DNA from: Gemmatimonadota bacterium
GTDB lineage: Bacteria; Gemmatimonadota; Gemmatimonadetes; Longimicrobiales; Gaopeijiaceae
Assembly (NCBI GenBank): GCA_028874905.1
Contig: JAPPGZ010000073.1
Span: 62,001-126,000 of the forward strand
Length of the DNA: 64,000 bases
Reading direction: 5' to 3'
The notes under the pieces are model-generated. The model had not been told where the DNA came from. It saw only the letters and a list, made by a program, of their open reading frames with translations, and did not search any database. This document shows, piece by piece, positions 1 to 64,000 of this stretch. The translations under genes were made by a program, and so were the position numbers. Each line of letters begins with the position of its first letter. Position 1 is the first letter of the stretch.

Positions 1-1
1 G

Positions 2-919
2 GGGCTGCCGATCGAGATTCCCATGCCTCACATCGGCGGCGCGGACATTGCGGGTGTTGTCGACAAGACGGGGCCCGGCGTCATGCGCTCACTCCTCGGC
101 AAGCGCGTGGTCGTGGACCCTTCCCTGGACTACGACTGGTACCGACTCGCGTCCAGCCTCGGGACCGGCGCCGAGCCGTTCAGGATCATCGGGGAGCACA
201 CGCAGGGCGGCTTTGCGGAGTACGCCGTCGTTCCCGCCGGGAATGTAATGGAGGTCCCCGACCACGTTTCGTCGGCAACCGCCGCCGCCGCTGCCCTTGT
301 CGGCGTGACCGCCTGGCACGGGCTCACCTCGCGAGGCCGCGTTCGCGGCCACGAGAGGGTTCTGATCACCGGCGCGAGCGGCGGCGTGTCCTGCATGGCG
401 GTGCAGTTCGCCAAGCACCTCGGAGCGGAAGTCTACGCGATCACGTCTTCGGAGGAGCGCGCCCGGCAAGTCCGCGCCCTGGGCGCCGACCACGTCCTGG
501 ACCGCACCACGACCGATTGGAGCAAGGAGATCTTCAAGGCCACCGGCAAGCGGGGGATCGACGTCTGCCTCGACTCGGTCGGCGAGGCGATCTGGCCCCA
601 ACTCGTGAGGAGCCTGGCCGTCGGGGGCCGGCTGGTGTCCTTCGGAGCGACGACCGGCCCCGGCGGAAAGATCGACATCCGGCTCCTCTTCTGGCGGCAG
701 CTCTCGATCCTCGGCTCCACCATGGGCACGCCGGAGGAGTTCCGGAAAACGATGGAGCTTGTCTTCAGCGGGGTGGCGACTCCGCCCATCCACGCGGTGC
801 TGCCGCTTTCCGACGCGCGGCGGGCACACGAGCTGCTTGAGGCGGGCGACGTCTTCGGCAAGCTCGTATTGGACCCGCGGCAGTCCGGCGGAGGGACGTC
901 GCCGGGTGCGGAGGGCTGA
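2..919 (+). CDS. MDR-family zinc-type alcohol dehydrogenase / quinone oxidoreductase (5' truncated)
   Basis: The reading frame is open to the left edge (GLPIEIP precedes the first Met at base 23), so the N-terminus is outside the window. The visible part is the catalytic-domain end, including HIGGADIAGVV, followed by a Rossmann domain with the nucleotide motif GASGGVSCMAVQFAKHLGA and the GGRLVSFGATTG segment. This is the usual order in medium-chain dehydrogenases/reductases, which use NAD(P)H to reduce quinones, enones or aldehydes. The four-cysteine structural zinc lobe of classical alcohol dehydrogenases is not seen: the region after KRVVVDPS contains no cysteines. That favours a zinc-poor quinone oxidoreductase or enoyl-reductase-like member. 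The substrate cannot be told. The next gene starts 5 bases after the stop codon, so the two are probably co-transcribed. Confidence 0.85.
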   Translation, partial: GLPIEIPMPHIGGADIAGVVDKTGPGVMRSLLGKRVVVDPSLDYDWYRLASSLGTGAEPFRIIGEHTQGGFAEYAVVPAGNVMEVPDHVSSATAAAAALVGVTAWHGLTSRGRVRGHERVLITGASGGVSCMAVQFAKHLGAEVYAITSSEERARQVRALGADHVLDRTTTDWSKEIFKATGKRGIDVCLDSVGEAIWPQLVRSLAVGGRLVSFGATTGPGGKIDIRLLFWRQLSILGSTMGTPEEFRKTMELVFSGVATPPIHAVLPLSDARRAHELLEAGDVFGKLVLDPRQSGGGTSPGAEG

Positions 920-924
920 GCCGA

Positions 925-1269
925 GTGGACTTCCGCGAAGCTCAGGATCGGGTGGATGAATGGATCGGCCGGTTCGAGGAGGGATACTGGCCCCCGCTCG
1001 CGATCCTCGCCCGCCTGGTTGAAGAGGTCGGCGAACTGTCGCGCGAGATCAATCATCGTTTCGGCTCCAAGCCCAAGCGGGCCGACGAGGCAGCGGCGGA
1101 ACTCGAACTGGAGATCGCGGACGTTCTCTTTGTGCTGGTTTCGCTGGCGAACCAGCAGGGAATCGACCTGGGCGAAGCGTTCGAACGGGTCATGGACAAG
1201 TACGAGCGCCGGGACCGCGGACGATGGACGCCCAAGGTCGGGCCAGGCCCGACGGAGACCGCCTCGTAA
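925..1269 (+). CDS. MazG-like nucleotide pyrophosphohydrolase
   Basis: A small all-alpha protein of 114 residues starting with GTG. It carries the MazG/MazG-like metal-binding helices: EEVGELSREI at about residues 33-42 (ExxxE type) and EIADVLFVLVSLANQQGIDL at about 69-88 (ExxD type). These residues bind Mg2+ and hydrolyse nucleoside triphosphates to monophosphate and pyrophosphate, a house-cleaning activity. The length fits single-domain MazG-like proteins rather than the two-domain MazG. It follows the oxidoreductase by 5 bases. The exact nucleotide preference cannot be read from the sequence. Confidence 0.85.
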   Translation: MDFREAQDRVDEWIGRFEEGYWPPLAILARLVEEVGELSREINHRFGSKPKRADEAAAELELEIADVLFVLVSLANQQGIDLGEAFERVMDKYERRDRGRWTPKVGPGPTETAS

Positions 1270-1344
1270 CAAAGCTGGCGGGCTGGCTGTCCGCAAATGC
1301 GAGGGCACACGTCGTCCGAATCAACTCCAGCCATCCCGACATTC

Positions 1345-1923
1345 ATGGACAACGGGGAGACAGACGGGATCCTCGTCGAGCGTGTTCGCCGCGGCGACAA
1401 CAGCGCGTTCGATCAGTTGGTCCGGCGGCACCTGAGAACCGCGCACGCGGTGGCCAGGGCGAACCTGGACAACCCGAGCGACGCGGATGGCGTGTGTCAG
1501 GATGCTTTCATAAAGGCGTTGCAGCAGATCGACGCGTGCCGCAACCCCGACCGATTCGGTGCATGGCTCATGGTCATCGTTCGCAACACCGCGCACAACC
1601 GCCGCGACTACAACCGCGTGCGGTCCGCGATCCCGCTGGAGAGCGCAACATCGGCGGCGTCGGGCCACGACCCGCTTGCCGACACGGCCAGGGCCGAGTT
1701 GCGCGGCCGGCTCCGAGAGGCCATGGCACACCTGACGGAACTGCAGCGCCGGGTGCTCGTTCTCTACGATCTGGAGGGCTGGCGACACGGCGAGATCGCC
1801 GCCGAACTGGGCATTTCGGCCGGTTCGTCGCGGGTCCACCTCCATATGGCGAGAAAGACGATGAGAAAACGGCTCGCGGATTCGAGCGGCTTTTGGCCAA
1901 GGACAGTCAAGGGAGTTCCATGA
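1345..1923 (+). CDS. ECF-family RNA polymerase sigma factor
   Basis: The protein has the two-domain layout of extracytoplasmic-function sigma factors. Region 2 is seen in DADGVCQDAFIKALQQID followed by FGAWLMVIVRNTAHNRRD (-10 recognition and core binding). Region 4 is seen in LTELQRRVLVLYDLEGW and EIAAELGISAGSSRVHLHMA, a helix-turn-helix for the -35 element. I chose the ATG at 1345 because MDNGETDGILVERVRRGD matches a normal ECF N-terminus. An ATG at 1297 would add 16 poorly conserved residues, and neither start has a strong ribosome site. The next gene starts 1 base after the stop codon and encodes a short membrane protein, a likely anti-sigma factor, so this sigma factor is probably held inactive at the membrane. 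Confidence 0.9.
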   Translation: MDNGETDGILVERVRRGDNSAFDQLVRRHLRTAHAVARANLDNPSDADGVCQDAFIKALQQIDACRNPDRFGAWLMVIVRNTAHNRRDYNRVRSAIPLESATSAASGHDPLADTARAELRGRLREAMAHLTELQRRVLVLYDLEGWRHGEIAAELGISAGSSRVHLHMARKTMRKRLADSSGFWPRTVKGVP

Positions 1924-1924
1924 G

Positions 1925-2305
1925 ATGAACGACCACCCTAACAATGCACCGGCGGGGACGGGCGCTCCTGCCCCGGCCGGACTCGACCCGGAGACCGACC
2001 CGAACCGCTGGGAAGCCCTTGTGGCCAGGATCATGGCGGAGGCCCGGCCACTGCTGGACGCCCGGCGGCGCCAACCGACGCTTGCCGGCACGCTTGCCGG
2101 CTGGCGGCGACCCGTCATTGCAGCCGCCAGTGGCCTGGCCGCCGCGGCCGTTGCAACGCTGATGCTTCTGCCAGGCGATGGCGGCGCGGAAGAAGTCGCG
2201 ATGGCCGAGGTGATGGTCCCGTGGTCCGTTGCAGCCTGGATCGAGGGAAGCTACGCGCCAACCGTGGAAGAGCTTGTCGAAGCCGTGGAGGAGTACGCCC
2301 CATGA
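1925..2305 (+). CDS. Single-pass membrane protein, probable anti-sigma factor
   Basis: A protein of 126 residues with a cytoplasmic N-terminal half rich in Pro, Asp and Arg, one membrane helix at about residues 59-81 (VIAAASGLAAAAVATLMLLP) and a short acidic periplasmic tail ending VEELVEAVEEYAP. It follows an ECF sigma gene by one base and overlaps the next gene by four bases (ATGA), so translation is coupled through all three. Position, size and topology are those of small anti-sigma factors such as the CnrY type, but I recognise no zinc anti-sigma HxxxCxxC motif. The anti-sigma role is inferred from context. Confidence 0.7.
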   Translation: MNDHPNNAPAGTGAPAPAGLDPETDPNRWEALVARIMAEARPLLDARRRQPTLAGTLAGWRRPVIAAASGLAAAAVATLMLLPGDGGAEEVAMAEVMVPWSVAAWIEGSYAPTVEELVEAVEEYAP

Positions 2306-2787
2306 ACAGGAGAGCGACCGCCGCCGCACTGCTCGCCGCAGTGTTCTTCGCTGGAGCCACCGCCACCCTTGGCGTTCTTCGGATCATGGACAGCCGGTCC
2401 GGGACCTACGTCGAAGAAAACACGCGCTCTTTCCGTTCCGACCAGCGCCCCGAGCTGGCGAGACGTCCGGGAAGCCTCCGTGGACCAGCCGGATTCGACC
2501 AGTTGGCCCGCATTCAGGTGACCGATCGGATGGCCCGGTCCCTGCAACTGACGGATGAGCAGCGGGAACAGATCGACGCGGCCATGGAACGCTCGCGGCA
2601 GGCCGCCCAACAGGTCATGGAGGGGGTGCTGCCACGTCTTCGCAGCCAGATGGATTCCCTCCAGATCGAGATCGACGGCATTCTGACCGACGATCAGCGC
2701 GGCGCTTTTCGGGAGTTCCAGAGACAGGATCGGGAACGCTTTCGCCGATGGACCAGCAGGCGGGGACGATCCGGCGGCCGGAGGTGA
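2302..2787 (+). CDS. Periplasmic LTxxQ-motif protein (Spy/CpxP/CnrX-like)
   Basis: The start at 2302 (MNRRATAAALLAAVFFAGA) is used because it gives a clear N-terminal membrane anchor or signal segment and a 4-base overlap with the preceding stop. A longer frame reaches back to 2221 but adds only low-complexity Arg-rich sequence. The mature part is helical and charged, with two LTxxQ motifs: LTDEQREQ at about residue 83 and LTDDQRGAF at about 132. These motifs define the Spy/CpxP family of periplasmic chaperones and the related CnrX/ZraP metal sensors. The C-terminus is a basic RRWTSRRGRSGGRR tail. As third gene behind sigma and anti-sigma it is a candidate periplasmic sensor feeding the sigma switch. 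There are no obvious His or Cys metal ligands, so metal sensing is not supported directly. Confidence 0.75.
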   Translation: MNRRATAAALLAAVFFAGATATLGVLRIMDSRSGTYVEENTRSFRSDQRPELARRPGSLRGPAGFDQLARIQVTDRMARSLQLTDEQREQIDAAMERSRQAAQQVMEGVLPRLRSQMDSLQIEIDGILTDDQRGAFREFQRQDRERFRRWTSRRGRSGGRR

Positions 2788-2792
2788 GCCCG

Positions 2793-3040
2793 TAGCAGTC
2801 CGTGGATAGAGCCGCCCGAGCACCGAGAGCGGCGAGGCGCCGGGCCGGCAAGGCGCGACGAAGGGCCCGTAGCAGTGCTACGGGTCCGAGGTGCAACGCA
2901 GAGCGCGGCCCCGACAACCGAAAATGTATGGCAAACATCACATGATGTACGCTTTGTCTTACAGTGTGCGGAGGTGGGGCCGAGCGTCCGGCCCGGATGC
3001 ATCGCCGCTCGAATGCCGGGGGGATTCTGTCCGCGGGCTG
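2793..3040 (+). repeat. Inverted-end repeat element, copy 1 (with nested insert)
   Basis: The left end TAGCAGTCCGTGG lies at 2793 and the right end ...GTCCGCGGGCTG at 3040. Between them are blocks nearly identical to the copies at 6153 and 25109: CACCGAGAGCGGCGAGGCGC at 2821, an internal perfect hairpin at 2866-2884 (CCCGTAGCA, one base, TGCTACGGG), CAACGCAGAGCG, and GGATGCATCGCCGCTCGAAT. Compared with the other full copies (about 175 bp) this one is about 75 bp longer because of a nested insert at about 2907-2982. It fills most of the 375-bp gene-free stretch between the LTxxQ gene and tdh. Here the element starts 5 bases after the stop codon, not on it. The family looks like a non-autonomous mobile or REP-type element; no transposase is present. 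Confidence 0.85.
2907..2982. repeat. Nested 76-bp insert inside repeat copy 1, with inverted ends and operator-like repeat
   Basis: The other two full copies read through GAGCGNAGCGGTCC here. In this copy the sequence is opened by about 76 bp beginning GGCCCC (2907-2912) and ending GGGGCC (2976-2981), a perfect 6-bp inverted pair. The interior is clearly richer in A+T than its surroundings and contains the inverted repeat ACATCA-CA-TGATGT at 2935-2948. It lies about 180 bp upstream of the tdh-kbl operon, so it may supply a promoter or operator. Whether it is a true insertion or divergent filler cannot be settled from one locus. Confidence 0.6.
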
Positions 3041-3162
3041 TTCGGCACCAGCCTTGCCCCCGGTGCGTTTACCGGCATTTTTTCATGGCCGGTCAATCGA
3101 CCGGTCGGCCCATGTTCGGACCGCCCGCTCGCAGATTCCAGAGAGTCGGCCATCTCCCCCAT

Positions 3163-4134
3163 ATGAAGCGTATCCTGATAACCGGAGCTGCCGGGCAGAT
3201 CGGGACCGAGCTCTCCGCGGCCCTCCGGACGCGCTACGAGCCCGAGACGGTGTTGGCCACGGACATCCGCAATCCCGCGGAGTGGGCCGGAGCATACCAC
3301 GCCGAAGAGCTCGACTCTCTGGACACGCGAGCCGTGCGTGGCGCCGTGGAGCGGTTCGGAGCCACCGAGATCTTTCACCTCGCGGCGGTCCTGTCCGCTG
3401 CGGCCGAACAGGATCCGGCGCGCGCCTACCGCATCAACATGGGCACGCTTCTGAACGTCCTGCAGGTCGCGGCCGAAACGGGTTGCCGGGTGTTTACGCC
3501 CAGTTCGATCGCCGTCTTCGGGCCGGAGACGCCGAGTGATCCGGCCCCACAGTCCACGCTGCAGCGGCCGACGACCATGTATGGCGTCACAAAGGTCGCC
3601 GGCGAGCTTCTCTGCGACTACTACCACACGCGTTTCGGAGTCGACGCCCGCGGACTCCGCTTTCCGGGACTCGTCTCCTATACGGCCCCCGCGGGCGGCG
3701 GGACCACCGACTACGCCGTCGACATCTTCCGCTGCGCGCTGACCGAGGGCCGCTACACGTGCTTCCTGAAGCCGGACACGCGCATGGACATGCTGTACAT
3801 GCCCGACGCGATACGCGCGATCGTGGAGCTGATGGAAGCACCGTCCGAGGCATTGGTCCACCGCAACGCGTTCAACGTCACGGGCATGCATTTCACTCCG
3901 GCCGAGCTCGCGGACGCGATACGCGTGCACATGCCGGACTTCGAGATCGTGTACGAGCCGGACCCGTTGCGCCAGGCCATCGCAGATTCGTGGCCCGCGC
4001 GTCTGGACGACTCGGAGGCGTTCGAACAGTGGGGCTGGCGCGCCGAATACGGGCTTCCGGACATGGTGGCGGACATGTTCAGGGGACTGAGAAGCCAACT
4101 CGCCCGTGAGGGATCGGGCTCCGCCCGGAGGTAA
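3163..4134 (+). CDS. tdh: L-threonine 3-dehydrogenase, SDR type
   Basis: A protein of 323 residues of the extended short-chain dehydrogenase/epimerase family. It has an N-terminal GAAGQIG dinucleotide motif (residues 8-14) and the catalytic Tyr-x3-Lys as YGVTK (Y140, K144). The SSIAVFGPE segment and the RFPGLVSY segment are typical of the SDR-type threonine dehydrogenases, which oxidise threonine to 2-amino-3-ketobutyrate with NAD+. The start at 3163 was chosen because MKRILITGAAG is the normal N-terminus; the frame is open upstream through the repeat element but that is not coding. The next gene, 8 bases on, encodes KBL, the enzyme that uses this product, which strongly supports the assignment over a sugar epimerase. 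Confidence 0.92.
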   Translation: MKRILITGAAGQIGTELSAALRTRYEPETVLATDIRNPAEWAGAYHAEELDSLDTRAVRGAVERFGATEIFHLAAVLSAAAEQDPARAYRINMGTLLNVLQVAAETGCRVFTPSSIAVFGPETPSDPAPQSTLQRPTTMYGVTKVAGELLCDYYHTRFGVDARGLRFPGLVSYTAPAGGGTTDYAVDIFRCALTEGRYTCFLKPDTRMDMLYMPDAIRAIVELMEAPSEALVHRNAFNVTGMHFTPAELADAIRVHMPDFEIVYEPDPLRQAIADSWPARLDDSEAFEQWGWRAEYGLPDMVADMFRGLRSQLAREGSGSARR

Positions 4135-4142
4135 GCGACAAG

Positions 4143-5375
4143 ATGCCGATGGATCGCCTGACCGACGTGGTCAATCGCCTCGTCGCCGGGATGGAGGAGG
4201 CGGGGACCGCAAAGGGAGCCGAAATCGTCGTGCGGGAGGTGATCCCGCCGCAGGGCGGACACGGTCCCCGATTCCTACTGGAGGGACAGGGCGACAAGCG
4301 ATTCATCCGCATGAATGCCAACTCGTACCTGGGTCTCAGCCTGCACCCCGAGGTCATCGAGGCCGAGGAGACCACGGCGCGCGCAATGGGTGCCGGACCG
4401 GGGGCCGTTCGTTTCATCGCGGGGACGCACACGCCGCACATCGAACTGGAGCGCGGACTGGCAGCGTTTCATGGGCGGGAAGAGGGGATGATCTTCTCTT
4501 CGGCCTACGCGGCAGTAGTAAGCGCGCTTGTTTCCCTCACCGACAGGACCACCTTCCTGCTGTCCGACGAACTCAATCACAACTGCATCATCAACGCGAT
4601 CCGGATGTCCCGCCCGGCAGGGAAGGCGATCTACCCGCACCTGGATCTGGCCGCGCTGGATCGCCAGCTGGACGAAGCGAAGGGTGTTGCACGCCGGGCG
4701 ATCGTGGTGACCGACGGGATCTTCTCGATGCGTGGCGACCACGCCCCGGTCGACGAGATCATGGATATCGCGAGGAAGCACGATCCCGACTACCCCGAGA
4801 ACGTGGTGGTCTTGGTGGACGACTCTCACGGTGTCGGCGCGTTCGGGGCCACCGGCCGGGGCACCGAGGAATACACCGGCAGCCCACCCTGCGACCTTCT
4901 CGTGGGCACCCTGGGCAAGGCGTTCGGCGTCAATGGCGGCTACGTCGTGTCGAGCGCGCCGGTGATCCGCTTTCTGCGCGAGTCTTCGCCCCTGTACATC
5001 TACTCGAACCCCATAACCGCCGGCGAAGCCGCAGCGGCGCGGAAATCGCTGGAGATTCTGCAGGGACCGGAAGGCGCGACGCGGTTGCGGCACCTGCGCA
5101 ACCTCACCGGTCGATTCGAGTCGGGGCTGGTATCGCGCGGTTTCGAGATCATCCCGGGCGACCACCCCATCGTGCCCATCATGGTGCGCGACACCACCGA
5201 GACCCGCCGCCTGGTCGCCGCCCTCTTCGACGCCGGCGTGCTGGCCACGGGCCTAGCCTTCCCCGTCGTTCCGCGCGGCGACGAGTCGATCCGCTTCCAG
5301 ATCAACGCCGACCACACCGAGGCCGGCATCGACTACGTCCTCGCGGCGCTCGAACAGGCCCGCCGGGCCGTGTGA
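4143..5375 (+). CDS. kbl: 2-amino-3-ketobutyrate CoA ligase (glycine C-acetyltransferase)
   Basis: A 410-residue PLP enzyme of the alpha-oxoamine synthase family, which cleaves 2-amino-3-ketobutyrate with CoA to glycine and acetyl-CoA. Visible motifs are MNANSYLGLSLHPEV near residue 57, the cofactor Asp/His region VVLVDDSHGVGAFG (about 222-235), and the PLP lysine in GTLGKAFGVNGGY (K259). Length is normal. A second in-frame ATG lies two codons downstream (4149). Together with tdh it forms a two-gene route from threonine to glycine and acetyl-CoA. The family also contains serine palmitoyltransferase and AONS (BioF), but the tdh neighbour decides in favour of KBL. Confidence 0.92.
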   Translation: MPMDRLTDVVNRLVAGMEEAGTAKGAEIVVREVIPPQGGHGPRFLLEGQGDKRFIRMNANSYLGLSLHPEVIEAEETTARAMGAGPGAVRFIAGTHTPHIELERGLAAFHGREEGMIFSSAYAAVVSALVSLTDRTTFLLSDELNHNCIINAIRMSRPAGKAIYPHLDLAALDRQLDEAKGVARRAIVVTDGIFSMRGDHAPVDEIMDIARKHDPDYPENVVVLVDDSHGVGAFGATGRGTEEYTGSPPCDLLVGTLGKAFGVNGGYVVSSAPVIRFLRESSPLYIYSNPITAGEAAAARKSLEILQGPEGATRLRHLRNLTGRFESGLVSRGFEIIPGDHPIVPIMVRDTTETRRLVAALFDAGVLATGLAFPVVPRGDESIRFQINADHTEAGIDYVLAALEQARRAV

Positions 5376-5408
5376 TGGGACAACCGACCAACCGGACCTG
5401 ACACGACC

Positions 5409-6155
5409 GTGCGCATTGCCATCATCTCGGACATCCATGCCAACCTGCCCGCCCTGGAGGCTGTGCTCGCAGATATTGCGTCCCGGCGCGCCGACGCCAC
5501 GTACCACCTTGGAGATCTCGTCGGCTACGGCCCTTGGCCCAACGAAGTCATCGAACGGATCCGGTCCGCCGGCATCGCGGGGGTGGCGGGCAACTACGAC
5601 ACGACCGTCGCCCTCGGCCACCCGAGTTGCGGCTGTCAGCACGACGACCCTCGTCACCGGGCGCTGTCGACACAGAGCTACCGCTGGACGCGCGAAAACA
5701 CCACGGCCCGCAACCGACGCTACCTGGCCAGTCTCCCGTTCCGTCTCGATCTGCGGCCATTCGGCGGACACGCGCCCGGGTGTACCCTGATCCTCGTCCA
5801 CGGGGCGGCGACGCTCAACACGGTCTACTGGCGCGAGGACCGATCCGACCGGTTCTGCGACAAGATGATCGGCTTGCTGCGCGCCCGCGAAGGCGACGCG
5901 ATCTTCTTCGGTCACACCCACAAGCCCTGGACCAGGACGTTCCAGGGTCGGACCCTGGTGAACACCGGCTCCGCCGGCAGGCCCAAGGACGGCGACCCGC
6001 GTGGTTCCTACGCGCTTGTGCGATTCGCCGCCGACGAGATCGAGGTCCGCTTCCCGCGTGTCTCCTACGACCTGGACCGCGCTGTCGCGGCAATCAAGGC
6101 GGCGGGGCTTCCCGACGAGCTGGGGGTCGTCCTCAGGACCGGCGGGTCGCTCTAG
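5409..6155 (+). CDS. Metallophosphoesterase (calcineurin-like)
   Basis: A 248-residue protein starting with GTG. It has the two-metal phosphoesterase signature: SDIHAN (D8, H10), HLGDLVGYGP, GNYD and the C-terminal GHTHKPW. The order and length match the YfcE/MJ0936-like small phosphodiesterases and the ApaH-like group. The real substrate (cyclic nucleotide, dinucleotide or phosphoprotein) is not predictable. Its stop codon TAG (6153-6155) is also the first three bases of repeat copy 2. It starts 33 bases after kbl, so it may share its transcript. Confidence 0.85.
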   Translation: MRIAIISDIHANLPALEAVLADIASRRADATYHLGDLVGYGPWPNEVIERIRSAGIAGVAGNYDTTVALGHPSCGCQHDDPRHRALSTQSYRWTRENTTARNRRYLASLPFRLDLRPFGGHAPGCTLILVHGAATLNTVYWREDRSDRFCDKMIGLLRAREGDAIFFGHTHKPWTRTFQGRTLVNTGSAGRPKDGDPRGSYALVRFAADEIEVRFPRVSYDLDRAVAAIKAAGLPDELGVVLRTGGSL

Positions 6156-6325
6156 CAGTCCGTGGAGAAAGCCGCGCGAGCACCGAGAGCGGCGAGGCGC
6201 CGGGCCGGCAAGGCGCGACGAAGGGCCAGTAGCAGCGCTACGGGCGCGAGGAGCAACGCAGAGCGAAGCGGTCCGGCGCGGATGCATCGCCGCTCGAATG
6301 CCGGGGGCTTTTCTCCACGGACTGC
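6153..6325 (+). repeat. Inverted-end repeat element, copy 2 (cleanest copy)
   Basis: This copy shows the inverted ends best. The left end GCAGTCCGTGGAGAAAGCC (from 6156) pairs with the right end GGCTTTTCTCCACGGACTGC (6306-6325), with a single one-base difference. Interior blocks match copies 1 and 3, including a CAGTAGCAGCGCTACGGG imperfect hairpin near 6227 and GGATGCATCGCCGCTCGAAT. The element fills the whole space between the phosphoesterase and the convergent gene on the other strand. Its TAG start is the stop codon of the upstream gene. Its strong pairing potential means it could also act as a bidirectional terminator between two convergent genes. Confidence 0.88.
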
Positions 6326-6331
6326 CAAACG

Positions 6332-7453
6332 CTAGTTCCAGGGCCTCACCCGGAGGAAGAAGGACCCGCCGAAGCGGGTGTAGTAGGCCCCGCTGATATT
6401 CGTCTCCACCTTCTGCCAGCCGAAGCGGAATGCGCCCGAAACCCTGTCTCCCAGGTGTCTGGTCAACTCGGCATACAGTATCGAGGCGTTGTCCGCCTCC
6501 TCTCCCGGGACCAGCGCGTCCTGACCGGGCTGGATGAAACGCTTGCGGGCCAGAGTGCCCAGGAGGCCGACCTGCGTGTTCTCTCCCAGAATCCAGTCGG
6601 CCCGGCCGTTCAGGCGGGCGGCGTTGTACTCCACCCGAAGCGATGTCGAGCGGCTGCGCGTTCCTTCCAGCGTCAACTCGAGCGACAGCCGCTCCCACCT
6701 GCCCTGGAAGGCCGCGCCCGCCCCCACGGCATGGTCGATTCGGGGCGAACCCTGTCCCTGTTGCGGATAGCTGTGATAGCTGTAGCTGCTGAAAGCCCGC
6801 AGCCCCCAGTAGTCGTTTCGATCAAGCTCGCCCACGCCACGGTAGATCTTTCTGACGCCCGCGTTCACCACCAGCGAGGACCGGTCCAGCAGGTCGAGCG
6901 CGGGCAGCACCTTCGGGGCCGCGTAGTCGGCGATCTCTCCCTCGACGCCGAGGTCGAGGAAGCCGCGGTGCAGGTAGGACACCCCGGCGGTGTAGCGATC
7001 GTATCCCGGCGAGAGATACAGCGGCATCGGGGGCCGGTCGGAAATACTCCTGAACCGTGCTCCGGTATGGGCTGTCACGGCCCCGCTCCGGATCAGGCGC
7101 TGATACGTCGTTTCCATGCTGCCGCTGTGCTCGCGGGGGGCGTAGTTGCGCAGCTGGAAGCCGCCTGTCGCGAACTGGCGGATCCCGCCGTCGAACGCCA
7201 CGTCGACGGACTGGTTCTCGCGTCCCATGAGCCGCAGGATGCCTCGGACCGTAACCTCTCCCACACCGGCCACGGCCCTCTCGGTCGAGTCGATCTGGGG
7301 GACCGTAATCGCGGAGAAGTTCCCCAGGTAGCCCTCAAGCGAAGCGCCTTCCGTGATCACGAAGTCACGGAGACGAATCTGACCGTCCGCCGCGGCCGGG
7401 GTGGCGACGCCGGCGCAAATCGCGACGAACGGCAGAAGGCGTCCGGCCCTCAT
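6332..7453 (-). CDS. Putative outer-membrane beta-barrel protein
   Basis: A 373-residue protein with an N-terminal signal peptide (MRAGRLLPFVAICAGVATPAAA, cleavage near residue 22). The rest shows alternating short strands rich in aromatic residues and Gly, for example YRGVGELDRNDYWGLRAFSS, and ends with a strand closing in an aromatic (FFLRVRPWN), as expected for a barrel inserted by BAM. I recognise no named family. It is the last gene of a leftward operon and overlaps the coiled-coil gene before it by four bases (ATGA), which itself is coupled to a two-component pair. The role is unknown: possibly an export pore or a sensor of envelope state. Confidence 0.65.
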   Translation of the reverse strand: MRAGRLLPFVAICAGVATPAAADGQIRLRDFVITEGASLEGYLGNFSAITVPQIDSTERAVAGVGEVTVRGILRLMGRENQSVDVAFDGGIRQFATGGFQLRNYAPREHSGSMETTYQRLIRSGAVTAHTGARFRSISDRPPMPLYLSPGYDRYTAGVSYLHRGFLDLGVEGEIADYAAPKVLPALDLLDRSSLVVNAGVRKIYRGVGELDRNDYWGLRAFSSYSYHSYPQQGQGSPRIDHAVGAGAAFQGRWERLSLELTLEGTRSRSTSLRVEYNAARLNGRADWILGENTQVGLLGTLARKRFIQPGQDALVPGEEADNASILYAELTRHLGDRVSGAFRFGWQKVETNISGAYYTRFGGSFFLRVRPWN

Positions 7454-8361
7454 GGCCTGCGCTCCGCTTCCCTTTGGAAATCCTCGACCTTCTGCTGCAG
7501 TTGCTCGATCCGCTCGAGGACGCTGTCCCTGAGCCCGGTCAGCCTGGCTATCCGCGTCTCCAGGGGCTCCAGCGCCAGGTCCACCGCCGTCGTATCGCCG
7601 ACCGCGGCCGTAGCACCCGAGCGGGGCATTACCGGAACCACAACGTCGTCGAATCCCGTCACGCCCGCGTACAGGTCGTCCCGAGTCCGCTCCCAGCGCT
7701 GCCTCTTCTCCAGCTGTGCGATCTCCCCGTCCAGCTCGCTCGACAGGTCCTCGAGGACCGTGATTTTGCTCTGCAGATTGCGGATCTTGAATTCGACCTC
7801 ACGCCGGGTGTCGTCCGGCTGGATCTGCAGGTCGGGCATCGGCGGCAGTTCCAATTCCCGCCGGGGGCCCAACTGCGTCGTCGTTTCGCTTTCGACCTCG
7901 TCGAGGCGGGCGCTGTACAGATTGTACACCGCCAGCAAATCGGGATTGGAACCCACGGGGGAACGCTCCATCTGCTGTACCTGGAGCTCGATCCGGGCCT
8001 CAAGCGCACTGATCAGACCCTCACTGGCATCGTGCCATTCGTCCTTGCGTATCCGGAGGGCACCTTCGGCCCGGTCCCTTTCCTGAGAAAGGTCCTGGAG
8101 CTGTGCCAGAATCTCGGTGATACGCCTCTCGTCCTCCGCGGCCTGCGTTCGGCCGAATTCCTCCATGAGCTGTTGCCAGCGGCTTTCGTAGTACTCCCAC
8201 TCCTGGTACGCGGCCTGGTAGTTGTCCCTGGCCACCTCGTACCTGCCCTCCCAGTCGTCCACGACCTGCGACAGATTCCCCTGCGCGCCAAGAGCGACCG
8301 GCGCGCCTGCGGCGGCCAACACTCCGATCAGCAGCGGGACGGACCAGCGCAGGTACCTCAT
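7450..8361 (-). CDS. Exported coiled-coil protein of unknown function
   Basis: A 303-residue protein with a signal peptide (about residues 1-26, ending GAPVALGAQG). The mature part is almost entirely charged, Gln/Glu/Arg-rich helix with heptad character, for example at about residues 30-140, 185-235 and 260-300, broken by a Pro-rich segment LELPPMPDLQIQP near residue 170. It looks like a periplasmic filament or adaptor, but no named family is recognised. It is translationally coupled on both sides: one base shared with the regulator gene upstream and four bases with the barrel gene downstream. That suggests it works with the barrel protein, perhaps as a periplasmic partner. Confidence 0.7.
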   Translation of the reverse strand: MRYLRWSVPLLIGVLAAAGAPVALGAQGNLSQVVDDWEGRYEVARDNYQAAYQEWEYYESRWQQLMEEFGRTQAAEDERRITEILAQLQDLSQERDRAEGALRIRKDEWHDASEGLISALEARIELQVQQMERSPVGSNPDLLAVYNLYSARLDEVESETTTQLGPRRELELPPMPDLQIQPDDTRREVEFKIRNLQSKITVLEDLSSELDGEIAQLEKRQRWERTRDDLYAGVTGFDDVVVPVMPRSGATAAVGDTTAVDLALEPLETRIARLTGLRDSVLERIEQLQQKVEDFQREAERRP

Positions 8362-9770
8362 CAGTCGATACCGTATTTCTCGATCTTGTAGTACAGCCGG
8401 CTCTTCGGAATGCTCAGCAACCGGGCGGCCTCCGCCTTGGCGCCCCCCGTACGGGCCAGTGCCTGCCGGATCAGCCTCTCCTCCATGCCCTCCACGGCTC
8501 GTCCGAGGTCGACGCCCTCTTCACCCAGGTTCACCACGGACACGCCGGCACCCGCGCCGTTGGCCAGCAACGGCAGATCGCCCTCCTCCAGCTGTTGGCC
8601 ATCCGCGAGCACGAGAGCCTGTTCAATGACGTTTTCCAGCTCACGGACGTTTCCAGGCCAGTCGTACTCCTTCAACCGACTCAGAGCGTCCTGGCTGATC
8701 TCCGTAACGCTGGAGCGTGTCCGGTCCCGGAGCTTGCCGATGAAATGGCCGGCGAGGAGCTCGATGTCGTCCTTGCGGTCCCTCAGGGGAGGCACCGTCA
8801 CTGGCACAACGTGGAGACGGTAGTACAGGTCTTCCCGGAAGCCGTCGCCGGCCAGGAGGTCTTCCGCGGGCGTATTCGTCGCCGCCACGATGCGCACGTC
8901 GACGGCGATGGTGTCCTCGCCGCCGAGGCGCTCCAGCTCGCGCTCCTGCAGGACGCGCAGCAGGCGAACCTGCGTCGCCGGGCTGATGGTCGAAATCTCG
9001 TCGAGGAAGAGGGTTCCGCCGTCCGCCAGCTCGAAGCGGCCGCGCCTCCGTTTGGCCGCGCCGGTGAAGGCGCCACGCTCGTGGCCGAAGAGTTCGGAGT
9101 CGAGCAGGCCCTCGGGCAGCGCACCGCAGTTGACGCGTATGAACGGACCCTTGTGGCGCGCGGAGCGAGCGTGAATCGCGCGCGCGACCAGTTCCTTCCC
9201 GGTGCCCGACTCGCCGTACACCATGACCGTGGAGTCGGACCGCGCCACGCGCTCCACCAAGCGCTTGACACGTTTGATGGTCTCGGATTTGCCCACCATC
9301 TCCCCGTACGGCGTGCTGTCGTCTCCCGCCTCGCTCCGCAGGTAGGTGTTCTCGACCCTGAGGGCGAGGTTTTCCTGCTGCAGGCGCAGCCGCTCGTCGC
9401 GTTCGCGCAGGATGCGGTCCACCTTGATCCCGAACTCCTCCGACGAAAACGGCTTGGAGATGAAGTCGCAGGCCCCCAGCTTCATTGCCTCGACCGCGCG
9501 CTCGACCGTGCCGTGCGCGGTGATCACCAGCACATCGGTGTTCGGCGAGCTGGTCTTGATTTCCTTCAGGACTCTGATGCCGTCGTCCGCCCTGGCCATC
9601 TTCAGATCGGTGATGACCAGGTCGGCCCCCGCCTCCTCCAGGATGCGCAGGCCCTCGTCCCTGCCGCCAGCCGAGAGCGTCCTGTGTCCGCGGCGGCGCA
9701 TTAGTATCTCCAGGCCTTCGCGAATGGCGTCGTGATCGTCAATGATCAACACCTGCCTGTGGCCGCTCAT
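8361..9770 (-). CDS. NtrC-family sigma-54-dependent response regulator
   Basis: A 469-residue protein with three domains in order: a receiver domain (acidic pocket DD at 11-12, phospho-acceptor D55 in LVITDLKM, conserved K106), a AAA+ domain (Walker A GESGTGK at 186-192, the sigma-54 contact loop GAFTGA at 233-238, Walker B in GGTLFLDEIS) and a Fis-type helix-turn-helix at the C-terminus (AEAARLLSIPKSRLYYKIEK). The intact GAFTGA loop means it should activate sigma-54 promoters. Its gene overlaps the histidine kinase gene by four bases, so the two form a cognate pair. The downstream coiled-coil and barrel genes are coupled to it. I could not identify a convincing -24/-12 promoter by eye. Confidence 0.95.
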   Translation of the reverse strand: MSGHRQVLIIDDHDAIREGLEILMRRRGHRTLSAGGRDEGLRILEEAGADLVITDLKMARADDGIRVLKEIKTSSPNTDVLVITAHGTVERAVEAMKLGACDFISKPFSSEEFGIKVDRILRERDERLRLQQENLALRVENTYLRSEAGDDSTPYGEMVGKSETIKRVKRLVERVARSDSTVMVYGESGTGKELVARAIHARSARHKGPFIRVNCGALPEGLLDSELFGHERGAFTGAAKRRRGRFELADGGTLFLDEISTISPATQVRLLRVLQERELERLGGEDTIAVDVRIVAATNTPAEDLLAGDGFREDLYYRLHVVPVTVPPLRDRKDDIELLAGHFIGKLRDRTRSSVTEISQDALSRLKEYDWPGNVRELENVIEQALVLADGQQLEEGDLPLLANGAGAGVSVVNLGEEGVDLGRAVEGMEERLIRQALARTGGAKAEAARLLSIPKSRLYYKIEKYGID

Positions 9771-11275
9771 GTCGCCACGTCCTCCTCCTTCGCCGCCTGC
9801 CGTCGCACCCCTTCGGTCGGGAGGTCCTCGGGGCCTCTGAAGTATACGCGGAACTCGGCACCGCCCCCAATCCGGCCATCCGCACCATCCCCCTCTGTGC
9901 CCGCGTCCTGCCCGACCAGCTCCACTCGCCCGTGGTTCGCTTCCGCCATCTCCTTGACGATGGCCAGTCCGAGCCCGGCGCCCTGCGCCTTGTCGCCCAC
10001 AAAAGGCTCGAAGATGCGGTCCCTGATTCCGTCCGGGACACCCGGGCCGTCGTCACGCACCGCTATTCGCACCTGGCCGTTGACCATGGCGCCCTCCACC
10101 CACACCGTCTCGCCGGCGTGGGCCGCGTTGCGGAGCAGGTTCAGCACCAGCCTTTTGACCTGACGCGGGTCGGCGTTCGCCACAAGTGGCTGGGCCGGGA
10201 ACTCGACATGCAGTTCGCCGCCCTTTTGCCTGACCTCCGCCTCGGCCAGGGAGATTGCGTCCCCCACGGGACCGCGGACGTCGTGCAGTTCGAGCTCCGT
10301 GCGCCCCGGCCGAGCAAAGCCAAGGAACTCGTTGATAATGCTGTTGAGTCCCACAACTTCTCTCCGCACGCGCCCGAGAATCCGTCGCCGTTCCTCCTGG
10401 TCGTCCGTGTCCTGCGCCGCCGCCGCGAACAGTTCGAGGCCCGCCAGCGGGTTGCGGATCTCGTGCGCGACCCGTGAGAGCATCAGGCGCAACTGCTCGT
10501 CCCTGCGCTGAATCCCGGTCCTCATGCGCTCCATCGCCCGGGCGAGCCGCCCCACCTCGTCTTCCCCCTCGAGGTCGAAGGGCCGATCCATCATTCCGCG
10601 CTGAATGCGCAGTGCGCCCCTGCTGAGCACCTCCAGGCGCGACACGATTCCGGTCGCAAGTCTCCAGCCGACAAGCGCGCCCAGCGCGGCCGCACCCAGC
10701 GAAAGGGCGACGATCGTCCATGTCAGCGCGCGCAGCGGTTCAAGGTGGTCTTCCGGAATCCGCAGTATGAGGAAAGTCCCACCCGACCGCAGGGGCAGGA
10801 TCCCGTACCGGTAGTCGCGTCCTTCCAGTTGAAAGCGGGTTGTCGTCGCAGCTCCTGTTTCATACGCCTCCTGCACCATTCCCGAGACGACGTATGGTTC
10901 GATCCAGCTCAGGCGTTGCAGGATCGCGATGGAGTCGGGCGGGTCGGGCGTCACCAGGGCCCTGACTTCGAGGTCGCCGGGACGCCACCGGAAGATGTCC
11001 GCGCGGTCCACCACGCCGGAGGTCGCCATCTGCCTGAGCCGGTCCTGGAACAGGAACCAGTCGGGCGGCGGATCCTGCCCCTCCTCCAGCAGCAGGAGCA
11101 CCTCATCCTGACGAAACAGCGTTTCCCGCGCCAGTTCGCCGGCGGACAGCAGCTCGCGGTCGAGCTGCTCCTCGAGCGCCCTGTGCGCGGCGTTCCAGGT
11201 CAACAGGCCGCCCAGGGCGCTGATCAGCACCGCGAACGCCACGAAGAAGGCAGTGAACCGGTTTCGCAGAGTCAT
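9767..11275 (-). CDS. Sensor histidine kinase with HAMP domain
   Basis: A 502-residue inner-membrane kinase. A first membrane helix lies at about residues 8-26, a periplasmic sensor domain at about 28-180, and a second helix at about 184-205. A HAMP linker follows (GEDEVGRLARAMERMRTGI), then the H-box RVAHEIRNPLAGLELF (phospho-His H271), N-box (N383 in LLRNAAHAG), and G-boxes DDGPGV and GAGLGLAIV. These are the elements of a NtrB/HPK4-like kinase. It should phosphorylate the regulator encoded by the next, overlapping gene. The sensor domain has no family that I recognise. The C-terminus has a short hydrophilic extension. Confidence 0.93.
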   Translation of the reverse strand: MTLRNRFTAFFVAFAVLISALGGLLTWNAAHRALEEQLDRELLSAGELARETLFRQDEVLLLLEEGQDPPPDWFLFQDRLRQMATSGVVDRADIFRWRPGDLEVRALVTPDPPDSIAILQRLSWIEPYVVSGMVQEAYETGAATTTRFQLEGRDYRYGILPLRSGGTFLILRIPEDHLEPLRALTWTIVALSLGAAALGALVGWRLATGIVSRLEVLSRGALRIQRGMMDRPFDLEGEDEVGRLARAMERMRTGIQRRDEQLRLMLSRVAHEIRNPLAGLELFAAAAQDTDDQEERRRILGRVRREVVGLNSIINEFLGFARPGRTELELHDVRGPVGDAISLAEAEVRQKGGELHVEFPAQPLVANADPRQVKRLVLNLLRNAAHAGETVWVEGAMVNGQVRIAVRDDGPGVPDGIRDRIFEPFVGDKAQGAGLGLAIVKEMAEANHGRVELVGQDAGTEGDGADGRIGGGAEFRVYFRGPEDLPTEGVRRQAAKEEDVAT

Positions 11276-11301
11276 GGTCGGCTAATCCTGTCCACGGTCT
11301 G

Positions 11302-12366
11302 CTACGTGCCGCAGGGTACCCGCTCGGCCCGCACCTCGGGATAGAACGGCTCCGGCGTCTTCGGTGCCACGACGATATGGTACGGCCGGACGATACGTCT
11401 TGCGGGCGCGCAGAAGTCACCCGGGTTCCTCTCGACGATCTCGATCCGGGTCCCCGTGACCCGCTCGTCGTTGCCAATCAGCAGCAGACGCCGCACCTCG
11501 ACCGAGTCCCCCACCTCCTCGCGCACCCCCACCGCCCCGACCAGGACCATTTCGGAGGCCCAGTCGATCTCCGGCGCGGCCCGGCCGGAACCCGCCGTGT
11601 GCGAATCCCAGAAAGCCAGAAAACGATCCTGCGTCTGGGCGCCGTCGGCGTCGTCGGGAGCACGGAACCATATAAGGCTGTCGACCCCGGACCCCGTCTC
11701 GGTCCCCTTGTCCAGTGTCCCGTAGGGCAGACTCCCCGAATACACCGACAGGAAGTCCGAGCCCACCGTCCAGTCCCTGATCTTGATCGCCGCCTGAATG
11801 ATGCGACTCGCACCCGTGTCCGGACCGGCTCCTTCCGTCTTCACGTTCCGAAGGGTGCTGGCGTCGCCGGCGCAGCGGGTCCATTCCCTGCGCTCCTCGC
11901 GTCGGGAGTCGTAGATCTGCAGCGTCACCCGCGTCTTTCCAACGCCGCAATCCGGCTCCAGGTTGGGCTCCAGGATCGAGTCCACCCCGAACACCTTTGC
12001 GCCGCCATCGTTGAGAAGTTGTATCAGACTCGGGTACTGAGCGGCGTAATGGACCGGCAATCCCGGGTTGCGGCTAAGGTTCTCGTCTCCGGTCGCGCCC
12101 CGATAGCCGATCTGCTCAAAAAGCTTCCACGCGCCATCGGAACTCCAGGTGACCACCTGCTGAAGCCAGCCGATATCCCCCTGGAGCGGCACCTCGACCG
12201 TGATGCGCACCTCGCCTTCCGACCCGAACCGCAGCAGCCCGTTTGGGGGACCGGTGCTCTCACAACCCGCCGAAATCCCGCAAAACATGGTCAGACCTAG
12301 AGTTATGTATGCAGGACAGCGTCGACGCCGACTTCCCCAACGGCGCCCGTCAGTGTATCTTTTCAT
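11302..12366 (-). CDS. Putative lipoprotein, possible PrcB-like C-terminal domain
   Basis: With the start at 12366 (MKRYTDGRRW) the protein has a basic n-region, a short hydrophobic stretch and a lipobox-like ISAGC, so it is probably a lipoprotein of about 354 residues. The final third (EMVLVGAVGVREEVGDSVEV ... IVRPYHIVVAPKTPEPF) resembles the small C-terminal domain found in PrcB-type proteins, where a Val-rich strand is followed by a Pro/Tyr strand; this is a weak resemblance by eye. Longer starts reach 12396 but would overlap pyrE. The start codon is only four bases from that of the divergent pyrE. It lies just before the histidine kinase gene on the same strand, but after it in transcription order, so it may not belong to that operon. 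Confidence 0.6.
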   Translation of the reverse strand: MKRYTDGRRWGSRRRRCPAYITLGLTMFCGISAGCESTGPPNGLLRFGSEGEVRITVEVPLQGDIGWLQQVVTWSSDGAWKLFEQIGYRGATGDENLSRNPGLPVHYAAQYPSLIQLLNDGGAKVFGVDSILEPNLEPDCGVGKTRVTLQIYDSRREERREWTRCAGDASTLRNVKTEGAGPDTGASRIIQAAIKIRDWTVGSDFLSVYSGSLPYGTLDKGTETGSGVDSLIWFRAPDDADGAQTQDRFLAFWDSHTAGSGRAAPEIDWASEMVLVGAVGVREEVGDSVEVRRLLLIGNDERVTGTRIEIVERNPGDFCAPARRIVRPYHIVVAPKTPEPFYPEVRAERVPCGT

Positions 12367-12370
12367 CGCC

Positions 12371-12913
12371 ATGTCTGCCAACTCCCATCTCCGCAATCTA
12401 CTCCGCGAGCGCAGTGTGAGGACAGGTGATTTTACCCTCGCCAGCGGTCGGAGTTCGCGGTATTACATCGATGCCCGGCTCACGACGATGACCGGCGAAG
12501 GCCAGATCCTCGTCGGTGAAGTCTGTTACCGGGCCATTCAGGAGGCCGGCTGGGCTCCCGATTTCGTGGGCGGCATGACCCTGGGCGCCGATCCCGTCGC
12601 CTACGCGATCGCAAACTACGCGACCCGTACCGGCAACGTCCTCGACGCATTCACGGTCCGCAAGGAGGCCAAGGGGCACGGGACCGGCCGCCAGATCGAG
12701 GGCGGCCTCGCGCCGGGGGCGCGCGTCGTGGTGGTTGAGGACTCGGTAACGACCGGCGGAAGCCTGCTCAGGGCGCTCGATGTGGTTGCGGCCCACGGAG
12801 CGATCGTCCTCGGAGTGCTTGCCCTCGTCGACCGTCAGGAGGGCGGTGCCGAACGCCTGGCGGCCGCCGGGTACGACTTTCGCTCGGTATTCGCCGCCAG
12901 TGAGCTCCTCTAG
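12371..12913 (+). CDS. pyrE: Orotate phosphoribosyltransferase
   Basis: A 180-residue enzyme of pyrimidine synthesis that joins orotate and PRPP to give OMP. The PRPP-binding loop VVVVEDSVTTGGSLLRAL is clear, as is the N-terminal FTLASGRSSRYYIDARL, which is typical of PyrE, and the KEAKGHGTGRQIEG segment that carries the flexible-loop Lys and His residues. Length is close to that of short-type PyrE proteins. The start MSANSHLRNLL at 12371 is preferred; the open frame extends upstream into sequence used by the divergent lipoprotein gene. It runs convergently toward dnaN with an 83-bp gap. Confidence 0.93.
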   Translation: MSANSHLRNLLRERSVRTGDFTLASGRSSRYYIDARLTTMTGEGQILVGEVCYRAIQEAGWAPDFVGGMTLGADPVAYAIANYATRTGNVLDAFTVRKEAKGHGTGRQIEGGLAPGARVVVVEDSVTTGGSLLRALDVVAAHGAIVLGVLALVDRQEGGAERLAAAGYDFRSVFAASELL

Positions 12914-12996
12914 AGGCAGGCCGGGGCGCCCTGCACGGACTCGGCGAGCGATGCGGCCCGCGTCCCGCAACGTGAACCTGCGTCCACAACCGCGGG

Positions 12997-14100
12997 TCAG
13001 TCGACCAGTCGCAACGGCATGACCAGACACAGGTAGTCCAGGTCGTCGCTGGTGGGCGTCACGGTGGCCGCGCGCTCCGCGCTCTTGAACGCGAGTCTGA
13101 CTTCGCCGGGCGGCATGTTCCGCAGAACTTCGAGCAGGTAGTTTGCATTGAAGCCGATTTCCAGCCCGTCACCCTCGTAATCCAACTCCAACTCGTCGTG
13201 CGCTTCGCCCAGATCGGGTGTCATCACGTCGAATTGTACCCGGTCGGACTGGAACGACATCTTCACGCGGCGCGTCTGGTCGCTGGCGAGAACAGCCATG
13301 CGACGCAGGGCCGCTTCGAGGACCTGCCGGTCGACGACGGCGATCCTGTCGTTATCCTTGGGAATGACCTGTTCGTAGTTCGGATACCTGCCTTCGATCA
13401 GGCGCGTGTATACCTCCTTGTCGTCCGAACAGAACGCCAGGTGGTTGCCACCTCTGGCGACGGTGAGCGTTCCGTCCTGGTCGAACAGTCGTTCCACCTG
13501 CCCGAGCGCAACGGGCGGAACGATCAGGTCCGCGCTTCCGGCCTCCGTGGAATCCGACTTGACGACCATCTTCGCCAACCGATGGCCGTTGGTCGCCACC
13601 ATGCACATCTGCGTATCCTCGAGCTCCCACAGCACACCGTTGAGGATGGGCCGGCTCTCCTCCGTGGACACCGCGAACGACGTAGTCCTGATCAGCAGGC
13701 GCAAGGATTCTTCCGAGACCTTCCATCCTTCCTCGAAGTCGATCACCGGCAAGTTCGGGAACTCCTCGCTCGGGAGGCCGTTGAGCTTGAAGAGGCTGTG
13801 ACCGCAGGCGATTTCGAGCTGGTCCCCGCGCGTCTGCATTTCCACCGGCTCGTCCGGAAGTTCCCTGGTCAATTCCTGGAGCTTGCGGCCGGGAGCCGTG
13901 ATCGCTCCGCCTTGCGCCACTTCCGCAGGAACCTTCATCCGGATCGAAACGTCCAGATCCGTGCCACTCAGCCAGACGGTGTTGTCCTCGGCTTCCAGCA
14001 GGACGTTCGAAAGCACGGGCAGCGTCGTCTTGGCGGGGATGCTCGCCGAGACCGCGGCAAGCCCTTTGTGGAGGTTCTGCCGTGTAATCGTGAATCTCAT
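12997..14100 (-). CDS. dnaN: DNA polymerase III beta subunit (sliding clamp)
   Basis: A 367-residue protein with the three repeated clamp domains. The N-terminus MRFTITRQNLHKGLAAVSASIPAKTTLPVLSNVLLEA and the C-terminal MPLRLVD ending (compare MPMRL in most clamps) are diagnostic. The protein forms a dimeric ring that tethers polymerase to DNA. It is co-directional with dnaA and separated from it by 361 bp that hold DnaA boxes. recF and gyrB, which often follow dnaN, are absent here: the next gene is pyrE on the opposite strand. Confidence 0.97.
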   Translation of the reverse strand: MRFTITRQNLHKGLAAVSASIPAKTTLPVLSNVLLEAEDNTVWLSGTDLDVSIRMKVPAEVAQGGAITAPGRKLQELTRELPDEPVEMQTRGDQLEIACGHSLFKLNGLPSEEFPNLPVIDFEEGWKVSEESLRLLIRTTSFAVSTEESRPILNGVLWELEDTQMCMVATNGHRLAKMVVKSDSTEAGSADLIVPPVALGQVERLFDQDGTLTVARGGNHLAFCSDDKEVYTRLIEGRYPNYEQVIPKDNDRIAVVDRQVLEAALRRMAVLASDQTRRVKMSFQSDRVQFDVMTPDLGEAHDELELDYEGDGLEIGFNANYLLEVLRNMPPGEVRLAFKSAERAATVTPTSDDLDYLCLVMPLRLVD

Positions 14101-14461
14101 GGAAGCCTGTCGAAGAGCATGAGGAAGAACAGTGAGCGAACCCGGGAGCGGAAATTCACGGACAAGAGTGAATCTCGTCTGTGAAATATGGCATTAAAGA
14201 AAGATAAACTCATCATCATAGGGATGGTGGATACTGTGGAAATCGTTCGTGTGGAGACGCCCGAGAGGGTTTGATTCAGCGGCCCGGGGGTGGAATGCGG
14301 GTGGTGTGGAAATCCGTGGAGAAGCCGGGCATTGTCCCGCCCTGCGCCGGGCTTGCTGTGGAAAAAGAGGGAAATCAGGGCGCTTTTCCACCGAGTTTTC
14401 CACGCCGCAGCGCCGCGCGGCCCTCCGCAGAAGCGATGAAACCCGTGTGATGCCCGCCCCT
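14101..14461. other. oriC: Probable chromosomal origin region (oriC) with DnaA boxes
   Basis: This 361-bp gap between dnaA and dnaN has no plausible gene. It contains at least five boxes close to the DnaA consensus TTATNCACA: ATTTCCACA read on the minus strand at 14235-14243 and 14305-14313, TTTTCCACA on the minus strand at 14357-14365, and TTTTCCACC (14384-14392) and TTTTCCACG (14396-14404) on the plus strand. An A+T-rich patch at about 14180-14222 (ATATGGCATTAAAGAAAG) could be the unwinding element. The boxes are imperfect, as is common in high-GC genomes. The dnaA promoter side (15857-16104) is the other possible site but has fewer such boxes. Confidence 0.7.
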
Positions 14462-15856
14462 TCACGCCGACTTCGCCAGCGTTTCCCGAAGCTCTTCGAC
14501 CTTCGCCTGGAAAGTGCCGTCCGCCCGAAGACGCGACTCGACCTTCCGGATCGAGTGGATGACCGTGGTATGGTCACGACCACCGAATGCGCTCCCGATT
14601 CGGGCCAGCGGAAGATCGAGGAGCTCCCGCACCAGGAACATCGCGACCTGCCTCGGGACGACGAGCTTGCGTGTCCTGCTCTTCGAAGCAAGCGCCTTGC
14701 CGGTGACGCCCCAGACATCGGCCACCTTGTCCCGGATACTCTCGGGGTCGAGCGGGCGGTGCTCCTGCAGCTCGGCCATCCCGGCCAGCGCAATGCGTGC
14801 GAGGTCGAGGGTGGGCTCCCGTCCCGTCAGGGAAGCGACCGCCAGCAGCTTGATGAGCGCTCCTTCCAGTTCCCGAACGGATGACCGGCAGCAACGGGCG
14901 ATCAGGTCGACGACGTTCGGTCCGATCGACACCTCGTCTTCTTCGGCCTTCCGTTGCAGGATCGCCACGCGGGTCTCGTACTCAGGCCGGTCGACGCCGG
15001 CGACGAGCCCCCACTCGAACCGTGAGACAAGCCGATCCTCGAGGCCCTTGAGCTCCCTCGGGTGACAGTCGCTGGTCAGAACGATCTGGCGGCCGCTGTT
15101 ATACAGCACGTTGAAGGTGTGGAAAAACTCCTCCTGGGTACGCTCCTTGCCGCGCAGAAACTGCACATCGTCCACCAGGAGCAGGTCGTATGACCGGTAG
15201 CGGCCCCGGAAGGCGTCCGTGGTATGGCTACCGATCGCGGAGACCATCTCATTCACGAACTGCTCGGCCGGGATGTAGCAGATACGCGTACCACCTGCCT
15301 TGAGCAGCCGATTCGCAATGGCCTGCATCAGGTGGGTCTTTCCGAGGCCCGTGCCCCCGTACAGGAACAGCGGGTTGTAGCTTCGCGCCGGCCGCTCCGC
15401 GACGGCCATGCTCGCTGCCTGTGCCAGTCGGTTGTTCTCGCCGACGATGAAGCGGTCGAAGGTGTACCGGACGTTGAGCCCGGGTACCGGTTCGGCTGGT
15501 GCCGGGGGCCTGGCTGTCCGAGCCCTCTCGTCGTCGTAGGGCGTTGCCGGAGCCGGTTCGCCGACCTGCGCGACCGAGATCTCCGGAGGCGAACGCTCCT
15601 GGGCCGCGAACTCCATGGAAATCCGCAGTTCAACCGGAGCACCTACGATCGATCGGGCGATCTCGTGCACCGTCTCGCCGTACTTGTCTTCCAGCCACTC
15701 CGCGTGGAAGCGGCTCGGCGCCGTCACGTGGAGGACTCCGTCCGACCAGGAGACCGCCTCCGCGCTGGCAAGCCAAGTGCGAAAAGTCTGTTCGGGAAGG
15801 CCGCGCCTGGCCTGCCCGAGTATGCGGTCCCAGAGTTCGGTTGCGCCTAGTTCCAT
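14462..15856 (-). CDS. dnaA: Chromosomal replication initiator DnaA
   Basis: With the start at 15856 (MELGATELWDRILGQ) the protein has 464 residues, normal for DnaA. Domain I is residues 1-80, a Pro-rich linker follows (about 88-125), then the AAA+ domain with Walker A GGTGLGKT (167-174), Walker B LLLVDDVQFL, and the C-terminal DNA-binding domain with the DnaA signature FGGRDHTTVIHSIRKVE. It binds DnaA boxes and opens the origin. The frame is open upstream to 15955, but that adds 33 residues not seen in DnaA. It is divergent from rpmH. Confidence 0.97.
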   Translation of the reverse strand: MELGATELWDRILGQARRGLPEQTFRTWLASAEAVSWSDGVLHVTAPSRFHAEWLEDKYGETVHEIARSIVGAPVELRISMEFAAQERSPPEISVAQVGEPAPATPYDDERARTARPPAPAEPVPGLNVRYTFDRFIVGENNRLAQAASMAVAERPARSYNPLFLYGGTGLGKTHLMQAIANRLLKAGGTRICYIPAEQFVNEMVSAIGSHTTDAFRGRYRSYDLLLVDDVQFLRGKERTQEEFFHTFNVLYNSGRQIVLTSDCHPRELKGLEDRLVSRFEWGLVAGVDRPEYETRVAILQRKAEEDEVSIGPNVVDLIARCCRSSVRELEGALIKLLAVASLTGREPTLDLARIALAGMAELQEHRPLDPESIRDKVADVWGVTGKALASKSRTRKLVVPRQVAMFLVRELLDLPLARIGSAFGGRDHTTVIHSIRKVESRLRADGTFQAKVEELRETLAKSA

Positions 15857-15990
15857 GCCCTCACGGTGTTCAACGGGGGCGCCAACGATACGGGCGCACA
15901 CACCCGAAGTCAAACGGCTCCCCGCGCGGCACCAACTCCCTCCAGGGAGGTCCACTTCCGGTCTCTGGCGGCCCGTTCTGACGGTTGCTG

Positions 15991-16018
15991 TTGACCGGTA
16001 GTGAGTCGTTCGGATACC
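15991..16018 (+). promoter_or_regulatory. Possible sigma-70 promoter for rpmH-rnpA
   Basis: TTGACC at 15991 and GATACC at 16013 are separated by 16 bases, which matches a housekeeping -35/-10 pair, and they are followed by the A+T-rich CTTTAAAGG. They lie about 90 bases upstream of rpmH in the dnaA-rpmH divergent gap (15857-16104). The call rests only on similarity to consensus. Confidence 0.35.
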
Positions 16019-16104
16019 TTTAAAGGCTAACCTATTGCTGGTCGCACTTTTTCTTCCCGGATGAGGGGCGACCGTTACCGAAGATCGCCACCGCGAGCGG
16101 ACAG

Positions 16105-16263
16105 ATGAAACCGACTTACAGGCCCCGCAACCGCAAGCGCTTGAACAAGCATGGTTTCCGAGCGCGCATGAGCACGAAGGCGGGCCGGGCGACCCTCAAT
16201 CGCCGCCGCCGCCGGGGACGACGGTCGCTGGTGGTGCGCATCGGGTCCAAGAATCCCAGGTAG
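16105..16263 (+). CDS. rpmH: 50S ribosomal protein L34
   Basis: A 52-residue, very basic protein. It reads [18 protein letters not shown] at the N-terminus, then [20 protein letters not shown], the universally conserved L34 sequence, with a slightly longer tail ([12 protein letters not shown]). It belongs to the large ribosomal subunit. It is the first gene of the rightward origin block, divergent from dnaA, and 6 bases upstream of rnpA, the standard order. Confidence 0.97.
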
Positions 16264-16269
16264 CGGTGT

Positions 16270-16635
16270 ATGGTGGAGCCGGAGGGCCAACGGCTCCCCA
16301 GGATGGCCCGGATTCGGCGTGGCGGCGAGATCCGGACCGTGTTGCGAAGGGGAATCCGCACGAGAACGCCAACGTTGGACGTCTACGTCCTCCCTGTGCC
16401 CGCGCGGCCGCGGCCGCGCATCGGGTGGGTGGTCCCCAAGCTGGGAAACGGGGTTGTCGCGCGGAATCGCCTCAAGCGCAGGCTGCGGGAAATCGGACGA
16501 ACACGCGTTCTGGGCGCGCTCCGCGCGAAGGGAGTCGGGGCGGATGTGCTGGTGCGGGTCAGAACAAGCGCGTACCGGGCGACGTATCGTCAACTCGAGG
16601 AGGAGCTGATGAGCGTCGTGGACGGAAAATGGTAG
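16270..16635 (+). CDS. rnpA: Ribonuclease P protein component
   Basis: A 121-residue basic protein that supports the RNase P RNA in maturing tRNA 5' ends. The RNR motif is clear: ARNRLKRRLREIGR at about residue 64, with the preceding PRIGWVVPKLGNGVV strand. Start ATG at 16270, 6 bases after rpmH. It overlaps yidD by 7 bases. Confidence 0.95.
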   Translation: MVEPEGQRLPRMARIRRGGEIRTVLRRGIRTRTPTLDVYVLPVPARPRPRIGWVVPKLGNGVVARNRLKRRLREIGRTRVLGALRAKGVGADVLVRVRTSAYRATYRQLEEELMSVVDGKW

Positions 16636-16904
16636 AACGGCACCCACAGCACAGCGCAGGGCGAAACAGCCTCATCGCACGCTTCATGGTCGGGGCGATC
16701 CAGGCATATCAGGCGACGGTTTCGGCATTCAGGACGTCTCCGTGCCGGTATCTGCCGACCTGCTCGGAGTACGCCCGCGTGGCGATCGAGGCATACGGCC
16801 CCTGGAGGGGTGTGTGGCTCGGCGTCAGGCGTCTGGCGCGGTGTCACCCGTGGGGCGGGCAGGGGTTTGACCCGGTACCGGGTGTGGAGACGGGGGAGCA
16901 ATGA
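16629..16904 (+). CDS. yidD: Membrane protein insertion efficiency factor YidD
   Basis: A 91-residue protein with the highly conserved YidD core: YQATVSAFR, CRYLPTCSEYARVAIE and the C-terminal RRLARCHPWGGQGFDPVP, including all conserved cysteines. It is a small membrane-associated factor that helps YidC-dependent insertion. The ATG at 16629 overlaps the end of rnpA by 7 bases; the stop overlaps the yidC start by 4 bases (ATGA). The longer open frame upstream is only a shadow of rnpA. Confidence 0.95.
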   Translation: MVERHPQHSAGRNSLIARFMVGAIQAYQATVSAFRTSPCRYLPTCSEYARVAIEAYGPWRGVWLGVRRLARCHPWGGQGFDPVPGVETGEQ

Positions 16905-18577
16905 AGACCGGATTGAGATTCCTGCTGGCGATGTTCCTGATGCTCGCCGTGTTCGTGCTCACGAACCTGCTCTTTCCGCCGGTCGCCCCGGATCCGGTCC
17001 AGGAGCCCGCCGGCGAAGTGACTCGACCGCCGGCGGGAGAGCCCGCAGTACGCGAGGAAGTCGGCGTCGACAGGCCCTTCGAGCCGCCGCGGGACGGCGA
17101 TCCGGAACGGTTGGTCACCGTCGAGACGCCGCTGTTCGACATGACTTTTACCACCCGTGGCGCGCGTATGCGCTCGATCCGCCTGCCAGCCTACGAGTCC
17201 TTCCAGCGTGAGGGCCCGGTGGAACTGGTTCCCGAGGGTGTGGAAGGCGTCCTGGGTGCGACGTGGCTGTACGGAGGAGGTGCGGACTCGGTCGCCCTCG
17301 ACCGGTACCGCTACACGGTCAGCCCGGCCGACGGGATCAGGCTCAGCGAGGGGAGCGGGCCGCGGACCCTGACGTTCCGCTACGACTACCCCGAGGGGCA
17401 GTTTTTCAGCGAAATCCGCTACACGTTCACTGCGGATTCGTACCTGGTCGAAGTCCAGGGCGAACTGCCGGCCGTGGAGCGGTCGGCGCTGTTCGTGGAT
17501 CTCGGGCCGGGGCTGGCGATCAACGAGCTTCAGGAGTCCGAAGACTGGCGCGCGATGGCGTACCTCGGGAACCACACGGAGGACGGCACGAGAACGCGCC
17601 CGCTATCCCGCGTGGACGAGCCGGAGGTGGTGGAGGGTCCGCTCCGGTGGGCAGCCGTCAAGAGCAAGTATTTCGTCCAGGTGATTCTGCCCGGGGACGG
17701 CATCTCCGTTGGAGACTATCTCACCGCCATGTGGGCGGAACCGCTGCCGGTGGAAGGCCGGGCCAGCGTGCAGGTCGCCAGCCCGGTCGGTGACGACGGC
17801 AGCTATTCCTACCGGGCCTACCTGGGTCCGATCGAGCGCGAACGGCTGGTGGCGATCGGGAACGACCTGGAGGAGGTCAACCCGTACGGATGGCGCATCT
17901 TCCGCCCCATCATCCGGCCCCTGGTGGCGGTGATCCTGTGGGTCGTCCGCGTGCTGCACGAGAACCTGCTGCTGGGGTACGGCTGGGTGCTGATCGTGAT
18001 CGGAGTGCTGATGCGGGTTCTACTGTGGCCCCTTCAGCGCAAGGCGATGCTCGCGCAGGTCAACATGATGAGCGTGCAGCCGCTGGCACAGGAGATCAAG
18101 AACAAGTACCCGAACGACCCGCAGCGGATGCAGCAGGAGACGATGAAGCTCTACAAGGAGCACGGCGTCAATCCGTTCGCGGGGTGCGTGCCGATGCTGA
18201 TTCCCATGCCCATGCTGATCGCGCTGTTCCTGGTCTTCCGGACCACGATCGAACTCCGCGGCGAGTCGTTCATGTGGCTTCCGGACCTGTCCGCCGCGGA
18301 CCCCTTCTATATCCTGCCGCTCTCGCTGGGAGCCAGCATGTTCCTGCTGCAGTTCATCATGTACAAGACCAGTCCGGCGCAGGGGATGGCGAACCAGCAG
18401 ATGAAGATGATGATGTACATCATGCCGGTCTTCATGACCGTGCTCTTCTGGCGGTGGGCGTCCGGGCTCAACCTCTACTACGTCACCGTCAACCTCGCGA
18501 CGATTCCGCAGCAGGTCCTGATTGCCAAGGAGAGAAGGAAGATGCAGGCGGCGGGTCCGGTGAAGCGGTCTCGCTGA
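16901..18577 (+). CDS. yidC: Membrane protein insertase YidC
   Basis: A 558-residue inner-membrane insertase of the Gram-negative type. It has an N-terminal helix (residues about 5-27), a large periplasmic beta domain (about 50-320), and five C-terminal helices from about residue 340. The hydrophilic-groove helix carries the conserved Arg (IGVLMRVLLWPL), and the cytoplasmic hairpin has QRKAMLAQVNMMSVQPLAQE. The presence of the periplasmic domain implies a diderm envelope. It is coupled to yidD upstream and 22 bases from mnmE. Confidence 0.97.
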   Translation: MKTGLRFLLAMFLMLAVFVLTNLLFPPVAPDPVQEPAGEVTRPPAGEPAVREEVGVDRPFEPPRDGDPERLVTVETPLFDMTFTTRGARMRSIRLPAYESFQREGPVELVPEGVEGVLGATWLYGGGADSVALDRYRYTVSPADGIRLSEGSGPRTLTFRYDYPEGQFFSEIRYTFTADSYLVEVQGELPAVERSALFVDLGPGLAINELQESEDWRAMAYLGNHTEDGTRTRPLSRVDEPEVVEGPLRWAAVKSKYFVQVILPGDGISVGDYLTAMWAEPLPVEGRASVQVASPVGDDGSYSYRAYLGPIERERLVAIGNDLEEVNPYGWRIFRPIIRPLVAVILWVVRVLHENLLLGYGWVLIVIGVLMRVLLWPLQRKAMLAQVNMMSVQPLAQEIKNKYPNDPQRMQQETMKLYKEHGVNPFAGCVPMLIPMPMLIALFLVFRTTIELRGESFMWLPDLSAADPFYILPLSLGASMFLLQFIMYKTSPAQGMANQQMKMMMYIMPVFMTVLFWRWASGLNLYYVTVNLATIPQQVLIAKERRKMQAAGPVKRSR

Positions 18578-18599
18578 CAGCTCGCCTGGTGGTGCTCCC

Positions 18600-19970
18600 G
18601 TGGACTCCGGCGTGCTGCTCGACACCATCGTGGCGCAGGCGACGCCCCCGGGATTCGGCGCCATCGCGCTGGTGCGTCTTTCGGGAAGCCGCGCGTTGCG
18701 GATCGCGGTGGAGCTGACCGCAGACTCCAGCATCGCCACCGCCGCCTTGGCGGAACGGACCAGCCATCTCCGCACCCTGCGCCGGCCCGGCTCCAGCGAG
18801 GCGCTCGACCGGGCGCTGGTCACCGTGTACCGGGCCCCGGCGAGCTACACCGGTGAAGACATGGTGGAATTCTCGACACATGGCGGTCATGCGATCCCCC
18901 GGAACGTGGTCGCCGCGTGCATCGCGCTCGGCGCCCGCGAGGCGAGGCCCGGCGAGTTCACCGAGCGCGCGTACCTGAACGGAAAGCTGGACCTGACCCA
19001 GGCGGAAGCGGTTGCGGATCTGGTTGCGGCGCGCTCCGCGAAGGGCCGGGCCGTGGCCCTGCACCAGCTGGAACGCGGGCTCGGCGCGAGGATCGCCGCC
19101 CTGCGGGAGGCCGTGATCGGACTCGCCGCCCTCCTGGTCCAGCACATCGATTTCCCCGAGGAAGACGACGCGCCCACGCCGTTGGCCGCCATCGTGGAAA
19201 CGGCGGCCAACGTGGGGCGCGACGTGGGGCTGCTGCTGGCCACGGCCCCCTCCGGCGAGCTGCTGAGGGAGGGAGCCGTGACGGTGCTGGCCGGTCGGCC
19301 GAATTCGGGTAAATCCAGTCTGTTCAATGCTTTGGTCGGACAGGAACGCGCGATTGTCACGGACGTTCCGGGAACGACGCGCGACGCGATCGAGGCCGTG
19401 GTGGAGGTGGACGGATTTCCGTTCCGACTCGTCGACACGGCGGGACTCCGCGGCGACGCCGGCACCGTGGAGCGGCTGGGTATCGAGGTGGCCCGTCGCT
19501 ACCTGGCCGGGGCGGATGTCGTCCTGTACTGCCGCGAAGCGGGGCGTGCGAGGGGACGGCGCGAAGAAGAATTCGTGGCGTCGCTCGGGTCGCCGGTGAT
19601 CGTGGTGAGGACGAAGTGGGATCTGGCCGGGACCGGCGAGTCGCCGCGCGACGGAGAGGTGGCGGTTTCGGTGGAGTCGGGCGAGGGGCTCGCCGAGCTG
19701 AGGAGCATGCTGCGCGGGCTCGTGTTCCGAGGTATCGTGGAGAATCGCGACGAAGTGCCGGTTGTCACCAGTCGACGGCAGGCGGAGTTGTTGCGGGTCG
19801 CGCGAACCGAGGTGGAGGCCTTCGCCGAAGCGCTCTCGGCGGACATTCCGCCCGAAGTCGCGTCCGCTCACCTCAAGTCCGCCGAGAGCGCGCTCGAGGA
19901 GATCCTCGGGGTGATCGCGCCGGATGAGGTGCTCGACCGAGTGTTCAGGGACTTCTGCATCGGGAAGTGA
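18600..19970 (+). CDS. mnmE: tRNA uridine-5-carboxymethylaminomethyl modification GTPase MnmE
   Basis: A 456-residue GTPase that, with MnmG, modifies U34 of certain tRNAs. It starts with GTG (MDSGVLLDTIVAQATPPGFGAI, the normal N-terminus). The inserted G domain shows GRPNSGKSS (G1), DVPGTTRD (G2), DTAGLR (G3) and a non-classical G4 (TKWD in place of NKxD). The C-terminus is the invariant FCIGK. The start is 22 bases after yidC and the stop is 3 bases before mnmG. Confidence 0.96.
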   Translation: MDSGVLLDTIVAQATPPGFGAIALVRLSGSRALRIAVELTADSSIATAALAERTSHLRTLRRPGSSEALDRALVTVYRAPASYTGEDMVEFSTHGGHAIPRNVVAACIALGAREARPGEFTERAYLNGKLDLTQAEAVADLVAARSAKGRAVALHQLERGLGARIAALREAVIGLAALLVQHIDFPEEDDAPTPLAAIVETAANVGRDVGLLLATAPSGELLREGAVTVLAGRPNSGKSSLFNALVGQERAIVTDVPGTTRDAIEAVVEVDGFPFRLVDTAGLRGDAGTVERLGIEVARRYLAGADVVLYCREAGRARGRREEEFVASLGSPVIVVRTKWDLAGTGESPRDGEVAVSVESGEGLAELRSMLRGLVFRGIVENRDEVPVVTSRRQAELLRVARTEVEAFAEALSADIPPEVASAHLKSAESALEEILGVIAPDEVLDRVFRDFCIGK

Positions 19971-19973
19971 GCC

Positions 19974-21911
19974 GTGCGGCTTTGCTATGACGTGATCGTG
20001 GTCGGCGGGGGCCACGCGGGGACCGAAGCCGCGGCCGCGGCCGCGCGACTGGGCGCAAAGACCGTCCTCGTGACCCCGGATCTGACGCGAATCGCGCAGA
20101 TGAGCTGCAATCCGGCGATCGGAGGCGTCGCGAAGGGGACGGTGGCGCGGGAGGTGGGCGCGCTCGGCGGGGTCATGGCGCGGGCCACGGATGCAACTCG
20201 TATACACTTTCGTATGCTGAACCGGTCCAAGGGTCCGGCCGTCTGGGGACCACGGGCCCAATGCGACCGGGCCCGGTATCCAGTGGCTGTTCGGCGCGTG
20301 CTCGACGGACTCGACGACCTCGATCTCTTCCAGGAGATGGTTACCGGCCTTTTGATGGACGACGACCGCGTGCAGGGTGTGGTCACTCGCGGCGGCGTGG
20401 TCTTCGAGGCACCCGTCGTGGTGGTCACCGCGGGGACGTTTCTCCGGGGCAGGATCCATGTAGGTGGCAGCGCGGCGCACGGGGCGGGGCGCGCGGGTGA
20501 AGGCCCTTCGATCGACCTCGCCGAGGCGCTCGAGGCGCGCGGACTCAAGGTGGCGCGCTTCAAGACGGGGACGCCGCCACGGGTCGACGGGCGCTCGGTG
20601 GACCTTTCGCGTTGCGAGCGGCAGGACGGGGAGGACAGCACGTTCCGGTTCTGCTTCTACAGCCGTGAACCCCTGCCCCCGCAGCGGCCCTGCTGGATCA
20701 CCTGGTGCGGTCCCGAGCTCAAGCGCATTGTCACCGCAAACCTTTCTCGGAGTGCACTTTACGGCGGAGAGATATCAGGGCGGGGTCCCCGGTATTGTCC
20801 ATCCATCGAGGACAAGGTGGTACGGTTTCCCGACGTAGCGCGTCACCAGGTCTTCCTGGAGCCGGAAGGGCTCGATACGACCGAACTGTACGTCAACGGA
20901 CTCTCGACTTCGCTCCCGCCAGAGGTTCAACTGGCGTTTCTCCGGTCGATTCCCGGCCTCGAAGAAGCAAGAATGACCAAGCCCGGGTATGCAATCGAGT
21001 ACGACTACTTTCCCCCGCATCAACTGCGGCACACGTTGGAGGTGCGTTGCATTCCCGGACTGTATTTTGCCGGTCAGATCAACGGCACGACAGGCTACGA
21101 GGAAGCCGCCGGGCAGGGGCTTGTCGCGGGCGCCAACGCCGCCCTCGCGGTGCTGGGCAGGGATCCGTTCGTGGTCGAAAGAGACCAGGGGTACATCGGC
21201 GTCCTGATCGACGACCTGGTCACGAAGGGAGTGGACGAACCCTATCGACTCTTCACGTCGCGGGCCGAATTCCGCCTGTTGCTCCGCCAGGACAACGGTC
21301 CGGGACGCCTCGGGACCCTTGCCCGGTCGATCGGGCTTCTGACGGGAGAGCAGCAATCCGCGCTGGAAGAGCGTCTCCGCGAAGAGTCGCGGGCGATGGC
21401 ATGGTTCCGAAGCGAAGCCATGCAGCCGGCGACGGTGAATCCCGTGCTGGAAAAGGTGGGAAGCCATCCAATCGACCGTCCTCGGCGGGCCAGGGACATA
21501 CTTCGGCGTCCGCGCGTGACCGCCGAGGCCTTGTTGCGGGCGGCCGGGGATGCCGTCCCACCCTTTGACCCTGACGTGCTGGCGACCGTCGAGATCGATA
21601 CCAAGTACGAGGGCTACGTGCGCCGAGAGCTGGAACGAGCAGCCAGGCTACGGGCCCAGGCCGAATTGGCCATCCCTGAAGACACACCCTTCACGAGCTT
21701 CGCGACGCTGTCCACCGAAGCGCGCCAGAAGCTCGATAGGATACGGCCCCGGAGCGTGGCTCAGGCCGGCAGAATCCCCGGCGTGTCGCCCGCCGACCTG
21801 CAGAACCTCGTGATGGAGATCCGCAGGATGGCAAGCCACCGGACGGCGACCGAGGGGCCGCCAGCGCCCGAGGATGATCGCACGCCGGCGAACCGGCCAC
21901 CTCCTGTCTGA
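19974..21911 (+). CDS. mnmG: tRNA uridine-5-carboxymethylaminomethyl modification enzyme MnmG
   Basis: A 645-residue FAD enzyme, partner of MnmE. Seen are the FAD motif [12 protein letters not shown], the conserved CNPAIGG, the ETASGRG-like [10 protein letters not shown] segment (here [15 protein letters not shown]) and the C-terminal GYVRRELE and [11 protein letters not shown] blocks. It starts with GTG 3 bases after mnmE. Its C-terminal tail (after residue about 620) is Pro-rich and not conserved. rsmG (gidB), which normally follows, is missing and the next features are two parS sites. Confidence 0.96.
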
Positions 21912-21933
21912 AACCTCGGGACGGGGCCGAGGT

Positions 21934-21949
21934 TGTTCCACGTGAAACA
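21934..21949. promoter_or_regulatory. parS: parS site 1
   Basis: TGTTCCACGTGAAACA matches the parS consensus TGTTNCACGTGAAACA at every position. ParB nucleates here and spreads to organise the origin region for segregation. The site is 22 bp after the mnmG stop and about 115 bp upstream of parA, the classic place. Confidence 0.93.
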
Positions 21950-21977
21950 CTCGCAGGGCTCCCGTGAGAGCTCCATT

Positions 21978-21993
21978 TGTTCCACGTGGAACA
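21978..21993. promoter_or_regulatory. parS: parS site 2
   Basis: TGTTCCACGTGGAACA is a fully palindromic parS variant that differs from the consensus by one base. It lies 28 bp from site 1. A TTG triplet overlapping it opens a longer parA frame, but that frame would encode the parS sequence and is not a likely start. Confidence 0.88.
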
Positions 21994-22063
21994 CGGGGTG
22001 GGGTTAGATTCCGAAAGTCAAAGCCGTTTGTCCTTCCCGGAACCCCCAGGGAAACGCCACGCC

Positions 22064-22852
22064 TTGAACCGAATCATCGCTCTCGCCAACCAAAAGGGTG
22101 GCGTCGGCAAGACCACTACGGCCGTCAACGTCGGTGCAAGCCTTGCCCGTGACGGCGCCAGGGTGCTGCTCGTGGACATGGATCCCCAGGGCAACGCGTC
22201 CAGCGGTCTGGGCATCATCCAACGCGACAACATGCCTACCGTCTACGACGTGTTGGTGCGGGGGCTTCCCGCGTTTCGGGCTGTCTTCCGGTCCGGCGCG
22301 CGCGCGAATCTCGACGTGATCCCGGCCAACCGCGATCTCGTGGGGGCTGAAGTCGAGCTGGTCGGCGTTCAGGATCGCGAGACAATCCTTCGAGAGACGC
22401 TCGCACCGCTCGCAGCCGACTACGATTTCGTTTTCATCGACTGCCCACCGTCCCTGGGCCTCCTGACACTCAACACGCTCGCGGCGGCCGACTCGGTCCT
22501 GATACCGATTCAGTGCGAATTCTACGCGCTTGAGGGGCTTACCCAGCTGCTGAACACGATCGGTCTCGTACAGAGAGGCCTCAATCCGGGCCTCGAGGTT
22601 GAGGGCGTGCTCCTCACCATGTACGACCAGCGCCTCAGTCTTTCGCGCCAGGTCGCAACCGAGGCGAAGCGCTACTTCGGCGAGAAGGTCTTTGACACGG
22701 TGATCACCCGAAATGTCAGCATCGCCGAGGCACCGGGTTTCGGACAGCCGGTCACGGACTATGAACCCTCTTCGGTCGGTGCACGTCGATATGCATCGCT
22801 CGCCAGGGAGATTCGCGGCAGAACGGGGCTCGCTCACCATCACAGGAGCTAG
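22064..22852 (+). CDS. parA: Chromosome partitioning ATPase ParA
   Basis: A 262-residue Soj-type ATPase with the deviant Walker box KGGVGKTT at residues 11-18, the DMDPQGNASSGLG switch region and DFVFIDCPPSLGLLT. It binds DNA non-specifically and moves ParB-parS complexes. I chose the TTG at 22064 (MNRIIALANQKGG), the standard N-terminus; an upstream TTG at 21977 adds 29 residues that overlap a parS site. It overlaps nothing and parB starts 6 bases after its stop. Confidence 0.95.
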   Translation: MNRIIALANQKGGVGKTTTAVNVGASLARDGARVLLVDMDPQGNASSGLGIIQRDNMPTVYDVLVRGLPAFRAVFRSGARANLDVIPANRDLVGAEVELVGVQDRETILRETLAPLAADYDFVFIDCPPSLGLLTLNTLAAADSVLIPIQCEFYALEGLTQLLNTIGLVQRGLNPGLEVEGVLLTMYDQRLSLSRQVATEAKRYFGEKVFDTVITRNVSIAEAPGFGQPVTDYEPSSVGARRYASLAREIRGRTGLAHHHRS

Positions 22853-22858
22853 GTGTTC

Positions 22859-23767
22859 ATGAACCGAGGCGACCGACTTGGAAGAGGGCTTGGCGCCCTC
22901 CTCGGCGACTACATGCAAGAGCCGGTCGCGGCCGGCTCGGAACCGGATGTGCCAACCAGGGTTCCGATCCGCGCAGTGGCTGCCAACCCATTCCAGCCGC
23001 GGCGGACGTTCCGCACCGCCGAGTTGAGCGAACTCGCGGCCTCCATCCGGATCAATGGACTGTTGCAGCCGGTGCTCGTGCGAAGGTCGCCTTCCGGCCG
23101 AACGTACCAGCTGGTGGCGGGCGAGCGGAGACTTCGCGCCGTCAAGCTGTTGGGCTGGACCGAGATACCGGCTCAGATCCGCGAGGTTGACGATCGCACC
23201 CTGCTCGTTCTCGCGCTCGTCGAGAACATACAGCGCGAGGATCTCGGGCCGCTGGAGGAAGCCAAGGCTTATGGGGTGCTTCGGGATAAGTTCGGTTATG
23301 GGCAGCGCGAAGTGGCCGAAGCGGTCGGCAAGAGCCGGTCCACCGTGGCCAACGTCCTCCGCCTCCTCAATCTTCCGCCCTCCGTTCGGCGCCTGCTCGA
23401 AGAGGGAACGTTGTCCATGGGGCACGGGAGGGCGATTCTGGGGGTGGACGATCCGGTAAAGGCCGCGGATCTGGCGCGGCAGGCGGTCGCCGAATCGTGG
23501 TCGGTGCGTGAAACGGAACGCCGGGTTCGCGACCTGGCCGGCGACGGCTCGGCACCAGCCCGAAAGCCTCCGGACGAGGTGCAGGAGCGGGATCCGGCGA
23601 TTGGCGCTCTGGAGGAGGCGCTCGGCGATCACCTGGACGCGCGAGTCGGCATCCAGTGGCGGGGCCGGGGCACCGGGGCCATCCGCATATCGTTTCGCGG
23701 AGCGCGAGAGCTGGAGAGGGTCTTCGCCGTCATGACCGGCAAGGAGGCGGCGGAGATAGTTGGCTGA
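22859..23767 (+). CDS. parB: Chromosome partitioning CTPase ParB
   Basis: A 302-residue protein starting at the ATG 22859, 8 bases after an AGGAG site; a GTG two codons earlier is less likely. It has the N-terminal GRGLGALLGD that interacts with ParA, the CTP-binding motifs GERRLRA and ENIQRED, and a helix-turn-helix (QREVAEAVGKSRSTVANVLRLL). It loads at the parS sites just upstream. Confidence 0.96.
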   Translation: MNRGDRLGRGLGALLGDYMQEPVAAGSEPDVPTRVPIRAVAANPFQPRRTFRTAELSELAASIRINGLLQPVLVRRSPSGRTYQLVAGERRLRAVKLLGWTEIPAQIREVDDRTLLVLALVENIQREDLGPLEEAKAYGVLRDKFGYGQREVAEAVGKSRSTVANVLRLLNLPPSVRRLLEEGTLSMGHGRAILGVDDPVKAADLARQAVAESWSVRETERRVRDLAGDGSAPARKPPDEVQERDPAIGALEEALGDHLDARVGIQWRGRGTGAIRISFRGARELERVFAVMTGKEAAEIVG

Positions 23768-23831
23768 AACGCGTCGGCCGGACAATATGTAATGTGCCCT
23801 GCAGGAACCCGGACCTGAATCGAGAGCGAGA

Positions 23832-24590
23832 ATGGACGTCAAGGACGGCGTATCGATCATCGTGGTGAGCGGCGACGTGGAGCAGCCGCGCACCTTCACG
23901 CTATCCCGGCGTCGTGCGGTCGCCATCAAGTTTGCCGCGGCGGTCCTGGCGGTCCTGATCGTGGTGATGGCGGCAAGCTGGTCGTCCATGGCCACCCGCG
24001 CGGCGAGAACAGCCGTGTTGGAGCAGCAGAACGATTCGCTGATGGCTCGGCACCAGCGGATGGATTCACTCGCCAGCCGATTGGCCGCCTTCGAGGCGCG
24101 ACAGAACTACTTCGGGCAGTTGATCGGGATCGCAAGCTCCAGTGATTCCGCCTTTTGGCTCACGAACCGCGGTGCGGTGGGCAGCGACGGCAGTGGATTG
24201 GGCGAAGGCGCCGCGACCGAGCCGACCGCCTGGCCGCTTACGACTCAGGGGTTCGTCACGCGGTCCGATGGCGGTGCCAGCGACCATCCCGGCATCGACA
24301 TTGCGGTAGCGAGCGGCTCGTACGTCCGAGCGGCGGGTGGAGGCGTTGTGGTTGACGCGGCGAACGATCCGATCTACGGTCTTTTCGTCCTCATCGATCA
24401 CGGCGACGGCTGGCGTACCAGGTACGGCCATGCCTCCTATCTGGTCGCGGAACGAGGCCGGCAAGTCCGGCAGGGAGAGGTGATCGCCTTGTCGGGTTCG
24501 ACGGGTCGGTCTACCGCGCCCCACCTTCATTTCGAGATATTGAGAAACGGAAGCCCAATCGATCCATTGTCGATGGTGACACCGCCATAG
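23832..24590 (+). CDS. M23-family peptidase (membrane-anchored LytM domain)
   Basis: A 252-residue protein with an N-terminal membrane helix (about residues 31-50), a short coiled coil (about 60-90) and a C-terminal LytM domain. The zinc ligands are present: HPGID (H-x3-D) and HLHFE (HxH), so it should be catalytically active on cell-wall peptides. It sits between parAB and a bactofilin gene. In Myxococcus and several other bacteria an M23 peptidase acts together with bactofilins and ParAB, and the neighbourhood here is the same. Confidence 0.93.
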   Translation: MDVKDGVSIIVVSGDVEQPRTFTLSRRRAVAIKFAAAVLAVLIVVMAASWSSMATRAARTAVLEQQNDSLMARHQRMDSLASRLAAFEARQNYFGQLIGIASSSDSAFWLTNRGAVGSDGSGLGEGAATEPTAWPLTTQGFVTRSDGGASDHPGIDIAVASGSYVRAAGGGVVVDAANDPIYGLFVLIDHGDGWRTRYGHASYLVAERGRQVRQGEVIALSGSTGRSTAPHLHFEILRNGSPIDPLSMVTPP

Positions 24591-24646
24591 TGGCGCGGTT
24601 CTCCGCAAGATTACCCGTATCCAGGGAAGGCAGACGGTTGTAAGCC

Positions 24647-25111
24647 ATGGCACGAAAAGGACCTACCCCAGCGTCATCGCCCGAACAGGTCATCTCCATC
24701 GTCGGGCCCGGACTGCGCGTTGTCGGCGACTGCGACACGACCGACACCATTCGAATCGAAGGGCACATCGAAGGTTCCGTCCGCGCCCACAAGGCGGTCG
24801 TGATCGGCAAGGCGGGAAGGGTCAACGGCGATATCCACACCCAGGACGCCGTGATCGCGGGCGCCGTGAAGGGTGCGCTGGTCGTGGAGTCCCGTCTGGA
24901 ACTGCAGGCTACGTGCCACATCGACGGCGAAATCAGTGCCGCGCGTCTGCAGCTGGAGGAAGGCGGGATCGTGAGCGGCACCATCAGTGTTGGTCAAAAG
25001 GACGCAGGGGTGGCGATTGACCCCGGAGCCGCAGGTGCCGACCGGCCCAAGGGTGCAGGGACCGGGCAGGCCGGCAAGGTGCTGGGCGTTGGCGGGAAGG
25101 TGAAGGTGTAG
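24647..25111 (+). CDS. Bactofilin (polymer-forming cytoskeletal protein)
   Basis: A 154-residue protein with the bactofilin beta-helix core (about residues 20-120): GDCDTTDTIRIEGHIEGSVRAHKAVVIGKAGRVNGDIHTQ is followed by similar rungs such as GALVVESRLELQATCHIDGEI. Ends are Pro- and Gly-rich, as usual. It self-assembles into filaments that scaffold envelope enzymes, probably including the M23 peptidase encoded 56 bp upstream. Its stop codon TAG is the first three bases of repeat copy 3. Confidence 0.93.
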   Translation: MARKGPTPASSPEQVISIVGPGLRVVGDCDTTDTIRIEGHIEGSVRAHKAVVIGKAGRVNGDIHTQDAVIAGAVKGALVVESRLELQATCHIDGEISAARLQLEEGGIVSGTISVGQKDAGVAIDPGAAGADRPKGAGTGQAGKVLGVGGKVKV

Positions 25112-25284
25112 CGGCCCGTGGACAAAATCCCCCCGGCATTCGAGCGGCGATGCATCCAGGCCGGACCGCTGCGCTCTGCGTTGCTCCTCGGGCCCGTAGC
25201 ACTGCTACTGGCCCTTCGTCGCGCCTTGCCGGTCCGGGGCCTCGCCGCTCTCGGTGCGCGGGCGGCTTTATCCACGGACTGCTA
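25109..25284 (-). repeat. Inverted-end repeat element, copy 3 (opposite orientation)
   Basis: The element runs from TAGCGGCCCGTGGACAAAAT at 25109 to TCCACGGACTGCTA at 25284. Its interior is the reverse complement of copies 1 and 2: GGATGCATC-like GATGCATCC at about 25150, CGCTCTGCGTTGC, CGTAGCACTGCTACTGG and CCGGTCCGGGGCCTCGCCGC. It starts on the bactofilin stop codon, and its other end also finishes with TA. It fills the 207-bp gap before the Nif3-like gene. Confidence 0.85.
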
Positions 25285-25318
25285 GCGGCCCCGGGCTGCG
25301 AGGCGGAAACCGGCGGTC

Positions 25319-26077
25319 ATGCCTTCCGTTGCGCTGGCGGAGGTCGCCGGGTTTCTCGACGACTACCTTGCGGTCTCACGTTTTCCGGACTATCCGAACG
25401 CTCTCAACGGAGTTCAGGTCGAGAGTTCCGGGCCAATTCGCAGGGTCGCCGCGGCGGTCGATGCCAGCCAGGCGGTGATCGACCAGGCGAAGGATTGGGC
25501 CGACCTCTTCATTGTTCATCACGGCCTGTTCTGGGGTGGTCTGCAACCCCTCACCGGGCGCCACTTCGACCGGGTCAGGGCCCTGGTCGAGACGAACACC
25601 GCCTTGTACAGCGCCCATCTACCGCTGGACGCCCACGCGGAGGTGGGTAACTCGGCGGTATTGGCCCGGAAGCTGGGGTTCGAGAACCTGGAGCCGTTCG
25701 GCCACTTCCAGGGAGCGACCGTGGGCTGGCAGGGGGTCGTCGATGCGCCGCTGGAGGCGTTGGCACACAGTCTCGAGGAGGCAACGGGCAGCCGGACGCA
25801 GATCCTTCCGGGCGGACCCGAGCATGTGAGGACGGCGGCCGTGGTTACCGGTTCGGGCGCGTCGGCGTTGGCGGAGGCGGCTGCCGCGGGGCTGGATCTG
25901 CTGGTCACCGGGGAGGCTCAACACCATCATGCCATCGACGCCGCCGAACTCGGAGTGTCGGTTGTCCTCGGTGGGCACTACGCAACCGAAACCTGGGGCG
26001 TGAAGGCCCTCGCGCGCCTGTTGGAGCAACGTTTCGGAATCGAGGCCCGTTTCGTAGACTCGCCTACTGGACTGTAA
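25319..26077 (+). CDS. Nif3-like dinuclear metal-centre protein (GTP cyclohydrolase I type 2-like)
   Basis: A 252-residue protein of the NIF3/YbgI family, which forms a hexameric toroid with a two-metal centre. Conserved blocks are DDYLAVSRFPDYPNALNG, the metal ligands HHGLFW, YSAHLPLDAH, TGEAQHH and GGHYATE. The length matches single-domain bacterial members. Function is not established in the family; some are linked to folate or NAD-related chemistry. It starts 34 bp after repeat copy 3. Confidence 0.9.
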   Translation: MPSVALAEVAGFLDDYLAVSRFPDYPNALNGVQVESSGPIRRVAAAVDASQAVIDQAKDWADLFIVHHGLFWGGLQPLTGRHFDRVRALVETNTALYSAHLPLDAHAEVGNSAVLARKLGFENLEPFGHFQGATVGWQGVVDAPLEALAHSLEEATGSRTQILPGGPEHVRTAAVVTGSGASALAEAAAAGLDLLVTGEAQHHHAIDAAELGVSVVLGGHYATETWGVKALARLLEQRFGIEARFVDSPTGL

Positions 26078-26104
26078 AGCAGGCACCCGATACCAGGAGT
26101 TGGC

Positions 26105-28414
26105 ATGCGCCCCTCACCGACGATCCTCGCCGCCATCGCCCTCGCCACGGCCGTGCCGGCCGCGCTGGCTGCCCAGGTTCCGACCCCCGCCGACCATTTC
26201 GGCTTCGACATGGGTGCCGAGGGCAGACTCGCCAACTGGGATGACCTGACGTCGTACTACGAGGCCCTCGCGCATGCGAGCGACCGTGTCGTCGTCGACA
26301 CGCTGGGCCCTACCACGCGAGGACGGCCGTTCGTCATGCTGACGATCACGAGTCCTTCGAACCACGCTCGTCTGGCGGAGCTGCACCGTGTCCAGCGCAG
26401 TCTTGCCGACCCCCGCACCGTCGGGAGCGACGACGAACTCGAGCGCCTGCTGGGCGAAGGCCGCACAGTCGTCATGATCACCCATGCAATCCACTCCACC
26501 GAGGTCGGAAGCGCCCAATCGGCCGCCAAGCTGGCCCATCACCTGGCCTCTTCGGCCGACGAGCGCGTCAGCGAGATCCTCGACAACGTGATCCTCCTGC
26601 AGATCCCGTCGCTCAATCCCGACGGCACACAGTGGGTGAACGACTTCTACAACGAGCACGCCGGCACGGAGTTCGAAGGGCAGGCGCCCCCCTGGCTCTA
26701 CCACTTCTACACCGGCCACGACAACAACCGCGACTGGTACACCTTCTATCAGAACGAAACGCAGCACACCGTCCGGGCCCAGAACGACTGGCACCCGCAG
26801 ATCGTGCACGACATCCACCAGATGGGCGGGAGCGGCGCGCGCATCTTCTTCCCGCCCTACATCGACCCGATGGAACCCAACGTCGATCCCGGCCTGATCT
26901 CGGCCGTGAACCAGTTGGGAGCGTACATGGCTGCGGAACTGACTTCTCAGGGAAAGCAGGGTGTCGTCATCAACGCGATCTACGACGGCTTTCACCCCGG
27001 TCGCGCATACATGCACTACCACGGAGGGGCTCGAATCCTGAGCGAGACCGCGTCCGCACAACTGGCCACGACGGTGAACGTGCCGCGCGAGGTGGTGCAG
27101 GGTGGCCGCGAATACGATGCGGGCCGGGCGAACTGGAAGTTCCCCTGGCCCTGGGAGGGCGGGGAGTGGGGGCTTCCCGACATCGTCGAGTACCAGTTCT
27201 CGGGAGCGATGGCACTGCTGGTCAACGCCGCAAAGAACCGGCGCTACTGGCTGGAGAACTTCTACCGCGTGGGCGAACGGGCCGTGGCCGGGTGGGACGA
27301 GTGGCCCGCGGCCTGGGTGATCCCGGCCGGGCAGGAGAACCGGGTCGGGGTCGAAAGCGTGCTCCGCATCCTGACGATGGGCGACGTCGAGGTGCGGCGC
27401 GCCGAGTCGGACTTCATGGCCGGAGGCGCACCCTATCCCGCCGGGTCGCACGTGGTGGTGATGCGCCAGCCGTACGCGGCCTTTGCGCAGACGCTCCTGA
27501 CGGAACAGGAATACCCCGACATGCGCGAGTACCCCGGTGGCCCGCCGAAGCGCCCCTATGACGTGACCGCGCACACGCTGCCGCTGCTGATGGGGATCGA
27601 GGCGGTGGCGCTGGACACGGAGCCCGACGTGCCGCTAAGCGAGCCGACCGGCCCGTTGGGCGTCGCCTACGAGTTGCCCGCATCGCTGACCGGCGCGGAT
27701 GCCCCGCGGATCGCGCTTTACAAGGGGCATCAGGAACCCATGATCGCCGGGTGGACGCGGTGGATGTTCGACAGGCACCAAATGGTCTACGATTCCCTGC
27801 ACGACGCGCGCGTCCGGGCCGGGTCACTTGGCGACGACTACGACGTGCTGATCTTCCAGAGCCAGTCGGACCGGTCGATCAGCCGCGGGCGCCTGCCGGG
27901 ATCGCTTCCGGAGCAGTACACGGGAGGCATCGGGGCGGAAGGCCGCACCGCCGTGCGGGAATTCGTGGAGTCGGGCGGGCGGCTGGTGGTGATGGAGGAG
28001 GCCGCCGAATTCGCGATCGGGCTCTTCGGGCTGGACGTGGCCAATCCCGTGGAGGGGCTGTCCAACACGGAGTTCTACGTGCCCGGATCGATTGTGCGGG
28101 TGGACCTCGAGCCGGACCCGGTGGCGTCCGGATATGACGGTTCGACAGCCGCGTGGTACTGGCGCAGCAGCCGGGCCTTCGTGGTCGACGACGAGCGGGT
28201 GGATGTGCTGGGACGGTATGGTCATGACAATCCCGTGATCGCCGGGTGGATCCTCGGGCCCGAGAGGCTGGGCGGGCAGGCGGCGCTCCTGCGCGCCCGG
28301 GTCGGCCAGGGCGAGGTGATCCTCTTCGGCTTCCAGCCCAACTACCGCGGCCAGAGCATCGTGACCTGGCCGCTGCTGTTCAACGCCATTGCCGGCGGAA
28401 GGCTCGTCGGATGA
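26105..28414 (+). CDS. Secreted M14-family zinc carboxypeptidase
   Basis: A 769-residue protein with a signal peptide (residues 1-23, AALAAQ). An M14 carboxypeptidase domain follows, with zinc ligands in HSTE (H130, E133) and HDIHQMG (H238). The remaining 400 residues include a strand-rich region and a C-terminal DUF-like glutamine-amidotransferase-like part (RLVVMEEAAEFAIGLFGL, GEVILFGFQPNYRGQS), similar to the architecture of long extracellular M14 peptidases of environmental bacteria. It should trim peptides outside the inner membrane. It overlaps the zinc-ribbon gene by four bases. Confidence 0.88.
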   Translation: MRPSPTILAAIALATAVPAALAAQVPTPADHFGFDMGAEGRLANWDDLTSYYEALAHASDRVVVDTLGPTTRGRPFVMLTITSPSNHARLAELHRVQRSLADPRTVGSDDELERLLGEGRTVVMITHAIHSTEVGSAQSAAKLAHHLASSADERVSEILDNVILLQIPSLNPDGTQWVNDFYNEHAGTEFEGQAPPWLYHFYTGHDNNRDWYTFYQNETQHTVRAQNDWHPQIVHDIHQMGGSGARIFFPPYIDPMEPNVDPGLISAVNQLGAYMAAELTSQGKQGVVINAIYDGFHPGRAYMHYHGGARILSETASAQLATTVNVPREVVQGGREYDAGRANWKFPWPWEGGEWGLPDIVEYQFSGAMALLVNAAKNRRYWLENFYRVGERAVAGWDEWPAAWVIPAGQENRVGVESVLRILTMGDVEVRRAESDFMAGGAPYPAGSHVVVMRQPYAAFAQTLLTEQEYPDMREYPGGPPKRPYDVTAHTLPLLMGIEAVALDTEPDVPLSEPTGPLGVAYELPASLTGADAPRIALYKGHQEPMIAGWTRWMFDRHQMVYDSLHDARVRAGSLGDDYDVLIFQSQSDRSISRGRLPGSLPEQYTGGIGAEGRTAVREFVESGGRLVVMEEAAEFAIGLFGLDVANPVEGLSNTEFYVPGSIVRVDLEPDPVASGYDGSTAAWYWRSSRAFVVDDERVDVLGRYGHDNPVIAGWILGPERLGGQAALLRARVGQGEVILFGFQPNYRGQSIVTWPLLFNAIAGGRLVG

Positions 28415-29256
28415 ACGAGTCGGGAAGCGTGGCGTGCCCGAACTGCAACCACCGGGAGAGTTCGGCGGGAGCCAATTTCTGCTCTCAGTGTGGTGGGGCC
28501 CTGCGGGGCCCGCCGTGCCCTGACTGCGGAGCCGCCTCGGAGCCCGGCAACCGCTTTTGCACGCAGTGCGGAGTACCTTTGGGAAGGCGGGGCGCGGGAC
28601 CGCGGGCGGCCAGGACACGTGCCGCGGGGACGGGTGAGGGAACCACCGCCGGGCCACGCCCGGCCTGGATTCCGTGGGCGGCCACGGGAGCCCTTGCGCT
28701 GATCGTTGTGGTCATATTAGTTGTGCGCGATGGCGGGCGCGAAATCACCTTGTCTCCTCCTCCGGCGACCCAGCCCGGGGCGCTCGGACCAACCTCGGCC
28801 GTCGACCTCGACTCCATGACGCCCCGGCAGGCAGCCGACCGCCTCTTCAGGCGGGTCATGGGCGCGGTCGAAGCCGGCGACCTGGCCGAGGCCAACCTCT
28901 TTCTCCCCATGGCCATCGCCTCCTACGACCTCATCGAAGCCCTGAGTCTCGACGACCGCTTCCACCTCTCGCTTCTCCATGCCGTCGCCGAAGACGGCCC
29001 GTCGGCCCTTGCAGTCGCCGAGGCGGGACTCGCGTTTCGGCCCACCCATCTGCTCTGCCTCGCCGCGGCTGCCGAGGCCGCACTCCTGATGGGCGACAAC
29101 GAGAGGGCGACGATCTACTACCAGACCCTCGTGGACGTCTATGACGACGAGATCGGTGCCGGGCTGGAGGAGTACGGCACCGGCCCAACCGGCCACGCCA
29201 GTCTGCTGCCCCAGCTGCGGGCCGACGCGATGGCATACCTCGCGGGTTCGGCGTAG
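28411..29256 (+). CDS. Zinc-ribbon membrane protein with tetratricopeptide-like C-terminus
   Basis: A 281-residue protein. Two tandem zinc ribbons are at the N-terminus (CPNC ... CSQC at about residues 9-29; CPDC ... CTQC at about 35-55), followed by a Pro/Arg-rich linker, one membrane helix (about 89-108, IPWAATGALALIVVVILVV) and a helical periplasmic part with TPR-like character (DSMTPRQAADRLFRR onwards). No named family is recognised. The ATGA overlap with the M14 gene suggests co-translation, but a functional link is only inferred. Confidence 0.72.
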   Translation: MNESGSVACPNCNHRESSAGANFCSQCGGALRGPPCPDCGAASEPGNRFCTQCGVPLGRRGAGPRAARTRAAGTGEGTTAGPRPAWIPWAATGALALIVVVILVVRDGGREITLSPPPATQPGALGPTSAVDLDSMTPRQAADRLFRRVMGAVEAGDLAEANLFLPMAIASYDLIEALSLDDRFHLSLLHAVAEDGPSALAVAEAGLAFRPTHLLCLAAAAEAALLMGDNERATIYYQTLVDVYDDEIGAGLEEYGTGPTGHASLLPQLRADAMAYLAGSA

Positions 29257-29267
29257 GGAGGACCGCG

Positions 29268-30437
29268 ATGATCCAGTCACCCCTGGCGCTCGCCACCGTC
29301 ATCGCCGCAGCGACCGCGCTTGCCTTCTGGCTGGACTACCGCTTTCCCGCAATGGGAAAGGTCGGCGCGTCCATGCTGGCGATCATCTTCGGCGCGATCC
29401 TGTCCAACACCGGCCTCGTGCCTGTCACCTCGGTTGTCTACGACATCGTGCTCGGGCCGGTCACGTCGGTGTCGATCGCGTGGCTGCTCCTGTCAGTTGA
29501 CCTGCGCGACCTGGCGAAGGCCGGTCCTCGCATGATGGGCGCGTTCGCGGTCGCGGTGACCGGGACCGTTCTGGGGGCGCTGGTGGCCGCCTCGATCTAT
29601 GGGTCGCATTTCGGCGACGACACCTGGCGCATTGCGGGGGCGCTGACCGGCACGTATTCGGGTGGTTCGGTCAATTTCGTGTCGGTCGGTCGCGAGGTCG
29701 GGCTGACCGGGACGCTGTTCGCGGGGCTCAATGCCGCCGACGCGGTAATGACGGCGCTGTGGCTGGCGGCCACGCTCATGCTGCCCGTATGGCTTGGCCG
29801 CTTCTACACGCCGGTATCCGACGGGAGCAATGCCCGCACGGCAGCCCATGGTGAGGCCGGCGAGGAAGGAGACACCTCGGATTCGGCCTCGGACCGCCGC
29901 CGACATCATCCCTACTTCGTCCGCGAGGGAATGTCGGCCCTGAGTCTCGCAAACCTGTTCGCTGCGGGGATCATCCTTGTTTTTCTCGCGGAGTGGCTTG
30001 GTCAGGCAGTCCCCGGGATCCCGTCGATTCTGTGGCTGACCACCCTGGCCCTTGTGCTCGGGCATTCGCCGCTCTGCCGGGATGCTCGCGGCGCCATGCA
30101 GCTCGGGTCGGTTGGCCTCCATTTCTTCTTTGTGCTGATCGGCATTTTGTCCCGGGTCTCGGAGATCGTTGCGGTCGGCGCGGAGGTCTTCGTCTTCACC
30201 CTGATCGTCGTTGCCGTCCACGGTGTCGTCGTCTTCGGCGCCGGGAAGCTCCTGCGCCTGGACATCGGGACTATCTCGGTGGCGTCGCAGGCGGCGGTCG
30301 GCGGTCCTTCCAGCGCGCTTGCCGTCGCCATATCCCGGGAGTGGCGGCACCTCGTGCTGCCAGGGGTGGTGATGGGTCTGTTCGGCTATGCCGTTGGCAC
30401 CTATCTGGGGCTGGGCGTGGCATATCTGCTCAGGTAG
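29268..30437 (+). CDS. DUF819-family integral membrane protein
   Basis: A 389-residue protein with about 10 hydrophobic helices and the DUF819 (YjcL-like) features: GASMLAIIFGAILSNTGLVP near the start, the GTYSGGSVNFVSVGREVGLT motif at about residues 126-145, and AADAVMTALW. A cytoplasmic loop rich in charged residues (about 186-215) splits the two halves. The family is distantly related to secondary transporters; the substrate is unknown. It starts 11 bp after the zinc-ribbon gene. Confidence 0.88.
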   Translation: MIQSPLALATVIAAATALAFWLDYRFPAMGKVGASMLAIIFGAILSNTGLVPVTSVVYDIVLGPVTSVSIAWLLLSVDLRDLAKAGPRMMGAFAVAVTGTVLGALVAASIYGSHFGDDTWRIAGALTGTYSGGSVNFVSVGREVGLTGTLFAGLNAADAVMTALWLAATLMLPVWLGRFYTPVSDGSNARTAAHGEAGEEGDTSDSASDRRRHHPYFVREGMSALSLANLFAAGIILVFLAEWLGQAVPGIPSILWLTTLALVLGHSPLCRDARGAMQLGSVGLHFFFVLIGILSRVSEIVAVGAEVFVFTLIVVAVHGVVVFGAGKLLRLDIGTISVASQAAVGGPSSALAVAISREWRHLVLPGVVMGLFGYAVGTYLGLGVAYLLR

Positions 30438-30543
30438 GGGGCGTGCGCGCCGCGCCGCGTGCATCGCCGCTCCCCGTCCATGGTGCGAAAAGTGCGACTT
30501 TCTTATGATTCACGGCCCTTGAGACATCGGAGATCACGGACAG

Positions 30544-31665
30544 GTGACTTTTTCGCAAGCAAGAACTCCGGGCGGGTACGCGCCCGCGGGGAAGGACACC
30601 GGTACGGTCAAGCCGAAGGGAACGTCCCGGATCCGGGCCCATTGCGGGATCGACACCATCCCGATCACGTCGCGCAAGCCGTCGTGGCTGAAGGTGAGGT
30701 CCCCCGGCGGGCCGAACTACCTGCGGCTCAAGCAGCTCATGCGCAGCCAGTCGCTGCACACCGTCTGCGAAGAGGCGGGCTGCCCGAACATCGGGGAGTG
30801 CTGGGAGGCGGGCACGGCGACGTTCATGATCCTCGGGGACGTCTGCACCCGGGCCTGCAAGTACTGCGCGGTCGCGCACGGGATGCCCACCGAACTGGAC
30901 CTGGACGAACCCCGCCGAGTCGCCGACACGATCGCCGCGATGGACCTCGACCACGTCGTCGTCACGTCGGTCAACCGTGATGAACTCGCGGACGGCGGCG
31001 CGAGCATCTACGCGGCGACGATCCGCGAGGTGCGTGCCCGGCTGCCGGCCTGCTCGGTCGAGGTGCTGATCCCCGACTTCAAGGGCGACGAGGACGCGTT
31101 GCGGGTCGTGATGGATGCACGGCCCGCCATCCTGGGCCACAACCTGGAGACGGTCGAGCGCCTGCATCCGGAGGTGCGCCCCGGGGGCCGCTACTGGCGC
31201 TCGATCTCCTACCTCGGGCTGGCCAAGCGGATCGACGCCTCTATGCTGACCAAGACGGGGATCATCCTGGGCATGGGCGAGGAGGAGGCCGAAATCCGGC
31301 AGGCCATGGCGGACCTGCGCGAGGCGGCAGTCGACATCCTCACGCTCGGACAGTACCTGAGACCGTCCCGGCAGCACATCCCGGTGGCCCGCTGGGTCAC
31401 GCCGGATGAATTCCGCGACTGGAAGCGGATCGGCGAGGGCGAGTACGGCTTCCGCCATGTCGAGTCGGGGCCGCTGGTGCGCTCCAGCTATCACGCGAAG
31501 GAACAGGCGCGCGAGGTCGAGGCGGGGGGACCGGGCAGCATCCGCGACGTGATGGAGGCGGATGTTCCGGCGCCGGCGGAAGTGGTTGCGATGCCCGCGA
31601 ACAGCCAGCCACGACGCCCCCTGATCCAGCTCCGCACGAATCGGGCCTTGGGCACGGGGGGCTGA
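30544..31665 (+). CDS. lipA: Lipoyl synthase
   Basis: A radical-SAM enzyme that inserts two sulfurs into octanoyl groups on lipoyl domains. Both [4Fe-4S] clusters are marked: the auxiliary cluster CEEAGCPNIGEC and the radical-SAM CTRACKYC. The C-terminal RSSYHA that ligates the auxiliary cluster is also present. It has 373 residues with a GTG start and a longer tail than usual. It is the first gene of a pyruvate dehydrogenase operon whose E2 subunit is its substrate; the gap to pdhA is 5 bp. lipB is not in the window. Confidence 0.96.
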   Translation: MTFSQARTPGGYAPAGKDTGTVKPKGTSRIRAHCGIDTIPITSRKPSWLKVRSPGGPNYLRLKQLMRSQSLHTVCEEAGCPNIGECWEAGTATFMILGDVCTRACKYCAVAHGMPTELDLDEPRRVADTIAAMDLDHVVVTSVNRDELADGGASIYAATIREVRARLPACSVEVLIPDFKGDEDALRVVMDARPAILGHNLETVERLHPEVRPGGRYWRSISYLGLAKRIDASMLTKTGIILGMGEEEAEIRQAMADLREAAVDILTLGQYLRPSRQHIPVARWVTPDEFRDWKRIGEGEYGFRHVESGPLVRSSYHAKEQAREVEAGGPGSIRDVMEADVPAPAEVVAMPANSQPRRPLIQLRTNRALGTGG

Positions 31666-31670
31666 GGCGG

Positions 31671-32816
31671 ATGGCGCAAGGGATGCGGACGGCTGCCGGG
31701 CGGACGGCCGACGGTACCGTGCCAGGCGCGAACGGATCCGAGACCGTGGACGGGAGCGAGCCTGCCGCGTCCAAGGGACTTGACGGCTTCACGCGAGAGG
31801 AACTTCACGCCCTCCTCGCCGACATGCTCCTCTACCGCCGCTTCGAGGAGAAGGCGGAAGAGGCGTATGCGATCGGCAAGATCGGCGGCTTCTGTCACCT
31901 GCACATCGGCCAGGAGGGGCTGGCGGCGGGGTCGATCAAGCCGCTCCGCGACGACGACCTGGTGATCACCGCGTACCGCGAACACACGCAGGCCATCGCC
32001 AAGGGCATCAGCCCCGGCGCCGCAATGGCCGAGCTGTATGGGCGGGTGGATGGGTGTTCGGGTGGCCGGGGCGGCTCGATGCACCTCTTCGACACCACGG
32101 TCGGGTTCTGGGGCGGCCACGGGATCGTCGGCGGGCAGATTCCGCTGGGCGCGGGGCTGGCGTGGGCAATCAAGTACCGCGGCGGCGACCAGATCTGCCT
32201 GTGCTTCATGGGTGACGCCGCAGTCAACCAGGGCGCGTTTCTCGAAGCCCTGAACATGTCCGCAATCTGGCATCTGCCGGTCATATATGTGGTCGAGAAC
32301 AACGGTTACGGGATGGGAACCGCGTTTTCACGCGTCTCGGCCACCGAGATGGAAGCGCGCTCGGGTGCCTACGGGATTCCGGCGCATACCGTCAATGGGC
32401 AGGACGTCGTGGCAACCTACCGGTTCTTCGAGGAGCTGGCGGAGCGGGTGCGCTCAGGGGCCGGTCCGCAGTTCGTGAACGCCGTGACCTACCGCTTCCG
32501 GGGCCACTCCATGTCCGACCCGGTTTCCGGAACGTATCGCTCGAAGGAAGAGGTGGACTCCCACGTCGAAGCGCAGGATCCGATCAAGATTCTGCGCGAC
32601 CGGTTGATGGACTCGGGGCTCCTGACGCAGGAGGAACTGGAGGCGCTGGACGCGGAGGCACGGGCTCTAACCGACGAGGCCGCCGACTTCGCGGACGCTT
32701 CGCCGTTGCCCGACCCTTCGACGCTCTACGATCACGTGTACGCCGAGATCAACCGGCACGGCCGCCTCTTCCTTGACGGCCGGGAACGCGGCCCCGCCGG
32801 GGGCACCCATGGCTGA
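31671..32816 (+). CDS. pdhA: Pyruvate dehydrogenase E1 component, alpha subunit
   Basis: A 381-residue subunit with the ThDP motif GDAAVNQGAFLEALNMSAIW...ENN and the preceding GGRGGSMHLFD. With the beta subunit it decarboxylates pyruvate and acetylates the E2 lipoyl groups. It has a low-complexity N-terminal extension of about 40 residues before GLDGFTREELHALLADMLLYRRFEEKAEE, so a later start is possible. It overlaps pdhB by 8 bases. Confidence 0.95.
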   Translation: MAQGMRTAAGRTADGTVPGANGSETVDGSEPAASKGLDGFTREELHALLADMLLYRRFEEKAEEAYAIGKIGGFCHLHIGQEGLAAGSIKPLRDDDLVITAYREHTQAIAKGISPGAAMAELYGRVDGCSGGRGGSMHLFDTTVGFWGGHGIVGGQIPLGAGLAWAIKYRGGDQICLCFMGDAAVNQGAFLEALNMSAIWHLPVIYVVENNGYGMGTAFSRVSATEMEARSGAYGIPAHTVNGQDVVATYRFFEELAERVRSGAGPQFVNAVTYRFRGHSMSDPVSGTYRSKEEVDSHVEAQDPIKILRDRLMDSGLLTQEELEALDAEARALTDEAADFADASPLPDPSTLYDHVYAEINRHGRLFLDGRERGPAGGTHG

Positions 32817-33786
32817 ACTCACCTACCGCGAGGCCCTGAACGCGGCCATGTGCCAGGAAATGGACCGGGACGACTCGGTCTTCCTGATGGGCGAGGAGGT
32901 CGCGGAATACGACGGCGCCTACAAGGTGTCGCGCGGAATGCTGGAGCGGTATGGCGACCGGCGGGTCGTGGATTCCCCGATCAGCGAGCTGGGGTTCACC
33001 GGCCTGTGCGTGGGGGCGGCGATGGCGGGCCTGCGCCCGATCTGCGAATTCATGACCTTCAACTTCTCGATACTGGCGTTGGACCAGGTGATCAACAGCG
33101 CGGCGAAGATGCTGTACATGACGAACGGCCAGGTTCCCGTGCCAATCGTCTTTCGCGGGCCGACCGGAGCAGCCTTGCAGTTGTCGGCGCAGCACTCCCA
33201 GGCGTGTGAGACCTACTATGTCCACGCGCCCGGCGTGAAGCTGGTGACCCCGGCCACACCCGCCGACGCGAAGGGGCTCCTCGCGGCCGCGATACGCGAC
33301 GACGACCCCGTCGCGGTGATGGAAGGCGAACTGCTGTACAACGTGCGTGGCGAGGTTCCCGACGGCGAATACGTGATCCCCCTCGGCGTGGCCGACCGGA
33401 AGCGCCCGGGCGACGACGTGAGCATCGTCACCCACGGCAAGATGGTGCATGTGGCACTCCAGGCCGCCGCCGCTCTGGCGCGGGAAGAGATCGAGGCCGA
33501 TGTCCTGGACCTGCGCTCGATTCGTCCGCTCGACGTGGACGCGATCCTGGAGAGCGTGGCACGCACGAACCGGGTGGTCTACCTGGAGGAAGGGTGGCCC
33601 TTCGCCGGCGTGGGCGCGCAGATCGTGGCGTTGATTCAGGACGAGGCCTTCGACGACCTGGACGCTCCCGTGGTGCGCGTCACCCAGGCGGACGTGCCGA
33701 TGCCGTACGCCAAGAACCTCGAGCAGCTCGCCAAACCGGGCGTCAAGGCGGTCGTGGAGGCCTGCAAGAGAGTGCTCTACCTCTGA
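32809..33786 (+). CDS. pdhB: Pyruvate dehydrogenase E1 component, beta subunit
   Basis: A 325-residue subunit starting at 32809 (MAELTYREALNAAMCQEM); the frame is open 12 codons further upstream inside pdhA. Conserved blocks are GEEVAEYDGAYKVSRG, SELGFTGLCVGAAM and YLEEGWPFAGVGAQI. It pairs with PdhA to form the alpha2-beta2 E1. The 8-base overlap suggests translational coupling. Confidence 0.95.
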   Translation: MAELTYREALNAAMCQEMDRDDSVFLMGEEVAEYDGAYKVSRGMLERYGDRRVVDSPISELGFTGLCVGAAMAGLRPICEFMTFNFSILALDQVINSAAKMLYMTNGQVPVPIVFRGPTGAALQLSAQHSQACETYYVHAPGVKLVTPATPADAKGLLAAAIRDDDPVAVMEGELLYNVRGEVPDGEYVIPLGVADRKRPGDDVSIVTHGKMVHVALQAAAALAREEIEADVLDLRSIRPLDVDAILESVARTNRVVYLEEGWPFAGVGAQIVALIQDEAFDDLDAPVVRVTQADVPMPYAKNLEQLAKPGVKAVVEACKRVLYL

Positions 33787-33799
33787 GAGAAGCGAAGCA

Positions 33800-35104
33800 A
33801 TGGCTACCAAGGTCCACATGGAGGCGCTCTCGCCCACGATGGAAGAAGGTCAGGTCGTCACCTGGCTGAAGGCTGAAGGCGACGCGGTCGCGCAGGGCGA
33901 CATCCTCGCGGAGATCGAGACCGACAAGGCAACGATGGAGCTGGTGGCGCGCGGCGAGGGTGTGCTGCGGAAGATCTTCGTGGACGAAGGCGCGACGGCG
34001 CCGGTGGGCGACGTGATCGCGGTCATCGGGGCAGAGAACGAGGACATCGCCACGCTGGTGGCGTCGGTTGAGCCGGCGGCGACCTCCGCGGCGCCGGCAG
34101 CGGCCGAGCCCGTGGCCCAGGCCGAGCCTGCGGCGCACGCCGAGCCTGCAGCCCAGGTCGCACCCGCAGCCGGCCTGCCAGCAGCCCCGCCGCCCGTCTC
34201 CGCGACGCCTGTGAGTCCGGAACCCGTACCGGCCCCGGTCGCCACCGCAGGGCGGATCAAGGCTTCGCCGGTCGCCCGTCGGCTCGCCGGCGAACTGGGG
34301 GTCGACCTTGCCGCGGTCCACGGGTCCGGGCCCAACGGCCGGGTGATCAAGCGGGACGTGGAAGCGGCGGCAGCGGCGCCTGTGGCGCCCGTGATCACAC
34401 CGGAGCTCCCGGACACGGAGTTCGTGGACGTTCCGCTCTCGCAGATGAGGAAAACGGTCGCCCGCCGCCTTGCCGAGTCGCTTGGACCCGTGCCTCACTT
34501 CTTCCTCACGGTGGACGTGGACATGACGCGGGCGCTGCAGGCGCGTGGCAGAGTGAACGAGCTGCTGGCCGCGCAGGGTGCGAAAGCGTCGCTCAACGAC
34601 ATGATCATCAAGGCGGCCGCCGTCGCGCTGACCCATCATCCGGAGTGCAACGCCTGGTGGCAGGGCGACTCGATCCGCCGGTTCAACCGGGTGCACATGG
34701 GTGTTGCGGTGGCCGTGCCCGACGGACTGATCACTCCGGTCGTGCGGGACGCCCACGCGAAGGGGTTGGGCCGGATCAGCACCGAGATCCGGGAACTCGC
34801 GGGGCGCGCACGTGAGAAGAAGCTCCAGCCCCACGAATACACCGGGTCGACCTTTTCCATCTCGAATCTGGGCATGTTCGGGATCGAGGAATTCACCGCC
34901 GTGATCAATCCGCCCGAAGCCGGGATCATCGCGGTGGGCGCGATCGAGGACCGGCCAGTGGTGGTGGACGGCCAGGTGGTTGTCCAGCCGAGGATGAAGG
35001 TCACCATGAGTTGCGACCACCGGGTGATCGACGGCGCCCAGGGAGCGCGCTTTCTGGCCACGCTGAAGTCATTCCTCGAGGAGCCCGCGGCGATCCTGAT
35101 CTAG
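33800..35104 (+). CDS. pdhC: Pyruvate dehydrogenase E2 component (dihydrolipoamide acetyltransferase)
   Basis: A 434-residue protein with one N-terminal lipoyl domain (ETDKATMEL, the modified Lys), a long Ala/Pro/Glu-rich linker with near-repeats AEPVAQAEPAAHAEPAAQ (about residues 96-155), a peripheral-subunit binding domain (KASPVARRLAGELGVDL, about 152-187) and the acyltransferase domain ending in the catalytic SCDHRVIDGA. This is the complete E2 layout with a single lipoyl domain. It is the substrate of LipA encoded upstream. Confidence 0.95.
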   Translation: MATKVHMEALSPTMEEGQVVTWLKAEGDAVAQGDILAEIETDKATMELVARGEGVLRKIFVDEGATAPVGDVIAVIGAENEDIATLVASVEPAATSAAPAAAEPVAQAEPAAHAEPAAQVAPAAGLPAAPPPVSATPVSPEPVPAPVATAGRIKASPVARRLAGELGVDLAAVHGSGPNGRVIKRDVEAAAAAPVAPVITPELPDTEFVDVPLSQMRKTVARRLAESLGPVPHFFLTVDVDMTRALQARGRVNELLAAQGAKASLNDMIIKAAAVALTHHPECNAWWQGDSIRRFNRVHMGVAVAVPDGLITPVVRDAHAKGLGRISTEIRELAGRAREKKLQPHEYTGSTFSISNLGMFGIEEFTAVINPPEAGIIAVGAIEDRPVVVDGQVVVQPRMKVTMSCDHRVIDGAQGARFLATLKSFLEEPAAILI

Positions 35105-35120
35105 TGCCAGGGAAAGACCC

Positions 35121-36473
35121 ATGAGTCCTCGTCGGCCCAGCCACCGTTCGCTCGTGCGGACGCTCAGCGACTTCGTCGTCGCCTTCCTCCTGCTGGGGGC
35201 GCTCACCGTGGCGCTGCCGGCCGCAGCGGCGGCGCAGGACCAGGATCACGTCCTGATTCGCGCGGCACGCATGATCGACGGCAAGGGGAACCTCATCGAA
35301 CCCGGTGCGGTCGTCGTCGCAGGCCACCGAATCGTCGCGGTGGGTGCCGACGACGCCACCCTGTCGGGCGATATCCTCGTCGATCTCGGCGACGCCACCA
35401 TCCTTCCCGGCCTGATCGACCTGCACACGCACCTCACCGACAAGGTCGGCACGCACTGGGAAGAGGTCCTGATCACGACCACCCCGGCCCAGGCCGCGCT
35501 CTACGGTGCGGCGAACGCGCTCACCACCCTGCGCGCCGGCTTCACCACGGTGCGCGACATGGGCCCGACCTGGTCCTACACCGACGTGGACCTGCGGGAC
35601 GCCATCAACGCGGGCGTGATCCCGGGGCCGCGCATGCAGGTGGCCGGCAACTACGTTTCGGCCACGGGGGGCGCCGGCGACGCCCGCCAGTTCTCGATCT
35701 ACGTGGACGTGCCCACCGTGCGGAACCTCGCCGATGGTGTCGATGCGGTGAGGGCGGCCGTCCGCACCAACCACAAGAACGGCGCCGACTTCACCAAGAT
35801 CCTGGCCACCGGCGCGGTATTGTCGCAGGGGCTGCCGCCCGGGGCGCAGCAGTACTCGGACGAGGAGCTGGCGGTGGCCGTCGAGGAGACGAACCGCTGG
35901 GGCCGCTTCACCGCCGCGCACGCGCACGGCACCGAGGGGATCAAGGCGGCGATCCGCGCCGGCGTCCGCACCGTTGATCACGGCTCGATGCTCGACGACG
36001 AGGCGATCGCGATGTTGCAGGAGAGCGACCACACGTACTACGTCCCGACGCTGTACGTGGGCGTGATCGTCCCGCGCGACGGGGCGGCGCTCGGCATCCC
36101 CGAGCCGCTCATCCAGCGCTCCATCGAGATGATGCGTTACCGCAACACCACCTTCCGCAGAGCCCTCGACGCCGGGCTGACGATCGGGTTCGGCACCGAT
36201 GCGGGCGTCTTCGAGCACGGCCACAACGCCCGCGAGTTCCAGATCCGGGTCGAGATCGGCGAGAGCGAAATGGACGCGATCACCTCGGCGACCAGCGTCT
36301 CGGCGATGATCATGGGCTGGGAGGAGGACGTGGGTTCGCTCGAAGCGGGGAAGTATGCGGACATCATCGCGGTTCCCGGCAACCCGCTCGACGACATCAC
36401 CGCGCTCGAGCGGGTGATGTGGGTGATGAAGGGCGGGGAAATCTACCGGGCCGATCCGGTGGAGGGGCGCTAG
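35121..36473 (+). CDS. Secreted amidohydrolase-family protein
   Basis: A 450-residue protein with a signal peptide (about residues 1-38, ending LPAAAAAQ). The amidohydrolase metal site shows HTH in GLIDLHTHLTD, a carboxylated-Lys candidate in FTKILATG, HAHG and the C-terminal GFGTDAGVFEHG. Members of this group hydrolyse dipeptides (Xaa-Pro), cyclic amides or similar small substrates. It lies between pdhC and lpdA, interrupting the usual order of the complex, and its stop codon is the TAG of the mini-repeat at 36471. Exact substrate unknown. Confidence 0.85.
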   Translation: MSPRRPSHRSLVRTLSDFVVAFLLLGALTVALPAAAAAQDQDHVLIRAARMIDGKGNLIEPGAVVVAGHRIVAVGADDATLSGDILVDLGDATILPGLIDLHTHLTDKVGTHWEEVLITTTPAQAALYGAANALTTLRAGFTTVRDMGPTWSYTDVDLRDAINAGVIPGPRMQVAGNYVSATGGAGDARQFSIYVDVPTVRNLADGVDAVRAAVRTNHKNGADFTKILATGAVLSQGLPPGAQQYSDEELAVAVEETNRWGRFTAAHAHGTEGIKAAIRAGVRTVDHGSMLDDEAIAMLQESDHTYYVPTLYVGVIVPRDGAALGIPEPLIQRSIEMMRYRNTTFRRALDAGLTIGFGTDAGVFEHGHNAREFQIRVEIGESEMDAITSATSVSAMIMGWEEDVGSLEAGKYADIIAVPGNPLDDITALERVMWVMKGGEIYRADPVEGR

Positions 36474-36496
36474 CAGGTTAGCTTTCCACGGGCTGC
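36471..36496 (+). repeat. Collapsed remnant of the inverted-end repeat family
   Basis: TAGCAG followed at once by GTTAGCTTTCCACGGGCTGC reads like the left end of the element joined directly to its right end, with the interior lost. TAG is the amidohydrolase stop codon, as in copies 2 to 4. At 26 bp the match could be accidental; its placement on a stop codon makes it more believable. Confidence 0.5.
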
Positions 36497-36538
36497 CGAC
36501 CGCGGTTTCGGAATCACACCCTGAAGAGAGGTTTTCCC

Positions 36539-37957
36539 TTGGCAGGCAATTCGCAGAGCAAGACCGACTTCGATGTCATCGTCATCGGTGGCGGGCCCGG
36601 GGGGTACGTCGCGGCCATCCGGGCCGGCCAACTGGGCCTCAGGACGGCTTGCGTGGAAGCCGACAAGCTGGGCGGCGTGTGCCTGAACGTCGGGTGCATC
36701 CCGACCAAGGCGCTTCTGAGCAGCGCGCTGCTGGTCAATGAACTCAAGAAGGCGGACGGACACGGCATCACCTTCGAGGGGCTCACGGTCGACCTCGCGC
36801 CGGCCCAGGCGCGCAGCCGGCAGGTCGCGAATCGCCTTTCCAACGGCGTGAGCTTCCTTCTCAAGAAGAACAAGGTCGAGCACATCGAGGGGTACGGTCG
36901 AATGCTGGGCGGAGGGGCGGTGGAGGTCGAGAAGGAAGGGGACAAGCGCACCGTCACCGCGAAGGACATCATCATCGCGACCGGTTCGCGGCCGCGCAGC
37001 CTCCCCTTCCTCGAGATCGACGAGGAGCGGATCTGGTCGTCGACCGGCGCGCTCTTCCAGGACAAGGCTCCAGAGACGCTCGTGGTTGTCGGCGCGGGCG
37101 CGGTCGGTGTGGAGTTTGCGGACATCTACAACGCCTACGGGACGAAGGTGACCCTCATCGAGGCCCTCGATCGCATCCTGCCGCTGGAGGACAAGGACTC
37201 GTCACGCACCGTGGCTCAGGCGTTCAAGAAGCGGAAGATGGACATCTTCACGAGTGCCCGCGTGGAGAGCACCGTGGCTCGTGAGGACGGTGTCACGATC
37301 TCCTTCACGGACAAGCGCGACAACGCGCACACTCTCGATGTGGACTACGTCCTGTCCGCGGTCGGGCGGATTCCGAATACGGAAGACATCGGCGCCGAGG
37401 CGGCGGGCGTGAAGCTGACCGAGCGCGGCGGATTCGTCGCGGTGGACGGGACCATGCGAACCAGCGTGCCCGGGATATGGGCGGTGGGCGACTGTGCGGG
37501 CGAACAGCTGCTGGCCCACAAGGGGATGCACGAGGGCGTTGTGGCGGCCGAGCACATTGCTGGCGTTGGACACCACACGGTCGACTACGGCAACGTCCCC
37601 AACTGCACCTACTGCCACCCCGAGGTGGCGTCCGTGGGCCTCACCGAGGAACAGGCGCGCGAGAAGGGCCTCGACATCGACGTCGGGAAGTTCCCCTGGG
37701 CGGGCAACGGCCGGGCCCTGGCGGGCGGGGACTCCACCGGATTCGTCAAGGTGATCCGCGACAAGCGCTACTCCGAGGTCGTCGGGGCGCACATCGTCGG
37801 GCCGCACGCCACCGAGCTCATCGCGGAGTTCGTGATGGCCCGGCACCTGGAGTCGACCGTGGAGGAGATCGACCTGGCAATGCACCCGCACCCGACGCTG
37901 TCGGAGGCGGTAGCAGAGGGCGCACTCGGGGCGCTGGGGCGGGCGCTGCACGTTTAG
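36539..37957 (+). CDS. lpdA: Dihydrolipoamide dehydrogenase (E3)
   Basis: A 472-residue FAD disulfide oxidoreductase with a TTG start. The FAD motif VIGGGPGGYVAA, the redox pair GGVCLNVGCIPTKALL, the NAD motif VVGAGAVGVEFADIY and the catalytic HPHPTLSE at the C-terminus are all present. It reoxidises the lipoyl groups of PdhC (and any other 2-oxoacid complex). Its stop codon TAG is the first three bases of repeat copy 4. Confidence 0.96.
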   Translation: MAGNSQSKTDFDVIVIGGGPGGYVAAIRAGQLGLRTACVEADKLGGVCLNVGCIPTKALLSSALLVNELKKADGHGITFEGLTVDLAPAQARSRQVANRLSNGVSFLLKKNKVEHIEGYGRMLGGGAVEVEKEGDKRTVTAKDIIIATGSRPRSLPFLEIDEERIWSSTGALFQDKAPETLVVVGAGAVGVEFADIYNAYGTKVTLIEALDRILPLEDKDSSRTVAQAFKKRKMDIFTSARVESTVAREDGVTISFTDKRDNAHTLDVDYVLSAVGRIPNTEDIGAEAAGVKLTERGGFVAVDGTMRTSVPGIWAVGDCAGEQLLAHKGMHEGVVAAEHIAGVGHHTVDYGNVPNCTYCHPEVASVGLTEEQAREKGLDIDVGKFPWAGNGRALAGGDSTGFVKVIRDKRYSEVVGAHIVGPHATELIAEFVMARHLESTVEEIDLAMHPHPTLSEAVAEGALGALGRALHV

Positions 37958-38016
37958 CAGCCCGCGGACAAAATCCCCCCGGCATTCGGTCGGCGATGCA
38001 TCCGGGCCGGCGCCCT
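37955..38016 (-). repeat. Inverted-end repeat element, copy 4 (truncated)
   Basis: TAGCAGCCCGCGGACAAAAT at 37955 followed by CCCCCCGGCATTCGGTCGGC and GATGCATCCGGGCCGG matches the left part of copy 3 closely. The match stops at about 38016. The central hairpin block and the other end are missing. It sits on the lpdA stop codon and ends about 75 bp before the S9 peptidase start. Confidence 0.75.
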
Positions 38017-38090
38017 GCTGTCCAATTGCCGGCTGCCGGCCCATCTTGAGGCCGGTTCCCCGCATTCGCCCGCATCGCAGGAGGTCTTCC

Positions 38091-40148
38091 ATGAAGGCCG
38101 TGGTCCCCGCCGTCACATTCATCGCCGTGCTCGCCGCGGTCGCCCCCGAATCCGTCCGTGCTCAGGTCCCCACCCCCCTCGCCCTCGAGACCTGGCTCGA
38201 CTGGGAGCGCGTCTCGGACCCCAGGATCTCGCCCGACGGATCGGCCGTCGTCTACACGCGCGGCTGGGTCGACAAGATCAACGACCGTTGGGAATCGTCG
38301 ATCCACATCGTCGACTCGGACGGCTCGCGCCCCCGCAACCTGATCGCAGGCGCCTCACCGCGCTGGTCGCCCAACGGGGACCGGATCGCCTTCCTCGCCG
38401 CCGACGACGGGGGCAACACGCAGATCTTCGTGCGCTGGATGGACGCCGAAGGCGCGGTATCGCAAGTCACCCGGGTCGAAGAGGGCCCCTCCGCCCCGGA
38501 GTGGTCGCCCGACGGAACGCGGCTGGCGTTCACCATGAGCGTGCCCGCCGAAAACCCGAGCGCGCGCCACTGGCAGGTTTCGCTGCCGAGGCCCGAGGGC
38601 GCCGACTGGACCCCCGGCCCCCGCATCATCGAGAGCCTGGTCTACCGCCAGGACCGCGTCGGGTTCCTCGACGAGAGCTTCCGCCACATCTTCGTCGTGC
38701 CGGCGGACGGGGGCACGCCGCGGCAGCTCACCGGCGGGGACTACAACTACGGGGCGCCCGTCTGGGAGCCGAACGGCGAGACACTGCTCTTCAGCGGCCT
38801 GATCGAAGACGACGCGCTCTACAGGTGGCAGGAGAGCGAGGTCTACAGGCTCGGCGTCGATTCGGGCGAGCTGCACCAGGTGACCGCGCGCAAGGGGCCT
38901 GACGGAGCGCCGGCACCCTCGCCCGACGGAAGCATGATCGCCTACGTCGGTCACGACACGACCACCTTCGACTACATCGAGTCCACGCTCTACGTGATGA
39001 ACGCCGACGGCTCGAACCCGAGGGCGCTCACCAGCGAACTCGACCGCACGCCGCGCGGCCTGCAGTGGGCGCCGGATGGCCGAGGCGTCTACTTCAACGT
39101 CCAGGCCGATGGCTACGCAAACATCATGTACGCGTCGATCGACGGAGTTGTGCGCGCCGCGAGCGAAGGTCCGCAGATGTTCTCGCTGAACGACGTCAGC
39201 GCGGGTGGCATGGCGGTGGGGACGTGGGGCGACGCCCACGAGCCCGGCGATGTCTACGCCTTCCCCGTGGACCGGCTGCAGCAGCGTACGCGCCTCACGG
39301 ACGTCAACGCGGACGTGCTGGCCGGGGTGACCCTGGGAGAAGTGGAACAGATCTGGGCGGAGTCGTCGCACGACGGACTGCCGATCCACGGCTGGGTCAT
39401 CAAGCCGCCCGGCTTCCGTGCGGGGATCAGCTACCCGATGATGCTCGTCATCCACGGCGGACCCCACGGCATGTACAACGGGGGCTTCAACTTCGCCTGG
39501 CAGGAACACGCGGCCAACGGCTACGTGGTGCTGTACACCAATCCGCGCGGAAGCTCCGGGTACGGCACCGAGTTCGGCAACGCGATCCAGTACGACTACC
39601 CCAACAACGACTTCCACGACCTCATGTCCAGCGTGGACGAGCTGATCTCGCGCGGCTACGTGGACGAGGACAACATGTTCGTCTACGGCTGCTCGGGCGG
39701 CGGCGTGCTCACCGCCTGGGTCGTGGGACACACCGACCGCTTCCGCGCGGCCTCGTCAAACTGTCCGGTGACCAACTGGTTGGCCTTCCCCGGGGAGGTC
39801 GACGGGAACCCGCTGCGCTGGTACGCGGACTTCGAGCACTTTCCCTGGGAAGACCCGAGCGAGCACATCCGGCGCTCTCCGATCATGTACGTCGGCAACG
39901 TGACCACGCCGACCATGCTGATGACCGGCGAGCTCGACCTCCGCACGCCGATGTCGCAGACCGAGCAGTTCTACCAGGCGCTCAAGGCGCAGAAGAAGCC
40001 CACGGCGATGCTGCGATTCCAGGGCGAGTGGCACGGCACGTCGCGAATCCCTTCGAACTTCCTGCGCACTCAACTATACCTGCGGAAGTGGTTTGAGCGC
40101 TGGGGCACCCACGATGACGGGAGAGCGGCGACCCAATCCGGGACCTGA
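38091..40148 (+). CDS. Secreted S9-family prolyl oligopeptidase
   Basis: A 685-residue serine peptidase with a signal peptide (MKAVVPAVTFIAVLAAVAPES...), a WD40/TolB-like beta-propeller (about residues 40-400) and an alpha/beta-hydrolase domain. The catalytic Ser is S535 in YGCSGGG, the Asp is in TGELDLRTP and the His in GEWHGTS. A GCAGGAGG ribosome site lies 10 bp before the ATG at 38091; upstream start codons in frame are not used. It removes dipeptides or oligopeptides outside the inner membrane. Confidence 0.93.
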   Translation: MKAVVPAVTFIAVLAAVAPESVRAQVPTPLALETWLDWERVSDPRISPDGSAVVYTRGWVDKINDRWESSIHIVDSDGSRPRNLIAGASPRWSPNGDRIAFLAADDGGNTQIFVRWMDAEGAVSQVTRVEEGPSAPEWSPDGTRLAFTMSVPAENPSARHWQVSLPRPEGADWTPGPRIIESLVYRQDRVGFLDESFRHIFVVPADGGTPRQLTGGDYNYGAPVWEPNGETLLFSGLIEDDALYRWQESEVYRLGVDSGELHQVTARKGPDGAPAPSPDGSMIAYVGHDTTTFDYIESTLYVMNADGSNPRALTSELDRTPRGLQWAPDGRGVYFNVQADGYANIMYASIDGVVRAASEGPQMFSLNDVSAGGMAVGTWGDAHEPGDVYAFPVDRLQQRTRLTDVNADVLAGVTLGEVEQIWAESSHDGLPIHGWVIKPPGFRAGISYPMMLVIHGGPHGMYNGGFNFAWQEHAANGYVVLYTNPRGSSGYGTEFGNAIQYDYPNNDFHDLMSSVDELISRGYVDEDNMFVYGCSGGGVLTAWVVGHTDRFRAASSNCPVTNWLAFPGEVDGNPLRWYADFEHFPWEDPSEHIRRSPIMYVGNVTTPTMLMTGELDLRTPMSQTEQFYQALKAQKKPTAMLRFQGEWHGTSRIPSNFLRTQLYLRKWFERWGTHDDGRAATQSGT

Positions 40149-40202
40149 TGTGGTTTCCAGGAGCATTCTGACGACGATGCCGCCGGACTCGCCGGGGCGT
40201 GG

Positions 40203-41525
40203 TCACGGCGGCGCCACCAGCTCCATTGCGGCGACCGCCATCACCTGCGTGCTCGCCACGATATCGTCCACGGCGCACGATTCGTCCGGCTGGTGCGCCT
40301 CTTCCAGCGGCCCGGGCCCGTAGGCCACGCAGTGCTCCACACCCGCGATCCGCGCGAAGTGCTTCTGGTCGTACGTGCCGGGACTGGCCACCTGCTCGGC
40401 GTCGGCACCCGTCACGGTCCGCACCGCCCGTGACAACGCCGCCACCAGCGGGGAACCCCGCGGCGCCCAGGTGGGGTGCACGGTCATGCGGTCCTCGATG
40501 GTGAAGCGGCGTCCCGGCTCCGCCGCCGCGACGGCCGCTACGAGGCGGACGATCTCGTCCCGCACTTCGTCGAAGGGCTCTTCCGGGATGAAGCGCCGGT
40601 CGCAGGTGGCCGTGCAGCGGTCCGCGACGCAGGGCGACTGGGAGGACTCGCCCGCCTGCCCGCCGATGATGGCGTTGACGTTGAGCGACGGGTGCCGCGA
40701 CGGCTCCGGCACGACAGGCAGTTCGGAAAGGCGGGCGTCGAGGTCGGGACCGAGCTGCGTGCGGAAGGCCTCCAGCAGCGCGCCCATGTCGTCGATGGCG
40801 CTCCGGCCCAGGTGGCTCATGCTGCCGTGCGCGGTGTAGCCGTGGGCGACGACGTCGAACCAGTAGACGCCGCGGTGCCCCACACAGACCCGCGCCGGCC
40901 CGAAGGGTTCCGGGATGATCGCGAAGTCCGTGTTCTCCGCCGAGATGACCCCCGCTTCGCACAGGTGGGCCACGCCGGCGAAGCCTCCGCTCTCCTCGTC
41001 CACGGTCGCGCTGAAGTCGATCCCGCCCCGCAGCCGGACACCGGCCCTGCGGAGAGCTTCGACCGCGAAGATCGCCGCCGCGAGCCCCGACTTCATGTCG
41101 GAGGCGCCGCGCCCATGAATGCGCCCGTCGCGCACGAGTCCGCCAAACGGGTCGACCGTCCAGTCATCCCCCGGCGGAACCACGTCGAAGTGACCGTTCA
41201 GGTGCAGCCGCGGGCGCGCGCCTGCATCGCCGCTACGACCGACCACGTTGATTCGCGGATGGTCCGGTGTGTGCTCCGCCCGACCCTCCGCCGCCACGTA
41301 CTGCACGGCCATCCCGGCCTCCCGCAGCCGCCTGTGGATCAATTCCGCGCACTCGCGGTAGAAGTCCCCCGGGGGATTGACCGTGGGGATGCGAATCAGG
41401 TCGCCGGTGAACTCGACGATTTCGTCCCGCGCGGACTCCGCCTCTGCCAGGACGCGGTCGATGAGGTCGGCCCTGCCCGGTCGTCGCTCGGGCGTGCCCG
41501 GCCGTCGCCTAGGCGCCGGACGCAC
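40203..41525 (-). CDS. ArgE/DapE-family M20 peptidase/deacylase
   Basis: A 440-residue M20 enzyme with metal ligands GHFDVVP (His, Asp), GASDMKSG (Asp) and EESGG (Glu pair), and the dimerisation domain between them. The start GTG at 41525 gives a short Arg/Pro-rich extension; DLIDRVLAEAES a little later is where homology seems to begin. The family covers acetylornithine deacetylase, succinyl-diaminopimelate desuccinylase and N-acyl amino-acid hydrolases; which one applies is not clear. It is convergent with the S9 gene and divergent from the SDR. Confidence 0.87.
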   Translation of the reverse strand: MRPAPRRRPGTPERRPGRADLIDRVLAEAESARDEIVEFTGDLIRIPTVNPPGDFYRECAELIHRRLREAGMAVQYVAAEGRAEHTPDHPRINVVGRSGDAGARPRLHLNGHFDVVPPGDDWTVDPFGGLVRDGRIHGRGASDMKSGLAAAIFAVEALRRAGVRLRGGIDFSATVDEESGGFAGVAHLCEAGVISAENTDFAIIPEPFGPARVCVGHRGVYWFDVVAHGYTAHGSMSHLGRSAIDDMGALLEAFRTQLGPDLDARLSELPVVPEPSRHPSLNVNAIIGGQAGESSQSPCVADRCTATCDRRFIPEEPFDEVRDEIVRLVAAVAAAEPGRRFTIEDRMTVHPTWAPRGSPLVAALSRAVRTVTGADAEQVASPGTYDQKHFARIAGVEHCVAYGPGPLEEAHQPDESCAVDDIVASTQVMAVAAMELVAPP

Positions 41526-41572
41526 CCTCGAGCCCTTCCGGTTGTTCCGGGCGGGTGGAATGGTTCCCCATG

Positions 41573-41610
41573 GTAAACTCCAGTTTACATTGTGTCACCT
41601 TGAGTTTACA
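41573..41610. promoter_or_regulatory. Operator-like inverted repeat between divergent genes
   Basis: GTAAACTCCAGTTTAC (41573-41588) is a perfect 7-bp inverted repeat with a 2-base centre, and a third half-site AGTTTACA lies at 41603. The cluster is in the 132-bp gap between the M20 gene and the SDR gene and is richer in A+T than its surroundings. This arrangement suits a dimeric repressor that controls one or both divergent genes. Confidence 0.5.
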
Positions 41611-41657
41611 AGCGAGGCCGGCGTGAGAACCAACACGATGCGGCCCGAGGAGAGCAA

Positions 41658-42470
41658 ATGGACGAAGAGAGGCCCATGAAGGACATGTTCAGTCTGGCCG
41701 GACGCAACGCCGCGGTGGTCGGCGCGGGCTCCGGCATTGGAGAGGCGGTCGCGGTCGGATGCGCGGAAGCCGGCGCGCACGTGCACTGCCTGGACATCGA
41801 CGGGGAAGGTGCCGGGAGGACGGCGGCGGCGATCCGCGCGGCCGCGAAGGACGACCGCGCCACCAGCGCGCAACTCGACATCCTCGACGGACCCGCCGTC
41901 TCCGCCGCTTTCGAGGCGATAACAGCCAATTACGGGTCGCTGGACGTCGTCGTGTGCACGCCCGGGGTGAACGTACGCAAGCCTCTCCTCGACTACTCCG
42001 ACGACGAGATCGACCGGGTGCTCGGCCTCAACCTCAAGGGCGGAGCGCACGTCATCCAGTCCGCCGGACGGATCATGCGGGAGCAGGGGAGGGGCTCGAT
42101 CATCCTCTTCAGTTCGGTCCGGTCGGTTGTCGTCGAGCCGGGCCAGAGCATGTACGCGGCCACGAAGGCCGGCATCGTGCAGATGGTCCGCGCGGCGGCC
42201 GCCGAGCTGGGGCCGCACGGGGTGCGCGTCAACGCGATGGCGCCCGGGGTGATCGACACGCCCCTCACGGCTCCGATCAAGGACCGGCCCGAGTGGTACC
42301 GCGCCTACGCGGAGGGCAGCATTCTCGGGCGCTGGGGGGGTGCCCGCGAGATGGCCGGCCCTACGGTCTTCCTCGCCTCCGACGCGGCAAGCTATGTGAC
42401 CGGGGCGGTGCTCTTCGCCGACGGTGGCTGGACGGCGATCGACGGGAGGTTCACGCCACCCGGGATGTGA
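41658..42470 (+). CDS. SDR-family NAD(P)-dependent oxidoreductase
   Basis: A 270-residue short-chain dehydrogenase. The cofactor motif is GAGSGIGEAVAVG, the core NAG motif is varied (CTPGVN), the catalytic Ser/Tyr/Lys are in SVRSVV and YAATKAGI, and the C-terminal AMAPGVIDTPL is typical. Start at the ATG 41658 with GGAG upstream; MKDMFSLAG seven codons on is an alternative. Substrate unknown. Divergent from an M20 deacylase with an operator-like repeat between. Confidence 0.9.
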   Translation: MDEERPMKDMFSLAGRNAAVVGAGSGIGEAVAVGCAEAGAHVHCLDIDGEGAGRTAAAIRAAAKDDRATSAQLDILDGPAVSAAFEAITANYGSLDVVVCTPGVNVRKPLLDYSDDEIDRVLGLNLKGGAHVIQSAGRIMREQGRGSIILFSSVRSVVVEPGQSMYAATKAGIVQMVRAAAAELGPHGVRVNAMAPGVIDTPLTAPIKDRPEWYRAYAEGSILGRWGGAREMAGPTVFLASDAASYVTGAVLFADGGWTAIDGRFTPPGM

Positions 42471-42482
42471 GGACGGCTCACG

Positions 42483-43694
42483 CTATAGGTCCGGCTCTAT
42501 CCCCTTGATCGTCAGCACCCGGAAAACGGCCTCGCCGATCTTGTTGTTCGGCGTCGAAGCGCCAGCGGTAATCCCCAGTTCGAAGGAACCCGGCGGCAGC
42601 CAGTCCAGTTCGGTGACTTCGGGCGACTGCGGATCCAGTCCGGGCTTGTGGTGGATCGCGCCGGTGTCCATGTCTATGCACGACGCGTCCTTGATGTGAT
42701 AGGTCTCGGTGTACTCGCGGCACAGGTGGGCGAGGTGGTTCGTGTTCGACGAGTTGTAGCCGCCCACCACGATCATGATGTCGGGGGGCTCGCGCATCAT
42801 CTCGAGCACGGCGTCCTGACGCTCCTGAGTCGCGGAGCAGATGGTCCCGAAGGACCGGAAGTGCTCTTCCGCGTGGTCCTCCCCCTTCGCGGCAGCCATC
42901 ATCTCGCGCAGGCGGGCGCCGATGGCGAGCGATTCGGTTGCGAGCATCGTGGTCTGGTTGGCCACGCCGATCTTGAGGAGATCGGCGTCGGGATCGAAGC
43001 CCTCGGAGGTGCGGTCGGTGAAGCGCCGTAGAAAATCGTCGCGGCTCGGCGCATCGGGGTGGCCGGTCATGTAGGCTCCCACGGTCTCCGCTTCCGCCAT
43101 GTCCCGAACGATGATGTACTTGCCGCCTTCGTGCTTGTGCACCTGGCTTGCCGTCGCCCGCGACTCCTCGTGCTTGTACTTGCCGTGGATCACGGCGGTG
43201 TAGCCGTCGCGAGCGTATCCGTTGACGCGCTTCCAGACCAGCAGGACGGAGCCGCAGGTGGTGTCGACCAGAATGCAGCCGATGTCCTGGAGCTTTTTCA
43301 TGTCGCCGATCGTGACTCCGAAGGCGGGGATGATCACGACATCCTCGGCGGCGATGTGGCCGTAGTCGAAGTCGCCGTCCTCTCCGGGAAGGAGCATTTC
43401 GATGCCCATCTCCGCGAGCCGCCGGTTCACGTGCGGGTTGTGAATGATCTCGCCGACGAGGTAGATGCGCTTGTCCGGGAACTTGTGGCGCGCTTCATAG
43501 GCGTAGTCGATGGCGCGGTCGACCCCGTAGCAGAAACCGAAATCCTTGGCCAGACGTACCTTGATATCGCCGAACCTGTCGGTGTAGGCGCGTGACCGGA
43601 TGCGCTCGACGATGGCCGAGTGGTACTCGGAATCGATGAGCGGCCTGACCTCGGCCTTGAGCCCGAAGCCTTTACGGAAGTAAGTCTGCTGCAT
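42483..43694 (-). CDS. ispH: 4-hydroxy-3-methylbut-2-enyl diphosphate reductase, long form
   Basis: A 403-residue Fe-S enzyme, the last step of the MEP isoprenoid pathway. The three cluster cysteines are in AKDFGFCYGVDRA, DTTCGSV and GTICSATQERQDAV. At over 400 residues it belongs to the long group also found in cyanobacteria, plants and several environmental phyla, not the 310-residue E. coli type. Start taken at MQQTYFRKGFG (43694); an ATG six codons earlier is possible. It is divergent from fxsA and has a palindrome at its promoter. Confidence 0.95.
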   Translation of the reverse strand: MQQTYFRKGFGLKAEVRPLIDSEYHSAIVERIRSRAYTDRFGDIKVRLAKDFGFCYGVDRAIDYAYEARHKFPDKRIYLVGEIIHNPHVNRRLAEMGIEMLLPGEDGDFDYGHIAAEDVVIIPAFGVTIGDMKKLQDIGCILVDTTCGSVLLVWKRVNGYARDGYTAVIHGKYKHEESRATASQVHKHEGGKYIIVRDMAEAETVGAYMTGHPDAPSRDDFLRRFTDRTSEGFDPDADLLKIGVANQTTMLATESLAIGARLREMMAAAKGEDHAEEHFRSFGTICSATQERQDAVLEMMREPPDIMIVVGGYNSSNTNHLAHLCREYTETYHIKDASCIDMDTGAIHHKPGLDPQSPEVTELDWLPPGSFELGITAGASTPNNKIGEAVFRVLTIKGIEPDL

Positions 43695-43708
43695 GGTCCG
43701 AAGAATAT

Positions 43709-43720
43709 ACATTGCAATGT
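43709..43720. promoter_or_regulatory. Perfect 12-bp palindrome in the ispH-fxsA divergent gap
   Basis: ACATTGCAATGT lies within 15 bases of the likely ispH start and is flanked by a further inverted pair, GGTCC (43695-43699) and GGACC (43721-43725). It could be an operator for a dimeric regulator of ispH or fxsA. Confidence 0.4.
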
Positions 43721-43772
43721 GGACCGGGGGTATTCTCCGGGGATTTCAGAACCGCGAATTGGAGCCGAGGCA

Positions 43773-44255
43773 GTGCTGAGCAGACTGATCTTCCTCTTTG
43801 TCGCCGTCCCGCTTGTGGAGCTCGCGATCCTGCTGCAGGTCGGGCAGTGGATCGGCATCGGCCCGACGTTCGCGCTGGTCGTGGTGACCGGTGTGGCGGG
43901 CGCGGCCCTGGCTCGGCGGCAAGGGCTGCGGGCGTTCATGGCGGTGCAGCGCGAACTCGTCGAGGGCCGCCTGCCGGGGCGGTCGCTTCTGGACGGCCTG
44001 GCGATCCTGGTGGGTGGGGCGTTCCTGCTGACCCCGGGCATTCTCACCGACGTCTTCGGGTTCAGTCTGCTCGTTCCGACATCCCGGCGGTGGCTGCAGC
44101 GGCTGGCCCTCCGTGGGCTTGAGCGCCGCATGAGCGAAGGGACGGTCGAGTTTCGGGTCTGGGGTCCCGGCGGCGGGTTCAAGTCCGGGCGCACCGAGGT
44201 GCATGGGCGAACCGAGGTGCGTGGTCAGCGGTCTGAGTGGAGGGACCCGCAATGA
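43773..44255 (+). CDS. fxsA: FxsA-family membrane protein
   Basis: A 160-residue protein starting with GTG at 43773 (MLSRLIFLFVAVPLVELAILL, the usual N-terminus). Four hydrophobic segments are visible, along with the conserved VPLVELAIL, GGAFLLTPGILTDVFG and a polar tail with repeats of GRTEVHGRTEVRGQR. In E. coli FxsA suppresses F-exclusion of phage T7; in most bacteria its role is unknown. It overlaps the M42 gene by four bases. Confidence 0.88.
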   Translation: MLSRLIFLFVAVPLVELAILLQVGQWIGIGPTFALVVVTGVAGAALARRQGLRAFMAVQRELVEGRLPGRSLLDGLAILVGGAFLLTPGILTDVFGFSLLVPTSRRWLQRLALRGLERRMSEGTVEFRVWGPGGGFKSGRTEVHGRTEVRGQRSEWRDPQ

Positions 44256-45316
44256 GCGGGGACATCGCCTTCCTGGAGCGCCTCCTGGACGCTCCCGGTC
44301 CGTCGGGATTCGAGGCGCGGCCAGCGCGGGCCTGGCGCGAAGAGGCGGATTCGTTTGCCGAGGCCTGGGGCGATGTCGTCGGCAACAGTTATGCGGCGGT
44401 GCGTCGCGACGCGCGGCCCCTGGCGCTGCTGGCGGGACATATCGACGAGATCGGCCTTCAGGTCACGCACGCCGACAAGTCGGGGCTGCTCTACTTCGGG
44501 GGCATCGGTGGCTGGGATCCGCAGGTGCTGGTGGGGCAGCGCGTGCGCGTGCTCGGGTCCAGGGGTGACGTTCCGGGTGTGATCGGACGCAAGGCCATAC
44601 ACCTGATCGAGCCGAAGGAGCGGGACAAGGCCGTGAAGGTGAAGAAGCTGTGGATCGATGTGGGGGCCGAATCGCGGGACGAGCTCGGGGAACTCGGCGT
44701 GCGGGTGGGCGACCCCGCCGTGATCGACGCCGGGATGGTGCGCCTCGCCGGGGACCGGGTGGCCAGCAGGGCGATCGACAACCGAGTCGGTGCGTTCATC
44801 GTCCTCGAGGCGCTTCGCATGGTCGCCGGGCAGGGGGGCCGGGCGGGGGCGGTGGCGGTCGCGACTGCGCAGGAAGAGATCGGCTACTCGGGTGGCGGAG
44901 CACGGGCCAGCGCGTTCGGTCTCGCGCCCGACGTGGCGCTGGTGGTGGACGTGACGCACGCCACCGACGTGCCGGAAGTGGAAAAGTCCGAGGTGGGCGA
45001 GCATTCGCTGGGCAGTGGTCCGGTTCTGACGCGGGGGTCGGCCACCCATCCCGAGGTTTTCGAGGTGCTGGCCGCTACTGCCGAGGCCAACGACATCCCC
45101 TACTCGATCCAGGCCGCGCCGCTGCGCACGAGCACCGACGCCGATGCGATTCACCTGGCGCGCGGCGGCATCCCGACCGGCCTCGTTTCGGTGCCGAACC
45201 GGTATATGCATTCACCCAGCGAGATGGTGTCGGCCTCCGACCTTTTTCTTACTGCGCGGCTCCTGGCCGCGTTCGTGGCCAGGCTGGATGAAGGCATTGA
45301 TTTCGGGCGCGGTTGA
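44252..45316 (+). CDS. M42-family aminopeptidase
   Basis: A 354-residue metallopeptidase of the glutamyl-aminopeptidase/TET group. Zinc ligands are in AGHIDEIGLQV, SRAIDNRVGAF, TAQEEIGYSGG and the late HSPSEMVSASD. These enzymes form large tetrahedral complexes that trim peptides in the cytoplasm. No signal peptide. ATG at 44252 overlaps the fxsA stop. Confidence 0.93.
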   Translation: MSGDIAFLERLLDAPGPSGFEARPARAWREEADSFAEAWGDVVGNSYAAVRRDARPLALLAGHIDEIGLQVTHADKSGLLYFGGIGGWDPQVLVGQRVRVLGSRGDVPGVIGRKAIHLIEPKERDKAVKVKKLWIDVGAESRDELGELGVRVGDPAVIDAGMVRLAGDRVASRAIDNRVGAFIVLEALRMVAGQGGRAGAVAVATAQEEIGYSGGGARASAFGLAPDVALVVDVTHATDVPEVEKSEVGEHSLGSGPVLTRGSATHPEVFEVLAATAEANDIPYSIQAAPLRTSTDADAIHLARGGIPTGLVSVPNRYMHSPSEMVSASDLFLTARLLAAFVARLDEGIDFGRG

Positions 45317-45373
45317 CGTGGGGCTATATTGAGTGCCCGTGAATTCAGCGAATCCTGATCAAGAAGCGAGGAG

Positions 45374-45841
45374 ATGGTCGACGCGCGGATCGTAATAAGG
45401 GAAATCCAGGAGATGAGGGAGGAAGGGTACCTTTCGGACGCCCTCCTCCGGCACGCGGTAAAGACCCTCCACCGGGATGATCGTGCCGACTGGGTCGGAG
45501 CCTATCTGCTCAACGACGAAGGCCTCGAGCTGTGGCTCCACAACTACGTGGGCCAGCCCACCGAGCACGCCCGAATTCCCGTGGGCGAGGGCGTGTGCGG
45601 CACCGCCGTCGCGCACGGGGCCAACCAGAACGTTCCCGACGTGACGAAGTTCGAGGGCTACCTGTCCTGCAGCCCGCACGTGAAGTCGGAACTGGTGGTC
45701 CTGATTCGCGCCGGAACGGAAATCTACGGACAGTTCGACATCGACTCGCACCAGCCGGCCGCCTTCACCTCGCAGGACGAGGTGGCGGTCCAGATGATCG
45801 CCGACAAGCTGGCGGAGCAGATCGCACACGAGCGACGCTAG
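45374..45841 (+). CDS. GAF-domain protein resembling free methionine-(R)-sulfoxide reductase
   Basis: A 155-residue single GAF domain. The segment ARIPVGEGVCGTAVAHG followed by NVPDVTKFEGYLSCSP resembles the catalytic part of fRMsr, which reduces free methionine-R-sulfoxide using cysteines in GVCGTA and in the later loop. Both cysteines are kept here (about residues 75 and 98). The N-terminal helix DARIVIREIQEMREEGYL differs from classical fRMsr, so a sensor GAF protein is possible. Start ATG 45374. Confidence 0.72.
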   Translation: MVDARIVIREIQEMREEGYLSDALLRHAVKTLHRDDRADWVGAYLLNDEGLELWLHNYVGQPTEHARIPVGEGVCGTAVAHGANQNVPDVTKFEGYLSCSPHVKSELVVLIRAGTEIYGQFDIDSHQPAAFTSQDEVAVQMIADKLAEQIAHERR

Positions 45842-45846
45842 GAGTC

Positions 45847-46578
45847 GTGCCGGCGGCTGTGCGGTCCTTCCGGGCCGACAATCCCGGGCGCTTTACCCTC
45901 GACGGCACGAGAAGCTATGTCGTCGGCGTACGCAGGGCGGCCGTGATCGATCCCGGCCCGGTTCTCGACAGTCACCTCGGGGTCCTGGCGGAAGCGGTCA
46001 AAGCCGCCGATCATGTCGTCGTGCTCGTCACCCACGCCCACGCGGACCATGCGGCGGGCGCCGAGGAACTCGCGCGCCTGACCGGGGCCGCGGTACGAGG
46101 GCCGGGGACGAGCCACGAACTCGGCGACGGCGAGGCAATCGCGACCGACTGCGGTGATCTGGTGGCTGTCCGCACCCCCGGGCACGCGCGCCGACACTTC
46201 TGCTTTCACCTCCCGGACGAGGGCGCGGTCTTCACCGGCGACCTCATCCTGGGAGAGGGCGACACGACCTGGGTCGGCGAATACCCTGGCGGCGTCGCCG
46301 ACTACCTGACCTCCCTGGACCGTCTCGGCGCGCTGGAGGCCCGCGTGCTCTATCCGGGCCACGGGGACCCGCTCCACGACCCCGCGAACGCCATCGACCG
46401 CTTCCGCAACCATCGCCTCTCCCGGATCGACCAGGTCCGCCGCGCGCTTGCCGAGACGGGCAGCCGCGATCTCGATCTCCTCACCGAGCGTGTCTACGGC
46501 GAGCTTCCCCGCGACGTGCACGACATGGCCGCATCGGGCGTGGAGGCCATTCTGGACTACCTCGCCACCGCCGGATAG
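45847..46578 (+). CDS. MBL-fold metallo-hydrolase
   Basis: A 243-residue metallo-beta-lactamase-fold protein with a GTG start. The metal motif THAHADHAAG, then TPGHARRHFCF, GDLILGEG and the C-terminal YPGHGDPL are all in place, as in glyoxalase-II-like and LACTB2-like hydrolases. The LACTB2-type C-terminal helical region is present. Gap to the GAF gene is 5 bp. Substrate unknown. Confidence 0.9.
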   Translation: MPAAVRSFRADNPGRFTLDGTRSYVVGVRRAAVIDPGPVLDSHLGVLAEAVKAADHVVVLVTHAHADHAAGAEELARLTGAAVRGPGTSHELGDGEAIATDCGDLVAVRTPGHARRHFCFHLPDEGAVFTGDLILGEGDTTWVGEYPGGVADYLTSLDRLGALEARVLYPGHGDPLHDPANAIDRFRNHRLSRIDQVRRALAETGSRDLDLLTERVYGELPRDVHDMAASGVEAILDYLATAG

Positions 46579-46587
46579 CTTGCCCGA

Positions 46588-48021
46588 ATGGTCCCAGCCA
46601 CCCTCGCGAAGTCGCTCGTCGGCATCTGCGGTCGTGACGGCGTGATCCTGGACGAGGAGCGCCTTCTCGTCTACGAATCGGACGCGCTGACCGCCTACCG
46701 GCACCGCCCCGGCGCGGTTGTGCTTCCGCGTTCCACCGAACAGGTGCAGGGAGCCGTGCGCGCGGTCGCGGAGCACGGCCTGCCGATCGTGCCGCGGGGC
46801 GCGGGGACCGGACTTTCGGGGGGTGCGGTGGCGCTCGACGGGGCGGTCGTGATCGGAACCGCGCGGATGAACCGGATCCTGAACATCGACGCGCCGAATC
46901 GGCGGGCCGTGCTTCAGCCCGGCGTGATCAACGCGGAGCTCTCGGAAGCGGCACGGGTGCACGGGCTGTACTACGCGCCGGACCCGTCCTCGCAGACGAC
47001 GTGCACGATCGGCGGGAACGTGGCGGAAAACTCGGGCGGGCCGCACTGCCTCAAGTACGGGGTGACGTCGCGCTACGTGACGGGTCTTGCGGTCGTCCTG
47101 GCCGATGGGTCGCTCGTTAAGCTGGGCGGACAGGGACGCGAATCCCCCGGGTACGACCTGGTGGGCCTCTTCGTGGGCTCGGAGGGGTGCTTCGGGATCG
47201 CGACCGAGATCGAGGTCGGGCTTCTCCCCGTGCCGGAAGGCGTGCGCACGCTGCTCGGCATCTTCGACCGCATCGACGACGCGGGGCAGGCCGTGTCCGA
47301 CATCGTGGCTGCCGGACTGCTGCCGGCGGCTCTTGAGATTATCGACGGGCCCACGATCCGCGCCGTCGAAGACAGCGTTTTTGCCGCGGGGTATCCGACC
47401 GACGCCGAGGCCGCGCTCGTGATCGAGTTCGACGGCATGGAGGCAGGGCTGGATCACGACGTGGAGAGGGCGGCGGTGCTGTGCGAGCGTGCGGGTGCGC
47501 GTGAAGTGAGGAGCGCCCGCGACGAGGACGAGCGCATGGCGCTGTGGAAGGGAAGGAAGAAGGCGTTCGGCGCCATGGGGCGGATCGCGCCCGATCTCCT
47601 GGTGCAGGACGCCACCGTGCCCAGAACCACGCTGCCTTCGATCCTGCGCGGCATTTCGGACATCGGACAGCGCTACGACCTCGTCGTCGCCAACGTCTTT
47701 CACGCCGGCGACGGCAACCTCCATCCGAACATTCTCTTCGACCGCCGTGACGAGCACGAGCTGGAGCGCGTCGAGCGCGCCTCGAAGGAGATCATGCAGC
47801 TCTGCGTCGATTCCGGGGGCACGATCACGGGCGAGCACGGTGTGGGTCTCGACAAGAAGCACCACATGGAGCTCATCTACGGCCCCGACGAGCTCGACGC
47901 GATGTGGCGGGTGCGCAGGGTGTTCGATCCCGGCGGTGTGATGAATCCCGGCAAGGTTCTGCCGGAGGACACCATTCCTTCGGAGGACACCGTTCTTCCG
48001 GTGGGCACCGGCGGTGATTGA
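46588..48021 (+). CDS. glcD: Glycolate oxidase subunit GlcD (FAD-binding)
   Basis: A 477-residue flavoprotein of the FAD/FMN-linked oxidase family. The FAD-binding block VPRGAGTGLSGGAVALDGAV and the GGNVAENSGGPHCLKYGVT motif are clear, and the C-terminal NPGKVLP ends the domain. With GlcE and GlcF it oxidises glycolate (or D-lactate) to the keto acid. It overlaps glcE by 8 bases. The last 18 residues (EDTIPSEDTVLP) contain a short imperfect repeat. Confidence 0.93.
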   Translation: MVPATLAKSLVGICGRDGVILDEERLLVYESDALTAYRHRPGAVVLPRSTEQVQGAVRAVAEHGLPIVPRGAGTGLSGGAVALDGAVVIGTARMNRILNIDAPNRRAVLQPGVINAELSEAARVHGLYYAPDPSSQTTCTIGGNVAENSGGPHCLKYGVTSRYVTGLAVVLADGSLVKLGGQGRESPGYDLVGLFVGSEGCFGIATEIEVGLLPVPEGVRTLLGIFDRIDDAGQAVSDIVAAGLLPAALEIIDGPTIRAVEDSVFAAGYPTDAEAALVIEFDGMEAGLDHDVERAAVLCERAGAREVRSARDEDERMALWKGRKKAFGAMGRIAPDLLVQDATVPRTTLPSILRGISDIGQRYDLVVANVFHAGDGNLHPNILFDRRDEHELERVERASKEIMQLCVDSGGTITGEHGVGLDKKHHMELIYGPDELDAMWRVRRVFDPGGVMNPGKVLPEDTIPSEDTVLPVGTGGD

Positions 48022-49315
48022 CGCCGCCGTGGATCGGGCTGGCCCCGTGCTGGCGGTGTTGCCGGAGAGTCAGGTCCTCGTGGCCGAGACCGCGCGGGAC
48101 TGGGCCGGGGGACGGCCGGGCGAGGCGGGCTGGATGCCGAGCGACGCGGACGCGCCGGCGGTCGTCTTTCCGGCCAGCGTGGAAGAGGTGGCGGCGCTGA
48201 TCCGCGTAGCGAACGAAACGGGTGCCCGCCTGCTCCCCGCCGGACTGGGGAGCTGGCTGGGCGCCGGGGGGTGGACCCGTGCCGGGGAGGTCATCGTGTC
48301 GTGCATGCGCCTCAACGCCGTGCAGCACTACGAACCCGCCGACCTCACGCTGACGGCGGATGCCGGGCTCGGCCTGACCGAGGTGGAGGACCTCCTCCTG
48401 CCCAACGGGCAATGGCTGGCGGTGGACGCGCCCGGTGCGGGAGCGGGAACGTTGGGAGGCATGGTGGCGTGCGGAGTCTCGGGGGCGCTGCAGGGCCGCT
48501 ACGGCGCGATTCGCGACAATGTGCTGGGGGTCGATGTGGTGACGGGCGCCGGCCGGGTGCTGCGAATCGGCGGCCGCGTGGTCAAGAACGTGGCAGGGTA
48601 CGACCTGGTCCGCCTCTTCACGGGAAGCCGGGGCAGCCTGGGGATCATCACGAGCGTTTCGGTGCGTCTGTTCCCGCGTCCGGAGGCTGACGTCACCCTG
48701 TGCTACGTGGGTGGCGCCGGGGAGATCGTGGCACTGGCGCGCAACGTGTGCACGAGCCCGCTGCCGATAGCCGCGGTGGAGCTGGAGGGCGGGCGCGAGA
48801 GCGGCGAGACGGTCTGTAGGGTGCGGCTGCTGGGGAGTGGGGGCGAGGTGGAAGAGGTCCGGTCCCGCCTGGTCGACGCGGCCGGGCTGAAGCCCCGGCA
48901 GATCCTGCGCGCGGACGAGAGCGCCGCGCTACACGGGGATCGCGCCGCGTGGGAGGAGGGGAGCGCCCTAGTCGTGCGTCTGGCGGCGCTGCCGGATCGG
49001 CTGGCGGACACGTTCGACCGCGGGCTCGCGCTGGCGGGCGCGCTGGGCGGGGAGGTGGCCGCCGATGCGCTGGGAGGGGTCGTGCGCGTGAAGGCGTCGC
49101 CGGACGCGGCCCGGGACGAGGACGTCGCAGGCGAGCTGTCGCGGGCGCGTGAGGTGGTGGAGGCGGTGGGCGGGACGATGACCCTGAGCCAGGCGCGTGG
49201 GGAGGTGGCCGCGCGGGCGGGGTGGACGGGGAGGCGGGGAAGCGGCACGGCTCTCGGCGACCGGATCAAGAAGCTCTTCGATCCGGCGTCGATTCTGGCG
49301 GCGCGGTGCCCGTGA
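48014..49315 (+). CDS. glcE: Glycolate oxidase subunit GlcE (FAD-binding)
   Basis: A 433-residue second flavin subunit, shorter and less conserved than GlcD. The FAD-binding region is GAGAGTLGGMVACGVSG with GRVVKNVAGYDLVRLFTGSRGSLGI. A GTG start at 48014 overlaps the end of glcD; the stop overlaps glcF (GTGA). Position between GlcD and the iron-sulfur subunit supports the name. Confidence 0.9.
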   Translation: MIDAAVDRAGPVLAVLPESQVLVAETARDWAGGRPGEAGWMPSDADAPAVVFPASVEEVAALIRVANETGARLLPAGLGSWLGAGGWTRAGEVIVSCMRLNAVQHYEPADLTLTADAGLGLTEVEDLLLPNGQWLAVDAPGAGAGTLGGMVACGVSGALQGRYGAIRDNVLGVDVVTGAGRVLRIGGRVVKNVAGYDLVRLFTGSRGSLGIITSVSVRLFPRPEADVTLCYVGGAGEIVALARNVCTSPLPIAAVELEGGRESGETVCRVRLLGSGGEVEEVRSRLVDAAGLKPRQILRADESAALHGDRAAWEEGSALVVRLAALPDRLADTFDRGLALAGALGGEVAADALGGVVRVKASPDAARDEDVAGELSRAREVVEAVGGTMTLSQARGEVAARAGWTGRRGSGTALGDRIKKLFDPASILAARCP

Positions 49316-50637
49316 GCGCGGCCGTCGACTCCCTGGCCAGCGCGGTCAGGAAACAGGAGCAGGGGCTGCTCAACTGCGTTCACTGCGGATTCTGTCTGCC
49401 GGCCTGCCCGACCTATCGGCGATTGGGGGATGAAGCGGACTCGCCGCGTGGCCGGCTGTATCTGATGCAGGCGGTGGTCGAAGGCAGACTGGATCCGGGT
49501 GCGGAGGCCTTTCAGACCCACATCGGGCGCTGTCTGGGCTGCCGCGCCTGCGAGCCCGTATGTCCTTCGGGGGTGGAGTACGGGCAGCTGCTCGAGCTTG
49601 CGCGCCAGGTCGGTGGCAATGCTCGGCGGCCTCCGGTGTTTTCCCGGGTCCTGCTTCGCGTGTTCGGCACGGCCTGGTTAGCCCGGCCGGCCATGTTCGC
49701 CGGGCGCGTTGCGCGCGCTACTGGGCTCCCCGCGCTGCTGACCCGGATCATGGCGGGTCGCCGTCCTCCGAAGGGGGCACGGCTGGCTGTGGCGATGCTC
49801 GCGGCTTCTGCACCGCCGCCGCCGTTGCCGAGCCGCACGGAAGACCCACCGGCGACCGTGCCCCGGCGATTGGACGCAGCCAAGCCGACGGTCGGGGTGC
49901 TCACAGGGTGTGTGCAGGCCGGATTGTTCGCCCGCGTGAACCAGGCCACCGTGCGCGTGCTGCAGGCCAATGGCTACCATGTCGTCAGCGTGCCGAACCA
50001 GGAGTGCTGCGGGGCGTTGCATGCCCACGGCGGCGATCTCGAGGCCGCGCGCTCCCTGGCGCGGCGCAACATCGTGGCCTTCGAAGCCGCACGTGTGGAC
50101 ATTGTCGCGATGAACGCGTCCGGGTGCGGAGCCGCGATGGCCGACTACGGCTCGCTGCTGGCCGACGACGAGGCGATGGCATCGCGCGCACGCGCCTTTG
50201 CCGGCAAGGTACGGGACATCTCGCAGTTGCTGGCCGATCGGGGCCCGGTCCCGGGCGGCACCGTGCCCCTCAAGGTCACCTATGACGCGCCGTGCCATCT
50301 TCTGCACGCACAGGGGGTCGCGGATCCGCCCTCACGCGTACTCGATTCGATCCCGGGCCTCGAAGTTGTTCCGCTGCCGGGTGCGGCCGAGTGTTGCGGC
50401 GGTGCGGGGATCTACGGGCTCACCAACCCGCGTCTCGGTGGCTGGATCGGATCCGACAAGGTGCAAAGCGTGCTGGGAACGGGCGCCTCGGCGCTGGTCA
50501 CCGGCAATCCGGGATGCATGATGCAGATCGGCGCCGGGCTCGCCCTGACCGGAGCGGGGATTCCAGTCCTGCACCTCGTCGAACTGCTCGATGAGAGCTA
50601 TCGCCGAGGCGGACTGTACGGGAATGCGGGCGGATGA
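49312..50637 (+). CDS. glcF: Glycolate oxidase iron-sulfur subunit GlcF
   Basis: A 441-residue protein with two [4Fe-4S] motifs at the N-terminus (CVHCGFCLPACP and CLGCRACEPVCP) and two CCG domains (CCGALHAHGG and CCGGAGIYG), the standard layout. It passes electrons from the flavin subunits to the quinone pool. GTG start at 49312 chosen for the GTGA overlap with glcE; an open frame upstream is not conserved. The M20 gene overlaps its stop by four bases. Confidence 0.95.
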   Translation: MSAAVDSLASAVRKQEQGLLNCVHCGFCLPACPTYRRLGDEADSPRGRLYLMQAVVEGRLDPGAEAFQTHIGRCLGCRACEPVCPSGVEYGQLLELARQVGGNARRPPVFSRVLLRVFGTAWLARPAMFAGRVARATGLPALLTRIMAGRRPPKGARLAVAMLAASAPPPPLPSRTEDPPATVPRRLDAAKPTVGVLTGCVQAGLFARVNQATVRVLQANGYHVVSVPNQECCGALHAHGGDLEAARSLARRNIVAFEAARVDIVAMNASGCGAAMADYGSLLADDEAMASRARAFAGKVRDISQLLADRGPVPGGTVPLKVTYDAPCHLLHAQGVADPPSRVLDSIPGLEVVPLPGAAECCGGAGIYGLTNPRLGGWIGSDKVQSVLGTGASALVTGNPGCMMQIGAGLALTGAGIPVLHLVELLDESYRRGGLYGNAGG

Positions 50638-51782
50638 AAGAAGCCAACCTCCTGTCCATCGCGGAAGCCGAGGCCTGGACCGGCGAGTGCCTCGAGTTCC
50701 TGCGCAGTCTGGTGGAGATCGAGTCGCCCACTCGCCACGCTGCGGCGAATGTTGCAGCTGCCGATCTGCTTGCCGACGCCCTGGTCGCCCTGGGCGGTCA
50801 CGTGGAGCGCATACCTGCTCCCGGTCTCGGCGAGCACTTGCGCGCGCACATCTCCGGATTGGAGCGGAACGGCCCGCCGCTGCTGGTTCTGGGACACATG
50901 GACACAGTGCATCCGGTGGGCACGCTGGAGCGAAACCCTTTCGCGATCAGCGGGGGGAGGGTGACCGGCCCGGGTATCTACGACATGAAGGGAGGGCTGG
51001 CGGTCGCGATCGTCGCCCTCCGAATGCTGGCGGCGAACGGCCGCAGACCCGCGACGGATCTGTCGTTGCTCATCACCTGCGACGAAGAGCACGGGTCGCC
51101 CCACTCGTGGGAAACGATCGAGGCGGAGGCCAGGGCGTCGCGCGCGGCGCTCGTCCTGGAACCTTCGGCACGGGGAGGCGCGGTGAAGAGCCGGCGCAAG
51201 GGCGTTAGCGCCTACGAATTCACCGTTAAGGGCAGGCCGGCCCATGCCGGGATCGAGCCCGAGGCCGGCGCCAGCGCGGTTCACGAGATCGCGCGACAGA
51301 TTTGCCGGATCTATGAGCTTGCGGATGCGGATGAAGGGACAACGATCAGCGTCGGGGTTGTCGAAGGTGGCACTGCAGAAAATGTGGTGGCGTCGTCGGC
51401 GCGTTGCACGGTTGATGTTCGCTTCTGGACAAGCGCCGAAGCCGAGCGCGTGGATGAGGCCCTGCGCGTGCTCAAGCCCGTCGACCCGGTGTGCGAGTTG
51501 CACCTGGAGGGCGGTGTAAACAGAGGACCACTGGAAAGAACCGAGGCATCGGGGAGGATGTTCGCGGCGGCTCGCAGATTGGCGGCTCAACTGGGTTTCG
51601 TGATCAGGGAAGAGGCGACCGGCGGAGGCAGCGACGGCAACATCACCGCGGCGGCCGGCTGCCCGACGCTGGACGGCCTGGGGCCGGACGGCGGCGGCGC
51701 CCACACGCTTCAGGAGCACATACTGCTCGACGACGTACCGCGCAGAATCGGTCTGATGGCTGCACTTTTTGAATCCATATAA
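50634..51782 (+). CDS. M20-family metallopeptidase (glutamate carboxypeptidase-like)
   Basis: A 382-residue enzyme with metal ligands GHMDTVHPVG (His, Asp), YDMKGG (Asp) and CDEEHGS (Glu pair), plus a dimerisation domain (SRRKGVSAYEFTVKGRPAHAG). It belongs to the CPG2-like subgroup that cleaves C-terminal Glu or N-acyl amino acids. It is coupled by ATGA to glcF, an unusual partner. No signal peptide. Confidence 0.92.
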   Translation: MKEANLLSIAEAEAWTGECLEFLRSLVEIESPTRHAAANVAAADLLADALVALGGHVERIPAPGLGEHLRAHISGLERNGPPLLVLGHMDTVHPVGTLERNPFAISGGRVTGPGIYDMKGGLAVAIVALRMLAANGRRPATDLSLLITCDEEHGSPHSWETIEAEARASRAALVLEPSARGGAVKSRRKGVSAYEFTVKGRPAHAGIEPEAGASAVHEIARQICRIYELADADEGTTISVGVVEGGTAENVVASSARCTVDVRFWTSAEAERVDEALRVLKPVDPVCELHLEGGVNRGPLERTEASGRMFAAARRLAAQLGFVIREEATGGGSDGNITAAAGCPTLDGLGPDGGGAHTLQEHILLDDVPRRIGLMAALFESI

Positions 51783-51842
51783 AGCTGAAACTGAGCTGAA
51801 ACCGAAAAGCGCGGTGTTGTGCCCCAAGGGACAAAGCCCTAT

Positions 51843-51857
51843 CTTGCGCTTCGCAAG
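51843..51857. other. Small hairpin in the intergenic gap
   Basis: CTTGCG-CTT-CGCAAG can form a 6-bp stem with a 3-base loop. No run of T follows, so it is not a clear Rho-independent terminator. It lies between the M20 gene and the H-NS-like gene, where a promoter is expected. Confidence 0.3.
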
Positions 51858-51921
51858 AATGAGATACCCCAGCGACGGTATCCGTTGCCGACCGCACACA
51901 ACCCGAGGAGTACGCTGATTA

Positions 51922-52392
51922 ATGAATGCAAAGACACGAAACGACTACCGTACGGCGCTCAAGCAGGCCGAAGCGGAGTTGGCGAACCATGAGAAGCGAG
52001 GCGAGGCGCTTCGTAACACGATCGCCGGACTGAAGACGCTGCTCGGAGTCGACCGGAAAGCGGCACCCAGGGCAGCGCCAAAGCGTGCGCCAGTACGCAA
52101 GAAGAGAAAACGGCGCAAGAGTGCCGGCGCGGGCCATCCGGATGTTCCGGCCGGGACGTTCCGGGGCATGGGCCCAACGTATGCCTATCGCAAGTTCGTC
52201 AAGATCTACGGCGAGGGATACACAGTGCCGCAGATCCGGGATGCGCTGGTCCAGGGTGGTGTGCGCTCCAAGTCGAGGACCTCGCTGCTGACCGGCCTTC
52301 ATTCCGTGCGCCGCCGTGATCGCCTCAAGGCGGAAGCGGCCGCCCGGGAGGCTGCCGAAGCGAAAACCGAATCGGCTGGCGGGGACGAATAG
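51922..52392 (+). CDS. Small basic coiled-coil protein with H-NS-like layout (unknown)
   Basis: A 156-residue protein. Residues 5-43 form a charged helix with coiled-coil character; 46-68 are a Lys/Arg/Ala/Pro linker (RKKRKRRKSAG); 80-135 look like a compact DNA-binding or wing-like domain (TYAYRKFVKIYGEGYTVPQIRDALVQ); the tail is Ala/Glu-rich. A GAGGAG site sits 13 bases before the ATG. Nothing like it is known to me by name. The order oligomerisation helix-basic linker-DNA domain is that of H-NS and Lsr2-type nucleoid proteins, so it may be a nucleoid protein or silencer. It has its own upstream gap of 139 bp, which suggests separate regulation. Confidence 0.75.
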   Translation: MNAKTRNDYRTALKQAEAELANHEKRGEALRNTIAGLKTLLGVDRKAAPRAAPKRAPVRKKRKRRKSAGAGHPDVPAGTFRGMGPTYAYRKFVKIYGEGYTVPQIRDALVQGGVRSKSRTSLLTGLHSVRRRDRLKAEAAAREAAEAKTESAGGDE

Positions 52393-52456
52393 GCCCCGGT
52401 CCCCGGCAACGTTTCGATCGTCATAGGGTGGCCGGCGGGCAACCTTCGGCACGCAC

Positions 52457-53563
52457 ATGAGAATCGACCGAGCGGTCTTGCGCGAACTGCCTCTTGAGCT
52501 GCGCGAGTTCTTCGAAATCAGCAGCGGCGGCACGCAAGCGCGCCGTGTCCTTCTGTTAACCCTGGAGTCCGCGGGGATCAGGGCGTGGTCCGAGTGTGTG
52601 GCAGGCGAAACGCCCGGGTATTCATATGAAACGACGGACACCGCCTGGCACGTCCTGACGCGGTGGTTGCTGCCTGCGCTCGTGGGCACCGAATTCGACG
52701 ATGCCCGGCACCTGGAGGTTGTACCGTGGCTCCGGGGCCATCCCATGGCCAGGGCCGCCGTCGAGATGGCGGGGTGGGATCTCGAGGCGAAGCGCCGCAA
52801 CGTGTCTCTGAGGGAACTCCTGGGTGGAGCAGTCGACACGGTGCCGGTAGGTGTTTCGATCGGTATCCAGAATAGCGATCAGGCGCTGTTGGACAAGGTT
52901 GAGGGATACAACCGCGAGGGTTATCGGAAGATCAAGATAAAGATCAAGCCGGGCCGCGATGTTGAAATGCTGCGGGTTGTTCGTGAGCACTTTCCCGAGG
53001 TGCCGGTGATGGCCGATGCCAACTCCGCGTACTCGCTTGAAACCGACCTCGAACGCCTGGCCGCAATGGACGATCATGATCTGATGATGATCGAACAACC
53101 TCTTTCGCACGAGGATCTGCTTGAACACGCGGTTTTGCAAAAAAGCATTTCCACGCCGGTTTGTCTGGATGAATCGATTCGCTCGGCAGGTGATGCACGC
53201 CTTGCTCTTCATCTCGGGTCCGGCCGCATCATCAATATCAAGCCCGGTCGCGTGGGCGGGCTCAAGTCGTCACTGGCGATACACGATGCGTGCAAGGCGG
53301 CGGGATGGCCCGTCTGGTGCGGCGGAATGCTCGAGTCGGGGATCGGGCGGGCTCACAACGTCGCTCTGGCTACGCTGCCCGGTTTCACGCTTCCCGGGGA
53401 CATCTCCGACTCGAAGCGGTATTGGGCCGAGGACATCGTCACGCCGGAATTCGAGATGGTCGACGGCATGATGCCCGTGCCCGAAGGGCCGGGGATCGGT
53501 GTACGTCCGCGCATGTCTCGCATCGAATCGCTGACGACCCGCAAGGAGGTCTTCGAGGCGTAG
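52457..53563 (+). CDS. menC: O-succinylbenzoate synthase / N-succinylamino acid racemase family
   Basis: A 368-residue enolase-superfamily enzyme with the catalytic KIKIKIKPG, metal ligands in MADANSAY, IEQPLSH and CLDESIRS, the second base Lys in INIKPGRVGG, and the GGMLESGIGRAHN block typical of the MenC type 2/NSAR subgroup. It may dehydrate SHCHC to OSB in menaquinone synthesis or racemise N-succinyl amino acids. No other men genes are seen, while an M20 gene is two genes upstream, so NSAR is a real alternative. Confidence 0.85.
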   Translation: MRIDRAVLRELPLELREFFEISSGGTQARRVLLLTLESAGIRAWSECVAGETPGYSYETTDTAWHVLTRWLLPALVGTEFDDARHLEVVPWLRGHPMARAAVEMAGWDLEAKRRNVSLRELLGGAVDTVPVGVSIGIQNSDQALLDKVEGYNREGYRKIKIKIKPGRDVEMLRVVREHFPEVPVMADANSAYSLETDLERLAAMDDHDLMMIEQPLSHEDLLEHAVLQKSISTPVCLDESIRSAGDARLALHLGSGRIINIKPGRVGGLKSSLAIHDACKAAGWPVWCGGMLESGIGRAHNVALATLPGFTLPGDISDSKRYWAEDIVTPEFEMVDGMMPVPEGPGIGVRPRMSRIESLTTRKEVFEA

Positions 53564-53582
53564 GACCACGGATTCCTGGCCG

Positions 53583-55355
53583 CTAGTCGTGCAACGGCGA
53601 TACGGCGCGCTGGCAGGCGGGGCAGTACCGCCAGCGGGCGTCGATCGGTTCCCCACAGGTGCAGACATTGCCGCGCGGACGCCCACACATCGTGCATCCG
53701 GCTGCAGCCGGCGGCAGGGCCGCGTCACAGTTTTCGCAACGGACCGTGGCTCCCTGCGTGAGGGCGATGATCTGACCCGCCTCGTGCGGCGTGGTGGCAC
53801 CTTCGGCGACCTGGCGCAGGGCGTCGCGGGCCATCGAGACCATGCCGTTTCGCTGGGCGAGGTGGCGTAGCGAGGCAATGGCGGCGCCAGCGGTGATCGC
53901 GGTGCGTATCTCGTCATCGACGACCAGCACCTCAAAAACTCCGCTGCGGCCCCGGTAGCCACCATTGCACACGGTGCATTCGCCCCCGCGGCCGTCGCAA
54001 CGCGAGCACACTCTGCGAATCAGGCGCTGCGCGATCACCCCGGCGAGACCACCCGCCACGAGGAAGGGCGGCACGCCCATCTCGAGCAGCCGCGTGATGG
54101 CGCTTGGGGCGTCGACCGTGTGGATCGTGGTGAGTACCAGGTGGCCCGTTACGGCAGCGGACATGGCGATTTCGGCGGTTTCCCGGTCGCGCACCTCTCC
54201 CACGAGAATCACGTCGGGGTCCTGGCGCAGTATCGCGCGCAGCCCGGACGGAAAGTCGACCCCCGCCTTCTGGTCGATTTCCATCTGTGCGAGACCCGGG
54301 AACCGGTATTCGACCGGGTCCTCGAGCGTCACGATGTTGATCTTCCCGGCGGCGAGCTCGGCAACCGCGGCCGAGAGCGTCGTGGTCTTGCCGCTTCCGG
54401 TGGGCCCCGACGCGAGGAGGACTCCCTGGCGCCGCTGGAGGAGGTGGCGAAGGCGCTCCAGATCGTGCGCGGCCATACCGAGGAAGGACAGATCGCGGGG
54501 GGCGTCGCCCGGATCGAGGACGCGCAGCACGGCCTTCTCGCCACCCAGCGTCGGGATGGTGGACACGCGCACCGTGAGCTTGGTGTTCCGCTTCTTCACC
54601 GTAAACCCGCCGTCCTGGGGAAGCCGCCGGACCGAGATGTCCAGCCCGGCCATGACCTTGACGCGAGAGATCGCGGCCCGGTGACTTCCAGGCGGCAGCT
54701 CCGTCGCGGTGTGAAGCAGTCCGTCGATCCGAAAACGGACCCTGGAGCCCGCACCGTGCGTTTCGATGTGAATGTCGCTCGCGCGCCTGTCGATGGCGGT
54801 CGACAGGAGATGGTCCACGATCTTCACGATCGGGGCCGCTCCCGCCTCGTTTTCCAGATCCTGCAGGCTGCGTCCTTCATCGCGCCGTCCCGACCGCTCG
54901 AGGCTGTCGAGAAGCTCGGGGAGTTCGCCGCCGTACGCGTCGAGCACACCCTGGACGACGGCCGAACGCGGCGCGGCCACCGCCTCCACGTGGCACCCGG
55001 ACTGAAAGCGCAGGTCGTCGATGGCGTCCGTATCAAGAGGGTTGGCCATCGCAACCGTCAGCCTGCGTCCCTCGACGGTGAGCGGAAGGATGCCCTTTCG
55101 GCGGGCCAGGGCCGCCTGTACCCGGGCCAGCGCGTCGGGATCCGGATGGAGCGGCGGCGCCACGAAGTCGAGGTTGAGCATGGCCGCCAACGCCTGCGCA
55201 ACCTGCGACTCGTCCACGAGACCCCGGCGCAGCAGAACCTCGTCCAGTCGTCTGCCGGAACGGTCGCAATCCTGTTCCGCTTCGCGCAGTGCGGAGGGAC
55301 TCAGCGCACTCCTCTCCAGGAGGATTCGGCCGAGTAGCGAGTCGCGTGCGGGCAT
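53583..55355 (-). CDS. GspE/PilB-like ATPase with C-terminal zinc ribbons
   Basis: A 590-residue secretion/pilus ATPase. The N-terminal MshEN-like domain is about 1-145; the ATPase has Walker A GPTGSGKT (317-324), the Asp box LEDPVEYRFPG and the Walker B region ILVGEVRDRETAE, and a four-Cys zinc motif at 450-463 (CxxC ... CxxC). What is unusual is a second zinc-ribbon-like tail: C540/C543 with C554/C557, then C565/C567 with C578/C581. No other type II secretion or type IV pilus gene is near, so its partners lie elsewhere. Confidence 0.93.
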   Translation of the reverse strand: MPARDSLLGRILLERSALSPSALREAEQDCDRSGRRLDEVLLRRGLVDESQVAQALAAMLNLDFVAPPLHPDPDALARVQAALARRKGILPLTVEGRRLTVAMANPLDTDAIDDLRFQSGCHVEAVAAPRSAVVQGVLDAYGGELPELLDSLERSGRRDEGRSLQDLENEAGAAPIVKIVDHLLSTAIDRRASDIHIETHGAGSRVRFRIDGLLHTATELPPGSHRAAISRVKVMAGLDISVRRLPQDGGFTVKKRNTKLTVRVSTIPTLGGEKAVLRVLDPGDAPRDLSFLGMAAHDLERLRHLLQRRQGVLLASGPTGSGKTTTLSAAVAELAAGKINIVTLEDPVEYRFPGLAQMEIDQKAGVDFPSGLRAILRQDPDVILVGEVRDRETAEIAMSAAVTGHLVLTTIHTVDAPSAITRLLEMGVPPFLVAGGLAGVIAQRLIRRVCSRCDGRGGECTVCNGGYRGRSGVFEVLVVDDEIRTAITAGAAIASLRHLAQRNGMVSMARDALRQVAEGATTPHEAGQIIALTQGATVRCENCDAALPPAAAGCTMCGRPRGNVCTCGEPIDARWRYCPACQRAVSPLHD

Positions 55356-55437
55356 CGTGCCGCGAAGGTGACACGAACCCCGGGGCGCCTACATGGCTGA
55401 ACGGGCCAGGATTGACTGAAGGCGTGTTCCGGAAGGA

Positions 55438-56007
55438 CTACGAAACCGGGACGCTCGGCCGCAGGTCCATGGTGACTTCGGCCTCGACGTGGCCGATGTC
55501 CGCGCGATCCTTCAGGGCGTCGCGAAGACGCGGATCGATCTTGCGGTAGGCCGCGAGCACGCCATCCCGCAGCCTCAGGCGCAGAACCTTGATCGCGTTG
55601 ACGTCGGGTCTCGACGTACGCGTCTCCTTCTTCGCGTCTTCGAGGTGTTTCGGGTTGATCTCGAACGGGACAACGCCGACATCGTCGTGGCGTTCGGAGT
55701 CGATGTAGTGAATCGAAACGCTGACATCGCCGCGGGCCATGTGATGCGAAATGTCGCCGATTGCCCGGAAACGGTCGGCAAGAGGCCTCATTTCCGAACT
55801 GTGCGCCGCCTTCCTGTACCCGGCCTCGATGAGAGAGAACAACCGCCTCATGCGCTCCGGCGTGGTCGAATCCCCGTCGGGGATTTCCGTGTCCATGTCC
55901 CTGCCCCGGGCCTGGCGGTCGTTCAATGACAGGGCCCGCTCCATGTCCCTGCTGCGCGCACGATCTATGCTCTCAAGGATGCGGTCCGGGTTTGTCCTGT
56001 AGCTCAT
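55438..56007 (-). CDS. Conserved-looking hypothetical protein
   Basis: With the start at MSYRTNPDRILES (56007) the protein has 189 residues. It is charged, lacks membrane segments and has a helical N-terminal half (ERMRRLFSLIEAGYRKAAHSS) and a strand-rich middle (GDVSVSIHYIDSERHDDVGVVPFEI). It ends VTMDLRPSVPVS. Longer upstream frames overlap the divergent gene and look non-coding. I do not recognise a family. Confidence 0.6.
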   Translation of the reverse strand: MSYRTNPDRILESIDRARSRDMERALSLNDRQARGRDMDTEIPDGDSTTPERMRRLFSLIEAGYRKAAHSSEMRPLADRFRAIGDISHHMARGDVSVSIHYIDSERHDDVGVVPFEINPKHLEDAKKETRTSRPDVNAIKVLRLRLRDGVLAAYRKIDPRLRDALKDRADIGHVEAEVTMDLRPSVPVS

Positions 56008-56134
56008 CACACCTCGCCGAATTTGTCGTACCATGTCCGTTTTGCAGCCAAGAACGATAACCCCTAACCAATTGCCCGGCCAGAATCGGCGGGATAGGTT
56101 GGGGTCCCGTCGCACACACCGATGGAGAACCGAC

Positions 56135-56839
56135 ATGACCGAAGCGCCCCCAGCTCCCGGAACACGGGCTGACGCCTCCGCCGATGGGGAGCCGCCCCCA
56201 CGACCGGCATTCGTCCGGCGCCTCTGGATGGTGTTCGTGCAGCCGGGAGACCTGTTCAGGGCGCTGGCGCTGAACCCGGCCTGGTTTCCGGTGGCCGCAT
56301 TCGTAGCCCTCGTCGCGGGCGCGTCGCTGTTCGTGCTCCCGGCCGAGGTGTTCGAAGGGATCTCGGACAATGTCCCGGCTGAGCAGCGCGACCAGATGCC
56401 GGAGCTTCCGGCCGGATTCATGCGAGCCATGACCACCGCGGGCGCTCTGCTGGTCACCCTCATCTTTCCGGTGGTCATCAGCGTCGGGACCTACGTGATC
56501 TTCGTCTTCATCCGCGGTGACCGCGCAACCTTCAGGCAACACCTCTGCGTCAACGCGCACACCGGCTTGATTTCGACGCTGGGGGCCCTCTTCCTGACTC
56601 CGCTCCGCATGCGCAGCCTGGACCTGGGGCAGACGCTGTCGATCGGGTCATTCTTCCCCTTCCTGCCGGAGGGATTCGTGGCCGACCTGCTCGCCGCACT
56701 CGACCTGTTCGGCCTGTGGACCTGCATTGTCGCGGGCATCGGGCTGGCCGCGATCGACGAGAGGCGGAGCGCGAAATCCACCGCAAGCATCCTTGTCGGA
56801 GTGCTGGTACTGATCGCGGTGATCAGAGCGCTGTTCTAG
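56135..56839 (+). CDS. Yip1-like multi-pass membrane protein
   Basis: A 234-residue protein with a soluble Pro-rich N-terminus and four to five hydrophobic helices from about residue 50 onward (FPVAAFVALVAGASLFVLPAEVF, AMTTAGALLVTLIFPVVISVGTYVIF, ...). WMVFVQPGDLFRALALNPAWF before the first helix matches the usual start of YIP1-domain proteins in bacteria (family of unknown role in membrane trafficking or envelope). ATG at 56135. Divergent from the hypothetical protein. Confidence 0.7.
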   Translation: MTEAPPAPGTRADASADGEPPPRPAFVRRLWMVFVQPGDLFRALALNPAWFPVAAFVALVAGASLFVLPAEVFEGISDNVPAEQRDQMPELPAGFMRAMTTAGALLVTLIFPVVISVGTYVIFVFIRGDRATFRQHLCVNAHTGLISTLGALFLTPLRMRSLDLGQTLSIGSFFPFLPEGFVADLLAALDLFGLWTCIVAGIGLAAIDERRSAKSTASILVGVLVLIAVIRALF

Positions 56840-56881
56840 ACGCCGCGCCGTCCACGCACCGTCCGTCTGCCGCCTCCCGCG

Positions 56882-58774
56882 TTGGCCGCAACCTCCGACG
56901 AAGCGAAGAGTCCCAGCGGCTCGCTCCGTGCGCGCGCGATCCTGGCCGTCGCCGCGCTGGCGGCCGCCTTCCACCTCTTCGGCGCCGGCTTCTCGCCCTT
57001 TACCGCGCTCGTGCAGCGCCCGGTCCACCTCGCCCTCATGGCGTCCCTCGCGTTCCTGGGCGTCGGGGTCCGAGCCCTGCCGAAGTCGAAGTGGGGATGG
57101 GCCTTCAACGCCGCCTTCGGCACGGTTCTGGTTACGTGCGCACTCTACCTCGTCTCACAGAACGAGGCGCTGGTGGCGCGTTCGGGCAGCCCCACGACCC
57201 TCGACCTGGCGACGGGGGCGGTGCTGGTCGCCGGGGTGCTGCTCCTGGCGCGGCGCGCGACCGGGTGGGGCCTGGTCGTGGTGGCAAGCGGCGCGCTGCT
57301 GTATGCGCTGGCCGGACCCTGGCTGCCGGGCGTGCTCGCTCACCGGGGATACGGACCCGGCCGCCTGATCGAGCAACTCTACCTGTCCACGGAGGGGATC
57401 TGGGGCGTCCCGCTGGGCGTATCCGCCGATTTTGTCTACCTCTTCGTGCTCTTCGGCGCGTTTCTCGATGTCGCGGGCGGCGGCGGCCTGCTGATCGCTC
57501 TGGCCGACCGCGTGGCCGGCCGCACCCGGGGCGGCCCCGCGAAGACGGCCGCGGTGGCGAGCGCGTTCATGGGTTCGCTGTCCGGAAGCGCGGTGGCGAA
57601 CGTCGTCACGACCGGGACCTTCACGATCCCGCTCATGCGCCGGTCCGGATTCCGCCGCTTCTTCGCCGGCGCGATCGAGGCAGCGGCCAGCACCGGCGGC
57701 CAGCTGATGCCGCCCGTCATGGGAGCCGGCGCCTTCATCCTGGCGACCTGGACCAACATCCCGTACGCGACGGTGGCGCTCTCGGCCGCCATCCCCGCCA
57801 TCCTGTACTACGCGGCGCTTCTGTGGGCCATCCATTTCCGGGCCACCAAGGTGGGGCTCGAGGGCAGCGTCACGGGCCGGTCCGAAGAGATCGCAAGGCG
57901 CATACACCTGCTTGTTCCCGTGCTGATCATCGTCCTGATGCTCGCACTGGGACGATCACCCATGCGTGCCGCCTTCTGGGGCGTAGTCACCTCGGTGCTG
58001 GCCGCGTACGCCTTCCCGCACACCCGTCCCGGGCTCGCGAAAATCACACGTGCGCTGCGGCGGGCGGCCTCGGGAGCGGTTCAGGTGGCGGCGGCCTGCG
58101 CGGCTGCGGGCGTCGTCGTCGGAGTCGCGTCCCTGACCGGCATCGGACTGCGGATGTCCGAGCTGATCGTGGTCGTCTCGCAGGGCAACCTGCTTGTCGC
58201 CCTGATCCTCACCGCCCTGGGCTCGATCGTGCTGGGCATGGGGCTGCCGACCACCGCCGCGTACGTGGTCCTCGCCGCCCTCGGCGCGCCCGCTCTGGTC
58301 GAACTCGGCGTGCCCCTTCTGGCCGCGCACCTCTTCATCTTCTACTTCGGGTGCATATCGAACGTGACGCCCCCCGTCTCGCTCGCCGCCTACGCCGCCG
58401 CGGGCATTTCGGGCTCCCCGCCCCTGAAGACGGCATGGACCGCCATGGGACTCGCCTCGGCCGGCTTCCTGGTGCCCTTCATGTTCGTCTACGCGCCCGC
58501 GCTGATCCTGGACGGGACGGCCACGGAGATCGTCACGACAACGGTGACGGCGCTGATCGGGGTCATCGCGCTTGCCGGGGCGGTGATCGGACATGTGCGA
58601 GGGTCCTTGGGGAGAGGGCGGAGATTGCTGATGATGGTGGCGGCCCTCGCGCTGATCGCACCCGGTTTCCTCTGGGACGGGATAGGTTTGATCCTCTTCC
58701 TGGGCGCCGGTCTCGCGGGGGTTCCGCCCGGAAGCGACGAATCGATCACACCTCGCGGAAGTGAGCGGAAATGA
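56882..58774 (+). CDS. TRAP transporter fused permease (4TM/12TM, TAXI type)
   Basis: A 630-residue protein with about 16-18 membrane helices, fusing the small DctQ-like and large DctM-like TRAP permease subunits. The diagnostic GSLSGSAVANVVTTGTFTIPLMRR and GAGAFILATWTN are in the M part, as is SIVLGMGLPTTAAYVVLAALGAPAL. TTG start. The TAXI binding-protein gene overlaps it by four bases, so the transporter is complete: Na+- or H+-driven uptake of an organic acid or amino acid. Confidence 0.94.
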   Translation: MAATSDEAKSPSGSLRARAILAVAALAAAFHLFGAGFSPFTALVQRPVHLALMASLAFLGVGVRALPKSKWGWAFNAAFGTVLVTCALYLVSQNEALVARSGSPTTLDLATGAVLVAGVLLLARRATGWGLVVVASGALLYALAGPWLPGVLAHRGYGPGRLIEQLYLSTEGIWGVPLGVSADFVYLFVLFGAFLDVAGGGGLLIALADRVAGRTRGGPAKTAAVASAFMGSLSGSAVANVVTTGTFTIPLMRRSGFRRFFAGAIEAAASTGGQLMPPVMGAGAFILATWTNIPYATVALSAAIPAILYYAALLWAIHFRATKVGLEGSVTGRSEEIARRIHLLVPVLIIVLMLALGRSPMRAAFWGVVTSVLAAYAFPHTRPGLAKITRALRRAASGAVQVAAACAAAGVVVGVASLTGIGLRMSELIVVVSQGNLLVALILTALGSIVLGMGLPTTAAYVVLAALGAPALVELGVPLLAAHLFIFYFGCISNVTPPVSLAAYAAAGISGSPPLKTAWTAMGLASAGFLVPFMFVYAPALILDGTATEIVTTTVTALIGVIALAGAVIGHVRGSLGRGRRLLMMVAALALIAPGFLWDGIGLILFLGAGLAGVPPGSDESITPRGSERK

Positions 58775-59766
58775 AATCACCAGAGACGAAGTCATCTGCG
58801 ATCGAGCGAACGATGAAGCTGCATGCGGCCATGCTGCTGGCCGTCTCGGGACTGGCCGCCTGTTCGGGTTCCGGTCCCCAGCAATTCCTGAGCCTCGGCA
58901 CGGCCGGCACCGGCGGGATCTACTATCCGCTGGGCGGCGCGATCGCCGCGCGGCTCTCGGTCATGGACACGCTGCGGCAGTACACCGCCGAAGTCAGCGG
59001 CGGGTCGGTGGAGAACGTCAACCGCCTCCGGGAGCGACAGATCGACCTGGCCTTCGCCACCGGCAACACGGTCTACGAGGCCGCGACCGGGGGGCTCGAC
59101 TACGACGAGGCCGTTGCGGACCTCAGGATCCTCGCACCGCTCTACCCGAACATGACGCACATCGTCGTGTCGCGCGGCACCACGGCGACCTCGCTCGCCG
59201 AGCTCGCGGGCGGCACGGTGTCGGTGGGCGCGGCGGGAAGCGGCACCGAACAGATGTCACGCCAGATCCTCGAGGCCTACGGACTGACGTACGACGATGT
59301 GACGGTGCGCTACCTGAGCTTCAACGAATCGGCGACCGCGCTCAAGGACGGCGCGCTGGACGCCGCGATCATCTCGGTGGGGTATCCGGCCGCGGCCGTG
59401 CTGGAAGCGACCACGACCGGCGGCGCGCGCCTGCTGCCGATGGGCGCGGAGCAGGTCGACTACCTGCGCGAGCGCTATCCGTACTACGTCCACGGCGAAA
59501 TCCCGGCGGGGAGCTATCCCGGCACGGACGAGGCCGTACCCACGGCGGGGATCATGAACTGGGTGGTCGGCATGGCCGACGTCCCTGCCGACGTGGTCCA
59601 GAACGTGGTGGGGCTGCTTTCGGACGGGCGGGCCGAGCTGGCCCAGGTCCACGAGATGGTCGAGCAGATCTCGATGACCGCGCTCCGTGATGCGCCGATC
59701 GCGCTGCACGACGTCACGCAGGCGTGGGTGGACGGCGACCTCGAAGGTGGAGAGGGGGATTTGTGA
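58771..59766 (+). CDS. TAXI-family TRAP solute-binding lipoprotein
   Basis: A 331-residue periplasmic binding protein. The segment LGTAGTGGIYYPLGGAIAARL is the TAXI hallmark. A lipobox-like LAAC follows MLLAVSG, so it is probably a lipoprotein; in that case an ATG at 58813 (MKLHAAMLLAVSGLAAC) would be the better start. The listed start keeps the ATGA overlap with the permease gene. It delivers substrate to the fused permease. Confidence 0.93.
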   Translation: MKSPETKSSAIERTMKLHAAMLLAVSGLAACSGSGPQQFLSLGTAGTGGIYYPLGGAIAARLSVMDTLRQYTAEVSGGSVENVNRLRERQIDLAFATGNTVYEAATGGLDYDEAVADLRILAPLYPNMTHIVVSRGTTATSLAELAGGTVSVGAAGSGTEQMSRQILEAYGLTYDDVTVRYLSFNESATALKDGALDAAIISVGYPAAAVLEATTTGGARLLPMGAEQVDYLRERYPYYVHGEIPAGSYPGTDEAVPTAGIMNWVVGMADVPADVVQNVVGLLSDGRAELAQVHEMVEQISMTALRDAPIALHDVTQAWVDGDLEGGEGDL

Positions 59767-60983
59767 AACGATTCACAAGCACCGGCGCGGCCCCGGCCCC
59801 GGAGCCCGGGCGGCCTGCGGGGACGCCCCTGACCTGCCAGCGGGCGCACTTCTCGCTGCCGGACGACTTCCACTATCTGAACTGCGCCTACATGGGGCCG
59901 CTCCCGCGGGTGGCGGAGCGTGCCGGGATCGAGGGCCTCCGGGCGAAGCGCTTCCCCCAGGCGATCTCACCCGAGGACTTCTTCGATCCCGCCGACGAGC
60001 TCCGCGAGCGCTTTGCCAGGCTGATCGGGGCGCCCGAGCCGAATCAGGTCGCGACCGTGCCGTCGGTGTCGTACGCGGTGTCGACGATCACGCGCAACAC
60101 CGAAACCGGGCCGGGCGCCAATGTCGTGATCGTGCACGAGCAGTTTCCCGGCAACGTCTACCCGTGGCGGCGCCTGGTGGACGAAAAGGGCGGCGAACTG
60201 CGCGTGGTGAAGCCGCCCGGGGACGGGCGACGCGGGGAGGGATGGACGGACCGGATCCTCGACCGGATCGATCGCGACACCGTAGCGGTCTCGATGGGAA
60301 CCGTGCACTGGACCGATGGCACCCGCTTCGATGTGGACGCCGTGCGTGCGCGGACCCGCGAAGTCGGCGCCGCGCTAGTCCTGGACGGGACGCAGACCGT
60401 CGGGGCCGTGCCGATCGACGTGGCCGCGCTCGAGCCCGACGCCCTCGTGGTCGCCGCTTACAAGTGGCTGCTGGGCCCGTATTCCCTGTCGGTGGCCTGG
60501 TTCGGAGAGCGGTATCTCGACGGAATCCCCCTCGAAGAGACGTGGCACGGCCGCCGCGATTCGGAGAACTTCGCCGGCCTGGTGGAATACGAGGACGAGT
60601 ACCAGCCCGGGGCGGTGCGCTTCGACGTGGGCCAGCGCAGCAACTTCGCGCTGATCCCGGCACTGTCGGCCTCGCTGAACCTGTTGCTGGAGTGGCGTCC
60701 CGAGCGGGTAGCCGCGTACACGGCTGCGCTCATGCAGGGCGCGTTTCCGCGGCTGCGCGACCTGGGCGTCCGGGTGGAAGACGAGCCGTGGCGCTCACCC
60801 CACCTGTTCGGACTCGGACTCCCGGCCGGCACGGAGTTGGACCGGCTCAAGGCGAGCCTCGAGCGTCACCGCGTCGGCGTTTCGTTTCGGGGGACGAGCG
60901 TCCGCGTGTCGCCCAACGTCTACAACACGGAAGAGGACGCGGAGGCGCTGGTGAGAGCCTTCGAGGCGACGCTGGGGAAGTGA
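59763..60983 (+). CDS. Class V aminotransferase-fold PLP enzyme
   Basis: A 406-residue PLP enzyme with the Lys in AAYKWLLGPYSLS, the cofactor Asp in LVLDGTQTVGAVP and the start segment HFSLPDDFHYLNCAYMGPLPR typical of the cysteine-desulfurase/kynureninase-like group. It starts with GTG overlapping the TAXI stop (GTGA). It probably acts on the substrate brought in by the TRAP transporter, for instance an amino acid derivative, but which is not known. Confidence 0.88.
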   Translation: MKRFTSTGAAPAPEPGRPAGTPLTCQRAHFSLPDDFHYLNCAYMGPLPRVAERAGIEGLRAKRFPQAISPEDFFDPADELRERFARLIGAPEPNQVATVPSVSYAVSTITRNTETGPGANVVIVHEQFPGNVYPWRRLVDEKGGELRVVKPPGDGRRGEGWTDRILDRIDRDTVAVSMGTVHWTDGTRFDVDAVRARTREVGAALVLDGTQTVGAVPIDVAALEPDALVVAAYKWLLGPYSLSVAWFGERYLDGIPLEETWHGRRDSENFAGLVEYEDEYQPGAVRFDVGQRSNFALIPALSASLNLLLEWRPERVAAYTAALMQGAFPRLRDLGVRVEDEPWRSPHLFGLGLPAGTELDRLKASLERHRVGVSFRGTSVRVSPNVYNTEEDAEALVRAFEATLGK

Positions 60984-60992
60984 CGCGCCGAC

Positions 60993-61036
60993 GGGGCGCT
61001 GATGCGTTGATGATGGGGCGCTGATGCGTTGATGAT
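60993..61036. repeat. Two perfect tandem 22-bp repeats
   Basis: The unit GGGGCGCTGATGCGTTGATGAT occurs at 60993-61014 and again at 61015-61036. A third decayed unit follows (CGCTGATCAACCGCTGATCAG). The array lies in the convergent gap between the aminotransferase and the DUF192 gene. Confidence 0.85.
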
Positions 61037-61072
61037 GAAACGCTGATCAACCGCTGATCAGACCGGCCACCT

Positions 61073-61621
61073 TCAGCGCACCGTGAGCCCGGGGCCGAAC
61101 ACGACTTCGGCGGTCGCTCCCTCGCCGATGCCGTTGTCGGCGAACCAGCCCTTGCGCACCTCCAGCACGAGCGCCGTGGCGATGTCGGAGTCGGTCAGGG
61201 TCTCGTCCAGCGGTTCCATCTGCTTGATGCCCACAATCGTGTTTGCGTCGTCGAAGAAGGCGATGTCGAGGGCGACGTGGGTGTCCTTCATCCAGAACGA
61301 GCGCTCTTCGCTCTGGTTGAAGACGAAGAGCATGCCGGTCCCGTCGGGCACGGCGCTGCGATCCATCAGGCCCTGTTCGCGCTGTTCGGGCGTGCTTGCG
61401 ATTTCGGCGACCACGGTGTCCGCGCCGAAGATGACCCAGGCCCTCCCGGGCGCCGGCAGCACGAGTTGCCGCGAGTCGGGTTCCTGCGCGGCCGAGCCCG
61501 CGGATGCCGCGCCGGCCTGGGGTCCGCCCCCGTTCCCCGCCCCGCACCCCGACGCCACCGTGACCGCCAGCATGATGATCGCCGCGAGGCCCGCCGCGAC
61601 CCGCCTCCTGTTCCCGTTCAT
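61073..61621 (-). CDS. DUF192-family lipoprotein
   Basis: A 182-residue protein. The signal peptide ends in a lipobox, VASGC. The DUF192 domain follows with the usual EIASTPEQREQGLMDRSAVPDGTGMLFVF, then SFWMKDTHVALDIAFFD. The family is of unknown function and often exported. ATG at 61621. Confidence 0.9.
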   Translation of the reverse strand: MNGNRRRVAAGLAAIIMLAVTVASGCGAGNGGGPQAGAASAGSAAQEPDSRQLVLPAPGRAWVIFGADTVVAEIASTPEQREQGLMDRSAVPDGTGMLFVFNQSEERSFWMKDTHVALDIAFFDDANTIVGIKQMEPLDETLTDSDIATALVLEVRKGWFADNGIGEGATAEVVFGPGLTVR

Positions 61622-61748
61622 GTCCTTCCCCCTCGTTCCCCGGTGCTCGCGCGGGTCCTGCGCGGACCGTCCGCCATTCCGTCACCCCGTCGCGCAGCCT
61701 AACTTACTGCGCCCGATCCCACCTGCCCAAGGCCGAGGACGAAGACGC

Positions 61749-62006
61749 GTGCCGATCGATCAGGAGTTGCTGGACATTCTGGTTTGTCCCGATAACCGGA
61801 CGCCCGTGAGCATGGCGGACGCGGCGGTGCTCGACCGCCTGAACGCCGCGATCGCGGGCGGCGCGGTCGAGAACCTTGGCGGGGACGCGGTGACTGAGCC
61901 CATCACGGAGGGTCTCGTGCGCGAAGATGGGAGGATCCTATACGCCATCCAGGAGGGGATCCCCGTCATGCTCATCGACGAGTCGATCGACCTGTCGAAG
62001 CTGTGA
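61749..62006 (+). CDS. Trm112-like protein (UPF0434)
   Basis: An 85-residue protein starting with GTG. LLDILVCPDNRTPVSMAD is the typical start and IPVMLIDES the typical end of Trm112/YcaR proteins, which in other organisms activate methyltransferases. The zinc cysteines are only partly kept (CPDN in place of CPxC), as in many bacterial members. Confidence 0.86.
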   Translation: MPIDQELLDILVCPDNRTPVSMADAAVLDRLNAAIAGGAVENLGGDAVTEPITEGLVREDGRILYAIQEGIPVMLIDESIDLSKL

Positions 62007-62084
62007 CGCGCGCGGCCGTGGCTCGGGCGGTGCAACGGCTGAACGGGCCAGCCGGGGCGCATGAGGCCGGGTGCGCGCGTGCCG

Positions 62085-62948
62085 TCAGCCGGGCCGCACC
62101 ATGTTGCCCGCCGCCACCGTGACGGCCTGTCCCACGAGCTCGACGCGATCACCCCGGGCGCGCACGGTGAGCTCGCCGCCCCGCGCCGACCGCTGCCGGG
62201 CCGCCATTTCCGCCTTCCCCAGCACGGCCGACCAGTAGGGCGTGAGGGTGGTGTGGGCCACACCCGTGACGGGATCCTCGTCCACGCCGAGCCACGGCGC
62301 GAAGAACCGCGACACGAAGTCCACGTGGGGCTCGGCGCCCGGGGCGGTGACCGCGACGCCCATGACGCCGCCGGGCAGGCGCACCCTGCCGAGCGCGCCG
62401 AAATCGGGGCGGATGGAGAGGACCTCCGCCTCCGTGCCGACCACGACCAGCGCGACCTTCCCTGACGTGGTGAAGGTGGCCGGGGGCGCGGCCGAGGAAG
62501 CCGTGCGGGGGCCAGTCCCGTCCCCGCCGCCGATCCCCAGCGCCTCGGCCAGCCCGGCCGGCATGAGTGCCTCACTGGGCGGGTTCGCCGGGAAGTCCAT
62601 GCGCAGCCGGCCGTCCTCCTCGCTCACCACCAGTGGGCCCGACAGCGACTGGAAGCGCACCGGCTGCGGCAGCCCGGCTTCACGCAGCAGCACATGAGCG
62701 CTGGCCAGGGTGGCGTGGCCGCAGAGGGGCACCTCGGCGACGGGAGTGAACCAGCGCAGCCGCCGCTCGCCGCCTCCATCCGCCGCGTACACGAACGCGG
62801 TCTCCGAGAGGTTCATTTCGGCGGCGATCCGCGCCATGGCTGAATCGGACAGATCGTCGATCTCGAGACACACCGCGGCGGGGTTGCCGCCAAACGGGGT
62901 GTCGGTGAATGCATCCACTGTATAGTATGGAATCCCTCGACCGGTCAT
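62085..62948 (-). CDS. PhzF-family isomerase
   Basis: A 287-residue protein of the PhzF/diaminopimelate-epimerase fold. YYTVDAFTDTPFGGNPAAVCL is the family start, with the catalytic Glu in MNLSETAFVYA, and FTPVAEVPLCGHATLASAHVL and the late GVDEDPVTGVAHTTL complete the pattern. Such enzymes isomerise small metabolites; only a minority act in phenazine synthesis, and no phz genes are near. Confidence 0.92.
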   Translation of the reverse strand: MTGRGIPYYTVDAFTDTPFGGNPAAVCLEIDDLSDSAMARIAAEMNLSETAFVYAADGGGERRLRWFTPVAEVPLCGHATLASAHVLLREAGLPQPVRFQSLSGPLVVSEEDGRLRMDFPANPPSEALMPAGLAEALGIGGGDGTGPRTASSAAPPATFTTSGKVALVVVGTEAEVLSIRPDFGALGRVRLPGGVMGVAVTAPGAEPHVDFVSRFFAPWLGVDEDPVTGVAHTTLTPYWSAVLGKAEMAARQRSARGGELTVRARGDRVELVGQAVTVAAGNMVRPG

Positions 62949-63058
62949 TTTTCAGGGGCCTTTTCCGGGGTGACACGACACATGGTAAAGTCCACATTTT
63001 GCGCTGTTGCGGTAGGCCCCGCGCGGGTTGCGGCAGGCCCCTGTCCGGCTGATCTCGG

Positions 63059-64000
63059 GTGAAGGAAGGCGAAACACTCGTCACCGCGGGCGGTTTCGCC
63101 CGCTTCTACACGCCTCTGGCGGCGACCAGCCTTCTGCTGACGGCGACCAATCCGATTCTGGCTGCGGCGCTGGCGCGTTCCGCCGACCCGGTTATCGCGC
63201 TGGCCGGCTACAGCGTCGCCTTCGCGGTTTGCGGCGTCCTGTATGCTCCGCTGCTGGTTGTGCAGCAAGTCGCAGCCGCCCGCCTGCTGGCCGAGGCCTC
63301 CTTCTCGCCGGTCAAGCGCTTCGCCTACCTGACCGGTGGGCTCATGTCCCTGATCGGGGCGCTCATCGCGTACACGTCCGTCGGCGATGTGGTGTTCGCG
63401 GGCGCCGTGGGCGTCGGCCCCGAGGTGCTCTCCGAAGCCGTTCGGGCCATGCAGTTCCTGTGGCCGGTGCCCTTCCTGACCGCCGTCCGCGCGGCGCACC
63501 AGGGACGCCTGGTCGCGGGTCACCGCACGATGCCCATCGCGCTTGCCACCGGGAGCCGCACCGGAATCCTGGCGGTCGTCGCCTTCGCCCTGCTGGCTAC
63601 CGGCGGTGGCGCATGGCTCGGCGCTGCGGCGTTCACCGGCGGCCTGGTCGTGGAAACGCTCATCGTCCTGTGGTCGCACACCCCGGACATCCAGCTCGAG
63701 CGGCAGGACTGCGAGACCGATCGCGAGAACGTGGCCGCTTTTTCGGCGCCGCTCATGTTGAACGTGCTGCTCTGGTGGGCGACTCCCCTGATCATCAATG
63801 CGGTGCTCGCGCGCACGGCCAACCCGGATCTGGCGCTGGCCGCGTTCGGGGTAGTCGAAGCCTTCGCGTGGTTCATTGCGGCGCCGGTGGGCCAGCTTCA
63901 GCACGCCAGTATCGCGCTGGTCGAGTGTTCGGAGACCCACAGGCGCGTGCGGACGTGGGGTGCGGCGGTCGCGTTCGCGATGGTGGCGACGCTCCTCATC
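63059..64000 (+). CDS. MATE/ANKH-like multi-pass transporter (3' truncated)
   Basis: The frame starts with GTG at 63059 and is open to the right edge, so the C-terminus is outside the window. The visible 314 residues are hydrophobic, with at least eight helices. The first (FYTPLAATSLLLTATNPILAAAL) and the segment PFLTAVRAAHQGRLVAGHRT resemble bacterial relatives of the progressive-ankylosis protein ANKH in the MATE/MOP superfamily. Substrate unknown. It is divergent from the PhzF gene, with a 110-bp gap. Confidence 0.75.
   Translation, partial: MKEGETLVTAGGFARFYTPLAATSLLLTATNPILAAALARSADPVIALAGYSVAFAVCGVLYAPLLVVQQVAAARLLAEASFSPVKRFAYLTGGLMSLIGALIAYTSVGDVVFAGAVGVGPEVLSEAVRAMQFLWPVPFLTAVRAAHQGRLVAGHRTMPIALATGSRTGILAVVAFALLATGGGAWLGAAAFTGGLVVETLIVLWSHTPDIQLERQDCETDRENVAAFSAPLMLNVLLWWATPLIINAVLARTANPDLALAAFGVVEAFAWFIAAPVGQLQHASIALVECSETHRRVRTWGAAVAFAMVATLLI

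Follow-up and report, generated by a model that had tools for sequence, protein, structure and literature searches.

The elements that border gene ends in the window (the whole 64,000-nt stretch of DNA that was analysed, C92:62001-126000 of a host genome, G000, of 4.05 Mb in 111 contigs) are best read, from sequence comparison, as miniature gene-less derivatives (MITEs) of an IS1182-like insertion sequence (IS). Most likely, a gene-less MITE is moved by a separate IS1182-like IS of this marine-type Gemmatimonadota bacterium. We estimate a probability of about 0.83 for the whole account, in which the parent would be IS1182-like, the target would be of the CTAG type, and the placement at stop codons would be a by-product. 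We file the element as a MITE with a putative IS1182-like parent, a kind of element that is already known.

Copies in the window and extent of the family

The preliminary description had placed copies at 2793-3040, 6153-6325 and 25109-25284, a truncated one at 37955 and a remnant at 36471, and all five proved to be real at these places (Table 1). It had also stated that TAG is the stop codon of the preceding gene in four of the five cases, which held for the metallophosphoesterase, bactofilin, amidohydrolase (35121-36473) and LpdA (36539-37957) genes, each of which terminates on the TAG. Copy 1 is the exception: the preceding ORF 2221-2787, whose sole Pfam match stayed under the cut-off, closes with TGA, and the TAG at 2793 sits 5 nt downstream. 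No ORF of at least 120 aa terminates at this TAG among our gene calls, which come from our own codon-score script and no published gene finder. No IS with the element ends lies within the window, in agreement with the absence of a transposase reported there before. About 10 nt are repeated on both sides of copy 3 (25108-25117 and 25282-25291, G/CTAGCGGCCC) and of a second copy of the host genome (C86:25650-25658, CTAGGGGTCC); in these two copies, the first bases of one end thus equal the flank beyond the other end.

Table 1. Elements, target sites and neighbouring stop codons in the window (L, left end; R, right end)
Feature	Position	Strand	Description
TGA stop of ORF 2221-2787	2785..2787	+	upstream of copy 1
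Copy 1	2796..3040	+	245 bp (long type), oriented L to R, flanked by GTAG and TTCG; off any stop codon
CTAG target	6152..6155	+	its TAG (6153-6155) terminates the metallophosphoesterase gene (5409-6155)
Copy 2	6156..6324	+	169 bp (short type), oriented L to R; CCAA as right flank, not a duplicate of CTAG
GTAG	25108..25111	+	its TAG terminates the bactofilin gene (24647-25111)
Copy 3	25112..25281	-	170 bp (short type), in the opposite orientation, with the gene at its R end
Copy 3 right flank	25282-25285		CTAG (locus L023)
Scar at amidohydrolase stop	36470..36481	+	CTAG + CAGG + TTAG: 4 residual nt of the element between two target copies
TTAG target	37954..37957	+	TAG is the LpdA stop
R-end fragment of truncated copy	37958..38010	-	

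With the copy at 6153 as the query, at least 49 BLAST matches were obtained in the host genome (40 of 137 candidate places were scored), the best non-self match having E 1.8e-73, and grouping of the matches gave at least 42 elements, picked regardless of their flanks. The family is thus well beyond a chance occurrence; the exact 13-mer TAGCAGTCCGTGG occurs 19 times in this genome against 0 for the reversed control. Matches to the family at E<=1e-5 were found in 23/23 genomes searched of the host genus and in 10/36 other genomes of the family and order. In the relative G072, a burst genome, 116 ends match exactly over 16 nt, against 0 for the reversed control; its contig numbering is the same as that of G014, likewise called a burst genome.

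The copies come in two main sizes of about 170 and 245 bp, to which 17 and 17 of 37 copies conform within 1 bp. They are short and non-coding and have terminal inverted repeats with CAGYCCGTGGA at both ends, which places them among MITEs; like the bacterial MITEs MITEAba12, ERIC, NEMIS, RUP and Nezha, they are gene-less, but the parent IS differs. The most probable limits of the mobile unit are CAG and CTG, with four bases of target sequence to either side. The whole element folds as one long hairpin (z about -7), and passages of PMC3733652 ascribe robust folded structures to MITEs. No Rfam match was obtained at E<=1 for window positions 2700-6500, which cover copies 1 and 2.

Several arrangements of the family stand apart. 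Tandem copies split by a single 4-mer or a very short spacer occur at C14:49884-49887, C30:6239-6242 and C38:121377-121382 of the host genome and at C1:4079352-4079871 of G021, as if new copies inserted right beside older ones. At C30:34473, C97:53, C41:254, C43:3087, C52:25622 and C17:27 of the host genome, the element is connected with other DNA at or close to GCCGGGCCGGC, as if the element itself were the target of other mobile elements; the neighbour at the C30 junction is a 444-aa gene of the Phage_integrase family. A subtype of the end starts with GAG in place of CAG in MITEs at C29:26039, C107:154, C105:10718, C12:152494, C76:75932 and C69:24653 of the host genome, and also in one IS end (L288).

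The putative parent and its target

The preliminary description had suggested looking for an IS with the same ends, and such an IS is present elsewhere in the host genome and in its relatives. At two loci of G072 (L205 and L216), the element end TAGCAGYCCGTGGATAAAG is followed by a transposase gene, and full IS copies span CAG(Y/S)CCGTGGA to TCCACGGCCTG. The IS of the host genome, on contig C77, is interrupted by the contig end, and its end reads CTGG followed by CAGTCCGTGGATAAAG. The left end common to the MITE was displayed by 12 of 19 IS loci. The transposase contains the domains DUF772 (PF05598, 66.2 bits) and DDE_Tnp_1 (PF01609, 42.5 bits) above their cut-offs. The best NCBIfam model was NF033551 (IS1182), and because its score of 196.4 bits is below the equivalog cut-off of 270 bits, we call the transposase IS1182-like only; IS5 models scored lower. 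In the two IS copies at L274 and L275 of G072, the transposase reading shows an identical change of frame, and one of the copies also has an internal deletion.

The N-terminal part of the transposase was matched at E<=1e-10 in 13/23 genus genomes, the host genome included; with this query, no IS match was found in the other 10/23 although the MITE is present there. A full-length transposase query at E<=1e-40 gave matches in 8/59 relatives, 7 of them within the genus. MITE-like repeats outside the genus are mostly found without this IS at that threshold, so they may have a different parent.

The IS copies point to CTAG as the preferred target. Nine of 12 left ends follow CTAG and 8 of 9 right ends precede it, and in the seven copies with both ends read, six have CTAG on both sides and one has CTAA/CTAG. 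At L292, CAG directly follows CTAA, a sign that in GCAG the G belongs to the target and not to the element. For the MITE, we compared the flanking 4-mers of 37 two-ended copies (22 from G000 and 15 from G072), kept only where both ends matched and the flanks were distinct. The flanks are identical in 13 of the 37 (permutation mean 4.2; 0/20000 permutations as high), and 8 of these 13 pairs are not CTAG (permutation mean 0.7). The duplicated 4-mers are CTAG, TTAG, ATAG, CTGG, CCAG, CTGA and TTAA. The G072 copies were gathered by a TAG-containing pattern, which biases their TAG share and would miss TAA sites, and the permutation test keeps the margins. A 2-bp TA duplication, as first read from the dinucleotides, was discarded because the CA/TG pairs and the 4-mers fit a 4-bp duplication better.

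The remaining 24 of 37 pairs are unequal and resemble random pairs, and a target duplication is thus shown for only about one third of the copies. Exactly one mismatch was counted in 10 pairs where 13.3 were expected; without an excess of this class, drift from a lost duplicate has no support from this test as the cause of unequal flanks. The unequal flanks may come from insertion without duplication, or one side may have been lost or exchanged later. The 37 copies form two populations, 13 with identical flanks and 24 alike only by chance, as if some insertions had made no duplication.

Among known elements, E. coli IS5 comes nearest in its choice of target: it duplicates Py-T-A-Pu with CTAG as the commonest site, and of the 24 sites listed in PMC5493358, 15 are CTAG, 3 TTAG and 3 CTAA. 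In contrast to IS5, the transposase here belongs to a different subgroup, and the notable members are MITEs, many of them without a clean duplication. The IS1182 family, to which the best NCBIfam model points, includes IS1272, which is reported in passages of PMC5678879 to replace inverted repeats and to leave no duplication, whereas part of the copies here have one.

Stop codons as a probable supply of targets

The preliminary description had offered two explanations for the placement, a target preference and selection. A preference was found for CTAG and similar tetranucleotides, but not for stop codons as such. CTAG occurs 60 times in 264 kb (the window together with 200 kb from G061 and G062), compared with about 791 by base composition and 164 by a Markov estimate. 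Outside the elements of the window, 57 CTAG were classified into 18 stop codons, 19 intergenic and 20 coding sites, a census in which elements were masked in the window only and the 200 kb of G061 and G062 were left unmasked; about half of the non-coding targets (18/37) are therefore TAG stops. Among elements with a CTAG flank, 7/15 are on stops against 49% expected from a test masked everywhere. Since CTAG-flanked elements sit on stops as often as expected, recognition of stop codons is not needed. CTAG itself is only mildly favoured among TAG stops (22/49 vs 19/74, p 0.03).

In the genome-wide check of stop codons, 13 of the 42 elements of the host genome adjoin an in-frame TAG, and 25 of them have an end that coincides with a called stop or is no more than about 30 nt away from one. 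Selection probably acts as well: at each of the 36 ends with an inward-reading gene, a stop precedes the element, and none of the 42 elements is spanned by a called gene, though 20/57 CTAG are coding. For the IS copies, a clear in-frame stop (TAG) adjoins 3/9 right ends and 0/12 left ends.

It could be argued that gene ends are sensed directly by the transposase or by its complex, through the stop codon or a terminator structure, beyond the tetranucleotide. When any TAG was taken as the target, 13/25 TAG-flanked elements coincided with stops, where random non-coding TAG would give 28% (p 0.013), and the excess may come from selection that keeps only the stop-side TAG or from a real gene-end preference. 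The closeness of stops to the ends in 25/42 elements would fit such recognition, as would the targeting of inverted repeats by IS1272 of the IS1182 family, described in part of PMC5678879. However, with CTAG as the target the observed share agrees with the expected one, and short intergenic distances by themselves bring stops near. We consider direct recognition of gene ends improbable.

We also compared orthologous loci without the element, as the preliminary description had proposed. LpdA terminates at the same place in all 25 listed of 80 loci, whether the element is present or not, although the matched stretch at L131 finishes one residue early; these relatives share 67-94% identity, and their records are labelled as Gemmatimonadota, Gemmatimonadetes or Longimicrobiales MAGs. 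The stops of LpdA and of the other three genes are natural gene ends. The element adjoins the LpdA stop by its R end in the window and at L122 and by its L end at L109, and these mixed ends suggest more than one insertion at the same stop. The metallophosphoesterase TAG is at the same place in 7/12 loci, our own included, and L307, L308, L311 and L313 have it without an evident element. L307 reads CTAG-CCAAACG where the window reads CTAG-element-CCAAACG, with the second CTAG absent; since L306 has an apparent remnant at this site, L307 may be a deletion. In G061, the bactofilin orthologue has TGA at the same codon and lacks the element, and copy 1 is absent as well, its site reading GCCCG-AAGGCGCC.

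The amidohydrolase stop probably illustrates decay of the element. An element-free CGTTAGCTTTT is found at L112, L114, L117, L118 and L130 (5/9 listed loci), L110 has CGCTAG, a decayed element remnant and then TTAGCTTTT, and the window has CTAG-CAGG-TTAG. As a comparison of empty and filled alleles, this site counts in favour of a target duplication. At L109, upstream of LpdA, the amidohydrolase stop is now CAG, and the frame reads 14 codons via an element fragment to the next TAG, which is an example of the outcome when the TAG is not kept.

From these comparisons we propose that the target would be a tetranucleotide, best CTAG and also any of the other six duplicated 4-mers. In this GC-rich genome CTAG is a scarce site, about half of its non-coding occurrences being stop codons read as xxC-TAG. 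Insertion would leave one target copy on the gene side, so that the TAG stop would survive in whatever orientation. Insertions within genes are missing, presumably purged, and selection would keep the stop-side TAG while the element decays, producing scars such as that at the amidohydrolase gene, as the alleles suggest.

Other mobilisation systems and the orientation of the elements

MITEs of the IS630/mariner type, such as ERIC, RUP and Nezha, duplicate TA. An origin of this kind would account for TA as the commonest dinucleotide ahead of GCAG, but it is very unlikely here, as the duplications CCAG and CTGG contain no TA, and IS630 (DDE_3) was found in 7/23 genomes and in neither the host genome nor the burst genome G014. 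Convincing TA-flanked repeats, present at 5 of 26 loci, read GTGTAGTGTCC or GTGTTGTGTCC and are unrelated, and at L251 the element ends flank an IS630 gene on both sides but point away from it. An IS630 partner was rejected; neither a TA duplication nor an IS630 with the element ends (GCAGYCCGTGGA) was seen among the copies and loci compared.

Least credible of all is a REP/BIME-type element mobilised by a RAYT (Y1, IS200-like) whose GTAG ends supply stop codons, even though GTAG REP termini are often reported to give flanking ORFs their TAG stop (in passages of PMC3733652), the element is one long hairpin, and most copies lack a clean duplication; the RAYT partner suggested earlier was not found (Y1_Tnp in 0/23 genus genomes, with a positive control in 5/14 named genomes), the terminal repeats are common to a DDE IS, 13/37 copies have a 4-bp duplication, and the elements are 170-245 bp long while GTAG REPs are reported to measure 20-40 bp and to be often RAYT-linked.

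We return to the putative IS1182-like parent with its CTAG-type target, for which the orientation of the copies requires a separate consideration. The earlier claim that the two ends are interchangeable is right in kind, but the orientation relative to genes is not random. In G000 and G072 together, the gene next to the R end reads towards the element in 49 cases and away from it in 15, and for the L end the corresponding counts are 30 and 48 (p 8e-6), based on 95/100 G000 ends (fit <0.75 dropped) and 79/92 G072 ends (fit <20/30 or flank <200 nt dropped), with 32 of the 174 ends undecided. Placement of the R end towards gene 3' ends and of the L end towards gene starts is far commoner than the reverse. 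On stops we counted 17/46 R ends vs 6/49 L ends in G000, and 19/36 vs 5/43 in G072. This bias differs from MITEAba12, for which no genomic orientation preference is reported in passages of PMC6382973. A near-palindromic target gives no reason for the bias, and selection against one orientation is our simplest guess. An intrinsic terminator was rejected as the source, because the terminator scan of 2600-6500 gave three sites (1.9 expected), one about 20 nt past copy 1 and one about 40 nt past copy 2, and none inside these two copies. In copy 2, shuffled sequences fold as well as the terminal 64-nt RNAs do.

A further reading is that the CTAG-type target makes the family stop-codon safe in either orientation and that hosts use the element as a directional 3'-UTR module. 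We hold this reading to be doubtful; if true, it would explain why the R end lies at gene 3' ends and the L end at gene starts. In any case, the orientation bias gives reason to look for an effect of the element on transcription or on mRNA ends.

In passages of the open-licence PMC literature, among the matches listed, the family is not described and CTAG targeting is not named as a cause of stop-codon placement. According to the account favoured here, the puzzling 'stop-codon element' would follow from a target of the CTAG type, the scarcity of this site within coding DNA and the retention of one target copy next to the gene. Any CTAG-targeting IS or MITE in GC-rich genomes should obey the same logic, which is open to a test by counting.
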